In this document: piece after piece, positions 1-64,000 of the stretch
Layout of the letters: each line of letters starts with the position of its first letter
How positions within the stretch are numbered: position 1 is the first letter of the stretch
From: Chryseosolibacter histidinae
GTDB lineage: Bacteria > Bacteroidota > Bacteroidia > Cytophagales > Cyclobacteriaceae
Assembly: GCF_018598225.1 (NCBI RefSeq)
Contig: NZ_JAHESF010000010.1
Coordinates: forward strand, 124,001 to 188,000
Reading direction: 5' to 3'
DNA length: 64,000 nucleotides
The notes under the pieces: generated by a model
What the model was told of the DNA's origin: nothing
Seen by the model: the letters and a program-made list of their open reading frames with translations, nothing else
Databases searched by the model: none
Position numbers and translations under genes: made by a program

Positions 1-1295
1 CCCTTGGGTTTGAGCTTGAAAGCATGAATGCCCGAACGTGAAGGGTTGCCCACAAACTCACCTACGAAAAACGTGTTGTTCCATTCTTCGCTCAGTGCCG
101 TGCCCGGATTATACAACATGCCGGTAGGGCCGCTCACAAAGTTGGCGATGGTGGGTGTGAAATATGCAGCCTGGCCTTCGAAGCGAGGCAGATACATTTT
201 TTCATCCATCCATACTTTATAGGTATTGTTGTCAGGGTCCCTGTACTTACCGAACTGCCAGTTGGTGCGCCAGCCAGTATCCGAGCCGTTGACAATGTAT
301 ACGATGCGTTCTTTTTCGCCAGGGTGATCTCCGTCGTTGTCTTCGCTGATCAGGTTTCCATATTCATCGAATACAAACTCGTGGGTGTTCCGGTTGCCGT
401 AAGCGAACACTTCAAAATCACTTCCGTCGGGGTTAGACCGCACGATCACGCCGCTGTTCGGGTGCTCCCACTTCTGTCCGTCAGGACCTGTGCCGTTGAA
501 TCCGATGTCGCCGATCTGCCAGTAGATCTTGCCTTCGGGACCCATCTCCAGGCCCGACATACCGTGCCCTCCGAATCCTATGTGAATGCCATAGCCATGA
601 GAAATAGAGGTCTTTTCGTCGGCGAGTCCATCGCCATTTTTATCCTTGATGCGCCAGAGGTCCGGGCCTACGCCGATGAAGAGGTCCTCGCCTTCCACCA
701 GAATGGCGCCCGCTACATCCGTTACTTCGTCGTTAAAATCTTCCATCACCAATTGTGAAAGGTCTGCAACGCCATCGCCTGAAGTATCTTCAAGGCGGTA
801 GACATGCTCTTTCTCGATGGTCATATCTTTCCAGTCGTGCGAGCCATCTCCGTTCAGGTCCGCCAGCCACTCGTTCTTCTTGCTGTTCTCGGGAGACAAT
901 ACCTTGTGAAGGAACGCACGTTTTTCTTCGATGTTCTGCAGGGCGATGGAGCCAATCTCCCAATCCTGGTGACCGCGGATATCGAACTCGGAGTTCTTCT
1001 GACGGTTGGTGCGGGTATAATAGATCTTTCCGTAATCGTCGATGTCGATGGAGACAGGATCCGCCACCAGGGAATCGACACCCCACAATTTGAGTGTGAA
1101 CCCTTCCGCGAGCTGGGGTGTGACGGTAGCCTCGATGGCCTTTGCCATCTCAGCGGTTTTTTGGGGGTCGATCTGTTTGATGCGCTTGTCTGCAGGCCCC
1201 TGGTCGCTGCAAGCAACTGGCAACAACAGAACGGCAAGTATGAGAACAACGGAAGCTTTCCATTGGATCGTCGAAGTCGTGGCAAATAATTTCAT
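1..1295 (-). CDS. DUF7133-like membrane-bound dehydrogenase lipoprotein, 3' truncated by window edge
   Basis: The frame is open from an ATG at 1295 to the window edge with no stop, so the C-terminus is missing. The first 30 residues form a lipoprotein signal: a hydrophobic run (VVLILAVLLLPVAC) ending in a lipobox with Cys at about residue 29. The rest reads as a calcium-rich beta-propeller with many DxNxDG-like turns (DLNGDGSHDWKD, KDKNGDGLADEK), and includes GFGGHGMSGLEMGPEGKIYW and NTFFVGEFVGNPSRSGIHAF. These match my recollection of the putative membrane-bound dehydrogenase (DUF7133, PVC-type) family related to PQQ-dependent sugar dehydrogenases, which often continue into HEAT repeats and a cytochrome c domain; those would lie outside the window. 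Likely anchored in an outer or periplasmic membrane face and acting on sugars, but the substrate is unknown. Family call fairly sure, activity inferred. Confidence 0.75.
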   Translation of the reverse strand, partial: MKLFATTSTIQWKASVVLILAVLLLPVACSDQGPADKRIKQIDPQKTAEMAKAIEATVTPQLAEGFTLKLWGVDSLVADPVSIDIDDYGKIYYTRTNRQKNSEFDIRGHQDWEIGSIALQNIEEKRAFLHKVLSPENSKKNEWLADLNGDGSHDWKDMTIEKEHVYRLEDTSGDGVADLSQLVMEDFNDEVTDVAGAILVEGEDLFIGVGPDLWRIKDKNGDGLADEKTSISHGYGIHIGFGGHGMSGLEMGPEGKIYWQIGDIGFNGTGPDGQKWEHPNSGVIVRSNPDGSDFEVFAYGNRNTHEFVFDEYGNLISEDNDGDHPGEKERIVYIVNGSDTGWRTNWQFGKYRDPDNNTYKVWMDEKMYLPRFEGQAAYFTPTIANFVSGPTGMLYNPGTALSEEWNNTFFVGEFVGNPSRSGIHAFKLKPK

Positions 1296-1503
1296 GCTGA
1301 ATGGCTATTAACTTTTCAAGATAGCAAACCGGGGCCAATAGTCGCAAACCGAAGATAAAAAAGCAATTTCGGATCACAAACAAGCACAAAAGCACAGGAT
1401 AGTACAGGACTCTACCGTCAGGACAACAGACTTACCCTCTTACATGTTACTACAATTTTGAAATTAATGCCGTTGCCCAAAAAACAATAGCTGACGAGAA
1501 TGC

Positions 1504-1529
1504 AAAAAATGCCTGGAACCAGCCAGGCA
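1504..1529 (-). terminator. Intrinsic terminator after the lipocalin-like gene
   Basis: A 7-bp perfect stem (1510-1516 with 1523-1529) with a 6-nt loop is followed on the minus strand by six T (positions 1509-1504). It lies about 40 nt downstream of the stop codon of the minus-strand lipoprotein gene and upstream of the dehydrogenase gene, so the two are probably separate transcripts. Confidence 0.75.
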
Positions 1530-1570
1530 ATTAGAAAATAAGCATTAGCAGACCAATACTGCAGCACCTG

Positions 1571-2044
1571 CTATTGATCATCGCCGGAGCGTGAATGTGC
1601 AGTTCGCTTCAGCCCTACGTGGCAACCTTCTATGCAGCCACGCATGCTCAGCTTCAACAGGTCTTCTGTGAAACTGATGTGGTATAATCGCGACACGGTG
1701 TTAATGTCAGGCGTTGTCGTGGGCTTTGTGGTGAACAGCCCTACCAATTTGTGCCCGGGATCGTGAGGATCTTCCAGAATCAGATAGTATGGATACGTTG
1801 AAAATTCGTCTATGTTAGACGTCAGCGTACCATCAATTCTAAAAGTGATGGTCTTGGCGGGATCGGTAGGCACCTCTTTGGTAACGTAACCCGCACCGGG
1901 TGAGTATCCATACTCAGTCATGATCCACGCGCCTTCCAGGGTATCTCCTACCGGGAGGAAATCAGGCCCGTCTTCGCCACAGGCGCTAACAATAAGAACG
2001 GACAATAAGGCGAAGATTTTTGTGAAGAGGTTTTTCATCATCAT
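1571..2044 (-). CDS. Lipocalin-like lipoprotein, hypothetical
   Basis: A 157-residue protein starting MMMKNLF with a lipoprotein signal (FALLSVLIVSAC, lipid-bearing Cys at about 22). The mature part starts with GDTLEGAWIMTEYGYSPGAG and ends with GCIEGCHVGLKR. This resembles the small lipocalin-like proteins common in Bacteroidota, where an early G-x-W motif opens an eight-stranded barrel. The paired cysteines in GCIEGC could form a disulfide or bind a metal. Two further in-frame ATGs follow the first within 6 nt, so the start is uncertain by two residues. Monocistronic: a terminator follows and the next upstream gene is the Hsp70 about 100 nt away on the same strand. Function unknown; the fold assignment is from pattern only. 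Confidence 0.7.
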   Translation of the reverse strand: MMMKNLFTKIFALLSVLIVSACGEDGPDFLPVGDTLEGAWIMTEYGYSPGAGYVTKEVPTDPAKTITFRIDGTLTSNIDEFSTYPYYLILEDPHDPGHKLVGLFTTKPTTTPDINTVSRLYHISFTEDLLKLSMRGCIEGCHVGLKRTAHSRSGDDQ

Positions 2045-2141
2045 GTGTTTGTAGTTTGATAACTAATTGACACGACTACCAGGCGGGAGGTTGGAATACG
2101 TTTACAAAAATGCCGATCAGCGAATGGGTACGATTCGTTCT

Positions 2142-3398
2142 CTAAGCAAACTTCTTACGGCTGTCGTATGCCAGGCCCAGTCCCACGCTCGATAGTTTGT
2201 TTTCGTCGGCCAGGGCTGCCTTCGGAAAGATCTGTCTGAACGTCTGTTGCACGAGCGGCACTTCGGTGGTTCCGCCGGTAAGGATCACAAGCTCTATATC
2301 ATCGTTGCTGATCATGGCCTGCTTCAGACACTGCGCGGCGGCATTCGAGATCTTTTCTACTTCGTGCTGAACGGCGTCTTCAAACTGTCCGCGTGTCACT
2401 GGTATTAAAAGGCCGTCCTCCACAAAACCGAACGATGCATCATACCTTTCCTGGGCCGTGAGCGCGATCTTGGTGTCTTCGGCGGCAGCCAGCAGCGAAT
2501 GCCCGGTCTCCGTTTCGAGTACCTGCAGCAGCCTTCGGAATTTTATTTTGTCGTGCGACTGGATGAGCAGCTGCCGGGTCTGCGAAACGATCTTGGGTGT
2601 ATAAAGGAAATTCACTTTGCTCCATTCAGCCAGGTCGTGATAAAGCTTCAGGGGCACTTCCAGCTTTTTGTCGCCGTACGTGCTCCGGTATCCGAACTCA
2701 GGCAAGATCACCTCTAAGCTCAGGTCCTTATCGAGATCGTTCCCTCCTACGCGCACGCCGGTGTTGGCCAGGATATCAGAAGACCGGTCTGCTCTGCCGA
2801 GGTATTGGTCCGACAGCCTGATCACTGTAAAATCAGAGGTTCCGCCGCCGAGGTCCGCCACGATGGCCAGCTTCTCACCTTTTATGTTTACTTCGTGCGC
2901 GAAGGCGGCCGCGATGGGCTCGAACTGGAACGCTACATGCTTAAAGCCAACCATCTCCGCGATGGTCCTCAGCTCGTCTTCAGCGCGCCGGTCCGCTTCC
3001 GGATCATGGTCCACGAAGTGCACCGGCCGTCCCATCACCACATTGTCGATCTCACGGCTTGTATGCTGGTGAGCTTTGTTTCTCAACTCTTTCAGGAACA
3101 GGGCGATAATCCTGTCAAACTTCATGAGCTTGCCGTTGACAAGTGTGCCCTGCTTCATCAGCGAAGTGCCCAGCACACGTTTCAGGCTTCGCATAAAACG
3201 GCCCTCGTGGCGGTCGAAGAACATTTTAACAGCCGCTCTGCCGAAGCTGGCAGCATTATCTTTCTTCTGAAAGAAAATGGCGCTGGGTTTGGTGACCTGC
3301 ACATCCTCCACCGGCACCAGGCTGACGGTGTCACCTTCTGCAATGGCAATGCTGGAGTTAGAGGTACCAAAATCGATGCCGCAGGATAAGTGAGCCAT
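2142..3398 (-). CDS. yegD: YegD-type Hsp70-family chaperone
   Basis: A 418-residue actin/Hsp70-fold ATPase. Phosphate-1 motif GIDFGTSNSS lies at about residues 7-16, phosphate-2 motif ADLGGGTSDF in the middle, and the adenosine motif LTGGTTEVP near the C-terminus. VMGRPVHF, FQFEPIAAAF and RVGGNDLD match E. coli YegD closely. The length (E. coli YegD is about 450) and absence of a long substrate-binding beta-sandwich and lid also fit YegD rather than DnaK. The frame stays open upstream to 3641, but I chose the ATG at 3398 because the protein then begins directly before the first ATPase strand and because a good TAnnTTTG promoter lies at 3435-3442, downstream of the longer start. Cytoplasmic; the client proteins of YegD are not known. 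Confidence 0.88.
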   Translation of the reverse strand: MAHLSCGIDFGTSNSSIAIAEGDTVSLVPVEDVQVTKPSAIFFQKKDNAASFGRAAVKMFFDRHEGRFMRSLKRVLGTSLMKQGTLVNGKLMKFDRIIALFLKELRNKAHQHTSREIDNVVMGRPVHFVDHDPEADRRAEDELRTIAEMVGFKHVAFQFEPIAAAFAHEVNIKGEKLAIVADLGGGTSDFTVIRLSDQYLGRADRSSDILANTGVRVGGNDLDKDLSLEVILPEFGYRSTYGDKKLEVPLKLYHDLAEWSKVNFLYTPKIVSQTRQLLIQSHDKIKFRRLLQVLETETGHSLLAAAEDTKIALTAQERYDASFGFVEDGLLIPVTRGQFEDAVQHEVEKISNAAAQCLKQAMISNDDIELVILTGGTTEVPLVQQTFRQIFPKAALADENKLSSVGLGLAYDSRKKFA

Positions 3399-3434
3399 GG
3401 GATGGAATGTTAGTGGTGTTGGGAAAAGGGGGTG

Positions 3435-3442
3435 CAAATATA
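3435..3442 (-). promoter_or_regulatory. -7 promoter element of the Hsp70 gene
   Basis: On the minus strand this reads TATATTTG, a full match to the Bacteroidota -7 consensus TAnnTTTG. It is 37 nt upstream of the chosen ATG, leaving a leader of about 30 nt. A clear -33 TTTG is not visible. Confidence 0.55.
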
Positions 3443-3496
3443 AGGGATATTGGTGAGGGAGAAAGTTTTCTGTGAAAAAAGTCAGTGATCGGAAAA

Positions 3497-3563
3497 GGTA
3501 CGAGATACGAAGTACGATCACCCGATCTGCATTCATCGTACCTCGTATTTCGTACCTCGTACC
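3497..3563. repeat. Inverted heptamer-array pair, GTACGA type
   Basis: Left array of GGTACGA-like heptamers (3497-3518) and right array of its complement (3535-3563). The arms pair over 22 bp with two mismatches around a 16-nt loop. The site lies between two divergent genes (Hsp70 and oxidoreductase), so it is not simply a terminator. Confidence 0.85.
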
Positions 3564-3572
3564 TCCCGTAAA

Positions 3573-3594
3573 TCGTGGTCTGTGGACTTTACGG
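3573..3594. repeat. Short heptamer array, GTGGAC type
   Basis: CGTGGTC followed by TGTGGAC, the same word family as the arrays at 24.27, 34.3, 57.3 and 60.35 kb. It sits just before the candidate promoter of the oxidoreductase gene. Confidence 0.6.
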
Positions 3595-3625
3595 TTGCCA
3601 ATCCTGTTTATTCCTCCTATTTTAG
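3595..3625 (+). promoter_or_regulatory. Candidate promoter of the Gfo/Idh/MocA gene
   Basis: TTG at 3595-3597 and TATTTTAG at 3618-3625 with 20 nt between them, close to the Bacteroidota TTTG/TAnnTTTG pattern (the last two positions are inverted). The leader to the ATG would be about 25 nt. Confidence 0.4.
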
Positions 3626-3655
3626 GTTCCAACGCAATCAATTTTATTCCAATCG

Positions 3656-5026
3656 ATGAACCACTTCAATATCAACCGCAGACGCTTCCTGCAGGGAGCT
3701 TCGGCATCACTGGCCCTCACTACGCTGGGCGCTTATGGCATGGATATCATCCACCCGCAGCAAACCCGCAAGGTGGCTTTGATCGGCACCGGATGGTATG
3801 GCAAAAGTGATCTGTTCAGGCTGATCCAGGTAGCTCCGGTTGAAGTGGTGGCGCTTTGTGATGTCGATAAAAATCTGCTCAACGCGGCTGGCAACCTTGT
3901 GAAACAGCGCCAGAAGTCCGGCAAGGTTCCCAAGCTTTATGGCGATTACCGGAAAATGCTGGCAGAGAACCAGCTCGATATTGTGCTCATCGGTTCTCCT
4001 GACCACTGGCACGCGCTACAGGCCATCGATGCCGTGAAAGCCGGGGCGCACGTATACGTTCAGAAACCCATCAGCGTGGATGTGATGGAAGGAGAAGCCA
4101 TGGTTGCCGCCGCACGCAAATACAACCGTGTGGTGCAGGTGGGCACGCAACGCAAAAGCACGCCACACCTCATCGATGCCAAGAAGAACATCGTTGATGC
4201 AGGACTGCTGGGCAAAGTGTCGCACGTTGAAATGTGCTGCTACTATCACATGCGCGCCAATGGCAATCCGGCGGTAGAACCTGTGCCCGATTTCTTCGAT
4301 TATGAAATGTGGACCGGTCCTGCGCCGCTGCGTCCTTATGATGGGCTTCCCCACATCCGGTGGTGGCGCACCTTTATGGAGTATGGCAACGGCATCATGG
4401 GCGATATGTGTGTCCACATGCTCGACTCCGTTCGTTGGATGCTCAACCTCGGGTGGCCTAAGCGCATCAGCTCCACGGGAGGCATCTACGTTCAGAAAGA
4501 AGGCAAGTCAAATATCGCCGATACACAGACGGCGATCTTCGAATACGACGGACTCAACTGCGTGTGGCAGCACCGTTCGTGGGGCACACCTGCCGATCCC
4601 GAGTATCCTTGGGCCTTCAAGATCTATGGCGACAAAGGAACGCTGGCGGCCAGCACCATGCAATATGACTTTATCCCGGAAGGGAAAGGAGTAGAAAAGA
4701 TCCATAAAGATGTTGTCTACGAAAAAGAAAAATATCCGGAAGACCTGACGGAAGAGCGCATCGAGCTGAATGCCGCCCCCGCCACGAGGCTGCACATGCT
4801 CGACTTCCTGAAAGCCATCGACGAAAAAAGTAAACCTGTCGCCGATATCGAGCAGGGACATATCTCCACAGCAAGTTGCATCCTGGCCAACCTCTCCATG
4901 AAAACGGGACGGCCCCTGGTTTACGATCCCAAAAAACGCGAAGTGACCGGCGACCCCGAAGCCACCAAACTGTTGCAGCGCGCCTATCGGGGACCGTGGG
5001 TGCACCCGAATCCGGAGAAGGTGTAG
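3656..5026 (+). CDS. Tat-exported Gfo/Idh/MocA family oxidoreductase
   Basis: A 456-residue NAD(P)-dependent oxidoreductase. The N-terminus carries a twin-arginine signal (RRRFLQGAS, residues 8-16), so it is predicted to fold with its cofactor and be exported. The Rossmann motif is [11 protein letters not shown] (40-50). [11 protein letters not shown] is a variant of the family EKP motif with Gln in place of Glu. [15 protein letters not shown] carries the His used in catalysis. Members act on sugars, inositols or similar polyols; Tat-exported ones are common in Bacteroidota and Planctomycetes, often in polysaccharide degradation. No polysaccharide locus is next to it here, so the substrate cannot be guessed. 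The gene stands alone, convergent with the molybdopterin oxidoreductase and separated from it by a heptamer hairpin. Confidence 0.88.
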
Positions 5027-5030
5027 AATT

Positions 5031-5110
5031 AGGTACGAGGTACGAAGGACGAGGTACGATGCCTTCTTCGATCCGGGCGCCACGTACTTCGTACCTCGTA
5101 TCTCGTACCT
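5031..5110. repeat. Inverted heptamer-array pair, GTACG type, between convergent genes
   Basis: Four heptamers of AGGTACG type (5031-5058) face a complementary set (5083-5110). Arms match at 24 of 28 positions around a 24-nt loop. The right arm ends directly at the stop codon of the minus-strand gene, and the left begins 4 nt after the stop of the plus-strand gene. It may end transcription in both directions. Confidence 0.88.
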
Positions 5111-7270
5111 TTACTCACGCTCCTTTTCAAGATTCACAGGAAGTCTCCTCACCCTCTTCCCCGTTGCAGCAAACAGCGCGTTGGCCAATGCAGGCGCTAT
5201 AGGCGGAACACCGGGCTCGCCTGCACCACCCATGGGCCCCTCAGACGGCACAATATGCACTTCAACCTGGGGCATCTCATTGATGCGCAGCATGCGGTAG
5301 TTATGGAAATTGCTTTGCGTGACCTTTCCCTGCTCCAGCGTGATCTCCCCGTACAAGGCTGCCGTAAGTCCATAAACGATGCCTCCTTCCATCTGCGCGC
5401 GAACGCCATCCGGGTTCACGGCCAGTCCACAATCAATGGCGCACACCACGCGGTGTAGGCGGATCTTCTTATTAACCACCGATAATTCAACGATCTGTGC
5501 AACGTAGCTGTTCATGGCCTCGTGCACAGCCACGCCCCTGAACCGGCCTGCAGCCATGGGGTTGCTCCATCCTGCCTTTTCCGCGGCGAGGTTGAGGGCG
5601 GCCAGGTGGCGGGGGTGATCTTTGAGCAGCGTACGCCGGTAGTCCACGGGGTCTTTCCGCGCAAGCGTTGCCAGCTCATCGATCAGCGACTCCATCACGA
5701 AGCAGGTATGAGTATGCCCCACCGATCGCCATGCCGACACCGGCACATTGATCTTTGTAGTGTGCAGTTCCACCGAATGATCGGGAATAGTTGTAAGGTA
5801 GGGTGAGCCATGCACACCACCAACCGAGCTGTAGTCGATGCCATTGGGGGCGATGTCGTTTTCAAGGATCGTGCCACCGAAGAGGGATTGTCCCACCACG
5901 TGGTGCCGCCACGACTGCGGATATCCATCACTGCCGATGCCAATGATCGCTCTATGAACATAAAAAGGACGATAATATCCGCCTCTGATATCGTCTTCCC
6001 GCGACCACACCAACTTCACCGCCCTTCCGCTTGCCTTGGCGATGTGCACCGCGTCCATCATCCAGTCGTCCTTGAAGGTGCCACGTCTTCCAAAGCTTCC
6101 GCCGATCGCGGGTGTATTGAACTCAACCTGCTCGGGCTTCAGGCCCAGGAACACCGCCACTTCGGCCTGGTGGATCAAAGGCGATTGTGTGCCTGCCCAT
6201 ACTTCACATTTGTCTTGCGTGATCCTTACCGTACAATTCAAGGGTTCCATCGGTGAATGGGCCAGGAAAGGAAACGTGAACTCAGCTTCAACAACCTCCA
6301 CGGCCTGGCTGAGCGCACGTTCCACATTACCCCTATGTTGTGTGATTCGCCCCGCGGTACGGGACAACCTTTTATATTCTCCTTCCAGTGCAGTAGTGGT
6401 AACGGTTTCAACAGCGCCATGGTCCCACTCGATCTGAAGTGCGTCGCGTCCGAGCTTCGCCGCCCAATAGTGATCAGCCAGCACAGCAACGCCTGCCGGG
6501 ATCTCTAGTACATCGTGCACACCCTGCACAACTTTTGCACGCGCGGCATCGAGCGTCTTCACCTTGCCTCCAAAAACAGGCGGATAGGCCACCACTGCCG
6601 TGAGTAAGCCTGGGAACTGGATGTCGATGCCGTACTTCGTTTTGCCACTGGTCTTGTCTGGCGTATCGAGTCGTTTCTGAGGTTTGCCGATGTATTTCCA
6701 CTGCGCAGGTTCACGCAGCTTTACCGATGGCACGGGCAGCTTCGATGCGTCGGACGCTATTGCACCGTAGCTGAGCTTCCGGTCTCCGCTGATGACGTAA
6801 CCGTTCTCCGTTCGACACGCTTCCGGCGCAACATTCCATCGGTTTGCAGCAGCGCTTACTAACATGGTACGGGCCGTTGCTCCTGCCAGGCGATACCGGT
6901 CAAATTCTGAACGGGTTGAGTCCGAGCCACCGGTGGACAACGCATAGACCGATTCCGCAAAATCGGTTCCTTTACCACCCGGCCTATGCGCTACTTTTAT
7001 CTTGCTCCAGTCAAAATCAAGCTCTTCAGCGATCAGCATGGGTAACGTGGTCCAGACCCCCTGCCCTATTTCCACCTTGGAAATGATGATGTGAATACTA
7101 TTGTCTTCGCTTATATGCAGGAAAGCATTGAGCGCCACTTTCGCCAAAGGTGTGTCCGATAAGGAGCGCAGGCCTCGAGCCGGCACACTAAAAGAGATCA
7201 GCAGCCCACCCGCGGCGAGCGCACCTGTTCTGATAAAATCCCTGCGGTTGATGTTAGCTGATTTCCTCAT
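5111..7270 (-). CDS. Tat-exported molybdopterin-binding oxidoreductase, IorB/xanthine dehydrogenase type
   Basis: A 719-residue protein of the isoquinoline 1-oxidoreductase beta-subunit type in the xanthine dehydrogenase superfamily. I chose the ATG at 7270 because it places a Tat signal ([15 protein letters not shown]) at residues 8-22; the 45 in-frame residues before it look random. [34 protein letters not shown] and [18 protein letters not shown] are molybdopterin-contact motifs, and the Glu in GAGEPG corresponds to the catalytic base. Such proteins oxidise N-heterocycles or aldehydes and need a small [2Fe-2S] alpha subunit. No such gene is next to it, so the partner must be elsewhere. Periplasmic by inference. 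Single-gene unit. Confidence 0.88.
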
Positions 7271-7589
7271 GGTGTGTTGCTGAAGACTTTCCTTTTTAAG
7301 CGGAGCTCCGCCGGCACGGTTCCGCTCATACAGATCAAAGAAAAGTGTCTGCTGAATCAACTGGAAATGATATTGACCAGAAGCATACGCAGGAATACGA
7401 AACACACGGGTGAATTGATGAAAGGTTAGACCAAATTCTGTCAGGAAGGTCAGTCTCGATAACGACAGACTTTATTTTAACTGCCATAACGGTCTGGTGC
7501 TGCCCTGAGACTGCCAATTTGCTACAATTTCTCCTCGACTATAAAACTGGTAAGATCATTGAAGCAGTACAGTTGGGCGATGATGAATT
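7271..7589. other. Intergenic region between divergent genes
   Basis: No gene, clear TAnnTTTG promoter or repeat array seen. In particular no [2Fe-2S] ferredoxin-like alpha subunit for the molybdopterin gene is hidden here. Regulatory sites for both flanking genes should lie in this stretch. Confidence 0.5.
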
Positions 7590-8000
7590 ATGCATACGCA
7601 CGTTAAAACAGGTATCACTTCATTTGTCAACAGTTTTCTACTGCTGGTAGTGGTTGCGGGCATATTGAACGTTGACCTGCCTGAAAGTGATATTCTTTCT
7701 GGCCACAGTGACCGTAAGATCCTTTATCGCATAGAGCTTACATTTGATGCGGCGAGCCATTCAGTCTTTCCTGTTTTATCCATTTCCGAAGTCATCCCGG
7801 GAAACGATGCAACAGCTTGCATTTTCACTCCGCACTTTCGTTCACCACACTTCGGCGTCTCTTCATTAATCATACACAACACTGGTCCGGTCAATAGCCG
7901 GCCATTTTACGCTACCCATAACCATAGCAGGTTATTTAATATTCCGCATCAAAATTCAGGTGAGGATGACGCGTTCGTTTTACCGGTCGATGTAGCGTAG
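7590..8000 (+). CDS. Hypothetical protein with N-terminal membrane segment
   Basis: A 136-residue frame beginning MHTHVKTG with one hydrophobic segment (FVNSFLLLVVVAGIL, about residues 12-26) that could be a signal peptide or anchor. The remainder is polar with several His and Asn-rich stretches (HNHSRLFNIPHQN) and no motif I recognise. It ends 67 nt before the SecA-like gene on the same strand, which suggests cotranscription and perhaps a role with that translocase. Small secreted proteins do sit next to secretion genes in Bacteroidota, but I cannot name a homologue. It could be spurious. Confidence 0.45.
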   Translation: MHTHVKTGITSFVNSFLLLVVVAGILNVDLPESDILSGHSDRKILYRIELTFDAASHSVFPVLSISEVIPGNDATACIFTPHFRSPHFGVSSLIIHNTGPVNSRPFYATHNHSRLFNIPHQNSGEDDAFVLPVDVA

Positions 8001-8067
8001 ATCCTTCCGTCATTCTATTCCTTCCGCAGGATCTTTGCCGCTGCATCAGTTGTTGTCCTGACAGGAC

Positions 8068-10396
8068 ATGCAGATGAACGATGTTAAATTTTCAACTGAA
8101 TGTAAAATGGAAGCGATTAAGAAGATCAAAACTTTTCTCCATAGATTAAAACAGACCTCGGTTACCAAAGATGTCGAGCCGTACGAAAGTCCGCTGGTAC
8201 AGACCTTTCAGCTCGTTAGCGAAATGGCTGCCAAAACCGACAAGGAATTAAAGCGGATGACCGCTGTCATCAGAAAAAAAGTGCGCGCGGGCGAATCCCC
8301 GGATGCGCACATGACCGGGCTCTACGCCATTGTCGCCGAAGCATTCAAACGAACACTGCACATCACACCCTACCGGGTACAAGTATTGGGAGCCATCGCC
8401 CTCCACCAGCGAAATATCATTGAAATGCAAACCGGCGAAGGCAAGACGCTGGTAGCAGTGTTTGCAGCCTGTCTGAATGCCCTGGGCGGCAAAGGTGTGC
8501 ACGTTCTTACCTTTAATGATTACCTCGCCAAACGCGACGCCAACTGGATGCGGCCTGTCTATGAATTCATGGGATTGTCTGTTGGCTTTATCCAGGAAAA
8601 CATGCCCGCCACGGAGAAACGGTCTGCCTACCGTTGTGATGTCACCTATGGCACCGCCAAGGAAGTAGGGTTCGACTACCTTCGGTCCTGCATGGCGTAT
8701 GAACCGGGCGAGATCATTTTGCGCGATTTTAATTATGCGATTGTAGATGAAGCCGACGCGATCCTGATAGATGAAGCCCGGAATCCGCTGGTCTTTGCCG
8801 GCAACATAGAGGGGCAACCCGTGGATCATCACCAGGTTGCCCGGTACGTTTCGAGCCTCGCGCTCCACCGTGATTTTATGCTGGACGAATATGCGCGGAA
8901 TGTTTTTCTGACCGACCATGGTATTGAAAAAACAGAGCGTTTTTTTTTCTGTTCAGAATCTGTACGATGACAACCATCGCGATCTGCTCATCGCCGTGAA
9001 CCTCGCGCTGCAGGCCCGGTCCATGCTTCGCAGGGATGTTGACTATATCATTGAAGACGGACGCATAAAATTGGTCGATGAATTTACCGGCAGGATCGTG
9101 GAAGACAGGAAATGGCAGAACGGGTTACAGGCGGCGGTGGAAGCGAAGGAAGGATTGGTGGTACAGTCTGAGGGAAGGATCCTGAATTCCATTTCGCTGC
9201 AGCATCTCATGAATTGTTATCCGAAAATCTCAGGCATGACCGGCACGGCGCAGCATGCTGCCGAAGAATTTGCGAACTTCTACGGCCTCGGTGTTACGGT
9301 GATCCCGCCGCACAAGCCCTGCCAGCGCATCGACCATCCCGACAGGATCTTGACTCATAAAGCGGCGAAAGTAAAGGCCATCATTGAAGAAGTAGAAAAG
9401 GTGCATCAGACAGGCAGGCCCATATTGATAGGCACATTAACCGTAAAAGAATCGGAAGAGCTGCAGGCGGAAATGCAGCGACATGGTATCCCCAGCACCG
9501 TGCTCAACGCGAAGAACAATGAACTGGAAGCAGCCATCATCGAGCAGGCCGGAATGCCAGGCGCAGTCACGATCTCCACAAACATGGCAGGGCGTGGCAC
9601 AGACATCATGCTGGGCGGCAGAGAGCAGCGCTCAAAGCAAGCAATTGTGGCCGCCGGCGGCTTGCACATCATTGGAACAAACCGACACGAGAACCTTCGC
9701 ATCGACTATCAACTGCGAGGACGTGCCGGAAGACAGGGCGACCCGGGCTCTTCACAATTTATCATCAGCATGGAGGATGACCTGATGACCAGGTACAGAC
9801 TCAAGAGCCTGCTGCCTGAACAGCTCAGAAATTTGCGGCAGGATGAGCCGATACGCCACGCCACCATCACCAGAAGCATCGCGCAGGCGCAACGTATTAT
9901 TGAAGCGCAGCTTTACGAGATCCGGCTCAACGTTCATCAATATGCGCATTTCATTGAAAAACAACGCATCATCTTTTTTAACAGGAGGCAGGACATTTTC
10001 CTTTCGGAAGAAACACGGTTAAAAGAATATAACCTCTTTCAGCATGATCTGCTGTGGTCGCATTACATGAACGATATTGCAGCGCTGCGGGAAGGAATTC
10101 ACTGGCAGCGCATGGCCGGGAAGAATCCGCTGCAGGAGTTTTATAAAAGTTCCGATGCGATGTTCCGGCAACTGATGGAAGACCTTGAAGACAAGCTTCG
10201 CGACCCGGGTAGTATCAATGTTTCCGAGCTTGAAGTAAAACGCCCGTCCTCCACATGGACCTACCTGGTAAACGATAATCCATTTAAAAATCCGTTAGCG
10301 CTGATGCTCGGCAGCATCGGCCATCAGGTCGATCTCCTGGCAGGCCCCCTCATGATGGTCATGAAAATGTTTGGATGGCCGAAGCGGAAAGATTAA
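8068..10396 (+). pseudogene. Short SecA-like preprotein translocase ATPase, split by a frameshift in a T9 run
   Basis: Two overlapping frames (8068-8970 and 8918-10396) read together as one SecA-family protein of about 775 residues. The first part holds the Walker A motif (EMQTGEGKTLVA), NDYLAKRDANWM and the DEAD-like box VDEADAILIDEAR. The second holds TNMAGRGTDIMLGG and RGRAGRQGDPGSSQF. The break is at 8940-8948, a run of nine T. With eight T the junction reads ERFFSVQNLYDD, the expected SecA sequence. Either the gene is mutated, the read has an indel, or the product is made by polymerase slippage on the run. At 775 residues it is much shorter than the housekeeping Bacteroidota SecA (around 1100) and lacks a zinc-binding C-terminus, so I take it as an accessory paralogue. 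Start chosen as the first ATG; ATGs at 8074 and 8107 are alternatives. Confidence 0.85.
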
Positions 10397-10400
10397 GATA

Positions 10401-10434
10401 TTCCCCGCGCTGGGTAAAGGTTCAGCGCGGGGAA
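10401..10434. terminator. Bidirectional intrinsic terminator
   Basis: A perfect 12-bp GC-rich stem (10401-10412 with 10423-10434) with a 10-nt loop between the convergent SecA-like and GH10-like genes. No long T-run on either side, but stem strength and position support termination for both. Confidence 0.75.
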
Positions 10435-10442
10435 AGCTTCAT

Positions 10443-13400
10443 TTATTCTTTTCTCACCATCTTAAAGTTGTATACTTCGCGCGATGTGACCAGGCGGGCA
10501 ACAAAGAACCTTCCGGCGATGCCCTCGGCGTCAACGGTAAAGGTATAGGTCCTTCCCGCTTCGGCGCCGCCTTCATACAAACGTCCAAGCCTGTTGCCAA
10601 ACACATCGTAAAGCTCCAGGAAAACATTTTGCTCCGCTTTGGGCAGCTGGAATTGCACCACCGCCGCATGCGTGAAAGGATTCGGGAAACCGCTGAGCAC
10701 AGCCGCATCTTCTTCCACCGCGGTCCTGGCATTCGTTTCGTCATCAGCGGCAAAGCTGAAGGCAGGATCACAAGCGCCTAACGTGGCACCGGTCTTCAAC
10801 AGCACTTTCGCTGCCAGCGGTGAAACACACAGCTGGGTGGTGTGGCGCCACAGCTCGAGGCATACCTCCACTTTGTTGTTCCTGTTACCGCATCGTACGT
10901 CGATCACTTCGACTTCGGTGGAAGCCGATGCAGCGCAGCCGAAAGAATTGGTGGCCGTCACAGTGAACTCATAGTGACCTTCCGCAGCGGGTGTGAAGAC
11001 CGTCGCAGCCGCGTTGGTATTGCTCAAACCTTCCGCAGGAGTCCATACATAAGCAGTCCCTTGCGATGGCGTGCTGTTCGACGCAATGAGGGTAAGCTTC
11101 TGTGCACCGTAGCCCAGCGCCAGTGTGTTGGCAGGCAATCCCGTATAGGTGTTGTCAGATTTTGCCAGGGTGATGCCCAGCTGCGGAACAGCGCCGGTCA
11201 CAGTAACCACGGCGGTGGCGGAATGCGTATTGCCATGGACATCGGCAGCAATCAGGGTCACCGTGTTCGCGCCGATATTCGTACAGTCGAATGTATTCGG
11301 ATAAACGCTGAGGCTACCCGCATCGATGCCGCAGTTGTCCCACGAGCCATTGTTCACATCGGCAGCCGTGATGGTCAGCGTGCCATTGGCCAGCGCGCGG
11401 GAGATATTTTTCGTAACGATCACCGGTTCGGTATCATCAACAACCGTAACATTGAACGAGCGGGTCGATTCATTGCCGGAGGCGTCTTTGAAAACATAAG
11501 TAACGGCAGTTGTTCCTACCGGGAAAGAGGACCCAGGTGCATGGCTGCGGCTGAAGTAGGCCAGTGTTTCGGCGCAGTTATCCGTGGCCACAGGCTCTGT
11601 CCAGGTCACCACCTGCTCGCAGGTTGTATGTCCCTCGCCGGTCTGCGCAATGATATCTTCCACCGCGCTGACAACGGGCGGTGTAACATCCTTGATCTCT
11701 ACTACAAAGCTGCACGACGACGATTTACCAGACGCGTCTGTTGCCGTTAAGGTCACTACTGCATTCTCCAGCCCGTTGACCACCGTGCCAGCTTCCGGGC
11801 TTTGGGTAACGATGATCTCATGCACCGGTGACACATCGTCGCTCACCACCGCCAGGTTTGTGTAATCAGGCAGCACGGCAGCGCACACCAGGTCGGCATT
11901 CAGCTGCTGGGAGCCGCCACACGCAATGGCCGGGGCCGCGTAATCGGTGACGTTAGACGGCACACTTTCATTGTGAAACCGGTCGAGCGAAGTAACCGTG
12001 TAATAATATGTGGTATCGGAAGGTAACGCCACATCTTTAAAAGTGGCGACGTCGGTGGATGTGATCGCCACGATATTTTCAGCGCGGGTGATATCGATCA
12101 CGGGATTCTCGCCGCGGTAGATCACAAATTTTTTGGCTTTGTCGAGCTCGTTCAGCGCATCGGCAGGTTTTGTCCAGGTGAGCACCACTGAATCACTTCC
12201 ATACTGCACGCCGGCGAGCAAGGTGGGCGGCTCAGGTGCCATGTTATCGCGCCACGGCATGGCTGGTAGCAGCGCAGGTTTTTTGTAGAAGTTCAGCCTT
12301 AACGAATCGCGGAAGCCGAGCTTCGAGCTGCTGCGAAGGCTACTGGTATTGTAAATGGATTGTCCGTAGATATTGGGGTACGCGGTGCTGCGGTTCATGC
12401 GCACTTCGTTGGGGATCATGGAAGGATTGGCCCAGTTAGCGCCTTGTGCCGGGTCGTTCACCTTGTAGCCGGCCATGCCGATATAGATGTGGCGACCATA
12501 TGCATTGTTGTTCCACCAGGGAACGATCACGCTGTAGTTGGCACCGGGCTGACCGATGTACCAGTATACCTGCGGCGCGATGTAGTCAACCCAACCCTCC
12601 TGGATCCAGCGGCGTGAATCTGCAAAAAGCGTGGTGTAGTGTTCCAGTCCGCTGGTAGGCGTACCGATAGCAGGGTTCGTGCTGTTGCGATAGATGCCTG
12701 AAGGCGAAACACCGAACTTCACCCAGGGCTTCACACTTTGGATGGTATCGTTCAGGCCGCGGATGAGGATGTTCACATTATCCCTGCGCCAGTCGCCGCG
12801 GACGGTAAAACCGCGTGGGTCTGCAGCGAAGGTGGCGTCGTCATTATAAGGTGTAACGCCGGCTCCTGCTGCGGGCGGATAAAAGTAGTCGTCGAAGTGA
12901 ATTCCGTCTACATCGTAACGGTTAACAATGTCAACCACCACCGAAGTAATGTAATTGCGCACGGCGGGCAATCCCGGGTCGAGCACCCGAAGCGTTCCCT
13001 GGGTGAGCAGCCATTCGGGGTGCTGCTTGGCTACGTGTGTGGCAGCGAATGAATTGATCTGGTTGTAGTTGGCCACGGCACGATAGGGATTGATCCACGC
13101 ATGGAACTCGATGCCGCGCTTATGACATTCGTCGATCATGAACTGCAACGGATCCCATACGGTGGTAGCTCCGTCAACGAGGCTCACATCCACCGGCGCC
13201 TTTCCCTGCGTGCCCGTAAGGTCTGCTGACCACGGCTCGATGGCGCTGGGATACATGGCATCGCACTGGCTCCGGATCTGGATGAACAGTGTATTCATGC
13301 CCGTAGCCTTATGGTGATCAACGATGGAAATGAAGGCCGCACGCTGAAGCGCAGGAGGCTGCGAGCGGTTAGGCCAGTCGATGTTGGCATAGGTTGCTAT

Positions 13401-13493
13401 CCACGCGCCACGCATCTCGCGTTTCGGTGCCTGGGCAAACCCGCAGAACGACATTAAAATGAGTGCTAGAAAAACAGGTAGACGTTTTCTCAT
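10443..13493 (-). CDS. T9SS-exported GH10-like (GHL10/DUF187) glycosyl hydrolase with Fn3 and HYR domains
   Basis: A 1016-residue secreted protein. Signal peptide at 1-20 (LPVFLALILMSFCGFAQ). Residues about 25-340 form a YngK/GHL10-type TIM barrel: REMRGAWIATYANIDWP, NTLFIQIRSQCDAMYPS, EFHAWINPYRAV, VDGIHFDDYFYP. Then a fibronectin type III domain (about 425-515, with TTYYYTVTSLDRFHNES), two HYR-like domains (about 530-690, with VTDNCAE-like and FKDASGNES segments), a PKD-like Ig fold, and a C-terminal sorting domain of the type IX secretion system (SGFPNPFTHAAVVQF to YNFKMVRKE). It should be exported by T9SS and attached to or released from the cell surface. GHL10 enzymes are thought to cut polysaccharides or denuded peptidoglycan; the substrate is unknown. 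Monocistronic. Confidence 0.9.
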   Translation of the reverse strand: MRKRLPVFLALILMSFCGFAQAPKREMRGAWIATYANIDWPNRSQPPALQRAAFISIVDHHKATGMNTLFIQIRSQCDAMYPSAIEPWSADLTGTQGKAPVDVSLVDGATTVWDPLQFMIDECHKRGIEFHAWINPYRAVANYNQINSFAATHVAKQHPEWLLTQGTLRVLDPGLPAVRNYITSVVVDIVNRYDVDGIHFDDYFYPPAAGAGVTPYNDDATFAADPRGFTVRGDWRRDNVNILIRGLNDTIQSVKPWVKFGVSPSGIYRNSTNPAIGTPTSGLEHYTTLFADSRRWIQEGWVDYIAPQVYWYIGQPGANYSVIVPWWNNNAYGRHIYIGMAGYKVNDPAQGANWANPSMIPNEVRMNRSTAYPNIYGQSIYNTSSLRSSSKLGFRDSLRLNFYKKPALLPAMPWRDNMAPEPPTLLAGVQYGSDSVVLTWTKPADALNELDKAKKFVIYRGENPVIDITRAENIVAITSTDVATFKDVALPSDTTYYYTVTSLDRFHNESVPSNVTDYAAPAIACGGSQQLNADLVCAAVLPDYTNLAVVSDDVSPVHEIIVTQSPEAGTVVNGLENAVVTLTATDASGKSSSCSFVVEIKDVTPPVVSAVEDIIAQTGEGHTTCEQVVTWTEPVATDNCAETLAYFSRSHAPGSSFPVGTTAVTYVFKDASGNESTRSFNVTVVDDTEPVIVTKNISRALANGTLTITAADVNNGSWDNCGIDAGSLSVYPNTFDCTNIGANTVTLIAADVHGNTHSATAVVTVTGAVPQLGITLAKSDNTYTGLPANTLALGYGAQKLTLIASNSTPSQGTAYVWTPAEGLSNTNAAATVFTPAAEGHYEFTVTATNSFGCAASASTEVEVIDVRCGNRNNKVEVCLELWRHTTQLCVSPLAAKVLLKTGATLGACDPAFSFAADDETNARTAVEEDAAVLSGFPNPFTHAAVVQFQLPKAEQNVFLELYDVFGNRLGRLYEGGAEAGRTYTFTVDAEGIAGRFFVARLVTSREVYNFKMVRKE

Positions 13494-13514
13494 ATGGTTG
13501 TTAGGTTAATTTGG

Positions 13515-13691
13515 AATAGTAGGCAGTAGGCAAAATCAGATAGCTTTCAGCTATCTGGCAGTAGGCAATAGTGGCGTGAAAATATCACTACCGTTTTCCC
13601 ATTCAATTAGAAAAACGTCAGTGAAGGTTTACTCACATTGCCTACTGATTATTGCCTACTGCCTACTGATTGATTACGGCTTTGCCTACTG
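13515..13691. repeat. Inverted heptamer-array pair, GTAGGCA type
   Basis: Left array (13515-13569) of GTAGGCA heptamers encloses an extra perfect 8-bp hairpin at 13537-13557. The right array (13637-13691) carries the complement (TGCCTAC, TGATTAT). The centre is about 67 nt. It sits in the long leader or promoter region of the GH10-like gene. Confidence 0.85.
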
Positions 13692-13708
13692 TTTCCGATG
13701 ACCATCGG

Positions 13709-13726
13709 TCCCGATAGCAATCGGGA
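13709..13726. repeat. Small palindrome with TCCCGAT arms
   Basis: TCCCGAT and ATCGGGA flank a 4-nt spacer. I recall very similar CCGATAGC-type palindromes scattered through many Bacteroidota genomes, but cannot check it here. Confidence 0.55.
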
Positions 13727-14004
13727 TGCGTACTGCCTGCTGATTAGCACTCCCCCAGCCTGCTGAATGGTGCAGAAATATCCATTCAGCCTAACAACCC
13801 CATGGCTTAAAAACTATTGCAGTTGCGACTTTATGTGCATGAATTTGCAGTATTTTTCGAGAATTAGCAATAAAATCGGCGTAATTATTTCAAGTTATTG
13901 CAGTTTTACAATAAATCATGCAACCTTACGCGGCTTTAAGCGATGGATCACTCTTAAATAAAATAGTAAGCTTGATCTGACAAGAGCACGTTTTGTAAAG
14001 CGCG

Positions 14005-14040
14005 ACTCCTGGCTCTTGGCTTCTTACTCCTGGCTCCTTT
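14005..14040. repeat. Single heptamer array, GGCTCCT type
   Basis: GACTCCT, GGCTCTT and related units in 7-nt register end directly at the stop codon of the PhnD-like gene. The same words recur at 36.4, 37.9 and 51.0 kb. The AT-rich stretch 13760-13990 upstream of it contains no convincing gene. Confidence 0.75.
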
Positions 14041-14919
14041 TTATTTCGCGCCCATCACCTGGCGAATGGAATTGTAGTCGGCATCGGAAGCTCTCACAAA
14101 ACCTTCGGCGCCGTAGAGATCGAGCAGCGCTTGTTTTCCTTTCGCATCCTGTGCCAGCTTCAGCAATGCCATGCAGATCTTGTTGGCAACTACGGGATCG
14201 AAGTCTTTTGAGAAGGCAATGGGATCGTTCGGGATAGGATCCGTTTTCACCAGGATGATCACCTTCTGCTCTACGTCAGGATATTTATCTTTGATGCGGC
14301 TGCGTGCGTCGTTGATAGCCCCATTAGCGGAGGGCATGGAAAAAAAAGCGGCGCCGGCATCGACCTTTCGCTCATAGACCTGCCGTACCACTTCATCGTG
14401 CTTCAGCAGGAACGACTCTTTGGAAGGCTTTACGTTATTTTTTTCCAGGATCTTTTTCGGATACAGGTAACCTGAAGTGGAAAGCTCATCGGTGTAGGCC
14501 ATGATTTTGCCCTGAATATCCCTGACGCTCTTAATGCCAGAAGAGACATGCGTGATGATCATTCCCTGGTAAGTGGAGTGACCGAAGCGGATCGTTCTCA
14601 GCTTGACCACGGCACCGTGCCGGCTGTTGGCGATGACGTAGCTCTGGCTGTTCATCATGCCGAAACACGTTTTCTGCGATTTGAAATTATCCACCAGCTC
14701 GTCATAGTTTTTGGGGATCTTCATCTCGATGGAAACCCCGGTTTCCTTTTTCAGGAAATCGGTGATAAAAGATCCCTTGCTGCTCAACAGCTCTGCCGAC
14801 ATGGAAGGCGTCAGGTAAAAGCTGAAAGTTTCACCGGACTGGGCAGCAGCATGCATGCTCAGCATCAACAACATGAGAAACAAAACGGGGAACCTGAAGC
14901 GTATCATAGCCAATGTCAT
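14041..14919 (-). CDS. PhnD/TauA-family phosphonate-type substrate-binding protein
   Basis: A 292-residue periplasmic binding protein. I place the start at 14919 (MTLAMIRFRF); an ATG at 14907 is equally possible, while the frame further upstream runs through a heptamer repeat. Signal peptide VLFLMLLMLSMHAAAQS. The mature part fits PF12974: GETFSFYLTPSM, YDELVDNFKSQ, FGMMNSQSYVIA, DIQGKIMAYTDELSTSGYLYP and VDAGAAFFSM. These proteins bind phosphonate, phosphite or similar oxyanions for an ABC importer. No phnC or phnE homologue is nearby, so it either feeds a distant transporter or works as a sensor-type binding protein. Family call confident, ligand unknown. Confidence 0.85.
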   Translation of the reverse strand: MTLAMIRFRFPVLFLMLLMLSMHAAAQSGETFSFYLTPSMSAELLSSKGSFITDFLKKETGVSIEMKIPKNYDELVDNFKSQKTCFGMMNSQSYVIANSRHGAVVKLRTIRFGHSTYQGMIITHVSSGIKSVRDIQGKIMAYTDELSTSGYLYPKKILEKNNVKPSKESFLLKHDEVVRQVYERKVDAGAAFFSMPSANGAINDARSRIKDKYPDVEQKVIILVKTDPIPNDPIAFSKDFDPVVANKICMALLKLAQDAKGKQALLDLYGAEGFVRASDADYNSIRQVMGAK

Positions 14920-14943
14920 AGTGTTTACAATGATACGAAAACC

Positions 14944-15118
14944 AGTTGACAGTTGACAAAAAGCAATTGACAATAGCCAGAGACCGTATTGCGATCCGCC
15001 TGCCGATTCAAAGAAGCCGGTGGCGCGTGACAGTTCTGGCACTAAGAGCCTTCCCTACCGGAGCCTGATCACATTGGCTCAAACGCTTTGTCAACTGTTC
15101 GGTTGTCAACTGTCAACT
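14944..15118. repeat. Inverted heptamer-array pair, AGTTGAC type
   Basis: Left array AGTTGAC, AGTTGAC and degenerate units (14944-14978); right array GTCAACT units (15076-15118). The centre is about 97 nt. It fills the whole space between the aldo/keto reductase stop and the PhnD-like gene start on the same strand. Confidence 0.85.
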
Positions 15119-15120
15119 AC

Positions 15121-16119
15121 TCACCTCGCTCCCACCCAATACGGATAAACGGGCTTCAACGCGCTGACGGCATCCAGCCTGCTGACCTGTTGCGCGGTGA
15201 GGTTCCAGCCTACTGCGCCAAGGTTCTGGATCAGCTGTGCTTCATTGCGTGCGCCGATCACGATGTTTGAAACTGTGGCACGCTGCAGTAACCAGTTGAG
15301 GGCTACCTGTGCAACTTCCTTTCCGGTTTCAGCGGCAACTTCTTCGAGCGCGCCGATCACTGCAAAAAGAAACTCGTCTGTAACCTCCGGGCCACCCGCC
15401 GCGCCACCGGACTTGATGCGTCCTTCCGGCAGCGATTGACCTTTCCTGATCTTTCCGGTGAGCCTTCCCCATCCCAACGGACTCCACACCATCAGTCCAA
15501 GGCCCTGATCCTGTGCCATGGGCATGAGCTCCCATTCATACTCGCGGCCGATGAGGGAGTAGTAACCCTGGTAGATCACGTATCGCTCAAGTCCCAGTCG
15601 CTCAGATGCCGAGAGCGATTTCATCACCTGCCACCCCGAAAAATTAGAGCAGCCGATGTATCGAACCTTGCCGCTGGCCACGAGGTGATCGAGCGCCGCA
15701 AGGGTCTCCTCCACGGGAGTATGCGCATCGAACCCGTGCATGAAATACACATCGATGTGCTCTGTGCCCAGCCGTTTGAGGCTCGCCTCCACTTCCCTGA
15801 TAAGGTGATAACGCGATGATCCTTTATCGTTTGGCCCATCGCCTACCGCGAACGTTGCTTTCGTTGCGATCAGCACATTGTTGCGTCTGCCCTTGAGCGC
15901 CGCGCCGAGGATCTCTTCTGCCGCACCTTGCGAATAAACATTGGCGGTATCGAAGAAATTTACACCGTGCTCCAGGCAGATGTCTACCAACCTGCGGGCT
16001 TCATTGATATCTGTTTCTCCCCACCGTTTGAAGAATTCATTGGTGCCACCAAACGTACCTGTGCCTAAACTCAGTACAGGAACCTTCAGTCCTGACCGTC
16101 CTAATTGCCGATATTCCAT
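15121..16119 (-). CDS. Aldo/keto reductase
   Basis: A 332-residue NADPH-dependent oxidoreductase of the AKR superfamily with a full TIM-barrel set. MEYRQLGRSGLKVPVLSLGTGTFGG opens the barrel. NFFDTANVYSQGAAEEILG holds the catalytic Asp and Tyr, VLIATKATF the Lys, and DVYFMHGFD the His. SNIVIGARNEAQLIQNL near the C-terminus is the cofactor phosphate site. Closest to the YajO/YhdN-like bacterial group that reduces diverse carbonyls. Cytoplasmic. Sits alone between the PhnD-like gene and a lipoprotein gene, all minus strand but with 120-235 nt gaps. Substrate not predictable. Confidence 0.9.
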   Translation of the reverse strand: MEYRQLGRSGLKVPVLSLGTGTFGGTNEFFKRWGETDINEARRLVDICLEHGVNFFDTANVYSQGAAEEILGAALKGRRNNVLIATKATFAVGDGPNDKGSSRYHLIREVEASLKRLGTEHIDVYFMHGFDAHTPVEETLAALDHLVASGKVRYIGCSNFSGWQVMKSLSASERLGLERYVIYQGYYSLIGREYEWELMPMAQDQGLGLMVWSPLGWGRLTGKIRKGQSLPEGRIKSGGAAGGPEVTDEFLFAVIGALEEVAAETGKEVAQVALNWLLQRATVSNIVIGARNEAQLIQNLGAVGWNLTAQQVSRLDAVSALKPVYPYWVGAR

Positions 16120-16299
16120 TTTCTGATCTGTTTTGATTAACTATTGAAGTTCAAAATTGATCAGAACGGCCGCGCATTTTCAGGAGATTGTACGGTTGTG
16201 CTGGTACTTTTTACAGGTTGGACAAAAGACGCCACCCTGTTTCGCTTGTCCATTTGCCAGCATGTCTCCCTCCTGGGCTGGTACAATCTTACAACAATA

Positions 16300-16324
16300 G
16301 TAGCCATTGAAAATCAATGGCTAC
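16300..16324 (-). terminator. Hairpin after lipoprotein gene
   Basis: Perfect 11-bp stem (16300-16310 with 16314-16324) and a 3-nt loop, 30 nt after the stop of the minus-strand lipoprotein gene. On the minus strand it is followed by TATTGTTGT, only weakly T-rich. Confidence 0.5.
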
Positions 16325-16354
16325 CATATGTCCCCCTAAGCAGTGCGCAAAAAA

Positions 16355-17347
16355 TCAGAAGTAGACTGTATGCGGAACAGACACGTTGTTCTGACTTTGA
16401 TAGGTAGTTCCGGAAATACTGCCGGCCCAATATCCAGAATATGTTGATGTCTCGTATTCAAGCCATTGCCTGCTGCTGGCAAGGGGCACCCAGATGTTGC
16501 TGGTTGCATTACTGGTAGACCCGGACGAATAATAAGTAGTAACAGGAATGGAAGCCGCAAAGGGAGAGCAGGGAGGATAAGCGTAACAACTCATGCTGGG
16601 AGTGCTCACGTTCCAACTAACAGTTCTCACATCCGGACACGCTGACCAGCTTCTTCGGCTGTTCACCCTTCCCTCAAGTTTGAGTCTCAGGTATAAGGTA
16701 AGGCGTGTGTCGTAGTATGGACTGCATCCCAGTTGGCCACCGAACGTCTCGTAGGTGGACACGGGCTCTGTTATGTACTTCCGCTCGCTTCCGTCACCTA
16801 ACGTGAATTGGAACTGGTCTCCTCCGGTTCCAACGTTTCCGGCAAGGTCGGCCGAGATCTGTCGCGCATTTTCAGCGTAGCCGTTTTCAATCCTCACAAT
16901 TTTATAAACGCCTTTCCTTTCTGCCAACGGGATCATGTCCCTGGTCGCCTTGATAGCATTGAATTTCGCTACAGGCAGGTAGTATTTAGCTTCTCCGTAA
17001 TACAAAATAACTTCTTCTCCGGCCTGTACAATTCCGTCGCTATTCAGGATAATCTGATGGCTCAATGGATATTCACCATAGCTTCGCGTGAGATCGCCAT
17101 TGTCTATGTCATTTTCAAGGGCCGTTTTAAGCGAGTTGAACGTGTGACCTCGTTCCCAATTTGCGGTTTCAACGACATCGCCACTTTGAAGTTTTTCAAA
17201 AGCCGCTATGAGTGCCTCCTCGCTCGAGAAGACCAACCGCCCGTCGATGACCTTTACATCGGATGTTGCTTTTTGAGGATCGACACCTGGATCGCTGCAG
17301 GCCAGGGCGCAAAGCAAAGTGATCAGAATTAAAGATGTTTTTTTCAT
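16355..17347 (-). CDS. Hypothetical lipoprotein, paralogue of the one at 21.5 kb
   Basis: A 330-residue lipoprotein: MKKTSLILITLLCALAC gives a lipobox with Cys at 17. Shared with the 345-residue protein at 21493-22530 are DVKVIDGRLVFSSEEAL (DIEVQDGMLVFASEQ in the other), a SHQIILNSDG/AHWLVLNNER stretch, EEVILYYGEAKYYLPV/EVVMYFNDKTKYFMDV, GNVGTGGDQFQF/GNIGVGGTQHTF, and LTLYLRLK/ARLYLRCK. The C-terminal third is Ser/Thr/Tyr rich and differs between the two. I do not recognise the family. Membrane-anchored, probably surface or periplasmic. It faces away from a response regulator gene 185 nt upstream, and the paralogue lies on the other side of the partner kinase, so the pair may be the sensed or regulated outputs of that system. 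Confidence 0.75.
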   Translation of the reverse strand: MKKTSLILITLLCALACSDPGVDPQKATSDVKVIDGRLVFSSEEALIAAFEKLQSGDVVETANWERGHTFNSLKTALENDIDNGDLTRSYGEYPLSHQIILNSDGIVQAGEEVILYYGEAKYYLPVAKFNAIKATRDMIPLAERKGVYKIVRIENGYAENARQISADLAGNVGTGGDQFQFTLGDGSERKYITEPVSTYETFGGQLGCSPYYDTRLTLYLRLKLEGRVNSRRSWSACPDVRTVSWNVSTPSMSCYAYPPCSPFAASIPVTTYYSSGSTSNATSNIWVPLASSRQWLEYETSTYSGYWAGSISGTTYQSQNNVSVPHTVYF

Positions 17348-17531
17348 AGTTTGTTTTTTTAGACCTATAAAAAGATATCCGGAGCGCGCACTACGGAGTA
17401 GCTATGCTACAAGGTTCGAATTATAGCAGAGACAAAAAATTCTCATAAAGGGTGATTTTTATCTCCCGAAGCGCGCGTCAGGTATCCTAAAGGGGTATTG
17501 CCCTGTTGATCCAGGAGTCTTACCTTGTAGA

Positions 17532-18182
17532 ATGATCAGGCTCGCTATTATCGACGATGATGATGTTTTGGCAAAGGCGCTGAAAAAAGAACTACTGGAA
17601 TTTTATGAAATAGAGTCGGTAGTGGTGCGCAATGGTGGTTTTGATTACTACCGTGAGCTTCAGCGCACAGACCCGGCAGACCACCCCCACGTGATCATTA
17701 TGGACATAAACATGGGCACCATAGATGAGGGAATTCACGCAACGCGCAAGATCAAAGATCTGTTTCCCCAAATTCATGTCGTTATGTTCACCATATCTGA
17801 TACAGATGAGCTCATTTTCGAAGCATTCAAAGCAGGCGCGTTAGGGTATCTTCTAAAAAACGAAAAACCTTCCTTTATCCTCAAAACAATTATAGATGTT
17901 TACCACGGAGGCTCGCAAATGTCGCCAAGTATTGCACGCAAGACCATCACGTTGTTATCGCGTGAAGCTGCAAAAAAAGACGGGCGGGTGAAAAAGAATG
18001 ATCTATTATCAGACCGTGAGCTGGATGTACTGAGGTTGGTAGAGACCGGGCATACCTATGAGCAGATTGGCAGAGAGCTTTTCATCAGCATCCACACAGT
18101 GAAAAAGCATATGAAAAATGTTTTTTCAAAGCTACAGGTCAACAACAAAATTGAAGCCCTTAACAAGATCAGTAAGTTATAG
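17532..18182 (+). CDS. NarL/FixJ-type response regulator
   Basis: A 216-residue two-domain regulator. Receiver domain at 1-125 with acidic pocket IIDDDD, phosphoacceptor Asp58 in VIIMDINMG, Thr in VVMFTIS, and Lys in [10 protein letters not shown] LuxR-type helix-turn-helix at about 150-215 ([43 protein letters not shown]). Such regulators pair with HisKA_3 kinases, and exactly that type of kinase is encoded convergently with its stop only 10 nt away. Likely phosphorylated by it and controlling nearby promoters, possibly those of the two flanking paralogous lipoproteins (inference). Confidence 0.92.
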
Positions 18183-18192
18183 GCGGTACGTT

Positions 18193-21090
18193 CTACAGGC
18201 TCAGCGATATGGTGACCTGGGTTCCTGCATCGATCTTGGATGAAACCTCGAGGGCAGCCATAATTTCAGCTGCACGAGCATGCATATTTTGCAGGCCATG
18301 CTTCTCCCCCTTTGAATCCATTTCGGCGATAAATCCACTGCCGTTGTCTCTCACCTTACAGCAGAAAAGTTTACCCGGACCTCCATGAAAAATGCTTATC
18401 GATAGGGTATCGCAACCACTATGCTTTTGACTGTTGGCAATGGCTTCCTGGACAATACGGTAAAGGTTCAGTGCCTGAATCGGCATTAGTATAGTGGACT
18501 CATCCGCTACGTCAATGTTCAATTCATATCGGATTGTTTCTCCGTTTTGACGTAACCGCCAAACCAGGTTCCTCAGTTTGTCAAAAAACTGTGAAAAGGT
18601 GATACCTTCTTTTTGAATCGCCCAGATCGTGTCTCTCAGCTCAGTAACAGTAGTATTGACATTGTTGTAAATCGAATCGGCCAGCCGAGGCGGTATGTCA
18701 TATTTTTTAACAACGTCGTTCAAACCCAACGACAATGAGACAAGCTTGGAACCGATGTTATCATGAAGATCTCTTGCAATTCGCTCCTTTTCAAGTCGCA
18801 GCTTATTTTGCGCTTCCAGTTCCAACAATCGACCTTTATATCGCGACCGGAAATAACTGAAGAAGATCAAGCCGATGAGAACCAGGACCGCCAGTTTGAA
18901 ATAAACTGTTTCCCACCATGGCGGACGAATATAGATATGCTGCATCAGGATACTTTCCCAGTGCATACGATCGGTCGAGTATTGAATATCGATCTCATGG
19001 CGGCCCGGGGAGAGCGAAAAATAAGAGATCAAGAAATCGCGGGTGTAGTTCCACTGTTTTTCATTTTGATCTGACTTATGACGGATATAAATGTTTCTAT
19101 TAGTAAAAGAGAGAAATCCGAAATCAAAGCAGATGTTGTTTTCCAGGTGTGTTAAATCGCCCAGCCTGCTGAGGCTAACCGGGTTGTTGTTGATAGTGAC
19201 CTTATTGAGCCTGGGTAAAGGGTTTTTGTTGGCGAAGTTAATTTTTCCATCTTCAAAAACAGAAAAACCGTCATTTATAAAGCACCAGGTTTCATTGCCA
19301 TTTCTGGCGACAAAATTTATCTTGTCACTCATCAACCCCGTAGATTTATCCAAAAAATCATAGGTAAAAAATCCCTGGGTCACCAGGCGTTCACGATCAA
19401 CGCGAAGAAGGCCTTTTTCGGTGGCCATCCATATCGCGCTGTCTACGGAAACAGAATAAATGTTCTCAAAGGGTAACCGTTGCTGGCTAACACCATACGC
19501 AATTACTTTTTTATCCTCCACTATTTTGAATCCATTGCCGATGGTAGCCACCAGAAACTTTTCGCTTCCAAGGGGAAGAATGCCTGAAACTTTATCATTT
19601 TCAAACGCGCCAATCTTAACTAATGTGGAAAGTGATGTATCCGACTGATACAATCCCGTGATGCCTGCCAGGTAAATCCTATTTTGATCTACCGCTATAT
19701 TTCTGCATCTGAAATCAATTTCCTTTGCACGAAGTAAATTGCCATTCGGATCAAGCACGTAAACACCATGCACGTTAATTCCCCAGATCTTATTCCCGTG
19801 CCGAATAATTTTTTTTGCGCCAATAAAATTTCTTGCGCCGAAAGCATACCCTATCTTTCTGAGGATCTTGCCGGAAGGATCGATCAGGAATGTATGACGT
19901 GTTGTTGAGATCCAGATGCAGTTTTGTACGCTGTCGAACAAGCCGGAAATGACAGGTTCGTGCACATCTATCAACCACTTTTTAACTCTCGTCTTATGAT
20001 CAATACAAATAATGGTGCCATTGTCAAAGGCAACAACGGTGTTTTCATGACCCGGCAGCACGTCGGCAATTTTCAAGTCCTTCATCAGGGAAAAATTTCT
20101 GATATAAGGATTTACCAGGCAAAACACTCCCCTATCCAGTGTTGAAAACCATAAACTCCCTTCCCGATCCTGCAGAACAGATGAAACTGAATGACTTTGA
20201 AGAGAGGTCATTTCCAGGGGACGTTGAAGAGAAGCATCCGAAAACCGCGTAGCACCGCCATTTAAAAAGCCGATCCATAAGTTATCTTCTTTGTCAGTAG
20301 ACAGGCTTATGATCTTTTTCTTCGTTAATAAAACCTGTTTCAAAACGCTGCCGTCATATTGAAAGATCCGTGTTCCGGTAGAAAAGTATAGTCGGTTTTT
20401 CCAGAACTGATGGCAAAAGAAAATGGTCTCTTCCCCGGTGAGATCAAGCCGGTGCTTTTTACCATTATGTGAAAAAAAAATTGGTCTGGCATGCAATGAC
20501 AAACCACTGAGAATATAATTGTTGTTTTCTATGTGCCTCAGATAAATCACCCCAGGTTCACCGGGAACCTGCTCAACATCTCCTTGTTGTGTAACGCTCA
20601 TCGTTCCAATGCCACAGGTTCCGATATGCAATACGCCGGTGCTATCCGGCACGATCGAATAATCGCAACCTTTTTTAATGATCGATTTGAGTCGGGTATT
20701 AAATGGATACGGAGTCATTTTTTCGTTCCTGTAAACGGAAGTTGCTCCGGAAAAAGTCCGGAACCACAAACCGTTCTTTGAATCTTCAAGGATCGAAAAC
20801 ACCACAGGATCGGCCAGTCCGTTCGATAAATTGAATAATTTCATCTCTCCCCCGTCAAAACGCACCACACCATTGTCAGTTGCAAACCAGATAAAACCGT
20901 CGTGATCCTCAAATACTTTATAAACCTCAGCACTGGGCAACCCGTTTTGGTCGTTGTAAATTTTAAAACTAACGTCCTGCGCCAGGCCCGGCACAACATT
21001 TATAAGCAGCATGAGCGCCGTCAATGCACAGACGCTCCACACGGAACAGCGTAACCTGAACTTCAATAATTGTATGACTTCTGGCATCAT
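18193..21090 (-). CDS. Sensor histidine kinase with periplasmic propeller domain (Reg_prop, HisKA_3)
   Basis: About 965 residues. The start at 21090 (MMPEVIQ) is preferred because it gives a signal or anchor segment (VCALTALMLLINVVPGLAQ); a longer frame to 21228 looks non-coding. Residues about 40-650 are two-component-type propeller repeats (DHDGFIWFATDNGVVRFDG, DSKNGLWFRTFSG, DREGSLWFSTLDRGVF), followed by a Y_Y_Y-like immunoglobulin fold and one membrane helix at about 729-748. The HisKA_3 dimerisation box ERIARDLHDNIGSKL has the phosphorylated His near residue 776. The ATPase has NSQKHSGCD, RDNGSGF and GLQNMHARA. Similar to the periplasmic half of Bacteroides hybrid sensors that bind oligosaccharides, but here the kinase is a separate protein. 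Ligand unknown. Confidence 0.92.
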   Translation of the reverse strand: MMPEVIQLLKFRLRCSVWSVCALTALMLLINVVPGLAQDVSFKIYNDQNGLPSAEVYKVFEDHDGFIWFATDNGVVRFDGGEMKLFNLSNGLADPVVFSILEDSKNGLWFRTFSGATSVYRNEKMTPYPFNTRLKSIIKKGCDYSIVPDSTGVLHIGTCGIGTMSVTQQGDVEQVPGEPGVIYLRHIENNNYILSGLSLHARPIFFSHNGKKHRLDLTGEETIFFCHQFWKNRLYFSTGTRIFQYDGSVLKQVLLTKKKIISLSTDKEDNLWIGFLNGGATRFSDASLQRPLEMTSLQSHSVSSVLQDREGSLWFSTLDRGVFCLVNPYIRNFSLMKDLKIADVLPGHENTVVAFDNGTIICIDHKTRVKKWLIDVHEPVISGLFDSVQNCIWISTTRHTFLIDPSGKILRKIGYAFGARNFIGAKKIIRHGNKIWGINVHGVYVLDPNGNLLRAKEIDFRCRNIAVDQNRIYLAGITGLYQSDTSLSTLVKIGAFENDKVSGILPLGSEKFLVATIGNGFKIVEDKKVIAYGVSQQRLPFENIYSVSVDSAIWMATEKGLLRVDRERLVTQGFFTYDFLDKSTGLMSDKINFVARNGNETWCFINDGFSVFEDGKINFANKNPLPRLNKVTINNNPVSLSRLGDLTHLENNICFDFGFLSFTNRNIYIRHKSDQNEKQWNYTRDFLISYFSLSPGRHEIDIQYSTDRMHWESILMQHIYIRPPWWETVYFKLAVLVLIGLIFFSYFRSRYKGRLLELEAQNKLRLEKERIARDLHDNIGSKLVSLSLGLNDVVKKYDIPPRLADSIYNNVNTTVTELRDTIWAIQKEGITFSQFFDKLRNLVWRLRQNGETIRYELNIDVADESTILMPIQALNLYRIVQEAIANSQKHSGCDTLSISIFHGGPGKLFCCKVRDNGSGFIAEMDSKGEKHGLQNMHARAAEIMAALEVSSKIDAGTQVTISLSL

Positions 21091-21492
21091 AAACGGCCAT
21101 TTAAATACTGTACAATCAGGCTGGTGGAAGGCCCATCCTGTGTCAACTGTAGAACAAGATCGTCTTTTTGAAGTGACTGCATCCTGCAGAACGAAAATAT
21201 TGATTTTTCGCAAAAGGAACTTAAGCATATATCCTGTACGTTGAAGGTGCTCACACGCCCAAATCCCATCTTTTTAAGATCCCGAAGGATACCGGTACCT
21301 GAAAACAATAGCACGGCAGTTGTGCTCCGAAAGGATCATCGATATGAAGCAATCCCGGTTTTTGTTCCGACCGTTAACGGGGATACCCATTAAGTATAAT
21401 TTATTCAAACGCTACCTTCCGGATTTACTTCTTTCGAGGTATTGCTCCCCCCGCACGGGCAGGTGTAAATTGAAGAAATAAATCAAATTTCT
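21091..21492. other. Divergent intergenic region between kinase and lipoprotein genes
   Basis: No gene or heptamer array seen. It must hold the promoters of the kinase (minus) and the second lipoprotein (plus). I found no full TAnnTTTG match in a convincing position. Confidence 0.45.
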
Positions 21493-22530
21493 ATGTATAG
21501 AAAAATCCTGACACTCCTCGTTTTGATTGGACTCATATCCTGTCAGCAGGATGAACTTATAACAGTCGATCGTGCCCCTGCCGATATTGAAGTACAAGAC
21601 GGAATGCTCGTGTTCGCGTCTGAACAGGTCTATTCGAAAACGCTCCTTGCAATTGAGAGGATGAGCCCCGTTGAGCAGAAAGCATGGACAAATCAGTTCA
21701 GGTTTACACCGCTATCCAACCTTTTAAGTGATGTAACAAATCCAGACAAGCTCATTGAAACGCAAGGCCTGTCGCACCTGACCCCCGCTCACTGGCTTGT
21801 TCTTAATAATGAGAGACGCGTTCGAATCGGGGAAGTGGTGATGTACTTCAACGACAAGACCAAATATTTCATGGACGTGAATGAATACAATAAGCTCACC
21901 GACAAAAGAGATATTGCCAGGTCTCCCTGGACTGGCATCATACTTTCCGAGGTATTAAATAATACGGAGGGCTCGAACGAACGTATTTATTTCGATGCAT
22001 GGAATAATGGCAATATCGGGGTTGGGGGCACGCAACATACATTTGACTCGCCGGCTGGCAAGCGAAAATTTGTTATTGAGTGGGTTTCGTCAGTTGAACA
22101 GACATCATTGCCAGCCAATGGGTGCGGTGATATTCATATGCACGCGAGGTTATATTTGCGATGCAAAAATTTACGACAGGGTGGTTCATCCTGGGTTAAC
22201 GCCTTCGAACCTTATTCTGTTGCCGTCAACATCGATGTTGATGGAGTAAGGTTCTATTATGGACTCCACCAGCCGAGCAATGAATGTAACTATGAGGATG
22301 CCATGTGGGGTCCCCCCGGTGTTCCCTACAATGGCTACTTTGCTCACATCAGTGCGTCAACCGTTGGGTACATTTCTGCAGGAGACTTCTATGTGCTGAT
22401 TGCCGGTCCTCCCGACTTTTACGGAGAGAAGCGTGCAACTTTCGATTTGAAAAAGTGGGAAGGGTACTCGACAGGAACGGTTACGATGCACAATGCTGCG
22501 GCACCCTACGCCTTCACTTATATCATGTAG
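21493..22530 (+). CDS. Hypothetical lipoprotein, paralogue of the one at 16.4 kb
   Basis: A 345-residue lipoprotein with MYRKILTLLVLIGLISC as signal and Cys17 as lipid site. It aligns with the 330-residue protein at 16355-17347 over most of its length, sharing a fixed pattern of DGxLVFxSE, VMYFNDKTKYFMDVNEYN, GNIGVGGTQHTF and LYLRCK. The region SSWVNAFEPYSVAVNIDVDGVRFYYG and the Pro/Gly-rich stretch EDAMWGPPGVPYNGYFA suggest a beta-rich secreted domain. No known family recognised. Divergent from the propeller kinase 400 nt away, completing the order lipoprotein, regulator, kinase, lipoprotein. Expected location is the outer membrane or periplasm. Confidence 0.78.
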   Translation: MYRKILTLLVLIGLISCQQDELITVDRAPADIEVQDGMLVFASEQVYSKTLLAIERMSPVEQKAWTNQFRFTPLSNLLSDVTNPDKLIETQGLSHLTPAHWLVLNNERRVRIGEVVMYFNDKTKYFMDVNEYNKLTDKRDIARSPWTGIILSEVLNNTEGSNERIYFDAWNNGNIGVGGTQHTFDSPAGKRKFVIEWVSSVEQTSLPANGCGDIHMHARLYLRCKNLRQGGSSWVNAFEPYSVAVNIDVDGVRFYYGLHQPSNECNYEDAMWGPPGVPYNGYFAHISASTVGYISAGDFYVLIAGPPDFYGEKRATFDLKKWEGYSTGTVTMHNAAAPYAFTYIM

Positions 22531-22610
22531 GATCAGGCTGCAGGGATCTGATTGCCTACAGCATCCTCATAGCGCCGCTCAACCTGGACTCTTAGCCCAT
22601 GTTCGCAGCC

Positions 22611-22635
22611 CATGTTGGTATTCTTCACCAACATG
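22611..22635. repeat. TTGGT hairpin element, copy 1
   Basis: CATGTTGGT and ACCAACATG (9 bp) flank a 7-nt loop. Read on the minus strand it is the same element as at 24360 and 26989, including the GAAGAA core of the loop. Confidence 0.7.
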
Positions 22636-22811
22636 CCCACTCCTGTGCTGGCGCAAGGTCTTACGCGGGGCGTCTGGGAATGTACGTGACTTGTGCCCAT
22701 AACAATGGCGGTCTTCATATTGCCGGGTGCTGTTTGGTCCTGCCAGATGCTTTGTGTACTTTTCAATGACAATTTACGCAGCTGACGCGCTACATCAAAT
22801 CATGGTCCATT

Positions 22812-23225
22812 ATGCCCACAAAGCCAACAGGTACTATCAGTAAAGACATTCAAGCGTACAACAAAGCTCAATCCGATGAAAACCGGGATATCTGCGATCT
22901 TCTATCGCAGGAGATCAGCAATGGCTTACCGGAAGCGGAAAATAAGATCTGGCACGCACATCCCGTCTGGTTCCTGGATGGCAACCCGGTTGTCGGATAC
23001 AGCAAATTGAAAAATTGTATCCGGCTTTTGTTCTGGAGTGGTCAATCTTTCGATGAAGAATCGCTTCAAAAAGAAGGCAGCTTCAAAGCCGCTGAAGCCC
23101 GGTATACCGCTGCCGAACAGATAAACACCAAAGACCTGAAGCGATGGCTGAAGAAGTCCAGGGAGATTCAATGGGATTACAAGAATATCGTAAAACGCAA
23201 GGGAGTGCTGGAAAGGTTAAAATAA
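22812..23225 (+). CDS. DUF1801 domain protein
   Basis: A 137-residue cytoplasmic protein of the DUF1801 (YdhG/YjbR-like fold) family. Typical features are an N-terminal helical part, GLPEAENKIWHAHPVWFLDGNPVVGY, then CIRLLFWSGQSFDEE and a basic C-terminus KDLKRWLKKSREIQWDYKNIVKR. These are small alpha/beta proteins of unknown biochemical role, frequent in Bacteroidota, sometimes with iron-chaperone-like annotation by fold. Stands alone, convergent with an AraC regulator, with an inverted repeat element between them. Confidence 0.85.
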   Translation: MPTKPTGTISKDIQAYNKAQSDENRDICDLLSQEISNGLPEAENKIWHAHPVWFLDGNPVVGYSKLKNCIRLLFWSGQSFDEESLQKEGSFKAAEARYTAAEQINTKDLKRWLKKSREIQWDYKNIVKRKGVLERLK

Positions 23226-23247
23226 ACCTGCCACCCCGACCTAACTC

Positions 23248-23322
23248 AACCCTTTGAGGGTTATGCAAAGTGTTGCGCTATGTTAAATAAGGCATTGCCT
23301 TTTGAAAAGCCCTCAAAGGGTT
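23248..23322. repeat. CCCTCAAAGGG inverted-repeat element, copy 1
   Basis: Perfect 13-bp arms (23248-23260 and 23310-23322), each itself a small hairpin, enclose 49 nt. It lies between convergent genes. A second copy at 27056-27125 shares the arms and the last part of the centre (CTGAAAAG or TTGAAAAG before the right arm). Confidence 0.8.
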
Positions 23323-23336
23323 GTTAAAAAAAACGT

Positions 23337-24266
23337 TTATACCGCTCTGAATTCCGAGGGCGATTTTCCCGTCTGACTTTTATAATAACGCGCGAAGTAA
23401 GAAGGGTCATCATAACCCAACCTGTACGCGATCTCGCTAATACTTTTTTCGGAATGCTTCAGGCACATGGTGGCCTGCTTGATCAGCTGTGCCTTGATCA
23501 GTTGCCCGGCAGATTTACCGGTGATGTCCTTGATGGTGTCGTTGAGGTGATTTTGTGAAACGCCAAGCTCATCGGCATAGGCTGCCACGGTCTTGAGCTC
23601 GATGGTATTGCCTGCATTGATCACGTTGAAGTCACGCATGTAGCAGGCAGTGAAGGCCTTCAGCAATCGCAGGCCGGCGTGATCGGTAGTCGCCGCGGGA
23701 ACAGCTTCCATACTGTATTGCGCATAGGCCTTGTTCAGCAGCACGTGCAGCTGGCTTCGCAGAATGTTGTCGGAGAATTCGTTCCTGTGCTCATATTCAT
23801 CGAGCATCTGTTTGAATAACAGCAGGTAATAATCGGCCTGTTCATCGTTGAGGTTCAGCACAGCATTGCCATCGATCTGGAAAAAAGGAAGGCTGCTGAG
23901 GAACTGCCGGTTTACGCTGCCGAGGTTGAAGAAGTCGTCGGAGAAGGTGCAGAAGATGCCCTGATGCTCGTTGGACTCCGATTGCCACGCGCTCACCATA
24001 TCAGGGCTGACGAAGCACAGCATGTTCTTTTTGATGTAATGGTCTTTCAGGCCGAAGGTATGGATGCCTTCTCCTTCTATGACAAGAAATACCATGTAAA
24101 AATCAAGGCGATGTGGCTCGATGCTGTTCTTCCACAGGCAGCGGCGGTTGATCTCGAAGTGTTGAAAAGACGACCCTGCAGGTAAAGCCGGCTTTGCATA
24201 CTTATCTTTAAAATACTCCTTACCGAAGGAGGCACTTTTGAGGATCGGGATATTGTTGTTTCTCAT
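23337..24266 (-). CDS. AraC-family transcriptional regulator
   Basis: A 309-residue regulator starting MRNNNIPILKSASFG. N-terminal cupin-like sensor (about 30-150: YMVFLVIEGEGIHTFGLKDHYIKKNMLCFVSPDMVSAW) and a C-terminal AraC double helix-turn-helix (about 205-305: LGVSQNHLNDTIKDITGKSAGQLIKAQLIKQA then ISEIAYRLGYDDPSYFARYYKSQTGKSPSEFR). The start at 24266 is preferred because the upstream frame runs through a heptamer repeat and a promoter at 24320-24354 lies inside it. Divergent from the FtsX permease gene, which it may control. Effector unknown. Confidence 0.9.
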   Translation of the reverse strand: MRNNNIPILKSASFGKEYFKDKYAKPALPAGSSFQHFEINRRCLWKNSIEPHRLDFYMVFLVIEGEGIHTFGLKDHYIKKNMLCFVSPDMVSAWQSESNEHQGIFCTFSDDFFNLGSVNRQFLSSLPFFQIDGNAVLNLNDEQADYYLLLFKQMLDEYEHRNEFSDNILRSQLHVLLNKAYAQYSMEAVPAATTDHAGLRLLKAFTACYMRDFNVINAGNTIELKTVAAYADELGVSQNHLNDTIKDITGKSAGQLIKAQLIKQATMCLKHSEKSISEIAYRLGYDDPSYFARYYKSQTGKSPSEFRAV

Positions 24267-24272
24267 GGGAAA

Positions 24273-24307
24273 AGTCCACGGTCGACGGTCCACAGACCAC
24301 GGCCGTA
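24273..24307. repeat. Single heptamer array, GTCCACG type, in a 5' leader
   Basis: Five units in strict 7-nt steps: AGTCCAC, GGTCGAC, then three more of the same pattern. It lies between the predicted transcription start and the ATG of the AraC gene, so it should be in the mRNA leader. Confidence 0.85.
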
Positions 24308-24319
24308 TGCGGGTGAAAA

Positions 24320-24354
24320 CAAATATACGGAGTATTTGGATCCCGCGTTCCAAA
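24320..24354 (-). promoter_or_regulatory. Promoter of the AraC regulator gene
   Basis: On the minus strand TTTG (24354-24351) and TATATTTG (24327-24320), a full TAnnTTTG match, are 23 nt apart, slightly longer than the usual 19-21. The leader would be about 48 nt and contain the heptamer array. Confidence 0.55.
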
Positions 24355-24359
24355 TCTCG

Positions 24360-24382
24360 TTGTTGGTGAAGAACACCAACAA
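24360..24382. repeat. TTGGTG hairpin element, copy 2
   Basis: TTGTTGGTG and CACCAACAA (9 bp) with loop AAGAA. Followed by GGCGG, as is copy 3. Confidence 0.75.
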
Positions 24383-24407
24383 CGGCGGAAAACGGCGCGG
24401 ACTTTAA

Positions 24408-24431
24408 ACCTTAAACTTTAAACTTTTAACT
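24408..24431. repeat. Single heptamer array, TTTAAAC type
   Basis: Repeats of ACTTTAA and CTTAAAC type before the FtsX permease gene, same word family as at 39.1, 52.2 and 59.9 kb. Confidence 0.6.
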
Positions 24432-24486
24432 CTCCCTGTAACCTTTCGAACTGATTCCAGTAACCAGGTTTCAAACCTGATCTTCT

Positions 24487-26850
24487 ATGATGAACTACGT
24501 CAAAACGACCTTGCGGAACCTGTGGAAGAATCGCGGTTACGCAGCGCTCAATGTTGCAGGGCTGGCCATTGGTATTGCGTGCGCATCGCTGATCTTTCTT
24601 TGGGTGGAAGATGAGGTCACCTTCGATCATGACGTTGCTAAGCGCGATCATATTTATCGTGTGATGGAAAACCAGGTTCACGATGGCGTAACATCTACCG
24701 TCAACGTAGTGCCCGGTCCTATGGCAGGTGTTTTAAGGAACGAGATCACAGGCATCAAACATGCCTCACGCACTACCAGCGGACTGGTTCCCATGCTCTT
24801 TACGGTAAATGACAAAGCACTGTACGAAAAAGGAGATTATGTCGACTCCACCTTCTTTTCAATAGTAGCGCCCCTATTCGTGCAGGGAGACCCGGAGACA
24901 GCCCTGAACGACCTGCATGCGCTGGTCATTACCCAACGTATGGCGCTGAAATTCTTTGAAACAGCCGATGTGGTAGGCCAGAGCATCAAGATGGACAACG
25001 ATGCCTTATTCACCATCACAGGTGTGATACAAGATCCCCGCCCCAATTCTTCTTTCCAGGCCGACTGGCTTGCGCGGTTCGATCTGCTGGAAAACAAATT
25101 CCCCTGGCTGAAACGCTGGGATGCCAACGCTGCCCCTACGGTGGTGGAGCTATATCCCGGTGCTGACGTAAGCCTGATCAATGAGAAACTCACAACCCTG
25201 TTGAAAGAAAAAGGTGGCAATGGTGTCTCCTGCTTTCTTTTCCCCATGAATGACTGGCATCTTTACAATCATTTTGCGAACGGCGTGCGGGATAATGAAG
25301 GGCAGATCAAGTATGTAAAACTTTTCGCAGCCATCGCCTGCATTATCCTGGTGGTGGCCTGCATCAACTTCATGAACCTGGCCACGGCGCGCTCCGGACC
25401 ACGGGCAAAGGAGGTTGGTGTTCGAAAAACACTTGGGGCTGCAAGGAGAACACTCATTTCCCAATTCATCGGCGAGTCAGTCATGCTCGCGTTCGTTTCC
25501 GTGCTCATCGCCATCGTGATCGCATATTGTACACTCCCGGCATTCAATTCACTTGTCGGCAAGGAGCTAACGATCCAGCTTACCAACCCCTGGCATACCG
25601 GCACACTGGCTGTGATCACATTGGTTTGCGGATTGCTGGCAGGAAGCTACCCTGCGTTTTATCTTTCATCATTCAACCCGACACATGTGTTGAAGGGTAT
25701 AAAAGCAAGTAGTGATGCAGGATCTGGTTTTATCAGGAAAGGGCTTGTGGTGGTGCAGTTCGTAGCATCCATTATTCTCATGGTGGCCACGGTAATCATT
25801 TACCAGCAGGTTCAGTATGCCAGGCAACGCGATCTTGGATACGATACAAGCCATGTAATCTACATGGACGTGCGTGGTTCCATGATCGAACACTTTAATG
25901 CTATTAAGAACGAGCTCGTACGCTCGGGCGCGGCAGAGAACGCAGCGCTGAGCATCAACCCCGTGATCAGGCTGGGATGGTACAGAAGCGATGGCCTTTC
26001 ATGGCAGGGAAAGGATCCCAACAAAAATGTGCTTATCGTCACAGAAGCCGTTACACCGGAATTTGTTTCCACATTACACATGACGATCCAGGAGGGTCGC
26101 GACTTCTACCCGGATGCGGACCGGGACACCGACAACATCCTGGTCAACGAGACACTGGCGAAGCTGATGGGTGACAAATCACCGGTAGGTGACGTCATCA
26201 AAGCTGGTGACCGCCAGATGAAGGTGATCGGTGTGGTCAGTGATTTTGTCTATGAAAATATGTACAGCAAGGCTCCGTCGCCGGTGATCATGACGTGCAA
26301 TCCCTCATCCTACCGGTATCTCACCATCAGGCTGAAAGCTTCTGCCGACCTGCCTGCCAGCCTGGGCAAAATAGAAAGTGTGATCAAGGAACATAACCCA
26401 GAGTATCCCTTTGACTACACGTTTTTGGATGAGGAGTTCAACAAACTGTTTAAAACTGAAGCGCTCGTGCAGAAGCTTGCGGGCATGTTCGGTGCGCTCG
26501 CCATCTTTATCTCGTGCCTGGGTCTTTTCGGGCTGGCCGCCTACACTGCACAACGGCGTTCAAAAGAGATCGGTATCAGAAAGATCCTGGGGGCTTCCGC
26601 AAACAGCGTAGCCACACTGATCTCGACGGACTTCCTCAGGCTCGTCACGCTTTCATTCGTTGTAGCGTTTCCCCTTGCCTGGTGGATGATGCATCAATGG
26701 CTGCAATCTTATGAGTATCGCACACCCATTTACTGGTGGGTATTCATGGCCGTAGGTGCGCTCACGCTGATCATCACCCTGGCCACCGTGGGTTTCCAAA
26801 CCATGAGAGCCGCGTTGGTAAATCCAACGGAGGTGTTGAGGGCTGAGTAG
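24487..26850 (+). CDS. MacB/FtsX-type ABC transporter permease
   Basis: A 787-residue permease with the duplicated layout of large Bacteroidota FtsX proteins: first membrane helix (GYAALNVAGLAIGIACASLIFLWV), periplasmic MacB_PCD domain about 45-240, FtsX core about 285-410 (RSGPRAKEVGVRKTLGAARRTLISQFIGESV), second periplasmic domain about 440-640, and a final FtsX core about 670-785 (AQRRSKEIGIRKILGASANSV). The two R(S/A)KE(I/V)G(I/V)RK(I/T)LGA loops are the coupling helices that contact the ATPase. No ATPase gene is adjacent. Such proteins act in lipoprotein or antimicrobial export by mechanotransmission; substrate unknown. Divergent from the AraC gene. Confidence 0.9.
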   Translation: MMNYVKTTLRNLWKNRGYAALNVAGLAIGIACASLIFLWVEDEVTFDHDVAKRDHIYRVMENQVHDGVTSTVNVVPGPMAGVLRNEITGIKHASRTTSGLVPMLFTVNDKALYEKGDYVDSTFFSIVAPLFVQGDPETALNDLHALVITQRMALKFFETADVVGQSIKMDNDALFTITGVIQDPRPNSSFQADWLARFDLLENKFPWLKRWDANAAPTVVELYPGADVSLINEKLTTLLKEKGGNGVSCFLFPMNDWHLYNHFANGVRDNEGQIKYVKLFAAIACIILVVACINFMNLATARSGPRAKEVGVRKTLGAARRTLISQFIGESVMLAFVSVLIAIVIAYCTLPAFNSLVGKELTIQLTNPWHTGTLAVITLVCGLLAGSYPAFYLSSFNPTHVLKGIKASSDAGSGFIRKGLVVVQFVASIILMVATVIIYQQVQYARQRDLGYDTSHVIYMDVRGSMIEHFNAIKNELVRSGAAENAALSINPVIRLGWYRSDGLSWQGKDPNKNVLIVTEAVTPEFVSTLHMTIQEGRDFYPDADRDTDNILVNETLAKLMGDKSPVGDVIKAGDRQMKVIGVVSDFVYENMYSKAPSPVIMTCNPSSYRYLTIRLKASADLPASLGKIESVIKEHNPEYPFDYTFLDEEFNKLFKTEALVQKLAGMFGALAIFISCLGLFGLAAYTAQRRSKEIGIRKILGASANSVATLISTDFLRLVTLSFVVAFPLAWWMMHQWLQSYEYRTPIYWWVFMAVGALTLIITLATVGFQTMRAALVNPTEVLRAE

Positions 26851-26988
26851 TCCATGACTTACAGCCGATTTTAATTTAACGAACGTTATGGGCTGTTCTA
26901 AAAAGTGAGTCATGGCTGTCTGAACCCTGATTACAAAGACAACACATGACCTCACTTCTGGCAACTAACTAAGCTCATCGTTCATCCG

Positions 26989-27013
26989 CTTGTCGGTGAA
27001 GAACACCAACAAG
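26989..27013. repeat. TTGGTG hairpin element, copy 3
   Basis: CTTGTCGGTG and CACCAACAAG flank loop AAGAA, with one wobble or mismatch in the stem. Followed by GGCGG and, 43 nt on, by copy 2 of the CCCTCGAAGGG element. Confidence 0.75.
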
Positions 27014-27055
27014 GGCGGTGGGCGGGCACCCAACAAGTGCGGGCTCCGCTCGGTC

Positions 27056-27125
27056 AACCCTTCGAGGGTTGTACAAGAGGCGTGCTACCTTTAAAAGCAC
27101 TACCACCTGAAAAGCCCTCGAAGGG
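27056..27125. repeat. CCCTCGAAGGG inverted-repeat element, copy 2
   Basis: Arms AACCCTTCGAGGG (27056-27068) and CCCTCGAAGGG (27115-27125) enclose 46 nt. Related to 23248-23322. It lies between convergent genes (FtsX permease and outer membrane efflux protein). Confidence 0.8.
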
Positions 27126-27151
27126 ATAGTCTACGAACCAGACCAGGGGCT

Positions 27152-27190
27152 ACCAATCACCAATTACCGATCACCAATCACCGATCATCT
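27152..27190. repeat. Single heptamer array, ACCAATC type
   Basis: Five perfect 7-nt steps, ACCAATC, ACCAATT and variants with ACCGATC, ending 8 nt before the stop codon of the outer membrane efflux gene. Confidence 0.85.
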
Positions 27191-27194
27191 GACT

Positions 27195-28619
27195 CTACTT
27201 CCACCCTCCCCCCAAGCTCGCATACAACTCCACACGCGCACTCAATTGCTGTCGTGTAATGGCGCTCTTTTCGAGCGATGCCTGCAGCGCGCGGCTTTGT
27301 GCGGTGATCACTTCGAGGTAATTGGCCATGCCACTTCTGAACAGAAGCTGCGCGTTGGTCACAGCCTGGTCGAGTGTCTGCGCGCGGGCCGTGGCCACCT
27401 GTTGCTGTGTGGCAAGCTTGTCAATTTTTATCAGCGCATTGGTGACTTCATGTACGGCGGTGGTCACGGACTGCCTGAAGGCAATCACCTGCTCTTCACG
27501 GTGTATTTTAGCCACCTCGAATTGCGTTCTCAGGGCACGGCGCTGAAAGATGGGTTGCACCAGGTTTCCTGCAGCGGTACCAAACAACGATGCGGGTACT
27601 GTAAACCAGCTTGACGACTTGTAGGCGTTCAGTCCGCCGGATGCGGTGAGGCTCAGCGCCGGGTACATGTTGCCCTGCGCTACTCCCACACGGGCGTTGG
27701 CAGCGATGAGCGCCTGCTCGCTGGCCCGCACATCTGGGCGGAACCGCAGCAGATCGGCAGGAACGCCGGTAGCCAGGTTTTCTCCGATGACGATGTCACT
27801 CAGCGCAAGCTGTCGCGCTACTTCACCGGGAAGCTCTCCTGCCAGCAGGTGAATGGCATTTTCCTGTAAGGTGATGGCTTGCTCGAGCTGAGGTACAAGC
27901 AACGCCGCAGTCTGTTGCTGCGCCTGCGCCTGCTGAACGGCGAGCTCCGTTACCTCGCCCGCATCTTTCTGAAGCCTGATGATGTTGAGCAGGCTGTCGC
28001 TCAAGGATACGTTGCGCCGCGCAATGGCGAGCTGCTCGTCCATCATCAACAGGTTGTAATAGCTATCGGCCACCTGCGCCACCAGGCTGGTCTGCACGGC
28101 ACGTCCTGCTTCATAGGTTTGCAGGTAGTCGGCCAGCGCGGCCTGCTTCTGCCGGCGGATCTTGCCCCACACATCGAGCTCCCACGAAATACCGGTGCTC
28201 AGCGTATAATCTTCAATGTGCTTTACATGGAGAAAATTGCTGAGACTAATGCCGTTGAGGCTGTTCTCCGATGGGTTCACCGTAGACGCTGCCACCTGGG
28301 CATTCCAGGCGGGAAGCCACGCCGCGCGTGCCTGCCGCGAGTAAGACCTCGAGACCTCGATACGTTTGATGGCCAGCTGCAGGTTGAAGTTGTGCGCGAT
28401 CGATCGCTCGATCAGTGCCGCGAGCGTTGTATCCTGGAAGAATACCTTCCACGAGCGTGTAGCCAGGCTGCTGTCAGCGGAGACCGCCGCGTTATACTTT
28501 TCGGGGAGCGCCAGTGAGGGCTGCTTGTAATTACGGCCCACCGAACATCCCAGCAGTACGGCAGCCATTAAAAAGACCGTTATATAAGGTATTGTATGAT
28601 ATGTCTTATGCTTTTGCAT
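27195..28619 (-). CDS. RND efflux outer membrane lipoprotein (NodT/OprM family)
   Basis: A 474-residue TolC-like channel protein and last gene of a three-gene efflux operon. Signal with lipobox VLLGC (Cys about 25). The tandem OEP domains are visible: YNAAVSADSSLATRSWKVFF, then ELDVWGKIRRQKQAALADYLQTYEAGRAVQTSLVAQVADSYYNLL, and GVPADLLRFRPDVRASEQALIAANARVGVAQGNMYP, the hallmark of the NodT family. It forms a trimeric outer membrane duct linked by the adaptor to the inner membrane pump. It begins 20 nt after the pump gene stop, so it is translated from the same mRNA. Confident family assignment; drug range unknown. Confidence 0.93.
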   Translation of the reverse strand: MQKHKTYHTIPYITVFLMAAVLLGCSVGRNYKQPSLALPEKYNAAVSADSSLATRSWKVFFQDTTLAALIERSIAHNFNLQLAIKRIEVSRSYSRQARAAWLPAWNAQVAASTVNPSENSLNGISLSNFLHVKHIEDYTLSTGISWELDVWGKIRRQKQAALADYLQTYEAGRAVQTSLVAQVADSYYNLLMMDEQLAIARRNVSLSDSLLNIIRLQKDAGEVTELAVQQAQAQQQTAALLVPQLEQAITLQENAIHLLAGELPGEVARQLALSDIVIGENLATGVPADLLRFRPDVRASEQALIAANARVGVAQGNMYPALSLTASGGLNAYKSSSWFTVPASLFGTAAGNLVQPIFQRRALRTQFEVAKIHREEQVIAFRQSVTTAVHEVTNALIKIDKLATQQQVATARAQTLDQAVTNAQLLFRSGMANYLEVITAQSRALQASLEKSAITRQQLSARVELYASLGGGWK

Positions 28620-28639
28620 GATCAGTCCGTTTTAAAATA

Positions 28640-31600
28640 TCAGTTTGCTTCTGCAACTTCAGTCTCCCGTTTTCTGCTGACCCTTTCCTGCAGATACTGG
28701 AAGATGACGTACAGCACCGGCACCACGAAGATGCCGAGCACCACACCCGTCAACATACCTCCTGCCGCACCGGTGCTGATGGAGCGGTTACCGAGCGCCG
28801 AAGCACCGTTTGCGCTCATCAGCGGAAGAATACCGGCGATGAAAGCAAAAGAGGTCATCAGGATGGGGCGAAGCCTGAGCTTCGAAGCCTCGATGGCGGA
28901 AGCGATCAGGTCCATGCCTGCCTTTCGGCGTTGCACCGCATACTCCACGATCAGGATCGCGTTCTTCGCCAGCAACCCGATGAGCATGATGAGGCCCACC
29001 TGCACATAGATGTTGTTGTCTATACCAAACAGGTTGATGAACAGGAACACGCCGAAGATGCCCAATGGAATCGACAGGATCACCGACAGCGGAAGAATAT
29101 AGCTCTCATACTGCGCCGCCAGCAGGAAGTACACGAAGACGAGACAGAGCACAAAAATGAATCCGGCCTGTCCGCTGGACGCGATCTCCTCTTTGGTCAT
29201 GCCCGACCATTCATAGCTGAAACCACGGGGCAGATACTGCGCAGCCACTTCTTCCACAGCCTTGATGGCATCACCGGAGCTGTACCCGGGCTTGGGCACA
29301 CCGTTGATGGTAACCGCGGTGAAGAGGTTGTTGCGCGTTACGGTCTCGGGACCGAAAACACGTTTCAGTGTTACCAGCGTGCTTAACGGCACCATCTCAC
29401 CATAGCTGTTCTTCACAAACATACCTTTGAGGGAAGCAGGATCGTCGCGGAAAGGAATGTCGGCCTGAACGATCACCCTGTAGAACTTGCCGAAGCGGTT
29501 GAAGTCTGAGGCAAACGTGCTTCCATAGAATACCTGCATGGTCTGCAGTACATCGGTGACCGATACGCCAAGCTGCTTCGCCTTCTTCTCGTCAACGTTG
29601 AGCATATACTGCGGATTGCCGGTGTTGAACGTGGTGAAGGCGTAAGCGACCTCCGGGCGTTTCATCAGCTCGCCGATGAAGCCCTGTGCCGTTTCATTCA
29701 GGGTTTGCAACGATCCGCCTGTACGGTCTTGCAAGATCACCTCGAAGCCCGCCATGTTGCTGAAGCCGGGGACGGTTGGCATCGTGAAGGTGAAAATGTC
29801 GGCCTCGTTGATGGCGCTCAGCTCTCCCTGCACCATACCCATGATCTGATTGATATCTTTTACGGCGCCGCGCTCGTCGTGGGGTTTCATCTTCACAAAA
29901 CCCACGGCATAGTTCGAGCTCGACGACGACGTCATCAGGTTCAGGCCTGCCACGCTCAGGTAATGGTTGGTGGCATCCAGTTTTTTCATGACCTGCTCCA
30001 CCTTGTCAACGGCCTGGCGCGTACGCTGCAACGAAGACCCTGGCGGCGTGGTAATGGAGTATACAAAGAAGCTCTGGTCTTCGTTGGGAATAAATCCTGT
30101 AGGCGTTGTGCGCAGCATCCACAGCGATACCAGCGTGATCAGCGCAAGGCCTGCAACGGTGATCCACTTGCGTTTTACCAGGAACTGCAGGCTACCGATG
30201 TATTTTTCGGTCACTGCGGTGAAGCCTGTATTGAAAGCCGTGAAGAACCGCTGACTCCATTTTTTGTTCTCGCCGTGGTCATGGCCATGTGCCGGCTTCA
30301 GGAAGAGCGCACACAATGCCGGACTTAATGTAAGCGCATTCACCGCAGAAATAATGATGGCGATGGCCATGGTAAACGCAAACTGGCGATAGAACACGCC
30401 GGCAGGCCCCTGCATAAAACCTACGGGAATAAACACGGCAGACATCACCAGCGTAATGGAGATAATAGCACCGGAGATCTCACGCATCGATTCGAGCGTG
30501 GCGGCGCCTGCTTTCATTTTGGTGCGCTCCATCTTGGCGTGCACGGCTTCAACGACCACAATGGCGTCGTCAACCACAATGCCGATGGCGAGCACCAGCG
30601 CAAAGAGGGTCAGCAGGTTAATGGTAAATCCAAACACCTGCATGAAGAAGAACGTACCGATGATGGCCACGGGCACCGCGATGGCGGGAATGAGCGTGGA
30701 CCGGAAATCCTGCAGGAAGATGAATACCACCAGGAACACCAGGATGAAAGCTTCCACCAGTGTTTCCATCACCTGCTTGATGGATTCGTCAAGGTATTCT
30801 TTGGTGCTGTAGATCGTAAAGGTGCTGATGCCCTTCGGAAAATCGCGCGACGCCTTCTGCATCAGCTCATTGATGGCGATCTGGATCTCGTTGGCATTTG
30901 AGCCCGCGGTCTGAAAAATGGCGATGCCAATGCCGTCTTTGCCATTCACGGTAGTGTTCTGCGTGTAGGAAAAAGAACCGAGCTCGATGCGGGCCACATC
31001 TTTCAGGCGCAGCAGCGATCCGTCAGCGTTCGCCTTCAGCACGATGTCTTCATACTGGTTGCCTTCGCTCAACTTTCCCTTGTATTTGAGCACGTACTCG
31101 AATGATTCCTGGCTGCTCTCGCCAAAACGTCCGGGTGCGGCTTCAACGTTCTGCTCACGGATGGCGGCCAGCACCTCTTGTGCGGACAGGCCGTAGGTGG
31201 CAAGGCGATCGGGCCGGAGCCAGATGCGCATGGAATAGTCTTTGGAACCGAATACCATGGCCTGCCCTACGCCGGGCACACGCTGGATCTCGGGCACGAT
31301 GTTGATCTTGGCGTAGTTCTGCATGAACGTCTCGTCATACATCTTGTCATCGCTCACAAGGTTCACCACCATGATCATACTGTTCTGCTGTTTCTGTGTG
31401 GTAACACCGGCCTGCACCACTTCGGCGGGCAGCATGCTCATGGCCTTCGACACACGGTTCTGAACGTTGACCGAAGCCAGGTCAGGATCGGTGCCGAGCT
31501 TGAAATAAACGGTGAGAATCATGGTACCATCGTTGTTCGACGTGGAGGTCATGTAGGTCATGTGCTCCACACCGTTCACAGCCTCCTCTATCGGTGTGGC

Positions 31601-31789
31601 TACTGAACGGGCCACCACCTCGGCATTGGCACCGGGATACACGGCCGCCACCTGAATGCTTGGCGGTGCAATATCCGGGAACTGCGTCACCGGAAGGTTC
31701 ATCAGCGACAGCAATCCCAGCAACACCAGCAGTGTGGAGATCACCGTTGCCAGAACCGGTCGTTCTATAAATATCTTTAACATAGACAA
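28640..31789 (-). CDS. RND multidrug efflux pump, HAE1 (AcrB) family
   Basis: A 1049-residue inner membrane proton-drug antiporter of normal family length. MLKIFIERPVLATVISTLLVLLGLLSL is the first helix. Proton-relay residues are present: two Asp in GIGIVVDDAIVVVEAVH (helix 4) and Lys in IGLLAKNAILIVEYA (helix 10). PVTQFPDIAPPSIQVAAVYPGA and GFIPNEDQSFFVYSITTPPG mark the porter domains. HAE1 pumps expel hydrophobic and amphiphilic drugs. Encoded between adaptor and outer membrane channel genes in one minus-strand operon, downstream of an AraC regulator gene. Complete and intact. Confidence 0.95.
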   Translation of the reverse strand: MSMLKIFIERPVLATVISTLLVLLGLLSLMNLPVTQFPDIAPPSIQVAAVYPGANAEVVARSVATPIEEAVNGVEHMTYMTSTSNNDGTMILTVYFKLGTDPDLASVNVQNRVSKAMSMLPAEVVQAGVTTQKQQNSMIMVVNLVSDDKMYDETFMQNYAKINIVPEIQRVPGVGQAMVFGSKDYSMRIWLRPDRLATYGLSAQEVLAAIREQNVEAAPGRFGESSQESFEYVLKYKGKLSEGNQYEDIVLKANADGSLLRLKDVARIELGSFSYTQNTTVNGKDGIGIAIFQTAGSNANEIQIAINELMQKASRDFPKGISTFTIYSTKEYLDESIKQVMETLVEAFILVFLVVFIFLQDFRSTLIPAIAVPVAIIGTFFFMQVFGFTINLLTLFALVLAIGIVVDDAIVVVEAVHAKMERTKMKAGAATLESMREISGAIISITLVMSAVFIPVGFMQGPAGVFYRQFAFTMAIAIIISAVNALTLSPALCALFLKPAHGHDHGENKKWSQRFFTAFNTGFTAVTEKYIGSLQFLVKRKWITVAGLALITLVSLWMLRTTPTGFIPNEDQSFFVYSITTPPGSSLQRTRQAVDKVEQVMKKLDATNHYLSVAGLNLMTSSSSSNYAVGFVKMKPHDERGAVKDINQIMGMVQGELSAINEADIFTFTMPTVPGFSNMAGFEVILQDRTGGSLQTLNETAQGFIGELMKRPEVAYAFTTFNTGNPQYMLNVDEKKAKQLGVSVTDVLQTMQVFYGSTFASDFNRFGKFYRVIVQADIPFRDDPASLKGMFVKNSYGEMVPLSTLVTLKRVFGPETVTRNNLFTAVTINGVPKPGYSSGDAIKAVEEVAAQYLPRGFSYEWSGMTKEEIASSGQAGFIFVLCLVFVYFLLAAQYESYILPLSVILSIPLGIFGVFLFINLFGIDNNIYVQVGLIMLIGLLAKNAILIVEYAVQRRKAGMDLIASAIEASKLRLRPILMTSFAFIAGILPLMSANGASALGNRSISTGAAGGMLTGVVLGIFVVPVLYVIFQYLQERVSRKRETEVAEAN

Positions 31790-31854
31790 AAAGTTTTAGG
31801 TCCGCGGCGCGTGGCCACGGAAGGTTTAAAGGTTAAAAAGACTACTTCAGGAAA

Positions 31855-33036
31855 TTACAGCGGTTTACTTTTGATCAGGCTGTCCATCGAGATCACCTGC
31901 GGGGCGATCGTCACGCCATCGCGCAGGCGGGTAAGGCCTGTGTAAACGATGCGGTCTCCTGCTTTCAGGCCGTCTTTCACAAAGTAATAGTTGCGGCTCT
32001 GGTCGCCGATGGCGATGGGCCGGCTCACAACCTTGTTGCTATCGGCCACCACAAACACCAGCACTTTGTCCTGCATTTCGAACGTAGCCTCCTGCGGCAC
32101 TACCAGCGCCTCCTTGTATTGTTTCAGGATGCGGATCCGTCCTGTGTTGCCCGAGCGCAGCAGTCCCTTTGAATTGGGGAACACCGCGCGAAAGGTGATG
32201 GCGCCCATGGTCTTGTCGAACTGGCCATCCACGGTCTCGATCCTGCCCTTTTCGGGATAGACGCTGTCATCGGCCAGCACCAGCTCCACGGGAGGCAGGT
32301 TACCGATCTTTTCTTCAATGGTGTTGCCTGGTGCTTCTTCCTTGAACTGAAGGAAGTCGGCCTCGCTCATGGAAAAGTATGCGTACACTTCATGGATGTC
32401 TGAGAGCACGGTAAGCGGTTGCGCTTCACCCCTGCCCACGAGGCTTCCCGTCTTATGGGGGATGCGGCCGATGTATCCGCTCACAGGCGCTTTCACCAGC
32501 GTATAGCCAACATTGATTTGCGCGTTGCTCACCATGGCTTCTGCCTGTGCCACGGTTGCCCTGGCAGTCTGCAAGCTTGACTTCGCAGTCTTCATCTGCA
32601 CCTCTGACACCACGTTGTTCTGCACCAGCGGCGTAAGGCGCTCCACTTCGAGCTCGGCTTTTTCAAGGTTGCCTTTCGCGGCCAGCAGTGTTGCATTGGC
32701 GTTGGCAAGCTGCTCACGGTAAGGTTTATCGCTGACGCGGAATAAGGGCGCGCCTGCTTTTACATAAGCACCTTCGTCGGCGAAGATCTGCTCGAGATAA
32801 CCATCTACCTGCGGTCTGATCTCAACATTGACCTTGCCTTCCACCGTGGCGGGAAATTCGCGGTAAGTAGTGGCAGACAGGTTGTTGAGTGTCAGCACAG
32901 GAAGCATGGGCAGCGGCATCTGGCCATCGGTGTTTCCCGATGAGGTGGTACAGCTCTCCGCTGCTACCAGGATTCCCAGCAGGCCTATCATAGATAATAG
33001 ACGACCGGTATATCGTTGATTGTTAGTATAGCTCAT
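31855..33036 (-). CDS. RND efflux periplasmic adaptor (AcrA/MexA family)
   Basis: A 393-residue membrane fusion protein and first gene of the efflux operon. Lipoprotein signal with lipobox VAAESC (Cys about 29). The barrel-sandwich hybrid half NVEIRPQVDGYLEQIFADEGAYVKAGAPLF, a helical hairpin about 95-165 rich in Ala/Glu, the second lipoyl half APVSGYIGRIPHKTGSLVG, then the beta-barrel with KTMGAITFRAVFPNSKGLLRSGNTG. It bridges the AcrB-like pump and the NodT-type channel. Ends 65 nt before the pump start. No promoter element fitting TAnnTTTG was found, but an imperfect palindrome lies 230-260 nt upstream. Confidence 0.93.
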   Translation of the reverse strand: MSYTNNQRYTGRLLSMIGLLGILVAAESCTTSSGNTDGQMPLPMLPVLTLNNLSATTYREFPATVEGKVNVEIRPQVDGYLEQIFADEGAYVKAGAPLFRVSDKPYREQLANANATLLAAKGNLEKAELEVERLTPLVQNNVVSEVQMKTAKSSLQTARATVAQAEAMVSNAQINVGYTLVKAPVSGYIGRIPHKTGSLVGRGEAQPLTVLSDIHEVYAYFSMSEADFLQFKEEAPGNTIEEKIGNLPPVELVLADDSVYPEKGRIETVDGQFDKTMGAITFRAVFPNSKGLLRSGNTGRIRILKQYKEALVVPQEATFEMQDKVLVFVVADSNKVVSRPIAIGDQSRNYYFVKDGLKAGDRIVYTGLTRLRDGVTIAPQVISMDSLIKSKPL

Positions 33037-33263
33037 AACATTTGTTAGGTTGGTTAAAGAAAAAAAGAGTTTAATCCACCTCTTTTGAAGGCGGATGGAT
33101 CAGGTAGAAAACCTTTTTTGGTGGATCTTACGGCAGTGCGAGAGCACCGCGCTTATTCTGCTGTGTTGATCATGGCAATCGTCCGGTAATAGCTTCGGGT
33201 TTGCTTTACACGAAAAAACAGCTTAAAAAGTTTTATATCGCATACCATTATCTTCATGTTTTT

Positions 33264-33294
33264 AGTTTACGAAGTAAAAGTAATCGCTTAAACT
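33264..33294. promoter_or_regulatory. Imperfect palindrome upstream of the efflux operon
   Basis: AGTTTACGA (33264-33272) and TCGCTTAAACT (33284-33294) form inverted half-sites, one with two extra bases, in an AT-rich stretch just downstream of the AraC gene stop. A further AAGTAAA/TTTACTT pair overlaps it. It could be an operator for the efflux operon; position is the only support. Confidence 0.3.
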
Positions 33295-33320
33295 TTTTTT
33301 GAATTTACTTTATGCGGGGA

Positions 33321-34190
33321 TTAATTGTACTTTTCACGGATCATGCGCTGAAAAAGTGAAGGTGTATGTCCGGTATGTTTTTTAAAGAAACGATTAAAGT
33401 AAGAGTCGTCTTCGAACTTCAGCTGCCACGCGATCTCTTTCATATTCTGATCGCCCCAGAATAACAACCGTTTGGCTTCGGCGATCCGCTTCTCATCGAT
33501 CACCTGTTTGGCAGTTTTACCCACCGCCGATTTGATCACATCGTTCAGGTGCCCGGGCGTGACATACAACATATCGGCGTATTGCGCCACCTGCGTCTTC
33601 TCCCTGAAATGGAGATCTACCTGGTATTTGAACTGATGCACCAGCTTGTTCTGCATGGCATCCATCTGCATCACCACGAGGTGCTCACCGCGGATGCGCG
33701 CGCACGAGATGATGAAGGCACTCAGCAGGTTACGGATCACCACTTCTTTTTTCGGCTTGTCGCCATAGAACTCCTCCAGCATCAGGTCTGCGTAGGTCTT
33801 GAGCTCCCGCACATAACCTTCTTCGATATCCATGACTACGTGGCCAAACATACATTCCCAGCAGGCGATCCATCCCATCATCTCGGTGATGAGGAATTCT
33901 TTATTAAAGGAGATGCAGATCATTTCACAATTTTCAGTTCCTACGATCTGGGCGATCTGGTCGGGAGTCATAGAGATCACTGCGGGAGCCGTGATCGTAT
34001 ACTTCTCAAAATCAATAAATTGAGTGATGCTACCCCGCAGCAGTAACGTGATGCTGTAACCTTCATGACGGTGAGGTGAATGCAGGCTCGTGAAGATCTC
34101 ATCGGGCTCTGACTTGATGATGGCAAAATCTTTACCACCGGCGCACGCGATGAAATTATAAACGGGAATGATGGTATCTGTTACTGGCAT
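33321..34190 (-). CDS. AraC-family transcriptional regulator upstream of efflux operon
   Basis: The cupin-type sensor begins with PVTDTIIPVYNFIACAGG, and the C-terminal AraC helix-turn-helix reads YADMLYVTPGHLNDVIKSAVGKTAKQVIDEKRIAEAKRLL then MKEIAWQLKFEDDSYFNRFFKKHTGHTPSLFQ. I give the ATG at 34190 (289 residues). An ATG at 34271 (MKLFSHTF, 316 residues) is equally possible. The frame continues to 34490 but that part overlaps heptamer repeats and is not protein-like. Same strand as and 284 nt upstream of the RND operon, so it is a likely regulator of that operon (context, not proof). Divergent from the LytS-like kinase gene. Confidence 0.88.
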   Translation of the reverse strand: MPVTDTIIPVYNFIACAGGKDFAIIKSEPDEIFTSLHSPHRHEGYSITLLLRGSITQFIDFEKYTITAPAVISMTPDQIAQIVGTENCEMICISFNKEFLITEMMGWIACWECMFGHVVMDIEEGYVRELKTYADLMLEEFYGDKPKKEVVIRNLLSAFIISCARIRGEHLVVMQMDAMQNKLVHQFKYQVDLHFREKTQVAQYADMLYVTPGHLNDVIKSAVGKTAKQVIDEKRIAEAKRLLFWGDQNMKEIAWQLKFEDDSYFNRFFKKHTGHTPSLFQRMIREKYN

Positions 34191-34331
34191 TGGCAAAAGA
34201 TTGTTTGTTGGTTCCGTCTTCACATACCGCTCCGCAATGTATAATGCGAAAGTGTGGGAGAAAAGTTTCATAAGAGGATTTTGGGTGACGTCTTTTTTTT
34301 GAGTTTCAATCGAACAGAGGTGTTGTGGAAG

Positions 34332-34488
34332 AGTCCACGGTCCACGGTCGACAGTCCACGGCCGCGGGTGTGAAGTCACTCGAGCGGTGCTTCGCTCTTG
34401 ATGGCAGTAGCAGACTCGTACCTCGTAAATCGCACCTCGTACCTTCCTGACACACCTGCTGTGGACTGTGGACCATCGACGGTGGACC
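34332..34488. repeat. Inverted heptamer-array pair, GTCCACG type, with nested GTACCTC array
   Basis: Left array AGTCCAC, GGTCCAC and two more (34332-34362) and right array of the complement (34458-34488) match at 25 of 31 positions. Inside the 95-nt centre lies a third array of a different word, CGTACCT-type, in four 7-nt steps (34417-34444). It lies between divergent AraC and LytS genes. Confidence 0.88.
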
Positions 34489-34580
34489 ATTCATGGCGTT
34501 TGTATGGAAATTTTGGTAGTTTGTCTAAAAAACAAGCGCTGGCGTCACCGGATGGATACATTTAAAGTTAATGGCGATAG

Positions 34581-35624
34581 ATGAATTCGCGGAAGAACGA
34601 TATCCTGTTCAACGTTCAGTTCTGGCTGTTGTACTTCGCATACGAATGGCTGGCAAACGCAGCGGTTGCCTGTGAATACAGGCGCTACCTGATCAACGCC
34701 ATCGTCATTGTACCAGTCACCTTCGCGGGAGCCATGTTCACCGTACATGTGCTCTTCAAACATTATTACCTGAAAAACAGGAAGCGGCTTTTCTGGGCAG
34801 GCCTCATTGTGAGCATGGTGGCGTTCGTATTCCTGCGCAGGGCATTCAACTACTATTATACTTATCCCCTGTATTATCCGGAAGGGAACACCACGATGTC
34901 GTATGTGTTTCTGCCCAAGCTGATCATCGAAGGCGTGAGCATGTACCTGATCGTAGGACTGTATTCGATGTTTTACTTCATCAAGGCGTGGTATGAACAG
35001 CAACGGCTGGCCCAGGAGTTCAAGCAGGCCAAAGTGGAAGCGGAACTGGCCGTGCTCAAGTCGCAGGTGCATCCGCATTTTATCTTCAACACGCTGAACA
35101 ACATCTATTCGCTCACCTTACAACGCCATGACAAGGCGCCGAACCTGATCCATCACCTGTCGTCGTTCCTCAGCTACAACCTGTATGACGGAACATCGCG
35201 TACCATACCCCTCACCAAGGAGCTGGAGCACATCAACAACTACATCGAGCTCGAGAAGATCCGCTATGGCAACCGCCTCGATGTTTCCGTCAATGTGTTC
35301 GACCCCATCGATAACTTCAACATCAGTCCCCTCCTGCTGTTGCCCCTCATCGAGAACTGCTTCAAGCATGGTGTCACGCCTGCCACCGGAAACTGCTGGA
35401 TCCAGGTTGACATCTCGCTGCAGAAAGACTGGCTCACCGTAAAATTCGAGAACAGCCTCTCCGGCGAACACCGGCAGAACGGACACCGGAACGGCATCGG
35501 GCTGGAGAACGTAAAACGAAGACTGGAGATCATTTATCCCGAAGCGCATGAGCTCCGGTGCATCCGCGAGCAGCAATCTTACCTGTCCATACTAAAAATC
35601 AAAAACCTGACGCATGACAATTAA
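34581..35624 (+). CDS. LytS-type sensor histidine kinase
   Basis: A 347-residue membrane kinase. Four predicted membrane helices in the first 140 residues (LFNVQFWLLYFAYEWLA, YLINAIVIVPVTFAGAMFTVHVLF, FWAGLIVSMVAFVFLRR, LIIEGVSMYLIVGLYSMFYFI) with no large extracellular domain. Then a His_kinase domain (PF06580) with LKSQVHPHFIFNTLNNIYSL, whose first or second His is phosphorylated, and a HATPase with LLPLIENCFKHGV and GIGLENVKRRLE. Its stop overlaps the start of the LytTR regulator by 11 nt, so the two are cotranslated. Signal unknown; membrane-embedded sensing is likely since no separate sensor domain exists. Confidence 0.92.
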   Translation: MNSRKNDILFNVQFWLLYFAYEWLANAAVACEYRRYLINAIVIVPVTFAGAMFTVHVLFKHYYLKNRKRLFWAGLIVSMVAFVFLRRAFNYYYTYPLYYPEGNTTMSYVFLPKLIIEGVSMYLIVGLYSMFYFIKAWYEQQRLAQEFKQAKVEAELAVLKSQVHPHFIFNTLNNIYSLTLQRHDKAPNLIHHLSSFLSYNLYDGTSRTIPLTKELEHINNYIELEKIRYGNRLDVSVNVFDPIDNFNISPLLLLPLIENCFKHGVTPATGNCWIQVDISLQKDWLTVKFENSLSGEHRQNGHRNGIGLENVKRRLEIIYPEAHELRCIREQQSYLSILKIKNLTHDN

Positions 35625-36327
35625 ATGTATGGTCATCGATGATGAGCCACCGGCACGGGCACTGCTGACCTCATACATCTCCAAGGTTGACGACCTGAAG
35701 ATCGTATGCCAGTGCAGCAACTCGATCGAAGCGTTCAGCTTCCTGCAGCGGAATGCTGTCGACCTCATGTTCCTCGATATCCAGATGCCGGGCATGAACG
35801 GACTGGAGCTCATCAAATCGCTTCACCGCGGGCCGCGCATAGTGCTCACCACCGCTTTCCGCGAATATGCTTCCGAAGGATTCGAGCTCGACGTGCTCGA
35901 CTATCTTGTAAAACCCATTTCGTTCGAACGTTTCCTGAAAGCCATCGCCAAATATCATCACTATTTCCCCAAACCATCGACGCCCGACAATGCCGTCGCT
36001 ACCGATGCCTTCGACCAGGCTTACATGTTCATCAAGGTGAACAAAGACCAGGTGAAGATCTTCCTGAAGGATATTCTCTACATGGAAAGCATCAAGGACT
36101 ATCTTAAAATTATCACGGAAGAAAAATCGTATATCACCTACCTGCGGCTCAGCTACATGGAAGAGAAGCTGCCCGAAGGAAGATTCCTCAGGGTTCACAA
36201 ATCGTACATCGTTTCACTGGGCAAGGTGAAAGCGTTTCGCAACGACACGCTGAAGATCGGGAACGCAGAGATCCCGGTAGGACGTGTTTATCGACAGCGG
36301 TTTATGGATGTGTTTTCTCCGAAGTAG
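35614..36327 (+). CDS. LytTR-family response regulator
   Basis: A 237-residue regulator. Receiver domain 1-120 with VIDDEPPARALL and phosphoacceptor Asp55 in MFLDIQMPGMNGLE, plus Lys in DYLVKPISFERFLKA. LytTR DNA-binding domain about 140-237 (FIKVNKDQVKIFLKDILYMESIKDYLKI, then GRFLRVHKSYIVSLGKVKAF). It binds DNA through beta strands and works with the LytS-type kinase directly upstream. Typical targets in Bacteroidota are efflux or envelope genes; the nearby RND operon is a possible target but there is no site evidence. Followed by a heptamer array 13 nt after the stop. Confidence 0.93.
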   Translation: MTIKCMVIDDEPPARALLTSYISKVDDLKIVCQCSNSIEAFSFLQRNAVDLMFLDIQMPGMNGLELIKSLHRGPRIVLTTAFREYASEGFELDVLDYLVKPISFERFLKAIAKYHHYFPKPSTPDNAVATDAFDQAYMFIKVNKDQVKIFLKDILYMESIKDYLKIITEEKSYITYLRLSYMEEKLPEGRFLRVHKSYIVSLGKVKAFRNDTLKIGNAEIPVGRVYRQRFMDVFSPK

Positions 36328-36339
36328 GTGTCGGTAACT

Positions 36340-36519
36340 AGAAGTCAGGAGTCAGAAGCCAGGAGTCAGAAGGAGCAAGTAGTAAGTAGTAAGGAGGGGT
36401 ACTTCCAGGAAAAGAGATTCAGAGTCCTGCGGCTTAAATCCTTGCGTTACCTGTGTTGGCCGGACTCCTTACTCCTTACCTCTGGCTCCTTACTACTTAC
36501 TTCTGGCTCCTTACTACTT
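36340..36519. repeat. Inverted heptamer-array pair, GGAGTCA/AAGTAGT type
   Basis: Left array (36340-36397) starts as GAAGTCA, GGAGTCA units and changes to AAGTAGT units, all in 7-nt steps. Right array (36463-36519) is the complement type (TACTACT, GGCTCCT). The centre is about 65 nt. The right array lies inside the 3' end of the minus-strand gene at 36447-36797. Confidence 0.87.
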
Positions 36520-36797
36520 CTCATACCATCGGGTGAAGAACTAAAAGAACAGACTCTTTCAATCTCGTGCAGATACAATACATGGGTCTGCAATTCCACA
36601 CCAGTGAGCTCATTGTCGCGGAGAATGACCACTACATCTTCCTCGTCTTCGTCTCTCCAAACTTGTTTGATGAAGCAGAGAAACATACCATTGCCGAGTG
36701 TGGGTGACCAAATGCCGAGGGCGTTTCCGCTACCGGCACTCCTGAGAAGCTCCTTGACTATTTCGTATTTTGACGTAGCGAAATAACGCGTATCCAT
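36447..36797 (-). CDS. Small conserved-looking hypothetical protein with repeat-derived C-terminus
   Basis: 116 residues from the ATG at 36797 (MDTRYFATSKYEIVKELLRS). The first 90 or so residues look like a compact acidic cytoplasmic domain: GNALGIWSPTLGNGMFLCF, VWRDEDEEDVVVILRDN, GVELQTHVLYLHEIERV. The last about 24 residues (RSSKEPEVSSKEPEV and on) are encoded entirely by the heptamer array at 36463-36519, so a 7-nt period is read as a short peptide repeat. The natural C-terminus was probably near DGMRS. I do not recognise the family. Monocistronic, convergent with the LytTR gene. Confidence 0.65.
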   Translation of the reverse strand: MDTRYFATSKYEIVKELLRSAGSGNALGIWSPTLGNGMFLCFIKQVWRDEDEEDVVVILRDNELTGVELQTHVLYLHEIERVCSFSSSPDGMRSSKEPEVSSKEPEVRSKESGQHR

Positions 36798-36934
36798 AAC
36801 GTTGTCTTTTGAAGTTAAGAAATCCGGTATGACCCTGGGCAAAAGCCGCACCCGCAGGAGAAAATGGGGCAACACCTTGCTGCTGGACCAGCAATTATCT
36901 TTTCTATGATGGGAATTGTCGTTAACCGGGCAAT

Positions 36935-36954
36935 GGCGGCCGTGAATGGCCGCC
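36935..36954. terminator. GC-rich hairpin after the DUF1080 gene
   Basis: GGCGGCC and GGCCGCC (7 bp) with a 6-nt loop, 45 nt past the stop of the minus-strand DUF1080 gene. No T-run on the minus strand; on the plus strand CTTTCACTT follows. Termination is plausible but not certain. Confidence 0.45.
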
Positions 36955-36998
36955 CTTTCACTTCAAACCAAAAAACGTGAAGAACATAAGAGGATAGA

Positions 36999-37790
36999 TC
37001 AATTCCCCTTCAAATTCAACAATTCAACTTTTCGGAAGTCGATGGGTTGACCTTCGCTTTGCAGGGCGATGAATCCGGAGGTCAGCGGTTTTCCTTCCTG
37101 CCAGAGGGTGCTGTCGTAACCCTGCACCACACCACCGCCCATGGAAGGCCTGCTGTATTGCAGCACGGTGTCGCCATTGATCATGTGGGTAATGAGCGAA
37201 TCGCCTAACACAATCAGCTCTGCCCGCACCCACTCATCTTTGTCATAGGTCTTGGAAGTTGAGTTCAGGCAATGACCGTTGTACTTCTCTCCCTGATATA
37301 CGATCTCGGTGCCGGGTGAGCACATATTGCCTGTGGGGCGCGGCTTGCCGTCGCCGAGGCCAGCCAGGAACTGCATCTCCACTGAAATGGGCCAGTTCTG
37401 CTCTTTAGGCATGCTGCGCGGATCCTGCGAATGGAACATCACACCACTGTTGAGAATTGTATAGTCCGGGGCACCACGCTGCAGCTCGCCGGTAAATCGA
37501 TATTCCACCACAAGGTGAAAATGCGAGAACGGCTGCTTGTAGTAGAGATGGGCAAACTGGTCGTTGAAATCTCCGTACTGGTCGTAACGTACTTTAATCA
37601 TGCCGTCTTCCACGCGAAAGGTGTTGCCAAAGTTCTCACCAACGTCGTGATGGTGGATCTTCACAATCCAGTCGTTGAGGTCGCGACCGTTGAACAAGGA
37701 GATCCATTCATTCTCCTGCTGCTGTGTTTCTGTCTTGGGACTGCAGGCGAAGAGCATTAGTAGTGCCGCGAATAGCATTGAGTTTTTCAT
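36999..37790 (-). CDS. DUF1080 (3-keto-disaccharide hydrolase-type) lipoprotein
   Basis: A 263-residue lipoprotein (MLFAALLMLFAC, Cys16) with one DUF1080 concanavalin-like beta-sandwich. EWISLFNGRDLNDWIVKIHHHDVGENFGNTFRVEDGMIKV opens it, followed by FAHLYYKQPFSHFHLVVEYRF, SGVMFHSQDPRSM, ISVEMQFLAGLGDG and the closing GFIALQSEGQPIDFRKVELL. Some members of the family hydrolyse 3-keto-glycosides; others may only bind sugars. Exported and membrane-anchored. It stands alone, so its pathway cannot be derived from neighbours, although Gfo/Idh/MocA oxidoreductases such as the one at 3.7 kb can supply keto-sugars (inference). Confidence 0.88.
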   Translation of the reverse strand: MKNSMLFAALLMLFACSPKTETQQQENEWISLFNGRDLNDWIVKIHHHDVGENFGNTFRVEDGMIKVRYDQYGDFNDQFAHLYYKQPFSHFHLVVEYRFTGELQRGAPDYTILNSGVMFHSQDPRSMPKEQNWPISVEMQFLAGLGDGKPRPTGNMCSPGTEIVYQGEKYNGHCLNSTSKTYDKDEWVRAELIVLGDSLITHMINGDTVLQYSRPSMGGGVVQGYDSTLWQEGKPLTSGFIALQSEGQPIDFRKVELLNLKGN

Positions 37791-37855
37791 AGTGATAGTG
37801 ACTGCTGGTTAAAGTGCGGAATATAGCGATTAGGGGGGAAATGAGTGTCTTGGGC

Positions 37856-37901
37856 TAGAAGTCAGAAGTCAGGAGGAGCAAGTAGTAAGGAGTAAGGAGG
37901 A
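37856..37901. repeat. Single heptamer array, AGAAGTC/AAGGAGT type
   Basis: AGAAGTC, AGAAGTC then AAGTAGT and AAGGAGT steps, the same two words in the same order as the left arm at 36.34 kb. It sits upstream of the DUF1080 gene; no inverted partner found. Confidence 0.78.
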
Positions 37902-37980
37902 TTCGCGTATTTGGGCCTTTTCGTTTGTGGGCTTTATGGTTCTCAGTGGCTTTGTGGCAAAAAAACGGGGCCGGTACCCT

Positions 37981-38059
37981 TAAAAAGAAGAAACCCCAGA
38001 CAGCTTCCGGGGTTTCAATAAGATCAAAGAAAGACCCTCTCTAAAACTTTAATCTTATG
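37981..38059 (-). ncRNA. Candidate small structured RNA, about 79 nt
   Basis: On the minus strand a 12-bp helix (38058-38047 with 38029-38018, one G-U pair) encloses a 17-nt loop containing GAGAGGG. It is followed after one nucleotide by an 8-bp hairpin (GAAACCCC and GGGGTTTC, 38016-38009 with 37997-37990, 11-nt loop) and TTCTTTTT, a classic intrinsic terminator. A TAnnTTTG -7 element sits 4 nt upstream of the helix. No coding frame is plausible in so short a transcript. Its terminator separates it from the DUF1080 gene. I cannot match it to a named RNA family. Confidence 0.65.
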
Positions 38060-38062
38060 GGA

Positions 38063-38070
38063 CAAATGTA
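38063..38070 (-). promoter_or_regulatory. -7 promoter element of the candidate small RNA
   Basis: Minus strand TACATTTG, a full match to TAnnTTTG. Upstream at the -33 distance the sequence is T-rich (CTTTTTAGG) rather than an exact TTTG. Confidence 0.55.
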
Positions 38071-38344
38071 ATGAATGTATACCTAAAAAGTACTATGCCG
38101 TGGGATTCTAATTAATACCTAATTATTCTTTTTTTATTCCAAAATGTCACCAAATACGGGCTATTTATGCTCTTATCCGGGGCATTTTGCCGGTCGGTTC
38201 TACGTATTGAAGCAGGTAAGCAGCAGTTTCCCCGATCGGGACCCGTTTGTGGTTTGGGAACAGCCACGGAAGCTGGTATCTGGCCATCATACCGCACAGG
38301 CACATCTTTTTTGATGGCCATGGCCGAACAAAACCAAAAACATT
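38071..38344. other. Leader and promoter region of the DUF2541-like gene
   Basis: No gene seen. TTTG near 38254 and TATCTGG about 20 nt later could be a weak plus-strand promoter. The segment 38160-38340 is GC-richer and unassigned. Confidence 0.35.
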
Positions 38345-39064
38345 ATGAAAAGAGCATTTGTTCGATCATGGGTGCTGTTGTTTGTGCTGGTCAATGCTGC
38401 TTTCTCGCAAAAGCCGACTGTGGTAACAGATAATAAACCGGGCTGGCGCAAGATCGGAGAGATCACCGCGAGCTTTAAAACTGAAACCGAGTCCATCGTA
38501 GTGCTTGGTGCAGATGAGTTTTCATCTATCAAATTAAAGGTTACAGATGCTCCCATCAACCTGCTACACCTGCAGGTATTTTACGAGAGTGGCGACATGG
38601 AGGAGATCAAAGTCGACCATCAGCTCCAGGCAGGTGCAGAAACACGCGCATTTCCCTTAAAAAATCCCTACCGGGATATTCAAAAGGTGGCTTTCACCTA
38701 TAAGACTCTGCCCAACGCCCAGAATGACAAAGCAGCGGTAGAGCTTTACGGCCTCAAGACAGGACTCGAAGGCGAGTCGGATGCTTATCGCAAAGAGCGG
38801 GAAAAAGCTGAAAGAGATGCCGAAGACGCTGGCAAAAACGCAACGCAGGAAGCTGAAGAACGATCGGATAAAGCCGGCGACCAGGTGGCTGAAACCGCCG
38901 GTAACATTGGCGCCGGCATCAAAGACAAGGTCTATGCAGACAAGGTAGCTCCCGACGGGAAAACCATCTACATCGACAAACACGCCAAGTTCTACTACAT
39001 CAACGATGAAGGCAAAAAGGTGTTTATTCTGAAAAGCCAGATGAAGGATAAACCGGATGAATGA
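38345..39064 (+). CDS. DUF2541-like secreted protein with charged helical insert
   Basis: A 239-residue exported protein: signal VRSWVLLFVLVNAAFSQ. Residues about 25-130 are a beta-sandwich resembling DUF2541-type proteins: GWRKIGEITASFKTETESIVVLGADEFSSIKLKVTDAPINLLHLQVFYESGDME and KVAFTYKTLP, ELYGLKTG. Then a highly charged, probably helical stretch (about 140-190, rich in E, K, A and D) and a C-terminal beta segment DKVAPDGKTIYIDKHAKFYYINDEGKKVFI. I recognise the first domain as a Bacteroidota periplasmic fold of unknown function; the rest is unassigned. Single gene, convergent with cheB. Confidence 0.75.
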   Translation: MKRAFVRSWVLLFVLVNAAFSQKPTVVTDNKPGWRKIGEITASFKTETESIVVLGADEFSSIKLKVTDAPINLLHLQVFYESGDMEEIKVDHQLQAGAETRAFPLKNPYRDIQKVAFTYKTLPNAQNDKAAVELYGLKTGLEGESDAYRKEREKAERDAEDAGKNATQEAEERSDKAGDQVAETAGNIGAGIKDKVYADKVAPDGKTIYIDKHAKFYYINDEGKKVFILKSQMKDKPDE

Positions 39065-39068
39065 GTTG

Positions 39069-39172
39069 AAAAGTTTAAGTTTAAAGTTTGAAGTTTAAAG
39101 TTTGAAGTTGGAGGTTTTGAAGTTGGAGGTGCGGCTTCGTGATCGGGCACAACTTTAAACCTTAAACTTGTA
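39069..39172. repeat. Inverted heptamer-array pair, AAGTTTA type
   Basis: Left array AAGTTTA, AAGTTTG units (39069-39111) and right array of TTTAAAC units (39149-39172). About 19 of 21 positions pair across the nearest arms. The centre ends are GTGC and GCAC, extending the stem. It fills the gap between the convergent DUF2541-like and cheB genes. Confidence 0.87.
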
Positions 39173-39175
39173 ATT

Positions 39176-40225
39176 TTAGACTTCCAGCAGACTCCGTACA
39201 TGCCCTGCGATCTCGTTAAGCGGCAGTATGACTGATACCCCGCCCGTTAGGATGGCTTTGTGTGGCATTCCGAAAACGGTGCACGATGCTTCATCCTGCG
39301 CAATGGTATAGGCACCTTTCTGATGCATGGCCAGCATGCCGGTGGCGCCGTCATCGCCCATGCCTGTAAGGATGATGCCGATGGCATGTTTGCCTTTCAC
39401 CTCAGCAACAGAATTGAAAAGTACATTGACGCTGGGCCGGTGCCGGTTCACGAGCTCGCCCTGGTAGATCCTGATCAGGGTGCGTCCGTTCTGGTTGCGG
39501 AGTGCCATGTGGTAGCTGCCCCTGGCAATGTAGGCTGTGTTCCGTTCTACAGGTTCACCGTCTTCCGCTTCTTTAACGGTAAGGGCGCACATATCATCAA
39601 GACGTTTGGCAAAGCTGGCTGTGAACTTCTCGGGCATGTGCTGAACGATCATGATGGGTGGCGCGTTTTCCGGCAACGCCTGGAGAAAGGTCTTCAGGGC
39701 ATCTGTTCCTCCCGTAGAGGCACCGATCGCAATCAGGGTACCCGCCGAGGCAGCGTATTGCCGTGGCACAACACTACCCCTATTCGCAACAGCATCGGCT
39801 TTCGGGCCACGCTCCTGCCCTGCTCCCTTTCTGGCAAAATATGCCGACCGCACTTTGTCCACAAGCACGATCCGCGACTCTTCTACCTCGAGCTCGCCGG
39901 AGAGGTTGGGTTTTGCCATCACATCCACAGCACCCATCTCGAGGGCTTTGAGCGCTACGTCAGCACCCTTCAGCGTCTGGTTGGAGATCACCACCACCGG
40001 CATGGGTGCCTGTATCATGATCTTCTTCAGAAAGGTAAGGCCATCCATGCGTGGCATCTCGATGTCGAGCGTGATCACATCCGGTTTTTCGCGCTGGATC
40101 TTCTGCACGGCAATGTAGGGATCGCTGGCAGTGCCGATCACCCTGATCTCGGGGTCGCTTTCCAACAGGCTCCTGTAGGTCTGCCGTACGAGCGCGGAAT
40201 CATCAACAATCAGTACTTTGATCAC
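39176..40225 (-). CDS. cheB: CheB protein-glutamate methylesterase
   Basis: 349 residues. Receiver domain with VLIVDDSALVRQTY and phosphoacceptor Asp54 in VITLDIEMPRMDG. C-terminal methylesterase with the catalytic triad: Ser in IGASTGGTDALK, His in IMIVQHMPEKFT and Asp in GIILTGMGDDGATGM. It removes methyl groups from receptor glutamates when phosphorylated by CheA, and can deamidate glutamines. Last gene of the chemotaxis operon, 11 nt after cheR. Complete length for the family. Confidence 0.96.
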   Translation of the reverse strand: MIKVLIVDDSALVRQTYRSLLESDPEIRVIGTASDPYIAVQKIQREKPDVITLDIEMPRMDGLTFLKKIMIQAPMPVVVISNQTLKGADVALKALEMGAVDVMAKPNLSGELEVEESRIVLVDKVRSAYFARKGAGQERGPKADAVANRGSVVPRQYAASAGTLIAIGASTGGTDALKTFLQALPENAPPIMIVQHMPEKFTASFAKRLDDMCALTVKEAEDGEPVERNTAYIARGSYHMALRNQNGRTLIRIYQGELVNRHRPSVNVLFNSVAEVKGKHAIGIILTGMGDDGATGMLAMHQKGAYTIAQDEASCTVFGMPHKAILTGGVSVILPLNEIAGHVRSLLEV

Positions 40226-40236
40226 GGGCGTTCCGG

Positions 40237-41112
40237 TTAGGTCATCAATTTTTGGTAGATGGTGGGCTGAATGCTCTTCAGCGGAAGTGTTGTGCCGAGC
40301 GCGGTTTCAGAATGTCCCAGGAACAAATACCCTCCCGGCTTGAGCCTGGCTACGATCCGCTCCAGCACTTCATTGCGTGTGCGGGCATCGAAGTAGATGA
40401 TCACGTTGCGGCAAAAGATAAAATCGAAATGGCATGGCAGGTTGTACTGTTTGTTGTTCAGGTTCAACACACCCAGGCTGATCCGGCTGGTGACCTCGGG
40501 GGAATTAAACCTGAGCGAAGGGTTCTTGCGGCCCGGCACAACCGTGAAATATTTTTCTTTGATCCGGTCAGGTATGTTCTCCAGTTCCGATGAGAACACT
40601 CCTTTGGCGGCGCTTTTCAGCGAAGGTACGGAAACATCGGAGCCCACGATCCTGTAATCGAGGGAAGGCATATCGTTCCGCAGCTCGTTCAGCACAATGC
40701 CCAGCGTGTACACTTCCTCTCCCGTGGAGCAGCCCGCGCTCCAGATATTCACCTGACGCGTTGAACCCAGGCGCCTGTAGTAGTCGGGTAACAGGTTTTT
40801 CAGAAACTCGAACTGGTAATTCTCCCTGAAGAAAAATGTCTTATGGGTGGTGATGTGGTCCACGAACAACTGATATTCCGCGTCAGCGTGTTCCGTTTTG
40901 AAAACGTGATCGATGTACGCCGCAATGGACGTCATCTTGAGCGCATGCAGTCGTTTGACGAGCCGCGACTCCAGCAGCACTTTCTTTTCACGGGGGATGC
41001 GCAGCCCGTATTTATTGGAAAGATACTGCGTCAGGAAGCTGAACTGCTCATCGCTGATCTTCCCATATGCGGGATGCGAATCGTCAAAAGCCGGTGGCGT
41101 CTTCTCACTCAT
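40237..41112 (-). CDS. cheR: CheR chemotaxis methyltransferase
   Basis: 291 residues. N-terminal helical CheR_N domain (FSFLTQYLSNKYGLRIP) and a SAM-dependent methyltransferase domain with VNIWSAGCSTGEEVYTLGIVL, the SAM-binding loop, YRIVGSDVSVPSLKSAAKG and FDFIFCRNVIIYFD. It methylates receptor glutamates for adaptation. The single receptor in the operon lacks an obvious CheR-binding pentapeptide at its C-terminus, so CheR probably binds the signalling domain directly. Starts 1 nt after the cheA stop, so translation is coupled. Confidence 0.96.
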   Translation of the reverse strand: MSEKTPPAFDDSHPAYGKISDEQFSFLTQYLSNKYGLRIPREKKVLLESRLVKRLHALKMTSIAAYIDHVFKTEHADAEYQLFVDHITTHKTFFFRENYQFEFLKNLLPDYYRRLGSTRQVNIWSAGCSTGEEVYTLGIVLNELRNDMPSLDYRIVGSDVSVPSLKSAAKGVFSSELENIPDRIKEKYFTVVPGRKNPSLRFNSPEVTSRISLGVLNLNNKQYNLPCHFDFIFCRNVIIYFDARTRNEVLERIVARLKPGGYLFLGHSETALGTTLPLKSIQPTIYQKLMT

Positions 41113-41113
41113 G

Positions 41114-43150
41114 TTATGAATCCTTCAGCTTCAGGGCATTGAGGATCAGCGCCATGCTGCCATCGCCGAGGATCGATGTGCCCGAAAAACAGTCCACTCC
41201 GGTCAGCAGCTCGTTCAGCGGTTTATAAACGGTCTGCAGCTTGCCGATGATCTCGTCTACCACCACAGCCACCTTCGTATCGTTCTTGTTGATGATGATC
41301 ACCGTCTCCTGCTCTGGAAAATCTTCTATGGCGAAATATTCACGCAGGGAGACAAACGGCATCAGGAGGCCGTCGTAACTGATCTGCCTGCTCTTTTTGT
41401 TGAAGAGCCTGGCGTGACTTTCCTTGTAACAATATTCAACTTCATTGATGGGGATCAGGTATTTGTTGTCTGCCACACTCACCACCAGCGTATCGAGTAT
41501 GGTGAGCGTGAGCGGAAGCCGGAGCGTGAAGATGGAGCCCAGGCCTTTTTCTGTGCTCACCTCGATATCGCCGCGAATGGCCGCAATATCTTTTTTTACA
41601 ACGTCCATGCCTACACCCCGGCCACTCACGGTGGTAACCTGGTCTGCCGTTGAAAAACCGGGAGCCATCATCACATTGATCAGCTCCTTCTCGGAATAGG
41701 CCTGGTTCCTGGTCAACAACCCCTTCTCGATACCTTTGGCCCTGATCTTGTCGAAGTCGATGCCGTTGCCGTCGTCCTGCAGCTGGATGAAGACGTGATC
41801 GCCGCTGTTGTACGAGTAGAACTTCAGCAGCCCTTTTCTCGGTTTGTTCCTTCTTTCGCGCTCTTCGGGGTTTTCGATGCCGTGGTCTATGGCGTTTCGG
41901 ATGATGTGCATCAGGGGAGCCTCCAACGCGTTGATCATGCTGCGGTCGAGCTCTGTATCGAGGCCTTCGGTAATGAACTCCACTTCCTTACCCAACGCCT
42001 TGGATACACTGCGGATCAACCGTTCGAGCTTTACATTTAATATATTCAGCGGTACCAGCCTGATGTTGAAGGCCGAATCACGCAACCTCAGCGTTAAGCG
42101 TTCCAGCTTCTCCATCGCCTCCACCACTTCCGGGTTCTGACCGCCGCCCATTAAATGATAGAGCTCCGACCGGAAGATCACCAGCTCACTTACCACGTTG
42201 ATCAGCTGATCGAGCTTTCCTGTAGACACACTGACGTGGCCTCCCTTGCGCGACCTGCGTGAGATCTTATCCAGCGACTCATCTTCTTCAGCTGCTTCGC
42301 CCTGCTGCACCGCTGTTGAAACGGTTTCAGGCTCTTCCGTGTGCTGCGCCTCGGGGGCGTTCAAAAACCCGGGCATGAGCGCTTCCACCATCTTCAGGCG
42401 GTCTTCGATCTGATGCGCGTCAAGCTGAATGTGTTTCCGGTATGGTTCGGAAGAAAAGAGTCCTGCATCTGTGATCTCAAGCACCGTATACTCCGACGGT
42501 TTCATAAAAAGGAACACATCTTTCACGGCTTCAAGGCCGGCTTTCGAGGCCAGCAGGATCTCGAACCATGAAACGACCTCCTTGTCGGCCAGCTGTTTCT
42601 CGAAGGGAACGGTCTCATCATGGACCATAAATTCCGATGCGCCCAGCTCCTGCAGCTCATCCAGCATGGCCTGAAAATTCAGCCCGCGTTTGTAGATGTT
42701 CTTTTCCGGCCTGAGAATAATGGCGTACGCTTTATTGTTGTTTGCCGCGCCACCAGCCGTTGCGTGATTCGCAGAAGCTGCTGTATCGTCTTCCTTCAGT
42801 TTTTCAATGTCCTTAATGATCTTCTCCGCCTGCTTGCCCGAATCTTTTCCATCGATGAGGTCGGCCAGCACATCCACGGCATGCAGGGTCAGGTCCAGGA
42901 TAAAATCGTCCTGCTGACGAATGCCGTCACGCACATCGGAATATACACTCTCCAGCTCATGCGAGAGACGTTCAACATCCTTGAACCCGAACATGCCCGC
43001 GCTTCCTTTCAACGTGTGCAGGTACCGGTAGATGTTGTTGATCATATCAGCGTCTTCCGGATCTTTCTCGAGCTGCAGCAGTGCCTGCTCGAGGTCCTTC
43101 AGGAGCTGTTTTGCCTCTTCAATATATTCCTGATGGAAATCCGCGTTCAT
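41114..43150 (-). CDS. cheA: CheA chemotaxis histidine kinase
   Basis: 678 residues. Hpt domain (P1) with phosphorylated His45 in YRYLHTLKGSAGMFGF; a middle region of about 110-275 that may be a CheY-binding P2-like domain, followed by a linker; P3 dimerisation about 300-360; P4 ATPase with HIIRNAIDHGIENPEER and GRGVGMDVVKKDI; and a C-terminal CheW-like P5 domain ending in TSILGDGSMALILNALKL. It phosphorylates CheY and CheB in response to the receptor. The start codon overlaps the cheY stop by 4 nt (ATGA-type junction). Complete. Confidence 0.96.
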   Translation of the reverse strand: MNADFHQEYIEEAKQLLKDLEQALLQLEKDPEDADMINNIYRYLHTLKGSAGMFGFKDVERLSHELESVYSDVRDGIRQQDDFILDLTLHAVDVLADLIDGKDSGKQAEKIIKDIEKLKEDDTAASANHATAGGAANNNKAYAIILRPEKNIYKRGLNFQAMLDELQELGASEFMVHDETVPFEKQLADKEVVSWFEILLASKAGLEAVKDVFLFMKPSEYTVLEITDAGLFSSEPYRKHIQLDAHQIEDRLKMVEALMPGFLNAPEAQHTEEPETVSTAVQQGEAAEEDESLDKISRRSRKGGHVSVSTGKLDQLINVVSELVIFRSELYHLMGGGQNPEVVEAMEKLERLTLRLRDSAFNIRLVPLNILNVKLERLIRSVSKALGKEVEFITEGLDTELDRSMINALEAPLMHIIRNAIDHGIENPEERERRNKPRKGLLKFYSYNSGDHVFIQLQDDGNGIDFDKIRAKGIEKGLLTRNQAYSEKELINVMMAPGFSTADQVTTVSGRGVGMDVVKKDIAAIRGDIEVSTEKGLGSIFTLRLPLTLTILDTLVVSVADNKYLIPINEVEYCYKESHARLFNKKSRQISYDGLLMPFVSLREYFAIEDFPEQETVIIINKNDTKVAVVVDEIIGKLQTVYKPLNELLTGVDCFSGTSILGDGSMALILNALKLKDS

Positions 43151-43512
43151 CGCAGGGCCTTTTTAACGATCTTGAGAAAATCCTGCGTCTCGAAGGGTTT
43201 TTTGATGAACGCGGTGATGTTGCCGTCCATGGCCTGCTGGATCTTTTCCTCGCGCACCTCCGTGGTGAGCAGCAGGATGGGTATGTAAGTGTACGACTCC
43301 ATGGCGCGAACTTTCTGAATAAGCTCGGCGCCATTCATGTTGGGCATGTTGAAGTCCGTAATGAGCAGGTCGATGGGTCTTCCGTCGAAAAGCTGCACCG
43401 CTTCATTGCCATCGGCCGCTTCCATCACGGAATAACCTTCTTTGGCAAGGGTGCTTACTATGATCTTGCGGGAAACGTTGAAATCTTCCGCTACAACGAT
43501 ATTTTTACTCAT
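43147..43512 (-). CDS. cheY: CheY-type single-domain response regulator
   Basis: 121 residues, receiver domain only. Acidic pair in IVVAEDFNVSR, phosphoacceptor Asp53 in LLITDFNMPNMNG, Thr in ILLLTTEV and Lys in AFIKKPFETQDFL. As a diffusible output it would act on a motility apparatus; no flagellar genes are in view, so in a gliding Bacteroidota the target is more likely gliding or surface machinery (inference). Lies between cheW and cheA with 4-nt overlap to the latter. Confidence 0.94.
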   Translation of the reverse strand: MSKNIVVAEDFNVSRKIIVSTLAKEGYSVMEAADGNEAVQLFDGRPIDLLITDFNMPNMNGAELIQKVRAMESYTYIPILLLTTEVREEKIQQAMDGNITAFIKKPFETQDFLKIVKKALR

Positions 43513-43517
43513 GGGGG

Positions 43518-43970
43518 TTAAATTAGTACTGCAAGTTCTTTTTCGAACACCTTTGTGGCATTGAGGATCATGTAAAAATCCTCTTCTACCTTATACATAC
43601 CGTCAAGCGTTTGTGTATCAAAACCCATACGCTCCAGCACTGGCGGCAACAGCTTTGATTCCTGGATGGTGATCACGTCGATCACTTCGTCGATCAGCAC
43701 GCCTACGTCGATCACATCTTCGTGGTGATGTACCTCCAGGATGATGACCTTGGTACGTTTGTCGATCACGGTCTCCCCCAGCGCAATCTTTTTGGCCAGG
43801 TCTACCACCGGGATCACGTTGCCTTCAAGGCTGATGGCACCTGCGATAAAGTCAGGAGCCTTGGGCACTTTCATCAGCTTCTCGAGGTTGATCACCCGCA
43901 GTACATTCTCCACATCGATGCCGAAAAGCTCTTTGTTCAGAGAGAAGAGCAGGCAAGGTATCTGCTTCAT
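43518..43970 (-). CDS. cheW: CheW coupling protein
   Basis: 150 residues forming one CheW/SH3-like domain: CLLFSLNKELFGIDVENVLRVINLEKLMKVPKAPDFIAGAISLEGNVIPVVDLAKK, followed by VGVLIDEVIDVITI and LDGMYKVEEDFYMILNATKVF. It links the receptor to CheA. 5 nt upstream of cheY and 24 nt downstream of the receptor gene, in the same operon. Confidence 0.93.
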   Translation of the reverse strand: MKQIPCLLFSLNKELFGIDVENVLRVINLEKLMKVPKAPDFIAGAISLEGNVIPVVDLAKKIALGETVIDKRTKVIILEVHHHEDVIDVGVLIDEVIDVITIQESKLLPPVLERMGFDTQTLDGMYKVEEDFYMILNATKVFEKELAVLI

Positions 43971-43994
43971 AGCTTTGGTTCTTTAGGCTTGTGA

Positions 43995-46208
43995 TTACTT
44001 ACCAGGCTTTGCCGATTCTTCGCCATTGCTGTCTGTTCCGTCATAATCCGTGAACTTGCCATTGAAGCCTTCGTCTGAATCGTAGTCGTCGAGCTGGATG
44101 GAAGGGCCTCCCGGCATGTCGTCGTCTTCCACCTGGATCGTTTTTACATTGTGCTTCGGGGATTGCGGCCTGTTACTGTTGGATGACACGCCGTTGGTGG
44201 CTTCCTGTTTCTCTCCCGCCTTTACTTTGCGCTTGCTATGTCCATTCTCTCCTTCGCTGTCGGTCTCGTCGAGGATGGCCTTCAGCTGTTCGATCTGGCT
44301 TACGATCCGTTCCCGCTGATAAGAGACCTCCCCTTTCTTGTCGAGCTTGAAGAACGATACGGTGTCCTTCAGCTTTTCAGCCTGATTATTGAAATTGGTG
44401 GATGCCGAGGCAAGCTCCTCTGACGAAGAGGCATTCTGCTGGGTCACCTGGTTGAGCTGTGCCAGGGCTGCGTTGATCTGCTCCGCTCCTGAGCGCTGCT
44501 CGGCGCTGGAAGAAGAGATCTCCCGCACCAGGTTGAACGACTTCTGTACATCCGGCGCCAGCTCATCTAGCAGCGTGCCTGAGTTCTCGGCTTCGCGGAT
44601 GGTGTTGCGCGACAGGTCAATGATCTCCACTGCCGATTTCTGACTCCGCTCCGCCAGCTTGCGCACTTCATTGGCCACCACGGCAAAACCTTTTCCGTGC
44701 TCGCCAGCCCGTGCTGCTTCAACGGCTGCGTTGATGGCCAGCAGGTTGGTCTTGTCAGCGATCTCGTTGATGATCTCGATCTTTTCGGTGATGTCGCGTA
44801 TAGACTGGAACGTGGATGCCGTGGCATTACGCACCTGCTTCATTTTTTCGGCAGCGCCCTTGGTCATCTCTTCCGCCTGCGATGCATTGTCTGCATTCTG
44901 GTTGATATTGCTTACCATCTGCTCTACCGATGAAGAGATCTCTTCCAATGAGCTGGCCTGCTCTGTGGCGCCTGTGGCTACCAGCTGCGAGCTCTTGCTG
45001 ATCTCGTATGACCCGAAGGTGATCTCGTCTGCACCCTTGGTAATATCCTGTACGGTCTCGCTCAGCTTCCTGATCATGTTCTTCAGTGCTTTGTCGAGCT
45101 CGCCATCTTTCAATTTTACTTTGGCGGCCTGTTGCGCGCTGTACAGCTTTCCTCTTGAAACGAGGTTCGCCACTTCCACGCTGTCGTTCAGGCTGCTGAT
45201 GAGATCGTTCACCGAGCGCTGGGTCTCACCCAATTCGTCAGTGCTTTTGATGTTCAGCTTATCGGGAATGATACCTTGTGAGAGCTTCACCGCGGCCTCG
45301 CGAATAGTGAGGATATTCGTTGTCAAAGTCCGCGAGAACTGGATGGCCAGCGTGATGCCGAGCACGAGCTCGATCAGGAAAACGATGGCAAAGGTCATGG
45401 TGGTGTTGAAAGTGATCTCTTCTGTGCGCACTTCAACGGTTTTCTCGAGCTTGTCAAGCAAGGGTTCGATCTTGTGAATGCTGGCCCTCATTTCGCCCAT
45501 AAGTCCCGTGGTCTCCGTAAAGCCGATGGCCTGCTCTGCTTTCACTACGTCGTTGAACTTGGCCTCATAGGTCTCGATCTTTTCACGGATGATATTGTTG
45601 CGCAGCGTGGCCTTCAACCCTTCGATCTCTTCATGGAACTTGTCTACATACTCCATATCTTTCCTGATAAAGAAATCTTTCTCGATCCTTCTCAGGGTAA
45701 GCAGTCGCACCATGTCGACCCTGTAATCCGACTGTTCAACATCGCGGATCGCCTTGCGCAGCTCGCCTTCGTCGCCATAGTCAAGATACCCGCGTTTGAG
45801 GTATGCCTGTGTGATCTTTTTAAAGGTATTGTTGTATCCTGCAAGGCTCTCGTGCAGCGCCACCAGATCTTCGCGGATGTTCAGCGTCTCCGACCATTTG
45901 CTTTCGAGCAAAAACGAGATCAGCGAATCTTCCTGCTGAACGTATTGATCGATCGTCTTCACGTAGCCGCTTTCTCCGGTAGACATGAACTCTACGTTCT
46001 TGATATCACGCATCAGGAAATCTTTCTCGGCCTTGCGCATCTTGAGCACCACTTCGTTGATGTTCTTGAAATCCTCCTTGATGCCGCGGATCTCCAGCAC
46101 ATGGTCAATGGAATAGTATCCCCAGCCGGCCAGTATGCTGGACAGAAATAGCACAGCACCAAAGGCCAGCAGCAGCTTGCCCTTGATCTTGTTAAGTTGA
46201 AATTTCAT
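43995..46208 (-). CDS. Methyl-accepting chemotaxis protein with HBM-like sensor
   Basis: 737 residues and first gene of the chemotaxis operon. First helix [22 protein letters not shown] (about 12-33). Periplasmic helical domain about 40-270 with two copies of a (R)xEKDFxxR motif ([16 protein letters not shown] and [17 protein letters not shown]), typical of helical bimodular (HBM) sensors such as McpS, which bind organic acids. Second helix [19 protein letters not shown], then HAMP, and a signalling domain with the conserved tip [35 protein letters not shown] disordered acidic tail ([20 protein letters not shown]) ends the protein. No CheR-docking pentapeptide at the C-terminus. Ligand class is inference. 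Confidence 0.94.
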
Positions 46209-46223
46209 TCGATGTGAGGTTTG

Positions 46224-46273
46224 AGATTAAAGACATTTAGATATGAGACATGAGATATGAGATATGAGACTAG
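46224..46273. repeat. Single heptamer array, GAGATAT type
   Basis: Seven units (one of 8 nt) including GAGACAT, GAGATAT. It lies between the receptor gene start and the porin stop on the same strand, hence in the leader of the chemotaxis operon or the tail of the porin mRNA. Confidence 0.85.
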
Positions 46274-47505
46274 ATACCAAGCTCTACCTGGAAGATGGCT
46301 GACCAGAAGCCCCCGGCAGAAGTGTTTGTGGCAAGGTCTGTGCGGTTGCCGTAGATCACGTTGCCCTGCACTTTTACGCGGTGGCCGTTGAGGTATTTGG
46401 TAACACCCAGTTCAACCTGTTCGAGCTTTTTCTCCGCCAGTGTCGGGAAGTCCGGATTTTTGTACAACGCAGAAAAGGGCACTATAGCAGAATATCTGCC
46501 GGCTACTTCGAAGTTGTTTTTGAAGAGGTAGCTCAGCTGCGAAAGGTATCCCTTCCCCACATTTACAAAACGTGTTTTTGTAATATCAGCGGGATTGACC
46601 GTGACCGGGCTGTGAGTATCTCTTTGCATGTATTCATTATACCATGCCCAGCCGTTGTATTTGAAAAGGATATCCGCTTCATGGGTCCGCAGGGTGCGGG
46701 CAGCGTACAGGTCGTTGCCCAACGTGCCTGCCTGGCGCACAGCCAGATCGTTAACACTGTGGGTGTAGGCAATGGAGATCTTGGGTTTCGGCTCCCGTTC
46801 AAGATCGCCCTCCTGGTAATCGTTGTTTCCTGTGAATTTTCCCAGCGGCAAAAGCTCGATCCTTCCTGTATACGCGAGCCCTTTGTTGGAGTTGAGCGAG
46901 TTTCTTCCTTCACCGGAAGTGATGGCACCCCTCAGTACAAAGAAATTTTCAGTATAGTGCGCGAAGAACCCGAAGTCGCGGTCGATGTTGAAGGCGGCGT
47001 TCACAATAGAGCGGTCGGCAAACTGCTGATCGCCGGAGGAGATCACCCGCTGCCTGTTGCCCGGAAGTTTGGTCTGCCCGAAGCCAAGCTTCAATTTTTT
47101 TGTAGGGCTGTAGAAGATCATCGCATCGCGCACGATGTTAGGGCTGGAGTTTGCCGCGGAGTTGTCGAGGTTCCGCCAGTCCATATCGCCGCGCGAAACT
47201 GATAACTGGAAATAATAGGTAAGCTTCGGATGATAAGCGAAGCCTTCAAACTTCAAACGCAACCTCCGCACCCTGAACTCGAACGACTCAGCCGCGAGAT
47301 CATTTTCTGATGCCGACACATAGGCAGCGCGATTCTGGATCCTGAACTGGAACTGCAGCGAGAAGGTGCTGTCTGCGGTGACCAGGCCTACACCTTTCTG
47401 CTTCTTGGCAAAAAAATGAACGGGTGAATTCACTTGCGCGTGGGCAATGGTGAGCGATAGCGAGAGGGTGATAATTGCGAGTAGTTGTAAAGTTTTTCTC
47501 TCCAT
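46270..47505 (-). CDS. OprP/OprO-like phosphate-selective-type porin
   Basis: 411 residues from the ATG at 47505 (MERKTLQLLAIITLSLSLTIAHAQ signal peptide). The mature protein is a beta-barrel of the porin O/P family (PF07396): TFSLQFQFRIQNRAAYVS, FRVRRLRLKFEGFAYHPKLTYYFQLSVSRGDMDW, KLKLGFGQTKLPGNRQRV, DRDFGFFAHYTENFFVL, and the closing strands VKVQGNVIYGNRTDL and FWSAIFQVELGI. In Pseudomonas such porins take up phosphate or pyrophosphate; in Bacteroidota the substrate is mostly unknown. A TAnnTTTG promoter lies about 100 nt upstream. Separate from the chemotaxis operon by a heptamer array. Confidence 0.88.
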   Translation of the reverse strand: MERKTLQLLAIITLSLSLTIAHAQVNSPVHFFAKKQKGVGLVTADSTFSLQFQFRIQNRAAYVSASENDLAAESFEFRVRRLRLKFEGFAYHPKLTYYFQLSVSRGDMDWRNLDNSAANSSPNIVRDAMIFYSPTKKLKLGFGQTKLPGNRQRVISSGDQQFADRSIVNAAFNIDRDFGFFAHYTENFFVLRGAITSGEGRNSLNSNKGLAYTGRIELLPLGKFTGNNDYQEGDLEREPKPKISIAYTHSVNDLAVRQAGTLGNDLYAARTLRTHEADILFKYNGWAWYNEYMQRDTHSPVTVNPADITKTRFVNVGKGYLSQLSYLFKNNFEVAGRYSAIVPFSALYKNPDFPTLAEKKLEQVELGVTKYLNGHRVKVQGNVIYGNRTDLATNTSAGGFWSAIFQVELGI

Positions 47506-47603
47506 GTTTGAAATTAAAGTTCTGAAAATCATGCCATTATAGGCATGAATCAGGAAACATTCAAATAACTCTATCTTAACATTTAATTAACATTAACCGG
47601 CAG

Positions 47604-47611
47604 CAAACATA
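47604..47611 (-). promoter_or_regulatory. -7 promoter element of the porin gene
   Basis: Minus strand TATGTTTG, a full TAnnTTTG match, about 100 nt upstream of the ATG. The nearest upstream TTTTG (47642-47638) is 26 nt away, longer than usual. Confidence 0.45.
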
Positions 47612-47760
47612 GATCGTTCGGATGTGCCCGGGGCGGGCAAAAGGAATCAAACTCAACGCAGGTAGGAATTTGACGAAAAGACAACTTTTTCACGCCGGAG
47701 TCCAGGTGATAGTTGTCTAACAAACAACATTACAAATGGCTTGTAAGCCGATGGAGATTA

Positions 47761-47811
47761 AACCTCATCCCCCTTGACCCTTCTTTTAAGAGGAGAATTG
47801 GGGATGAGGTT
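47761..47811 (-). terminator. Long hairpin after the FtsX permease gene
   Basis: Perfect 12-bp stem AACCTCATCCCC (47761-47772) with its complement (47800-47811) around a 27-nt loop that itself holds CTTCTTTTAAGAG. It is 25 nt downstream of the permease stop on the minus strand. Words such as CATCCCC resemble the repeat at 54.85 kb. Confidence 0.6.
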
Positions 47812-47835
47812 AGACAAATCATTATTCGTACTTAA

Positions 47836-50478
47836 TTATTCGTACTTAAGTGTTTCTACGGGGTTGATCCGGCCGACCTTCACCGTCTGCGAGCCGATGA
47901 TGGCGATCACCAGCACAAACAACAGCACAATGCTGATGGCGATCTCTGCGAAGCCGATGTTGGCGCGGTAATAGAATATGCTGAGAAAGACCTTGTCAAA
48001 AAGAAACCAGGTGAGCGGCGTGGCGATGGCTACGGCCAGGGCAATGAGCTTCAGGAACCCGCTGGAGAGCGCAAACGCAAGGTTGGAAGCCGTAGCCCCA
48101 AATACTTTCCTGATGCCCATCTCACGGGTACGGCTTTCGGCAGCAGAGATCACTACCGCCAGCAAGCCCAGGCACGAAATGGTGATGGCCAGCGCACCCA
48201 GAAAACCGAAGATCTTGATCATGGACCGGAAAGAGACCAGCGCGGCTTCAAGCTCATCGTCGAGGAAACGCGCTTCGAACTTCTGGTCCGACAGTTTGTT
48301 CCAGACACTTTCAACCCGCGCCAGCGACTGCTGTATATCGTCTGACGTTAACGATACGTTGGCGAACGCGAACTGCGCGGGATCACATCGGAAGAAGAAA
48401 CTCCCGATCGCCTCTTGCAAAGGCATGAAATTGAAGTCTTTCACCACGCCGATCACCTGCAGCGTTTTTTCATCGTCCACAATAAAGGTCCGGCCAAGCG
48501 CATCGTACGGAGTGCTGATATCGAATTTTTTCAAAAACGTTTCATTCACTATCACGTACGCTTCTCTTGCTGACGCGTCTGGTGGAAACCCCTCGCCCGC
48601 CAGCATTTTGATCTGAAGGTTATCGATGTAATGCTGGTCTACGAACATTTGGAACACCTGCATCGAATCCGTTTCGGCAGACGACCTCACCCATGCCGCC
48701 GAGCCTTCCCAGTTGCCGGGCACAGAAGACGACAGTGATACGGTGCCGACCTCGGGAAGCTTTGACAATTCCGTTTGTAAGATCTTTTGATCGACACCTT
48801 TCAAGGGGATGTCGAGTATGTTCTCTTTTTTGAAGCCAACGTCATAATGGAGCGCATAGCTGTACTGTTTCAGAATGATGGCCACACCCAGGATAAAGAC
48901 CAGCGACAAGGCGAACTGCGTTACGATCAATCCCTTGCGGATGGAGATCTTCGAGAGCTTGCCGCTCTGCGATGAATTGCGAAGGGTCTGGATAGGATTG
49001 AGCCTCGCAAAGTAAGACGCCGGCAACACACCCGCTACAAAACCTGTGATGATGCCGAAGACCAGGAAGGCACAGAATGTAAGCGGCGTAACCTCGAGGC
49101 TGAACACTCTCTCCTGGTTAACCACCATGCCGATGAATTGTGAACGGATGGCGTGAAAGAGCAGCATGGCGCCAGCGAGGGAGATCACGGACAATATGAT
49201 CGTCTCCATCACCATCTGGAAGAAGATGTGCCTCGATTGCCCTCCTGAAACTTTCCGCAGCCCGATCTCCTTGGCACGTTTCAGCGCGCGGGCAATGGCG
49301 ATGTTAGCATAATTGAAACACGCCGGCAGCAGCACCAGCAATGCAAGGCTGAAGAAGATCACCAGCGGCACATAACCCCATGACAATCCAACTTCCCGGT
49401 AAAGGTCAGACATGGGAATATCGGCCAGAGGCTGCAACTCAAAATTTACTTTCTGCTTCGCATCCTTATCATAAGCGGTTGTTTTTATTTTTTCAAGCGT
49501 TGGCATAAGCTGCTCCGACGATGTGCCGGGGCTGAACAGTGCATAGGTATAATGGGGCGATACGGGCTCCCAATCCTCGAGCGAAGGTTCGATCCTCCGC
49601 TGATGTTCCAACACGGCGAGGGTACTGTACGATGCCAGCGCCTCGAAGTAAAAATGTGAACGGGGATAATCCGCCACCACACCAGTGATCTCGAACACAC
49701 CCAGGCCTTTCACTTCCAGCGTCTTGCCCACCACCTGGTTATAACGGAACAGCTTGCGGGCAGCCGATTGTGTGATCACGATGCTGAAAGGTTTATCCAG
49801 CGCGTGTTCTGCATTACCTTCCGCCAATGGAAATGAAAATACGCTGAAGAAGTTCTCGCTCACGTAGTAACCTTGCAGGGGCAACGATGTGTTGGCCGAC
49901 TGAACGATCTCAGGATTGAAATCTCTGTTCACTTCGGCAACAGCCTCGATGCCTGCCACGTCGCTCCTCAGTTTTTCGGCGAGGGGCGCCGGTGATGTAG
50001 CATAGGTTCTGATGTTGCTGCCATCGTCTACGGTAGACGTGACGCGGTAGATCCTGTCTGCGTTCACCTGGAATTTGTCAACTTCCATTACATCGACAAA
50101 AGCTGCTAACGCGAGCAGTCCCACCGACATGCCCACAGAAAGGCAGATGATGTTGATGATCGAAAAGGTCTTTTGTTTGGCCAGGCTGCGAAAGGCGATC
50201 TTCGCATAACTTTTGTACATGGCCACGGAGTGATAGGTGTCGGAGCCATATTTGTCTTTGTAAAAACGTTTGCGTTTTCTCACAGCGTAAGAGAAGATGA
50301 GCGAGAGCGCCTGGAGCCAGTAGGCAAAACGTGCTTTGAAACGTCCCTTTGTTTTTACATTCTGATAAAAGAGCTCGTCCATGTCGCCGGTGAGGTCTTC
50401 GGCGATCTCCGGCCCGCAATACCATTCAAAAAAATGCTTCGGCCATGCCGGTGGGGTTGTCTTCTGCTGTTGGCTCAT
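47836..50478 (-). CDS. FtsX-type ABC permease with permease-prefix domain
   Basis: 880 residues. The N-terminal about 90 residues (PPAWPKHFFEWYCGPEIAEDLTGDMDELFYQNVKTKGRFKARFAYW) form the cytoplasmic permease-prefix domain found when a PadR gene precedes. The MacB-type body follows: first helix FSIINIICLSVGMSVGLLALAAFVDVM, periplasmic domain, FtsX core with LKRAKEIGLRKVSGGQSRHIFF, second periplasmic domain, and last core with SRTREMGIRKVFGATASNL. The start overlaps the PadR stop by 4 nt. No ATPase gene adjacent. Probably a stress- or antimicrobial-responsive exporter controlled by the PadR protein (known pairing in Bacteroidota; role inferred). Confidence 0.92.
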   Translation of the reverse strand: MSQQQKTTPPAWPKHFFEWYCGPEIAEDLTGDMDELFYQNVKTKGRFKARFAYWLQALSLIFSYAVRKRKRFYKDKYGSDTYHSVAMYKSYAKIAFRSLAKQKTFSIINIICLSVGMSVGLLALAAFVDVMEVDKFQVNADRIYRVTSTVDDGSNIRTYATSPAPLAEKLRSDVAGIEAVAEVNRDFNPEIVQSANTSLPLQGYYVSENFFSVFSFPLAEGNAEHALDKPFSIVITQSAARKLFRYNQVVGKTLEVKGLGVFEITGVVADYPRSHFYFEALASYSTLAVLEHQRRIEPSLEDWEPVSPHYTYALFSPGTSSEQLMPTLEKIKTTAYDKDAKQKVNFELQPLADIPMSDLYREVGLSWGYVPLVIFFSLALLVLLPACFNYANIAIARALKRAKEIGLRKVSGGQSRHIFFQMVMETIILSVISLAGAMLLFHAIRSQFIGMVVNQERVFSLEVTPLTFCAFLVFGIITGFVAGVLPASYFARLNPIQTLRNSSQSGKLSKISIRKGLIVTQFALSLVFILGVAIILKQYSYALHYDVGFKKENILDIPLKGVDQKILQTELSKLPEVGTVSLSSSVPGNWEGSAAWVRSSAETDSMQVFQMFVDQHYIDNLQIKMLAGEGFPPDASAREAYVIVNETFLKKFDISTPYDALGRTFIVDDEKTLQVIGVVKDFNFMPLQEAIGSFFFRCDPAQFAFANVSLTSDDIQQSLARVESVWNKLSDQKFEARFLDDELEAALVSFRSMIKIFGFLGALAITISCLGLLAVVISAAESRTREMGIRKVFGATASNLAFALSSGFLKLIALAVAIATPLTWFLFDKVFLSIFYYRANIGFAEIAISIVLLFVLVIAIIGSQTVKVGRINPVETLKYE

Positions 50479-50804
50479 AAATCAAGTGCAAGGTTGGCTT
50501 TAGATTTTTTCCAGAGGTCGTCACGGAGGTTCTTGATGTCGTGCAGGGAGCTTTTGCCGGCGTGCGTCAGTTGAAAATAGCGTTTGCGTCGTCCGCCCCG
50601 TTCCTGTGTGGCGCCGCCGAGGTATGAGCTCAGGAATCCTTTTTCTTCCAGCCGGGCGATGGTAGAATGCAGCGCACCGATGCTGATGCTCCGCCCTGCC
50701 CTGCTTTCGAGCTCTTCTTTTATAGAAACGCCATAGGCGTCATCGCCGAGCACAGCCACGGTAAGCATAACAAGCTCTTCGAACTCTCCGATGTATCCTT
50801 TCAT
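50475..50804 (-). CDS. PadR-family transcriptional regulator
   Basis: 109 residues from the ATG at 50804 (MKGYIGEFEELVMLTVAVL), a start that matches the family; the frame goes on to 50918 but the extra 38 residues are not family-like. Winged helix with DAYGVSIKEELESRAGRSISIGALHSTIARLEEKGFLSSYLGG and the wing RGGRRKRYFQLTHAGKSSL. A repressor type that responds to small hydrophobic molecules. Overlaps the permease gene by 4 nt, so it very likely regulates its own operon. Confidence 0.93.
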   Translation of the reverse strand: MKGYIGEFEELVMLTVAVLGDDAYGVSIKEELESRAGRSISIGALHSTIARLEEKGFLSSYLGGATQERGGRRKRYFQLTHAGKSSLHDIKNLRDDLWKKSKANLALDL

Positions 50805-51000
50805 GTTAAGGTGTTGATACGCAAAGGAAGTACATTTGTTTCTACTTTTCATAACAAATAGGAGATTTTTGTATGCCGTGGTGCGGGACAGTGCGTTACG
50901 TGCCAAAAAAAGCATCACCAGATAAAATTACCTCTCAATCCTAACATGATTCTCGAAAGCCCAATCGCGCAGGTAAAAAACCCCTGCGAACGAAGCCCTC

Positions 51001-51033
51001 CTGACTCCTGGCTCCTTACTCCTGGCTTCTTTT
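51001..51033. repeat. Single heptamer array, GGCTCCT type
   Basis: GACTCCT, GGCTCCT, TACTCCT-like steps before the NdpA-like gene. A separate small hairpin (CGCAGG and CCTGCG) lies at 50968-50988. Confidence 0.75.
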
Positions 51034-51103
51034 CCTGAAGTACTCCCTAACGTATAAGTAAAGAGAAAATAGTATTATTGCAGGCTTATCATAGAACCAA
51101 GAC

Positions 51104-52147
51104 ATGACAGATCCGGCAAATACCTCGCTCAGCAAACTGATCGTTCACAAGGTAGGGAACAAGCTGCTGGAAGACGGTGTGCAGCTCTCCGATGAGCTGA
51201 TAGACCTCAAAAGGCAGGAAGAATTATCGAATATTTTGAACTCTTACTTTCTGTCGCAGTTCAAGGACCCTGTCTATTACAGGTTCCACCATGTTTCGTC
51301 ACTGGAGCTCAACGAGATCTATACCATCACCAACGATCTGTTCCAGTCCACGCGGGGTTTTGTGAAGAAGTCCAAAGACATTGCCAACATTCTGTACGAG
51401 TATTCCAACCATCCTAAAATAAAGAGTGGCGAGCTGTACATTGCGTATTTTGATGAATGCGTGATCAACAACGAGATGACCGACGCCATCGGCATTTTCA
51501 AATCGGAGAACAAAGACACCTTTCTGAAGGTGGTGGAAGAAGAGGCCAGCTACCAGGTGAATTTCGACAACGGGGTGAACATTAAAAAGCTGGACAAAGG
51601 ATGCCTCATCTTTAACGTGGATGCCGATGAAGGATTCAAGGTATGCATTGTCGATAGCCAAAGCGCCAGCGAAGCACAATACTGGAAAGACGAGTTCCTG
51701 AAGCTGAAACCCGTGGCCGACAATTATTTCCAGACGCAGAACTTCCTGAGCCTGACCAAGAATTACGTGACCGAACGCCTCGACGAAGATTTCGAAGTAA
51801 CGAAGGCCGACCAGATCGATTACCTGAACCGCTCCATCGACTATTTCAAAAAGAACGAGCAGTTCAACGAGCAGGATTTTGCCAAAACCGTTTTTGAACA
51901 CGACTCGGTGATCAACTCATTCCGCAAGTTCAAAGACGAGTTTCAGGACGAAAACGATCTCCGCATCGTGCCTGAGTTCGACATCTCCTCTCCTGCCGTA
52001 AAAAGACAGTCTAAAGTATTCAAAAGTGTGCTCAAGCTCGACCGCAACTTCCACATTTACATCCACGGCGACCGGGACCTGATCGAAAGAGGTGTGGATG
52101 AGGATGGGAGGAAGTATTATAAGATTTACTATAGTCAGGAGAGTTGA
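51104..52147 (+). CDS. Nucleoid-associated protein, NdpA/YejK (37K) family
   Basis: 347 residues matching the NdpA family (PF04245): LSKLIVHKVGNKLLEDGVQLSDELIDL at the start, then ILNSYFLSQFKDPVYYRFHH, SGELYIAYFDECVINNEMTDAIGIFKSENKDTFLKV and KGCLIFNVDADEGFKVCIVDSQS. E. coli YejK binds nucleoid DNA and topoisomerase IV; Bacteroidota members are widespread but unstudied. Cytoplasmic. Single gene, with TATTATTG about 30 nt upstream as a possible weak -7 element. Convergent with the next genes across a long heptamer-repeat region. Confidence 0.88.
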   Translation: MTDPANTSLSKLIVHKVGNKLLEDGVQLSDELIDLKRQEELSNILNSYFLSQFKDPVYYRFHHVSSLELNEIYTITNDLFQSTRGFVKKSKDIANILYEYSNHPKIKSGELYIAYFDECVINNEMTDAIGIFKSENKDTFLKVVEEEASYQVNFDNGVNIKKLDKGCLIFNVDADEGFKVCIVDSQSASEAQYWKDEFLKLKPVADNYFQTQNFLSLTKNYVTERLDEDFEVTKADQIDYLNRSIDYFKKNEQFNEQDFAKTVFEHDSVINSFRKFKDEFQDENDLRIVPEFDISSPAVKRQSKVFKSVLKLDRNFHIYIHGDRDLIERGVDEDGRKYYKIYYSQES

Positions 52148-52151
52148 GGCG

Positions 52152-52291
52152 AGTTTCAAGTTTCAAGTTTGAAGTTTCAAGTTTGAAGTTTCAAGTTAGT
52201 GCGGTATTGGGTCAACGTAACCGTCTTGCTGATGGAACATTGGAAACGAAGCACAACTTTTAACTTTAAACTTCTAACTTTAAACCTTTAA
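52152..52291. repeat. Inverted heptamer-array pair, AAGTTTC/AACTTTA type
   Basis: Left array AAGTTTC, AAGTTTG alternating (52152-52196), right array AACTTTA, AACTTCT units (52253-52291). The centre begins AGTGCGG and ends GCACAAC, as in the element at 39.1 kb. It lies between convergent genes. Confidence 0.87.
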
Positions 52292-52384
52292 CGGTAACCG
52301 GTAGACGGTAATCCGCAACCTGGTAATGGCTCCTGTTCACTGATTGCCAATTACTGATCGCTGGATTACCGACTACTGATCACC
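52292..52384. repeat. Two further heptamer arrays, GGTAACC and TACTGAT types
   Basis: GGTAACC, GGTAGAC steps (52293-52325) followed by CACTGAT, TGCCAAT, TACTGAT steps (52338-52384). The second array runs across the stop of the minus-strand gene at 52366 and encodes its last few residues. Confidence 0.75.
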
Positions 52385-52695
52385 GCTTTCCGGTTGAGCC
52401 GCAGCATTTGTTGTTTCGGAGAGAAGCCGATAAACCTTACTCTTAAGATACCACGTGCCTGAAGGTCCTGTTTCACCTTGAGCAGATGCCAGACGGCGTT
52501 CTCGTACGGCTCGATGACATGGAACTGTGTCATGCCAGCCATCAGGTCGGTAAACGCGATCTCCGGCGCCGAGTCGAATGCGGAGATGATGAACTCACGC
52601 ATGCGTTCGTAGTATTTTTTCGAAAGCACAGAACCACGCGTTCCGTCGGCATTCAGGGTCACGATGCGCTCCGGAACATTTTTTATCGTCTCCAT
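52366..52695 (-). CDS. Small hypothetical protein, DUF6958-like
   Basis: 109 residues. TLNADGTRGSVLSKKYYERMREFIISAF, then ITFTDLMAG-type helix and ENAVWHLLKVKQDLQARGILRV resemble the small Bacteroidota DUF6958 winged-helix-like proteins as I remember them (helix, SLEKYNLV-like start, then KLDLEARKIIER). I would call this a DNA- or protein-binding fold without known function. Its start overlaps the stop of the jelly-roll gene upstream by 13 nt, so it is the last gene of that operon. The C-terminal VISSR lies in a heptamer array. Confidence 0.6.
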   Translation of the reverse strand: METIKNVPERIVTLNADGTRGSVLSKKYYERMREFIISAFDSAPEIAFTDLMAGMTQFHVIEPYENAVWHLLKVKQDLQARGILRVRFIGFSPKQQMLRLNRKAVISSR

Positions 52696-53684
52696 CTCAT
52701 GTAGCGTGTAAAGTCAGATTGTTTGATGAGACCCAGAGGACCTTCATACAGCCCTCCGAGTCCTGTTTCATCATACACATAAATCAAAATTATATTCACC
52801 GCGCCAGGGATGAGCACATCGGAAGAGATGGTGTACATACGTTGTTTCTCCCAGTTGTTGGTGAAACCCACCAGCTTTCCGTTGAGATACACCTGGTCAT
52901 AGTCGTCTATTTTCCCCAGCAGCAGCACGAGATCTTCGCCTGCCAGTGATTTGGGAACGGTGAACTGCTTGCGGTACCAAGCACCGCCATCATACTGAAA
53001 TCCCTGGTTCTCCCAGTTGCTGGGCACTGCTATCTTGCTCCAGTTTGCGTTTGCCGGAGGCGTCAGTTGTTCGATGCCACCGCGGCCGTTCTGTGGTCTT
53101 CTGGTTCGGTCGGCCAGTGTAAAGTCCCACACGCCACGCAGGTTCAGGGCCAGCGCCTTGTCGTCGTCATTGGTGTAGATGCCAACGTCGCCTGAAATGA
53201 TCCCACCGGCCACCTCTGAATCGTAGATCCTTACAGCCACCACATTCCTGCCGGAGAAGTTGATGTACTCACTGGGGATCGCATAGTTCCTGAAAGCATT
53301 GTAAGCTGTGCGATATTTAGGAGGAAAGGACCCCGATGAACCGATGCGGTGGCCATTCAGGTATACTTCGTCGGTGTCGTCTATGTAACCGAGAAAAATA
53401 TTGAAGGCCCAGGTGTTCTGAAGCTCGCTGCCCTGAAAGCTCGTGCGATACCAGGCATATCCATTATAACCATAGAATCCTTCATCTTCCCATTTTGAAG
53501 GAACACGAATGCTCTCCCAGTTGCTGTCGTTGTATTTCGGGTCGGCCCATTTGAGGTTGTCGCCAATGTTGAATCTCCATTGTCCCCTGAGGTTTATCAC
53601 CATGTTCCATTTTTCTCCCACCATAGCCGCGGCCCGATGCGTACCCGATAGCGCGGCCATCACAAACAGGGGAAAAAAGTACAT
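52683..53684 (-). CDS. Secreted double jelly-roll (GH2-type sugar-binding) protein A
   Basis: 333 residues from ATG 53684 (MYFFPLFVMAALSGTHRAAA signal, purine-rich AAGAAGATGG upstream); an ATG at 53753 would overlap the previous gene. The protein is two copies of a galactose-binding-like jelly roll as in the N-terminal domain of family 2 glycosidases: LRGQWRFNIGDNLKWADP to YNGYAWYRTSF, DEVYLNGHRIG; and LRGVWDFTLADRT to GAWYRKQF, DQVYLNGKLVG. There is no catalytic domain. Tandem paralogue of the gene upstream. Likely periplasmic or surface carbohydrate binding; ligand unknown. Confidence 0.82.
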   Translation of the reverse strand: MYFFPLFVMAALSGTHRAAAMVGEKWNMVINLRGQWRFNIGDNLKWADPKYNDSNWESIRVPSKWEDEGFYGYNGYAWYRTSFQGSELQNTWAFNIFLGYIDDTDEVYLNGHRIGSSGSFPPKYRTAYNAFRNYAIPSEYINFSGRNVVAVRIYDSEVAGGIISGDVGIYTNDDDKALALNLRGVWDFTLADRTRRPQNGRGGIEQLTPPANANWSKIAVPSNWENQGFQYDGGAWYRKQFTVPKSLAGEDLVLLLGKIDDYDQVYLNGKLVGFTNNWEKQRMYTISSDVLIPGAVNIILIYVYDETGLGGLYEGPLGLIKQSDFTRYMRWRR

Positions 53685-53724
53685 TTTCCATCTTCTTTTC
53701 ACAATATGCTGTTTTTCTTTCCGG

Positions 53725-54780
53725 TCAATCAAAATAAGAAGAGATCCATTCATTGAAATCGAAACTATCGTCACGGTATTTCTTCCAGAACTGTTTGTAT
53801 TCAGTTCGCGGCAGCAGCGAGAGCGGACCCTCATAGATCCCCCCCCGACCCCCCTGGTCATATACCCGCACAGCCACCACGTTGTTCTTTCCCGGCTTCA
53901 GCAGCCCATCGGGAATGGAGTACGTTCTGTAGCGCGTACAATCTTCATGGAGTACCCGTTTGCGTTGAATGTCACCGGTGCCGCCAACATATTTTCCGTT
54001 GATAAAAACCTCATCGAGGTCATCGATCTTCCCAAGCAGGAGTACGATATCTTTGTTCTGAAAATTGGCGGGGAGCCTGAAAGTTTTCCTGTACCACGCA
54101 AAGCCATCGTAATCCCTGAAGCCCTGTGCCTCCCAGGGTGCCGGTATGGTGACGTGCTCCCATCCGGTGTCATCGAAATTCTCGGCAGACCATTTCGGGT
54201 CATCTGACAGCTGAAACTTCCAGTTGCCCAGCAGCGTAAAGCTGTTCTCTGTAAAGTTATTATAGTTATAGATGCCGGTGGTTGTTCCAATGATGCCGCC
54301 TACACCGCCCTCGTCGTACACCCTTACGGCGATCACATTCTTTCCTTTATTGATGTGCTCCGCGGGAATAAAATACCGGCGCACAACGGTACAGGCAGTG
54401 TAATAGTCAGGAGGGAATCCGCCCATGGAGCCGATCAGGTGGCCGTTGAAATATACTTCGTCTGAGTCATCAATGCGCCCCAGCTCAAGGTACAACACAT
54501 CTTTGCTGGTCGATTCGAACTCAACGGTCTTCCGGTACCACGCATAGCCATTGTAGTGATAGAACCCTTCTTCCTGCCAGGATGAAGGCACAAAGATTTT
54601 TTCCCAGTCGGAGTCGTTGTAATCGGGGCGCGCGAATTTCATATTGTCGCCCAATATAAAGCGCCAGGTACCGTTCAGGCTCATTTTCTTTTCCCGTGCG
54701 TTGCAGTCTCCGGCGCCCAGGCATACGGAAAGCATCAGGACCAGTACAGTAACTTTTGCAGGTTTTGAGAGTTTCATCAT
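53725..54780 (-). CDS. Secreted double jelly-roll (GH2-type sugar-binding) protein B
   Basis: 351 residues with signal VTVLVLMLSVCLGAGDCNA. As in its downstream neighbour, two jelly-roll units of about 165 residues: LNGTWRFILGDNMKFARP, HYNGYAWYRKTV, DEVYFNGHLIGSMGGFPP; and LLGNWKFQLSDDPKW, DYDGFAWYRKTF, DEVFINGKYVG. The first units of proteins A and B are more alike than units within one protein, so the internal duplication came before gene duplication. No glycosidase active site. Downstream of an OmpR-type two-component pair on the same strand with a 186-nt gap holding a repeat; may be its output or ligand-binding partner (inference). Confidence 0.82.
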   Translation of the reverse strand: MMKLSKPAKVTVLVLMLSVCLGAGDCNAREKKMSLNGTWRFILGDNMKFARPDYNDSDWEKIFVPSSWQEEGFYHYNGYAWYRKTVEFESTSKDVLYLELGRIDDSDEVYFNGHLIGSMGGFPPDYYTACTVVRRYFIPAEHINKGKNVIAVRVYDEGGVGGIIGTTTGIYNYNNFTENSFTLLGNWKFQLSDDPKWSAENFDDTGWEHVTIPAPWEAQGFRDYDGFAWYRKTFRLPANFQNKDIVLLLGKIDDLDEVFINGKYVGGTGDIQRKRVLHEDCTRYRTYSIPDGLLKPGKNNVVAVRVYDQGGRGGIYEGPLSLLPRTEYKQFWKKYRDDSFDFNEWISSYFD

Positions 54781-54852
54781 TTAGCTCAAAATACGGGAGA
54801 ATCGCGCCGCTGGGTGTCATTTGCGGGTAAAGAAATGTAAAAAGTTGTCACC

Positions 54853-54965
54853 ACCCCAACCCCTCCCGGCCTCCCCTACTTCGTATGGGAGAAGTCGATC
54901 GATCGAACCCCTCCTGGCCTCCCCTGTATCACAGGGGAGGTGTCGAGCGAAGCGATGACGGTGGG
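54853..54965. repeat. Composite CCCCTCC repeat with internal hairpin
   Basis: Two partial direct copies of an ACCCCTCC(C/T)GGCCTCCCCT unit (54858-54877 and 54907-54926). The second copy forms a 9-10 bp hairpin CTCCCCTGT with ACAGGGGAG (54919-54939). Outer ends CACCCC and GGTGGGG can pair, closing the whole element. It lies between the regulator stop and the jelly-roll gene on the same strand. I recall similar sequences as dispersed repeats in Bacteroidota genomes but cannot verify it. Confidence 0.7.
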
Positions 54966-54966
54966 G

Positions 54967-55656
54967 TCAGTGCAGCAGCTTGTAGCCTGTTCCGTGCACG
55001 GTGAGGATGATGCGGGGAACATTGGGGTCGTCTTCGATCTTGTGACGGAGCTTGACGATGAAGTTGTCTACGGTACGCGTGGTGGGCGACTCTTCGTAAC
55101 CCCATACATTTTCGAGCAGGTCGTGGCGTGAAATGATCTCGTTCTTGTGCTGCAGCAGGTAGTTGAGAATGGCAAATTCCTTGTGCGACATCTTGATGGG
55201 ACCGGTGAGATCGTGTGCCGTGAAGGAGCTGAAGTTCACCGTAAGCCGGCCGATGCGATGCTCGTCTGTTTCCCTGGCTTCGCTCATAGCGGCACCCCTG
55301 CGCAGGATGGCTTTGATCCTGGCCAGCAGCTCGCGTAAGCTGAACGGCTTGGTAATGTAGTCGTCGGCACCGAGCTCAAGCCCAAGCACTTTGTCAAGCT
55401 CCTCTCCTTTTGCTGTGAGGATCACGATGGGTGCCATGATGCCTTTTTCCCGTGCCTTTCTGCAGACATCGAACCCTGACATCTCGGGCATCATCACGTC
55501 GAGCAGGATCAGGTCGAAGTGTTCGGAAAGGATCATCTTCAGTCCGGCAGCGCCATCTGCCGCCAGCGCAACGTTGTATCCTTCGAACTCGAGGTTGTCC
55601 TTAAGGCCACGGCCCATGTTCGGCTCGTCTTCTACGATCAGGATCTTACGACTCAT
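54967..55656 (-). CDS. OmpR/PhoB-type response regulator
   Basis: 229 residues. Receiver domain with ILIVEDEPNMGRGL, phosphoacceptor Asp53 in LILLDVMMPEMSG, Thr in IVILTAKGE and Lys in DYITKPFSLRELLARI. Winged helix about 130-228 (LTGPIKMSHKEFAILNYLLQHKNEIISRHDLLENVWGYEESPTTRTVDNFIVKLRHKI). Start overlaps the kinase gene by 11 nt. Targets may include the jelly-roll genes downstream. Confidence 0.95.
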   Translation of the reverse strand: MSRKILIVEDEPNMGRGLKDNLEFEGYNVALAADGAAGLKMILSEHFDLILLDVMMPEMSGFDVCRKAREKGIMAPIVILTAKGEELDKVLGLELGADDYITKPFSLRELLARIKAILRRGAAMSEARETDEHRIGRLTVNFSSFTAHDLTGPIKMSHKEFAILNYLLQHKNEIISRHDLLENVWGYEESPTTRTVDNFIVKLRHKIEDDPNVPRIILTVHGTGYKLLH

Positions 55657-57238
55657 GGCGTCTGATGTTTTTTGTGGGGAAAGATAGACGAAATGTGCTG
55701 CCTTTTCCCAGCGCGCTTTCCAATTTTATTTTTCCGCGATGCGCTTCCATGGTCCTTTTCACCAGCGTAAGCCCCAGCCCCGAACCCTTGGTGTTGTGAA
55801 CATCACCGATGGGCGCACGGTAAAATTGCTCGAATACTTCATGCTGGTGATTCTTGGCGATGCCGATACCTTCGTCCTTTACCTCCACGGTACTGTAATA
55901 TATTTCGGCGATCGTTCTGATGCGGATGTGTTTTTTGTCGCGACTGTATTTCATCGCGTTGTCGATCAGGTTGACGATGGCTTCCATGATGGAGTCACGG
56001 TCGCCGGTGATCACCGCCAGGTCTTCATCTTTTACAAACTCCACTTCAAAACCGCGATCCCTGAACTGGAAGAAATAAGACTCCAGCACCTCGCTGCAGA
56101 GATAGTTCAGCTGCAGAGGCTTGAAGTCATACGTTTTCCGGTTGGCTTCTACCTGCGAAAAATTGAGGATGCGGTTCACGATGCGCGACAGCCGGTTGGT
56201 TTCACGGGCAATCACACTATAATACTCCTGTTTCTTCTCTTCCGTTACACGGTTCATCTCCAAAGTTTCGGCATACATGCTGATCAGCGATAAGGGAGTC
56301 CTGATCTCGTGCGACACATTGGAAACAAACTCGGATTTAGCCTGTGAAAGGGAAAGCTCGCGTTTGATATTCCGGTACAGGAACACGATGCCCGCTGCCA
56401 GGATCAGGATGAGCAGCAGCAGGATCACCAGCGTGGTAGTAAGCCGGTCATTCACCAGGTCGTCGAGCGTGACACCTACCAGGGAGATGGTCAGGTAATA
56501 TCCCGGCAACAGCCAGAGGTCTTTCTTCTGCGCTGCCTCTTTCAGCGCGCCGCCCATACCCGCAACCGTTGTGGTATCCTGATCTACCGACACCGTGGAA
56601 TACACCAGCGAGTCGTTGCGTTCATTAAAAGCAGCGATCACAAATCTTTCCTGTGATATTGCCTGCATCTTGGGACCCAGCATATCTTCGATGAAGCGCG
56701 GCAGGCTGACCAGCATCACGCCCAGCACACCGGTGCTGCCCTCATCCAGGATGAACAACACCGGAACATGGCTGCCGGCGATCAGCGTATCGATGGATTC
56801 CATTTTCCGGAAGCCCGCCTCCTGGTAGGTGACGAGCCTGTCGATCCTGTCCTTGTTCGCCGCCACGAGTCCATCCATCGCCAGCCGCACGGGCTCCGCC
56901 TGTTTGCGGTCACCACCCGATGCCAGCACTGAAGAACGTCCCTTCAGGTCTGAAAAATAAATGAAGTCCACCGCGTTGAACCGGTTCAGCAATGGGTAAA
57001 GCCTGGTGGTATCTTCCGTATGGCCCAGCACATTGCTGATCTGGTTCGCCCAGCTGTTCATCACGTCATCGGAGTACTGGTTCACAGAAAAGAGGATGGC
57101 ATCCAGCTGGTTCTCGTAGATCTCGCGCACGATCTCCTCGTTCTCGCTCAGCGAGGTAAGCTCATATACAATAAAGGTCACCGGCAACAACGCGATGAGC
57201 ACGAACACAGCAGTGATCCGCCTTAAGGGGTTTTTCAT
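55646..57238 (-). CDS. Sensor histidine kinase with periplasmic sensor, HisKA type
   Basis: 530 residues from ATG 57238 (MKNPLRRITAVFVLIALLPVTFIVYELTS); upstream frame to 57385 crosses a heptamer repeat. Periplasmic sensor about 35-250 between two membrane helices (second LVILLLLILILAAGIVFLYR). HisKA box SEFVSNVSHEIRTPLSLISMYAETLE with phosphorylated His near residue 310. HATPase with IVNLIDNAMKYSR, VKDEGIGI and GSGLGLTLVKRTMEAHRG. The sensor has no motif I can name; Cache-like folds are common at this place. Works with the overlapping OmpR-type regulator. Confidence 0.93.
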   Translation of the reverse strand: MKNPLRRITAVFVLIALLPVTFIVYELTSLSENEEIVREIYENQLDAILFSVNQYSDDVMNSWANQISNVLGHTEDTTRLYPLLNRFNAVDFIYFSDLKGRSSVLASGGDRKQAEPVRLAMDGLVAANKDRIDRLVTYQEAGFRKMESIDTLIAGSHVPVLFILDEGSTGVLGVMLVSLPRFIEDMLGPKMQAISQERFVIAAFNERNDSLVYSTVSVDQDTTTVAGMGGALKEAAQKKDLWLLPGYYLTISLVGVTLDDLVNDRLTTTLVILLLLILILAAGIVFLYRNIKRELSLSQAKSEFVSNVSHEIRTPLSLISMYAETLEMNRVTEEKKQEYYSVIARETNRLSRIVNRILNFSQVEANRKTYDFKPLQLNYLCSEVLESYFFQFRDRGFEVEFVKDEDLAVITGDRDSIMEAIVNLIDNAMKYSRDKKHIRIRTIAEIYYSTVEVKDEGIGIAKNHQHEVFEQFYRAPIGDVHNTKGSGLGLTLVKRTMEAHRGKIKLESALGKGSTFRLSFPTKNIRRHES

Positions 57239-57268
57239 GCGGATAAAGCTATCGTTTTTGGACGAAAG

Positions 57269-57421
57269 AGTCCACAGTCGACAGTCCACGGCAATAAGGG
57301 TTACATAGACTTTTTGGCGACTGGCTTTGTCTTTAAACCGTACGAGGGTAATTTCTATGAAGTACGCCCAGATGACTTCGCACACCCGGCTGTGGTCTGT
57401 GGACTGTGGACCGTGGACTGT
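57269..57421. repeat. Inverted heptamer-array pair, GTCCAC type
   Basis: Left array AGTCCAC, AGTCGAC and one more (57269-57292), right array TGTGGAC units (57388-57420). Arms match at 20 of 24 positions; the centre is about 95-100 nt. The right arm abuts the stop of the FtsX permease gene. Confidence 0.87.
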
Positions 57422-59799
57422 TATTCGTCCTTCAACGTATGCACCGGACTCATAAACACGGTCGCCAGTGTCTTATACCCTACTGTGACCAACGCTACCC
57501 CAAACAGGGAGAGGATGGCTGCCGCGAGTGCTGAGAGCTCAATGCGCAGGTAATATTCCCACACGGCATCCATGAGCTTGTCTGTCATGACGTAACCCGC
57601 GGCGCCGCCCAGCAGCGAAGCAACGGAAAGGATGATGATGAACTCCTGGTTGATCACCCTGGCGATATTGGCCGCCGGCGCGCCCAGCACTTTGCGCACG
57701 CCGATCTCTTTCATTTTCTTCAGGATGTTGAGCGACACCAGCGCAAACAATGCCGTAGCCGACATCAACACCGCCATCAGCCCCAGGAAACCGAAGATGC
57801 GCACAGCATTGTTGTTGATCATCTCAGACACCCACATGTTGCCATCGGTATACTTTCCGTTATAGAGGGTGTTCGGCGAGATCTTTTTCCATTCCGCTTT
57901 CATCAGGTCATTGATAGCGGACATCTTTTCAGCCGAGGTGCTCACCACGATCTGGGTATACTGCTCCGGCGCCACATACCGAAGCATCACCGGACCCGCG
58001 GGTTTCCAGAATCCATCGGTCAGGATATCGTTCACCACCCCTATCACATAAAGTTGAATGGAGTCTTTCCACAGCAGCCGTTTCCCTAACGCACTCCCTG
58101 TCCACCCGTACTGTTTTACGAAGGTCTCCGAGACGAGCACCGATTCCCTGATGTCGGTCTCGGAATCCTGCCGGAAGCCCCGGCCTTCAAGCAGGTTTAT
58201 GTTCATGGCTTCCAGGTAGCCGTCGCCGATGTCTACCACTTCCACCTGGTGCTCCGCTCCTTCAAACTTCACAGGTCCTTTGTAATACCGGTCCGAAACA
58301 TGGTCTTTGGATCCGCCGATGGCGATGACATCTTTGTTTGCCATCAACACATTGCGGAACGCCCTGAACTCCTGCGCGCCTGCAACATTCGCTACGATCA
58401 CTCCCTGCTTGGCATAACCCAGGCTATAGTCGCGCTGGTACGCCGCATTCCTGATGAAGCCGATGCCCAGCACGATGCACACCAGTGCAATACTGAACTG
58501 AAACGTGAGCAGGGTGCGGGTAAACCAGTTGGTGCCGCCGAACCTCAGCTTTCCTTTCAGAATGGCGATAGGTTTGAATGAGGTGATATAGAACGCGGGA
58601 TAGGTGCCGGCGACCAGTGCGGTGAACAACAGCATGACGACCAGGAAAAAGAAGAACGAAAGATTTTCCGTGTAGCGGATGGTGAGCTTGAGGTTAGGCC
58701 AGAGACTCGAGTAGGCCGGCGCCAGCACTTCGGCCAGCAGCAGCCCCGTGATCAACGCAAAAAAACACAACACCATACTCTCGCCCAAAAACTGAAAGAC
58801 TAGCTGTCTTCTTGCGCCGCCCATGGTCTTGCGAACACCGATCTCCTTCAGCCTTCGTCCCGACAGGGCTACCGTGGTGTTGGTAAAATTGAAACAGGCA
58901 AGCAGCAGCAGGAAGACTGCCATCAGGCCCGGGCCGGCGATCACCGATGGAGGGAATCCCCAACGGAGCTGCTCGCCGTTCAGCCAGGTTTCGCCATAAA
59001 AGCTGGCCGCGAGTGTGCTGAAGTTCTGGAGATAGTACGCGCTGAGCTTCAGGTCTGCACGGGCCAGGTTCTGCGGTGCAATGTAAGTCTGTAGCTGTCG
59101 TGTTACGGCATCTGTGCGCGAGGGATCGTTGATCCGGATAAACACGGTGCTCATACCTTTCCAGTCCGTGTCGGGCGAACCGGTTTCATCAAAGAAATTA
59201 TCCCACAGGGTGACGGCCTCGCAGGCGAAGCTGGAATTGAGCGGCTGCTGCTTAAAAACGCCACCGACCACAAACTCTTTGAGGACGCCCTTATCGATGC
59301 GGGTGAGCTGGCGGCCCACCACATCTTCGGTTTTAAAATATTTGCGGGCAAGCTCGTCGCTGATGAAGATGTGGCTTTTATCGCGGAACGAAGTGAATGC
59401 GCCCGCCTTCAGCTCGAAAGTAAAGAAGTCAAAGAAGGCGGGATCGGCGTAAGCCACCGCGGTGCTGAATACCTCGTCGCCAATCCTGACGTTGGTGCCG
59501 GCCATGGTATACCGCACCACTTCATCCACATCATTAATGTTCTGCTTCACCATCCCGCCAAGCGCGTGAGGTACCACGGCATAACGGCTGTGCTGATCCT
59601 GGTAGTGATGCCACGCCTGAATGCGGTAGATGTTTCCGGTGTTCACATGGTTGTGGTCAAAGCGCCGGTTGAAATCCAGGTTGAGGTAGGCAACGATGCA
59701 GCACGCAATGGCGATGCCTAACCCAAGCACGTTGATGAAAACGGGGACCTTGTTCTTCATGAGGTTACGGAAGGTGATCAGCAGGTAGTTTGTAATCAT
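57421..59799 (-). CDS. MacB/FtsX-type ABC transporter permease
   Basis: 792 residues. First helix VPVFINVLGLGIAIACCIVAYLNLDF, MacB_PCD-like periplasmic domain to about 270, FtsX core with SGRRLKEIGVRKTMGGARRQLVFQFLGES, second periplasmic domain about 440-650, final core with ILKKMKEIGVRKVLGAPAANIARV and four-helix arrangement. Same general plan as the permeases at 24.5 and 47.8 kb, with coupling motifs KEIGVRK(T/V)(M/L)G. No ATPase nearby. Upstream of and on the same strand as the OmpR-type kinase/regulator pair, which hints at a sensor-transporter link of the Bce type, but they are separated by a heptamer hairpin. Confidence 0.92.
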   Translation of the reverse strand: MITNYLLITFRNLMKNKVPVFINVLGLGIAIACCIVAYLNLDFNRRFDHNHVNTGNIYRIQAWHHYQDQHSRYAVVPHALGGMVKQNINDVDEVVRYTMAGTNVRIGDEVFSTAVAYADPAFFDFFTFELKAGAFTSFRDKSHIFISDELARKYFKTEDVVGRQLTRIDKGVLKEFVVGGVFKQQPLNSSFACEAVTLWDNFFDETGSPDTDWKGMSTVFIRINDPSRTDAVTRQLQTYIAPQNLARADLKLSAYYLQNFSTLAASFYGETWLNGEQLRWGFPPSVIAGPGLMAVFLLLLACFNFTNTTVALSGRRLKEIGVRKTMGGARRQLVFQFLGESMVLCFFALITGLLLAEVLAPAYSSLWPNLKLTIRYTENLSFFFFLVVMLLFTALVAGTYPAFYITSFKPIAILKGKLRFGGTNWFTRTLLTFQFSIALVCIVLGIGFIRNAAYQRDYSLGYAKQGVIVANVAGAQEFRAFRNVLMANKDVIAIGGSKDHVSDRYYKGPVKFEGAEHQVEVVDIGDGYLEAMNINLLEGRGFRQDSETDIRESVLVSETFVKQYGWTGSALGKRLLWKDSIQLYVIGVVNDILTDGFWKPAGPVMLRYVAPEQYTQIVVSTSAEKMSAINDLMKAEWKKISPNTLYNGKYTDGNMWVSEMINNNAVRIFGFLGLMAVLMSATALFALVSLNILKKMKEIGVRKVLGAPAANIARVINQEFIIILSVASLLGGAAGYVMTDKLMDAVWEYYLRIELSALAAAILSLFGVALVTVGYKTLATVFMSPVHTLKDE

Positions 59800-59837
59800 G
59801 GTGATGGTGGGTTTTGCGGATTGGACGCGGGAGGTGA

Positions 59838-59930
59838 GTTGCCGGTTACCGGTTGCCAGTTGCCGGTTTTGGGCGGTGAGAAAGTTGGAAGAGGGCGGTT
59901 AAAGTTTAAAGTTTGAAGTTTAAAGTTGGG
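59838..59930. repeat. Two heptamer arrays, TTGCCGG and AAGTTTA types
   Basis: TTGCCGG, TTACCGG, TTGCCAG steps at 59839-59868 and AAGTTTA, AAGTTTG steps at 59901-59927, upstream of the permease gene. No inverted partners found. Confidence 0.8.
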
Positions 59931-60348
59931 AGTTCAGGTTGCCAGGTTGAGATTGACTTAGGATACGGCTGCTTCGGATTTACTTATTGGTTGAGTTTAA
60001 CAATGGCGATAAATTTTGCTGAGGATTAAGCACTTATAAATGCAAACAGAAGATTCTTTGGTGAGAATTTGAGAGGATGGTAGCGAGATGAGCCGGAGGA
60101 CTGAAAAAACTGCTTTTAGACATGTAAAAAGGGCGAAAATGAAGCAGAAAATGGTTTTTTTATGCTTTGTCACGAAGTGCTGAAAACTTACATCGTTTAC
60201 AGTCCTGGCCTGAATAAACATGCATAAAAAATTACGGATCAGATAGTTATAAGGTGATAGTTAGAGTTGTAAAAGGCAGTCTTTGGTGAAGCATTCTGTG
60301 TTCGTAACCAGGTGTCTTCAAGGCGACGGTGGAGGTTTAAGAGGTGAC
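59931..60348. other. Intergenic region, AT-rich
   Basis: About 400 nt without a convincing gene. One minus-strand frame (59997-60221, 74 codons) has no recognisable features. Likely holds regulatory sequence for the small membrane protein gene. Confidence 0.4.
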
Positions 60349-60376
60349 AGTCCATGGTCTACAGACCACAGCAGTC
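60349..60376. repeat. Single heptamer array, GTCCATG type
   Basis: AGTCCAT, GGTCTAC, then AGACCAC in 7-nt steps. It is partly self-complementary (GGTCT with AGACC). A related array at 61187-61219 lies on the other side of the small-protein/Rrf2 gene pair. Confidence 0.7.
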
Positions 60377-60483
60377 CCTCCCAGGAAACCGGAATCCTGT
60401 GCGGTGATGTGGGCGGGCAATGCGCGAGCGAAGGATCCCGTAGCTGGCATCACTTTTTCCCTGATGCTGGCAAACTTCAAAAC

Positions 60484-60870
60484 ATGAACAATTTTTTTAG
60501 AGCTCTGATCGCCGGGTATGGCGCGAAGAAGTTGGGCGGTGGCTGCCTGGGTACGGTGCTTGTCTTTATTATTATCTGGGTGGCGCTGGGACAATGCAGC
60601 TGCAGCGAAAAGATGGAGCGGGAAGTAAGTCGTCAGACCACGTCGCAGGTGTGGAGTCCTGCTGATGATCTGACGACTGAAGGGGGTTATACTTTTTCTT
60701 CGGCCAGCGGATTTACCGGTTGTGGAGTAACCGGCGGTAACAATGACAAATGCTGGAGGTCTGACAGCGAGCTGCCCGACAGGATCTTCAGGGTCTCATC
60801 ACGCACGGCGCTGAACAGCCGATTGATGCTGCAGGTGGCCTCGTTTTCGCAACGGCCACATGACTGGTAG
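60484..60870 (+). CDS. Small single-span membrane protein, C-terminus overlapping the Rrf2 gene
   Basis: The first about 40 residues (MNNFFRALIAGYGAKKLGGG then CLGTVLVFIIIWVALGQC) look like a tiny Gly-rich, one-helix protein that I have seen repeatedly as 40-55 residue hypotheticals in Bacteroidota. Here the frame does not stop after QCSC but runs on to 129 codons, the last 62 being antisense to the 3' end of the Rrf2 gene. Either the original stop was lost or the tail is a real extension. The frame also extends upstream to 60283, but the ATG at 60484 is the family-like start. Function unknown; inner membrane. Confidence 0.55.
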   Translation: MNNFFRALIAGYGAKKLGGGCLGTVLVFIIIWVALGQCSCSEKMEREVSRQTTSQVWSPADDLTTEGGYTFSSASGFTGCGVTGGNNDKCWRSDSELPDRIFRVSSRTALNSRLMLQVASFSQRPHDW

Positions 60871-61157
60871 AAGTTAAGCGACACGCAGGGAAGCATAGCC
60901 ACGGCCCCATCGATGAGGCGAATGACTTCAAGCACACTTACTTCGGCTGGCTTACGTTTCAGGTAATACCCTCCGAACTTTCCTTTCTTGCTGCCAAGAA
61001 TGCCGGCGTTCTTCAGGTTGATCAGGATATTCTCCAGGAACTTCTTGGGAATATTCTTGCGCTCCGCAATCTCATGAATCGTGAGGCGGTCGGATTCCTC
61101 ATGCTCCACCATGTAAAGCAGGGCATGAAGTGCGTACTGGCATTTTTTTGATAACAT
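60687..61157 (-). CDS. Rrf2-family transcriptional regulator
   Basis: 156 residues. Winged helix MLSKKCQYALHALLYMVEHE to TIHEIAERKNIPKKFLENILINLKNAGILGSKKGKFGGYYL. Three cysteines in the positions used by IscR/NsrR-type proteins for an iron-sulfur cluster: Cys in LPCVSLNFY, SCGRC and ATCSINRLF. It probably senses iron-sulfur status or NO (known family behaviour). The C-terminus is a Pro-rich tail. A full TAnnTTTG promoter lies 210 nt upstream, giving a long leader with a heptamer array. Confidence 0.9.
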   Translation of the reverse strand: MLSKKCQYALHALLYMVEHEESDRLTIHEIAERKNIPKKFLENILINLKNAGILGSKKGKFGGYYLKRKPAEVSVLEVIRLIDGAVAMLPCVSLNFYQSCGRCENEATCSINRLFSAVRDETLKILSGSSLSDLQHLSLLPPVTPQPVNPLAEEKV

Positions 61158-61186
61158 ATTGGGTTTGGGTAATGAGTTTTCAAATC

Positions 61187-61219
61187 AACTCTCCATGGGT
61201 CCATGGTGGATGGGCCATA
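61187..61219. repeat. Single heptamer array, GTCCATG type, in Rrf2 leader
   Basis: CTCCATG, GGTCCAT, then GGTGGAT in 7-nt steps, 30 nt upstream of the Rrf2 start codon and so within the predicted mRNA leader. Confidence 0.65.
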
Positions 61220-61366
61220 GCGGGGTAGCTTTTTTAACTCCTTTTTTCGCTAACACGCTTTTGTGCAGCTTGATAAAGATCGCATTTGCAACTGACAAAA
61301 CAGCGTTTATTCCTGGAAAGTTTACCGCTCTTAACGCTGTCGATCCGAATTTCAACAATATTCCTG

Positions 61367-61374
61367 CAAAGGTA
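61367..61374 (-). promoter_or_regulatory. -7 promoter element of the Rrf2 gene
   Basis: Minus strand TACCTTTG followed by CA, a full TAnnTTTG match in an AT-rich context (TTTAAT before it). No TTTG at the -33 distance. The 200-nt leader is unusually long for such a gene. The rest of 61220-61572 holds no gene I can support. Confidence 0.5.
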
Positions 61375-61572
61375 ATTAAATTTTATTATCAGAATGATGC
61401 GCGTTCCTCCCCGCTCAAAAACGGCCGGTTATGATGTACAACCGTGTCGGCGTTGGCGCAAACAGCATAATGAAAAAATAATGGATTACGCGTACGCTCT
61501 TGCCTGCACACCGCCCCTCGTGAATCGCCACGCGCACGCCGACGCTGATTTGACCCTGAAGATCAACGGATG

Positions 61573-62799
61573 CTATGGATACAGCAGATATTTCTTTCTC
61601 ATTTCCTTATAAGCCGACAATCCCGGTTCCCAACTTTTTCTGATCTCGTCTTCAGAAACACCTTTGATGATCTGCTCTTTCAGGCTGCGTGTACCCGCCA
61701 GTTTGTCGAAGTTGCCCATTTGTTTGCTCTGCGTGAAGTCAAAGAATTTTTCCTTGTGGGGATACGCCTTGTACATCTCCATCAACCATGCGAGGTTGAT
61801 CTTTCCTTTTTCGCGCAGCTTCTCCGCATTGTACTTCCGCAGGTCGAGTCCATAGCAGGCTTTGTCCATGTGAAGGGGTGTTTCGCTCATGCCGGGTATG
61901 CTCACCGGTGTGAATGAAAACTTATACTTCTTGCTGCTCAGCTCCGGGTTGCCGAGCACCGTGAAGGGCATATAGGTTCCCCTGCCCTGGCTGATGATCG
62001 TGCCTTCGAAGAGACAAAGGGAAGGATAAAGTAATATTGACTGCTGGGTATTCAGATTCGGCGAAGGCCTGACGGGCAACGTGTACGCCATGTCGTGGGT
62101 GTAGTTCTTCACTTTGATGACGTTGATCTTACACTGCATCTTCCCGGGCAGCCATCCTTCGCCGTTGATCATCTGCGCGAACTCGCCGATGGTCATGCCG
62201 TGGGTGATGGGGATGGGAAATTTGCCGATGCCCGAGGTCAGTGTCATGTCAAGCACAGGGCCATCTACATAGGCATTGGGATTAGGACGATCGAAGATCA
62301 CCAGCTCTTTGCCATTTGCCGCGCACGACTCCATCACATCAGCGAGGGTGTTGATATTGGTATAGAACCGGCAGCCGACATCCGCGATATCGAACACCAT
62401 GATGTCAACCAGGTCCATATCCTCTTTCGTCGGTTTTCTTTTTTTGCCGTACAGCGAGATGATGCGGATACCTGTATTGGGGTCCACCTCATCATCAACT
62501 TTGGCGCCGTTGCTGGCGTTGCCGCGGAAGCCATGCTCGGGACCGAAAATGGCGCTGATGTTTACACCCAGTGTAATGAGACTGTCAACACTGAGCTTCT
62601 TTCCGATCACAGAAGTTTGATTCACCACCATGCCCACCCGCTTGCCTTTCAGGTACGAGAGATAACTGTCGGTTTGCTCGGCACCAGTGACGATACCATT
62701 TTTAGATTGCGCACAAACATCCCTGGAAACAGTGATGGCTGCAAGCAAAACAATGACTGAAAACAGGGAAAGAGAATTGAACAGCGGCGCGGACTTCAT
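61573..62799 (-). CDS. namZ: NamZ-like exo-beta-N-acetylmuramidase (DUF1343, GH171)
   Basis: 408 residues with signal LFSVIVLLAAITVSRDVCAQ. The DUF1343 fold is clear: VVNQTSVIGKKLSVDSLI, IFGPEHGFRGNASNGAKVDDEVD, ISLYGKKRKPTKEDMDLVDIMVFDIADVGCRFYTNI, VIFDRPNPN and FEGTIISQGRGT. Proteins of this family (B. subtilis YbbC/NamZ) remove N-acetylmuramic acid from the non-reducing end of peptidoglycan fragments. Exported, so acting in the periplasm on recycled or foreign cell wall pieces. It has its own promoter although it starts only 42 nt after the glycosidase gene upstream. Confidence 0.9.
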   Translation of the reverse strand: MKSAPLFNSLSLFSVIVLLAAITVSRDVCAQSKNGIVTGAEQTDSYLSYLKGKRVGMVVNQTSVIGKKLSVDSLITLGVNISAIFGPEHGFRGNASNGAKVDDEVDPNTGIRIISLYGKKRKPTKEDMDLVDIMVFDIADVGCRFYTNINTLADVMESCAANGKELVIFDRPNPNAYVDGPVLDMTLTSGIGKFPIPITHGMTIGEFAQMINGEGWLPGKMQCKINVIKVKNYTHDMAYTLPVRPSPNLNTQQSILLYPSLCLFEGTIISQGRGTYMPFTVLGNPELSSKKYKFSFTPVSIPGMSETPLHMDKACYGLDLRKYNAEKLREKGKINLAWLMEMYKAYPHKEKFFDFTQSKQMGNFDKLAGTRSLKEQIIKGVSEDEIRKSWEPGLSAYKEMRKKYLLYP

Positions 62800-62816
62800 A
62801 ATTAAAGATTAAGCTT

Positions 62817-62846
62817 TAAATATAGTCCGTTGTTTCTGTTTTCAAA
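62817..62846 (-). promoter_or_regulatory. Promoter of namZ
   Basis: On the minus strand TTTG (62846-62843), 18 nt, then TATATTTA (62824-62817), matching seven of eight positions of the TAnnTTTG/TTTG pair. The -33 box overlaps the stop codon of the upstream gene. Confidence 0.5.
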
Positions 62847-64000
62847 GTACCTTCTGTCTGAATTGGTCAGGCTTTGTATCCTTTCTCAGGATCAGGAAGT
62901 GATCGTTCTTCGTTGTGGAGAAGGTGATGAGGTCGTTCTTCGTTCCCATGAGTCGTTTGCCGTTCCGGTAGATGGTGACGTCACTTCCTTTCCAGGGATT
63001 ACGGATGCGGCACTCGCCACCGGCCTGCGAAGTGATCTCCACGAACTCCACCCCGTTCTTTTCGGTATAGGAAGAAGTTACCAGAAATGCGCCGCGTGCC
63101 AGCAAGGTGTAACGGGCATCCCACTGTTTGGGCCAGGCCGGAAAAACATGGATCACGGGATCTTTACCCGGGGCTGATGGAACACTCTGGCAGAGGGCAA
63201 ACTGCAATGCCTCCGCCGCACGGCCCAGGCGTTGCACACTGGTGGTCTGAAATCCTTCGCGCATATCCATACGGTTAGGCATCACCTCGATCTCTGCCGT
63301 ACGGATCTGGTTCGGCACAAGGTAGCGGGTGGCCTCCGTCCGGCCCAGCACGGCACCGGCAACAGGAAGCTTCGACAGCACATAGATGTTAGACTTCTCG
63401 CTGATGCCTGATGGAAAATAGGCATCAAAGGTCTGGTTGGCGATGGCGCGTGTGCTTTCGTCGGCTTCCAGCGTGCAAAGGTCAAAGAACCACACAGGCA
63501 TGGTGTTGGGATCAGGGATGCGCTCACCGTTGCCCTGAATCCAGGGCCGCAACGACCGGATCCATACCACAGGTTTGCCCTGCGTGTAGCCCGGCAGATC
63601 GGTACTCAAAGCCAGGGGTGATAGGTGATCCACAAACTCCTGCCACGAGGCGCGCAGCTCCGCGTCAACATTCAGGATCTCCGCAGCGCGGATGGCAACG
63701 GGAAAAATACCCTTCATCGAGGCGATCTCCTCAACGGTATTGTGGCCGCCCCAGATCGACTCGTTGTCGTTGACATTATAAATGTGATACTTGCCGTTTT
63801 CTTTTTTTACGTTGGGAAAATTCCGGTAGAACTCGGCCACTCCTTTCAGCATGGGGTAAGCATCGTTGCGCAGCCACGCCACATCACGGGTGAGCTCATA
63901 TTTCAGCCAGTACTGGTAGGCTATTTTGGCGCCACGTGAGAAAATGTGGGTGACATGGCCAAAGGCTCCCCCTCCTTTGTCTGATGTCTGCCATACACCG
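62842..64000 (-). CDS. GH95-like glycoside hydrolase, 5' truncated by window edge
   Basis: The frame is open from the window edge to the stop at 62842, so only the last about 385 residues are present; a GTG at 63882 is internal. Visible are parts of an (alpha/alpha)6 barrel, GVWQTSDKGGGAFGHVTHIF, YWLKYELTRDVAWLRNDAYPMLKGVAEFY and NDNESIWGGHNTVEEIASMKGIFP, followed by a beta-sandwich ending in GSDVTIYRNGKRLMGTKNDLITF. This pattern is typical of GH95/GH65-clan enzymes such as 1,2-alpha-L-fucosidases or alpha-galactosidases. The N-terminal domain and signal peptide lie outside. Possibly in one unit with namZ, suggesting glycan or cell-wall scavenging (inference). Confidence 0.72.
   Translation of the reverse strand, partial: GVWQTSDKGGGAFGHVTHIFSRGAKIAYQYWLKYELTRDVAWLRNDAYPMLKGVAEFYRNFPNVKKENGKYHIYNVNDNESIWGGHNTVEEIASMKGIFPVAIRAAEILNVDAELRASWQEFVDHLSPLALSTDLPGYTQGKPVVWIRSLRPWIQGNGERIPDPNTMPVWFFDLCTLEADESTRAIANQTFDAYFPSGISEKSNIYVLSKLPVAGAVLGRTEATRYLVPNQIRTAEIEVMPNRMDMREGFQTTSVQRLGRAAEALQFALCQSVPSAPGKDPVIHVFPAWPKQWDARYTLLARGAFLVTSSYTEKNGVEFVEITSQAGGECRIRNPWKGSDVTIYRNGKRLMGTKNDLITFSTTKNDHFLILRKDTKPDQFRQKVL

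What the first reader, a model, noticed from the sequence alone, without database searches (positions are those of the whole stretch)
3497..61219. Dispersed arrays of degenerate heptamers: period 7 conserved, unit sequence not
At more than twenty intergenic sites I see short arrays of three to nine imperfect tandem units. The unit differs by site (AGGTACG, AGTCCAC, AAGTTTA, GTAGGCA, AGTTGAC, GGCTCCT, ACCAATC, GAGATAT, TTGCCGG, TACTGAT), but the step is 7 nt almost everywhere, with rare 8-nt slips. Ordinary repeat families conserve sequence; here only the period and form are shared. Heptanucleotide short tandem repeats (STRR) are known from heterocystous cyanobacteria, but those keep a fixed sequence. 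The pattern suggests an active process that builds or copies 7-nt units, and it recurs about every 2-3 kb. I know of no named system that does this.
Basis: seen in the sequence. Interest (0 to 1): 0.85.

Follow-up and report, generated by a model that had tools for sequence, protein, structure and literature searches.

The report
Mobile-like elements with heptamer ends
The scattered seven-letter repeats are real: many are the paired, inward-pointing ends of hundreds of small elements that look mobile and sit right behind genes' stop signals, but direct proof that they move, and any enzyme that moves them, are still missing.

Summary
Confirmed. The 7-nt period is far beyond chance, but the arrays are neither independent nor arbitrary. 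They come largely as convergent inverted pairs, some 870 per 8 Mb genome by extrapolation, in at least eight word families; most share an RGT head plus four family-specific bases. In the commonest family, F1, each end has a 4-nt cap and usually four units.

F1 elements have two different ends, found in both orientations, and all eight units change together at position 7 between two subfamilies. Arm-to-arm pairing is weaker than for swapped partners in four of six groups, which argues against hairpins and terminators. Elements abut stop codons and fill convergent gaps to a median of 6 nt.

Best reading: non-autonomous mobile elements whose ends are tandem 7-bp protein sites. Direct evidence of copying is thin: after masking, 9 of 782 same-family spacer pairs match, 6 of them through repeats also found elsewhere. 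Enzyme, binding protein and activity are inferred; no candidate was found.

Precedent: Xanthomonas GGGAATC repeats share four units, convergent pairs and stop proximity, but were explained by G-quadruplexes, which cannot fit most words here. New: many words in one genome, defined ends, evidence against hairpins.

The parts
3497..3563 (.). F3 element: left arm RGTACGA x3, 18-nt spacer, right arm x4
   Evidence: word scan
5032..5109 (.). F3 element filling the gap between two convergent stop codons (5026 and 5111)
   Evidence: stops
13518..13667 (.). F7 element (AGTAGGC x2 each side; left arm interrupted by a small hairpin, then a further unit)
14944..15118 (.). F1b element (AGTTGAC x2, short insert, further unit; inverted partner)
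24274..24300 (+). unpaired F1-type left arm
24401..24431 (-). unpaired F2-type right arm
27151..27187 (-). F5-like right-type array next to a stop codon at 27195
   Evidence: stop
34332..34488 (.). F1 element, 4+4 units, with F3-type right-arm units inside its spacer
36340..36519 (.). F4 arrays (AGTCAGG/AGTAAGG), inverted, long arms
   Evidence: word scan gives 36374-36515
37857..37899 (+). unpaired F4-type left arm
39078..39168 (.). F2 element (AGTTTAA/AGTTTGA)
46239..46269 (+). solo array AGATATG/AGACATG directly beside a stop codon at 46270
   Evidence: stop
50998..51031 (-). unpaired F4-type right arm between divergent genes; no array at the matching place in G001 and G002
52152..52286 (.). 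F2 element beginning 4 nt after a stop codon; no array after the same gene in G001 and G002
52290..52385 (.). adjoining F5-type arrays (GGTAACC... and ...GATTACCGACTACTGATCACC)
   Evidence: read from the sequence
57269..57419 (.). F1 element, 3+4 units in the scan; right end abuts the stop at 57421
59838..59868 (+). F6-type left arm (RGTTGCC/RGTTACC)
59899..59934 (+). F2-type left arm (AGTTTAA/AGTTTGA)

Best explanation
Many of the arrays are the two ends of small (about 60-260 bp) non-autonomous mobile elements in at least eight word families. The best-resolved family, F1, reads RAAK cap, four tandem 7-bp units, weak G-rich inner box, spacer, then the same in reverse complement. F1 elements have two distinguishable ends, alpha and beta. 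I infer that each 7-bp unit is a site for one subunit or dimer of a protein that assembles cooperatively over about four units per end and lets an unidentified recombinase or transposase, acting in trans, copy and insert the element. Families differ in their four variable bases because they answer to different binding specificities. Copies persist mainly where they harm least, immediately behind stop codons. Shown: inverted architecture, fixed orientation, unit number, F1 end polarity and coherent subfamilies, residence at stops, absence at two compared orthologous sites. Weakly shown: whole-element copying (few homologous spacers). Inferred: protein binding, the enzyme, any current activity.
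For: Same-family neighbours within 250 nt: LR 108, RL 0, LL 10, RR 6. Four units in 33 of 40 left and 34 of 40 right F1 arms. F1 position 7 is coherent over all eight units in 31 of 31 elements (21 all or nearly all C, 10 all or nearly all T). Exactly one unit with G at position 5 in 51 of 62 F1 arms, null 28.2; two or more in 1, null 11.9; alpha and beta opposite in 13 of 14 scorable elements, Fisher p 0.003, 5 in one orientation and 8 in the other. Spacers of the same family match more than controls: 22 comparisons (20 distinct pairs) against 0 of 938 shuffled and 3 of 2,622 cross-family, flanks unrelated (median 11, random 11); with arrays masked and inner boxes trimmed, 9 of 782 against 0 of 2,346 shuffled and 1 of 1,910 cross-family. 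Orthologous sites in G001 and G002 lack arrays at the two places compared. The window gene at 3656-5026 aligns to G001 up to its stop, so the element there did not truncate it.
Against: Of the 9 masked spacer pairs, 6 involve spacer sequences that also match places outside same-family elements, and only 3 are confined to elements. The matches of four such spacers, those inside own-family elements included, lie near an array more often than random positions (11 of 17, 9 of 13, 5 of 9 and 4 of 5 against 495 of 4,000 random positions), but some lie far from any array, so they may be separate repeats that share the niche. Most spacers in a family are not detectably alike. No target-site duplication. 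No autonomous copy: among same-family LR pairs only two are 250-6000 nt apart, one enclosing a T9SS-sorted protein gene, not a transposase. No close strain was available for a base-exact empty site. DDE_Tnp_1 0 in G000 and G002. The RGT head fails in G002, where the backwards pattern scores higher (420 against 265). [quoted passage not shown]
Confidence: 0.5

Rival explanations
1. Architectural or regulatory sites kept by selection at gene ends: tandem 7-bp operators bound by a nucleoid or segregation protein, like BIMEs or like the pSM19035 parS heptads, whatever their origin.
For: Arms are conserved while most spacers are not; spacer length is family-specific; strong 3'-end placement. The omega/ParB protein of pSM19035 binds one dimer per 7-bp non-palindromic repeat and needs at least four contiguous repeats for full ParA activation (PMC9499535, passages).
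Against: Alpha/beta polarity in both orientations and coherent subfamilies look like dispersed copies. Density differs strongly within one genus: 1 lag-7 segment in 54 kb and 0 in 60 kb of G001, 7 in 63 kb and 40 in 340 kb of G002. RHH_1 gave no hit in G000, though that short model is insensitive.
Confidence: 0.28
2. Replication slippage: heptanucleotide repeats grow and shrink in place because 7 nt suits DNA polymerase (the idea of Mrazek 2007, as told in PMC4679880).
For: [quoted passage not shown] A minority of arms are longer (up to 11 units), and G056 holds long pure AGTGATT arrays.
Against: Does not predict inverted pairs, four units, coded non-identical units or caps; in F1 adjacent identical units are rarer than expected (0.070 against 0.168).
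Confidence: 0.08
3. Bidirectional transcription terminators or mRNA-stabilising hairpins formed by the two arms.
For: Position behind stop codons, A-rich cap on the left and T-rich on the right, inverted arms. In F3 with 48-nt arms own pairs are somewhat stronger than swapped ones (-49.4 against -46.8, p 0.06).
Against: With 28-nt arms own pairs are weaker than swapped partners in F1C (-39.1 against -42.6 kcal/mol), F1T, F6 and F2 (p(lower) 0.999, 0.997, 0.996, 0.975); F3 and F5 neutral. No same-element gain in F1 pairing when G-U is allowed (0.862 against 0.859, p 0.40). Arrays also occur between divergent genes (13 of the 97 arrays placed in gaps).
Confidence: 0.07
4. G-quadruplex elements, as proposed for the Xanthomonas and Nostoc heptamers.
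For: Same four-unit preference, convergent pairs and stop-codon proximity in PMC4692102.
Against: Most words here lack the G-tracts that a quadruplex needs (AGTTTAA, AGTCCAC, AGTACGA), yet show the same four-unit preference.
Confidence: 0.02

Closest known systems
GGGAATC / GGGGA(C/T)T heptamer repeats of Xanthomonas and Nostoc (PMC4692102; abstract, passages and sections 11, 14, 15, 16 seen)
   Same: [quoted passage not shown] its authors found no function.
   Different: One G-rich word per genome, read as G-quadruplexes; only a few pairs in Nostoc; no element ends, polarity, families or mobility in the parts I saw. Here at least eight words coexist and most are not G-rich.
TAACTGA direct repeats of Beggiatoaceae, cyanobacteria and five Bacteroidetes (PMC4679880; abstract, passages, sections 3 and 12 seen)
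   Same: Intergenic heptamer direct repeats, patchy distribution; read on the other strand the unit fits AGT-N4 (AGTTATC).
   Different: One word, mostly just upstream of start codons, one inverted repeat among 170 sets.
Cyanobacterial short tandemly repeated repetitive sequences (recalled; PMC4692102 mentions three heptanucleotides in Calothrix)
   Same: Several heptamer words in one genome.
   Different: No paired, polar elements recalled; not examined here.
REPIN / BIME elements and RAYT transposases (PMC3116915 and PMC2817692: search listing and start of abstract only; the rest recalled)
   Same: Short inverted pair with a spacer, hundreds per genome, at gene ends.
   Different: REPs are single palindromes; here each end is a tandem heptamer array. 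The one strong RAYT gene of G000 has no heptamer array within 1.5 kb.
pSM19035 parS heptads bound by omega/ParB, a ribbon-helix-helix protein (PMC9499535, passages)
   Same: Contiguous 7-bp non-palindromic units, one dimer per unit, four units needed for full activity.
   Different: Consensus WATCACW, plasmid centromere; no RHH_1 hit in this genome.

Membership tests
Xanthomonas-type heptamer repeats (PMC4692102) | 7-nt units, four preferred, convergent pairs, close to stop codons | tested here: met
Xanthomonas-type heptamer repeats (PMC4692102) | G-tracts able to form quadruplexes | tested here: not met
   words
TAACTGA repeats (PMC4679880) | placed just upstream of start codons | tested here: not met
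   51 of 119 array-to-stop distances within 20 nt against 11 of 75 to starts
TAACTGA repeats (PMC4679880) | the word TAACTGA itself | not tested
   not searched for in G000; the families listed here have other words
MITE | short element with terminal inverted repeats | tested here: met
MITE | dispersed homologous copies with unrelated flanks | tested here: inconclusive
   9 of 782 masked same-family spacer pairs, 3 of them confined to elements
MITE | target-site duplication | tested here: not met
MITE | autonomous partner with the same ends | tested here: inconclusive
   none seen in about 11% of the genome
REPIN / RAYT | ends are palindromic REPs | tested here: not met
   ends are tandem heptamers
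REPIN / RAYT | RAYT gene flanked by the repeats | tested here: not met
   none within 1.5 kb of the strong RAYT gene of G000; over the 20 stretches, 9 have some array within 1.5 kb. Action in trans is not excluded.
Simple sequence repeat made by slippage | near-identical neighbouring units, variable number | tested here: not met
   F1; unit number
Intrinsic terminator hairpin | arms selected to pair | tested here: not met
   F1, F6, F2; F3 and F5 neutral
omega/ParB parS | contiguous 7-bp units bound one dimer each | not testable with these tools
   binding cannot be tested; unit count of four is met in 124 of 190 arms
omega/ParB parS | ribbon-helix-helix protein encoded in the genome | tested here: inconclusive
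   PF01402 gave 0 hits in G000 and hits in 2 of 12 genomes; short model

The most novel reading that the evidence does not exclude
A class of mobile elements whose ends are about four cooperative 7-bp sites exists across phyla (Bacteroidota, Xanthomonas, perhaps Beggiatoaceae and cyanobacteria). Each genome runs several parallel families with private words. A period-7 filament-forming DNA-binding protein reads each end, with units 2 and 3 marking which end is which, and insertion is guided to stop codons. The published quadruplex and slippage explanations of bacterial heptamer repeats would then be by-products of this system.
Probability: 0.17. Interest if true: 0.85.

Novelty: new variant of a known kind. 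Interest (0 to 1): 0.6.

Why it matters
The papers I saw leave abundant bacterial heptamer repeats without an accepted explanation (slippage, quadruplexes and translation control were each proposed for one word or in general). A genome in which eight or more words obey the same grammar separates grammar from word. It shows that four units, convergent pairs and stop-codon abutment do not need G-rich sequence. It points to a testable cause, a period-7 DNA-binding protein and perhaps an unknown transposition or recombination enzyme, and offers hundreds of natural substrates in one genome for finding it.

Tried and rejected
RAYT (Y1_Tnp): hits in 47 of 59 genomes. Of the 20 stretches fetched around hits (19 around strong hits, 1 around a weaker one in G000), many show REP-like palindromes beside the gene, judged by eye and not counted. 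9 of the 20 have some lag-7 array within 1.5 kb; the strong RAYT gene of G000 has none, the weaker one has an F3 pair downstream. RAYTs are therefore not supported as the mover, but action in trans is not excluded. XisH: 0 of 59, with the control silent too, so uninformative. DDE_Tnp_1: 0 in G000 and G002, present in 6 of the 12 genomes searched. RHH_1: 0 in G000, 2 of 12 genomes. Rfam: no match in the window at gathering scores; tRNA: none in the window.

A universal RGT head: supported in G000 (1,539 against 236 for the backwards control), G038 (688 against 265), G008, G052 and G053, but not in G002 (265 against 420) and hardly in G055 (608 against 552). One search listed 154 full-length same-family pairs, but its scoring is permissive enough to run through unrelated spacers, so I do not use it. 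One search gave 22 spacer comparisons (20 distinct pairs), some of them through heptamers or inner boxes inside the spacer; masking these left 9 of 782, and 6 of the 9 involve repeats also found elsewhere. Because of these two checks I lowered the mobile reading from 0.6 to 0.5 and raised the architectural rival from 0.2 to 0.28.

Survey for spread: 80 Bacteroidota loci of one gene neighbourhood (1.41 Mb) gave 31 lag-7 segments (lag 8: 13, lag 15: 33) and no inverted pair at the threshold used. 40 stretches of 40 other genomes (600 kb) gave 6 lag-7 segments, little above other lags (0-4 at lags 4-6 and 8-13); the 30 stretches of 9 kb or more were checked for pairs and gave none. Of five more stretches in genomes picked because earlier searches had named them, one (G051) has an inverted pair. 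G002: 15 pairs in 432 kb; G038: 7 in 136 kb, some sharing an arm.

Limits: the second own-genome set (L081-L100, 400 kb) was chosen near AGTCCAC hits, so F1 statistics lean on it (9 of the 31 F1 4+4 elements come from the first set). Gene ends come from a greedy ORF caller; stops are reliable, starts less so. Word lists and family labels are mine. Some of the 106 elements overlap (F2/F6 in L083 and L094), and at least one right arm was mispaired (L092:6637). In one search real pairs were scored on both strands and the shuffled null on one; one search scored both alike.
Full report
What was checked. In the window, lag 7 stands alone: 14 regions at 17 of 21 matches against 0 at lags 4-6 and 8-12. 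In 464 kb of the same genome (window plus L009-L028), 89 lag-7 segments of score 12 or more stand against 0-3 at lags 4-6 and 8-13, 8 at lag 15 and 1 in a Markov control. The genome (G000) has 8.04 Mb in 122 contigs and the window is C11:124001-188000. Its same-genus relative G002 has a contig of 3,021,034 bases, the length of a record titled Fulvivirgaceae bacterium JP3-4, so I infer a member of the Cytophagales, Bacteroidota (lineage).

The arrays are paired. Of 115 arrays, 73 have a reverse-complement partner within 300 nt; controls give 8 (reversed), 8 (direct) and 4 (complement). Scanning 864 kb (the 464 kb above plus 400 kb chosen near AGTCCAC hits) with word lists gives 106 inverted elements, a few overlapping: F1 RGTCCAY/RGTCGAY 40, F2 AGTTTAA-like 18, F6 RGTTGCC 15, F5 GGTAATC-like 10, F3 RGTACGA 8, F1b AGTTGAC 7, F4 AGTCAGG-like 4, F7 AGTAGGC 4. 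In the first 464 kb there are 50, which extrapolates to about 870 per genome; those contigs came from a list of F1 hits, so this may be high. Neighbouring same-family arrays within 250 nt are ordered left-right 108 times, right-left never, LL 10, RR 6 (25 kb more). In most families the left arm reads RGT followed by four family-specific bases, pointing inward.

Anatomy. Units per arm in F1-F6: four in 124 of 190 arms; in F1, 33 of 40 left and 34 of 40 right arms. Outside unit 1 is a 4-nt cap, RAAK in F1 (information beyond it 0.19 bit or less per position); F6 and the pooled F1b/F7/F3 show a similar A-rich cap with another last base, F6 with 0.42 bit still at -5. Inside the last F1 unit is a weak G-rich box (position 2 is G in 62 of 62 arms). 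F7 and F1b arms have two units, an insert (a small hairpin in F7, about 8 nt in F1b) and a further unit. Spacer length is family-specific: F1 mostly 71-208, F3 mostly 10-40, F5 6-66 nt.

F1 has a code. In 31 elements with four units on each side, G2, C4 and A6 are nearly invariant, and positions 1, 3 and 5 vary mainly as A/G, T/A and C/G. Position 7 is the same over all eight units of an element: 21 elements all or nearly all C, 10 all or nearly all T. Exactly one unit per arm carries G at position 5 in 51 of 62 arms (null 28.2); two or more in 1 (null 11.9). That unit is third from outside in one arm and second in the other in 13 of 14 scorable elements (Fisher p 0.003; 4 of 5 in the first-set subset). 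So an F1 element has an alpha end (AGTCCAY GGTCCAY AGTCGAY AGTCCAY) and a beta end (AGTCCAY AGTCGAY GGTCCAY AGTCCAY), seen in both orientations and in both position-7 subfamilies. Adjacent identical units are avoided (0.070 against 0.168). F6 shows a comparable asymmetry by eye, one end often with a GGATGGCC-like fourth unit.

Dispersal, for and against. Comparing spacers only, 22 same-family comparisons (20 distinct pairs) exceed a threshold that 0 of 938 shuffled and 3 of 2,622 cross-family comparisons reach; their flanks are unrelated (median score 11, random 11; 2 of 44 flanks at 30 or more). With arrays inside spacers masked and 20 nt of inner box trimmed, 9 of 782 same-family pairs remain against 0 of 2,346 shuffled and 1 of 1,910 cross-family. 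Six of the nine involve spacer sequences that also match places outside same-family elements; three do not. For four such spacers, 11 of 17, 9 of 13, 5 of 9 and 4 of 5 further matches lie within 200 nt of an array, against 495 of 4,000 random positions. So these inner sequences go with heptamers but are not bound to them. Copying of whole elements is therefore only weakly shown; polarity and coherent subfamilies carry more of the case. There is no target-site duplication. At the two orthologous places that could be compared in same-genus genomes no array is present. G001 had 1 lag-7 segment in 54 kb and 0 in a further 60 kb, while G002 has its own words, with AGTAGGC shared.

Position. Arrays are densest between convergent genes (2.8 per kb), then tandem (1.8), then divergent (1.0). 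In 27 convergent gaps with one element, gap minus element has a median of 6 nt (24 of 27 between -5 and +25), against a median gap of 56 nt in 81 array-free convergent gaps (p 3e-4). In 38 tandem gaps the element starts -7 to +8 nt from the stop in 27, while the distance to the next start is broad. Stops near arms (80) are TAG 31, TAA 25, TGA 24, against TAG 131 of 536 in the sample, partly because a T before unit 1 makes TAG (12 arms at -2). At window 3656-5026 the gene aligns to its G001 relative up to the stop, so the element there did not truncate it.

Not hairpins. RNA duplex energies of own 28-nt arm pairs are weaker than those of swapped partners of the same family in F1C, F1T, F6 and F2 (p(lower) 0.999, 0.997, 0.996, 0.975), and neutral in F3 and F5; with 48 nt F3 leans the other way (p 0.06). 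In F1 and F6 the arms are alike because each carries the same kind of site, not because they must pair. Quadruplexes are excluded for most words because they lack G-tracts.

Mechanism. The features fit ends bound by a protein with a 7-bp repeat, several copies side by side. Such a protein is known: the ribbon-helix-helix ParB (omega) of pSM19035 binds one dimer per 7-bp non-palindromic repeat and needs at least four contiguous repeats to activate ParA fully (PMC9499535, passages). This is an analogy; no RHH_1 hit was found in G000. I propose that such a protein marks both ends and an unidentified enzyme in trans moves the element. DDE_Tnp_1 gave no hit in G000, and the one strong RAYT gene of G000 has no heptamer array within 1.5 kb. 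The rival, that the same binding serves chromosome structure or gene regulation and the sites are not mobile now, is not excluded.

Known and new. PMC4692102 describes GGGAATC repeats in Xanthomonas with the same four-unit preference, convergent pairs and stop proximity, explained by quadruplexes; there 83% keep their gene context between two species, and Nostoc has only a few pairs. PMC4679880 describes TAACTGA repeats and cites the slippage idea. Searches listed no paper on polar elements with heptamer ends; I saw the top rows of each list, and the library holds only open-licence papers. New here are the many words in one genome, the element ends and polarity, the coherent subfamilies and the evidence against pairing. 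The distribution is patchy: no pairs in 80 Bacteroidota loci and none in the 30 stretches of other relatives checked for pairs, but pairs in G002, G038 and G051.

Noticed in passing
L022:16034-17796: F6 arms 1.7 kb apart enclose a 432-aa protein gene with a T9SS sorting domain; the left arm follows a terminator-like T-run and the right arm lies just before the next gene's stop: possible cargo between element ends.
   Followed up: partly
L088:6716-7218: F1 arms 446 nt apart; part of the inside matches spacers of other F1 elements.
   Followed up: partly
L099:18427, L097:2660, L086:19506-19653, L097:10260-10340: A diverged repeat of about 80-150 nt occurs inside several F1 spacers and also at places without heptamer arrays: a separate repeat family or F1 relics.
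   Followed up: partly
L113, L118-L128: RAYT-type Y1 transposase genes of these Bacteroidota often have REP-like palindromes beside them (such as GCCCTGAAAGGGC), judged by eye.
   Followed up: partly
L067:17601-18448: In G002 seven heptamer arrays recur at steps of about 130 nt, a tandem array of a larger unit containing the heptamers.
   Followed up: no
G056:C1:967880-968022 and 1051258-1051386: Long pure AGTGATT arrays (about 20 units), unlike the four-unit arms here; true slippage expansion may occur there.
   Followed up: no
window 54858-54950: 48-nt unit repeated about 1.9 times, unrelated to the heptamers.
   Followed up: no
window 47821-47849: Tandem duplication of a 14-nt unit (ATTATTCGTACTTA) at the end of a gene whose stop is at 47836.
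   Followed up: no
window 34332-34488, L016:8062, L017:13036: F1 spacers that contain F3-type units, suggesting nested or composite elements.
   Followed up: partly
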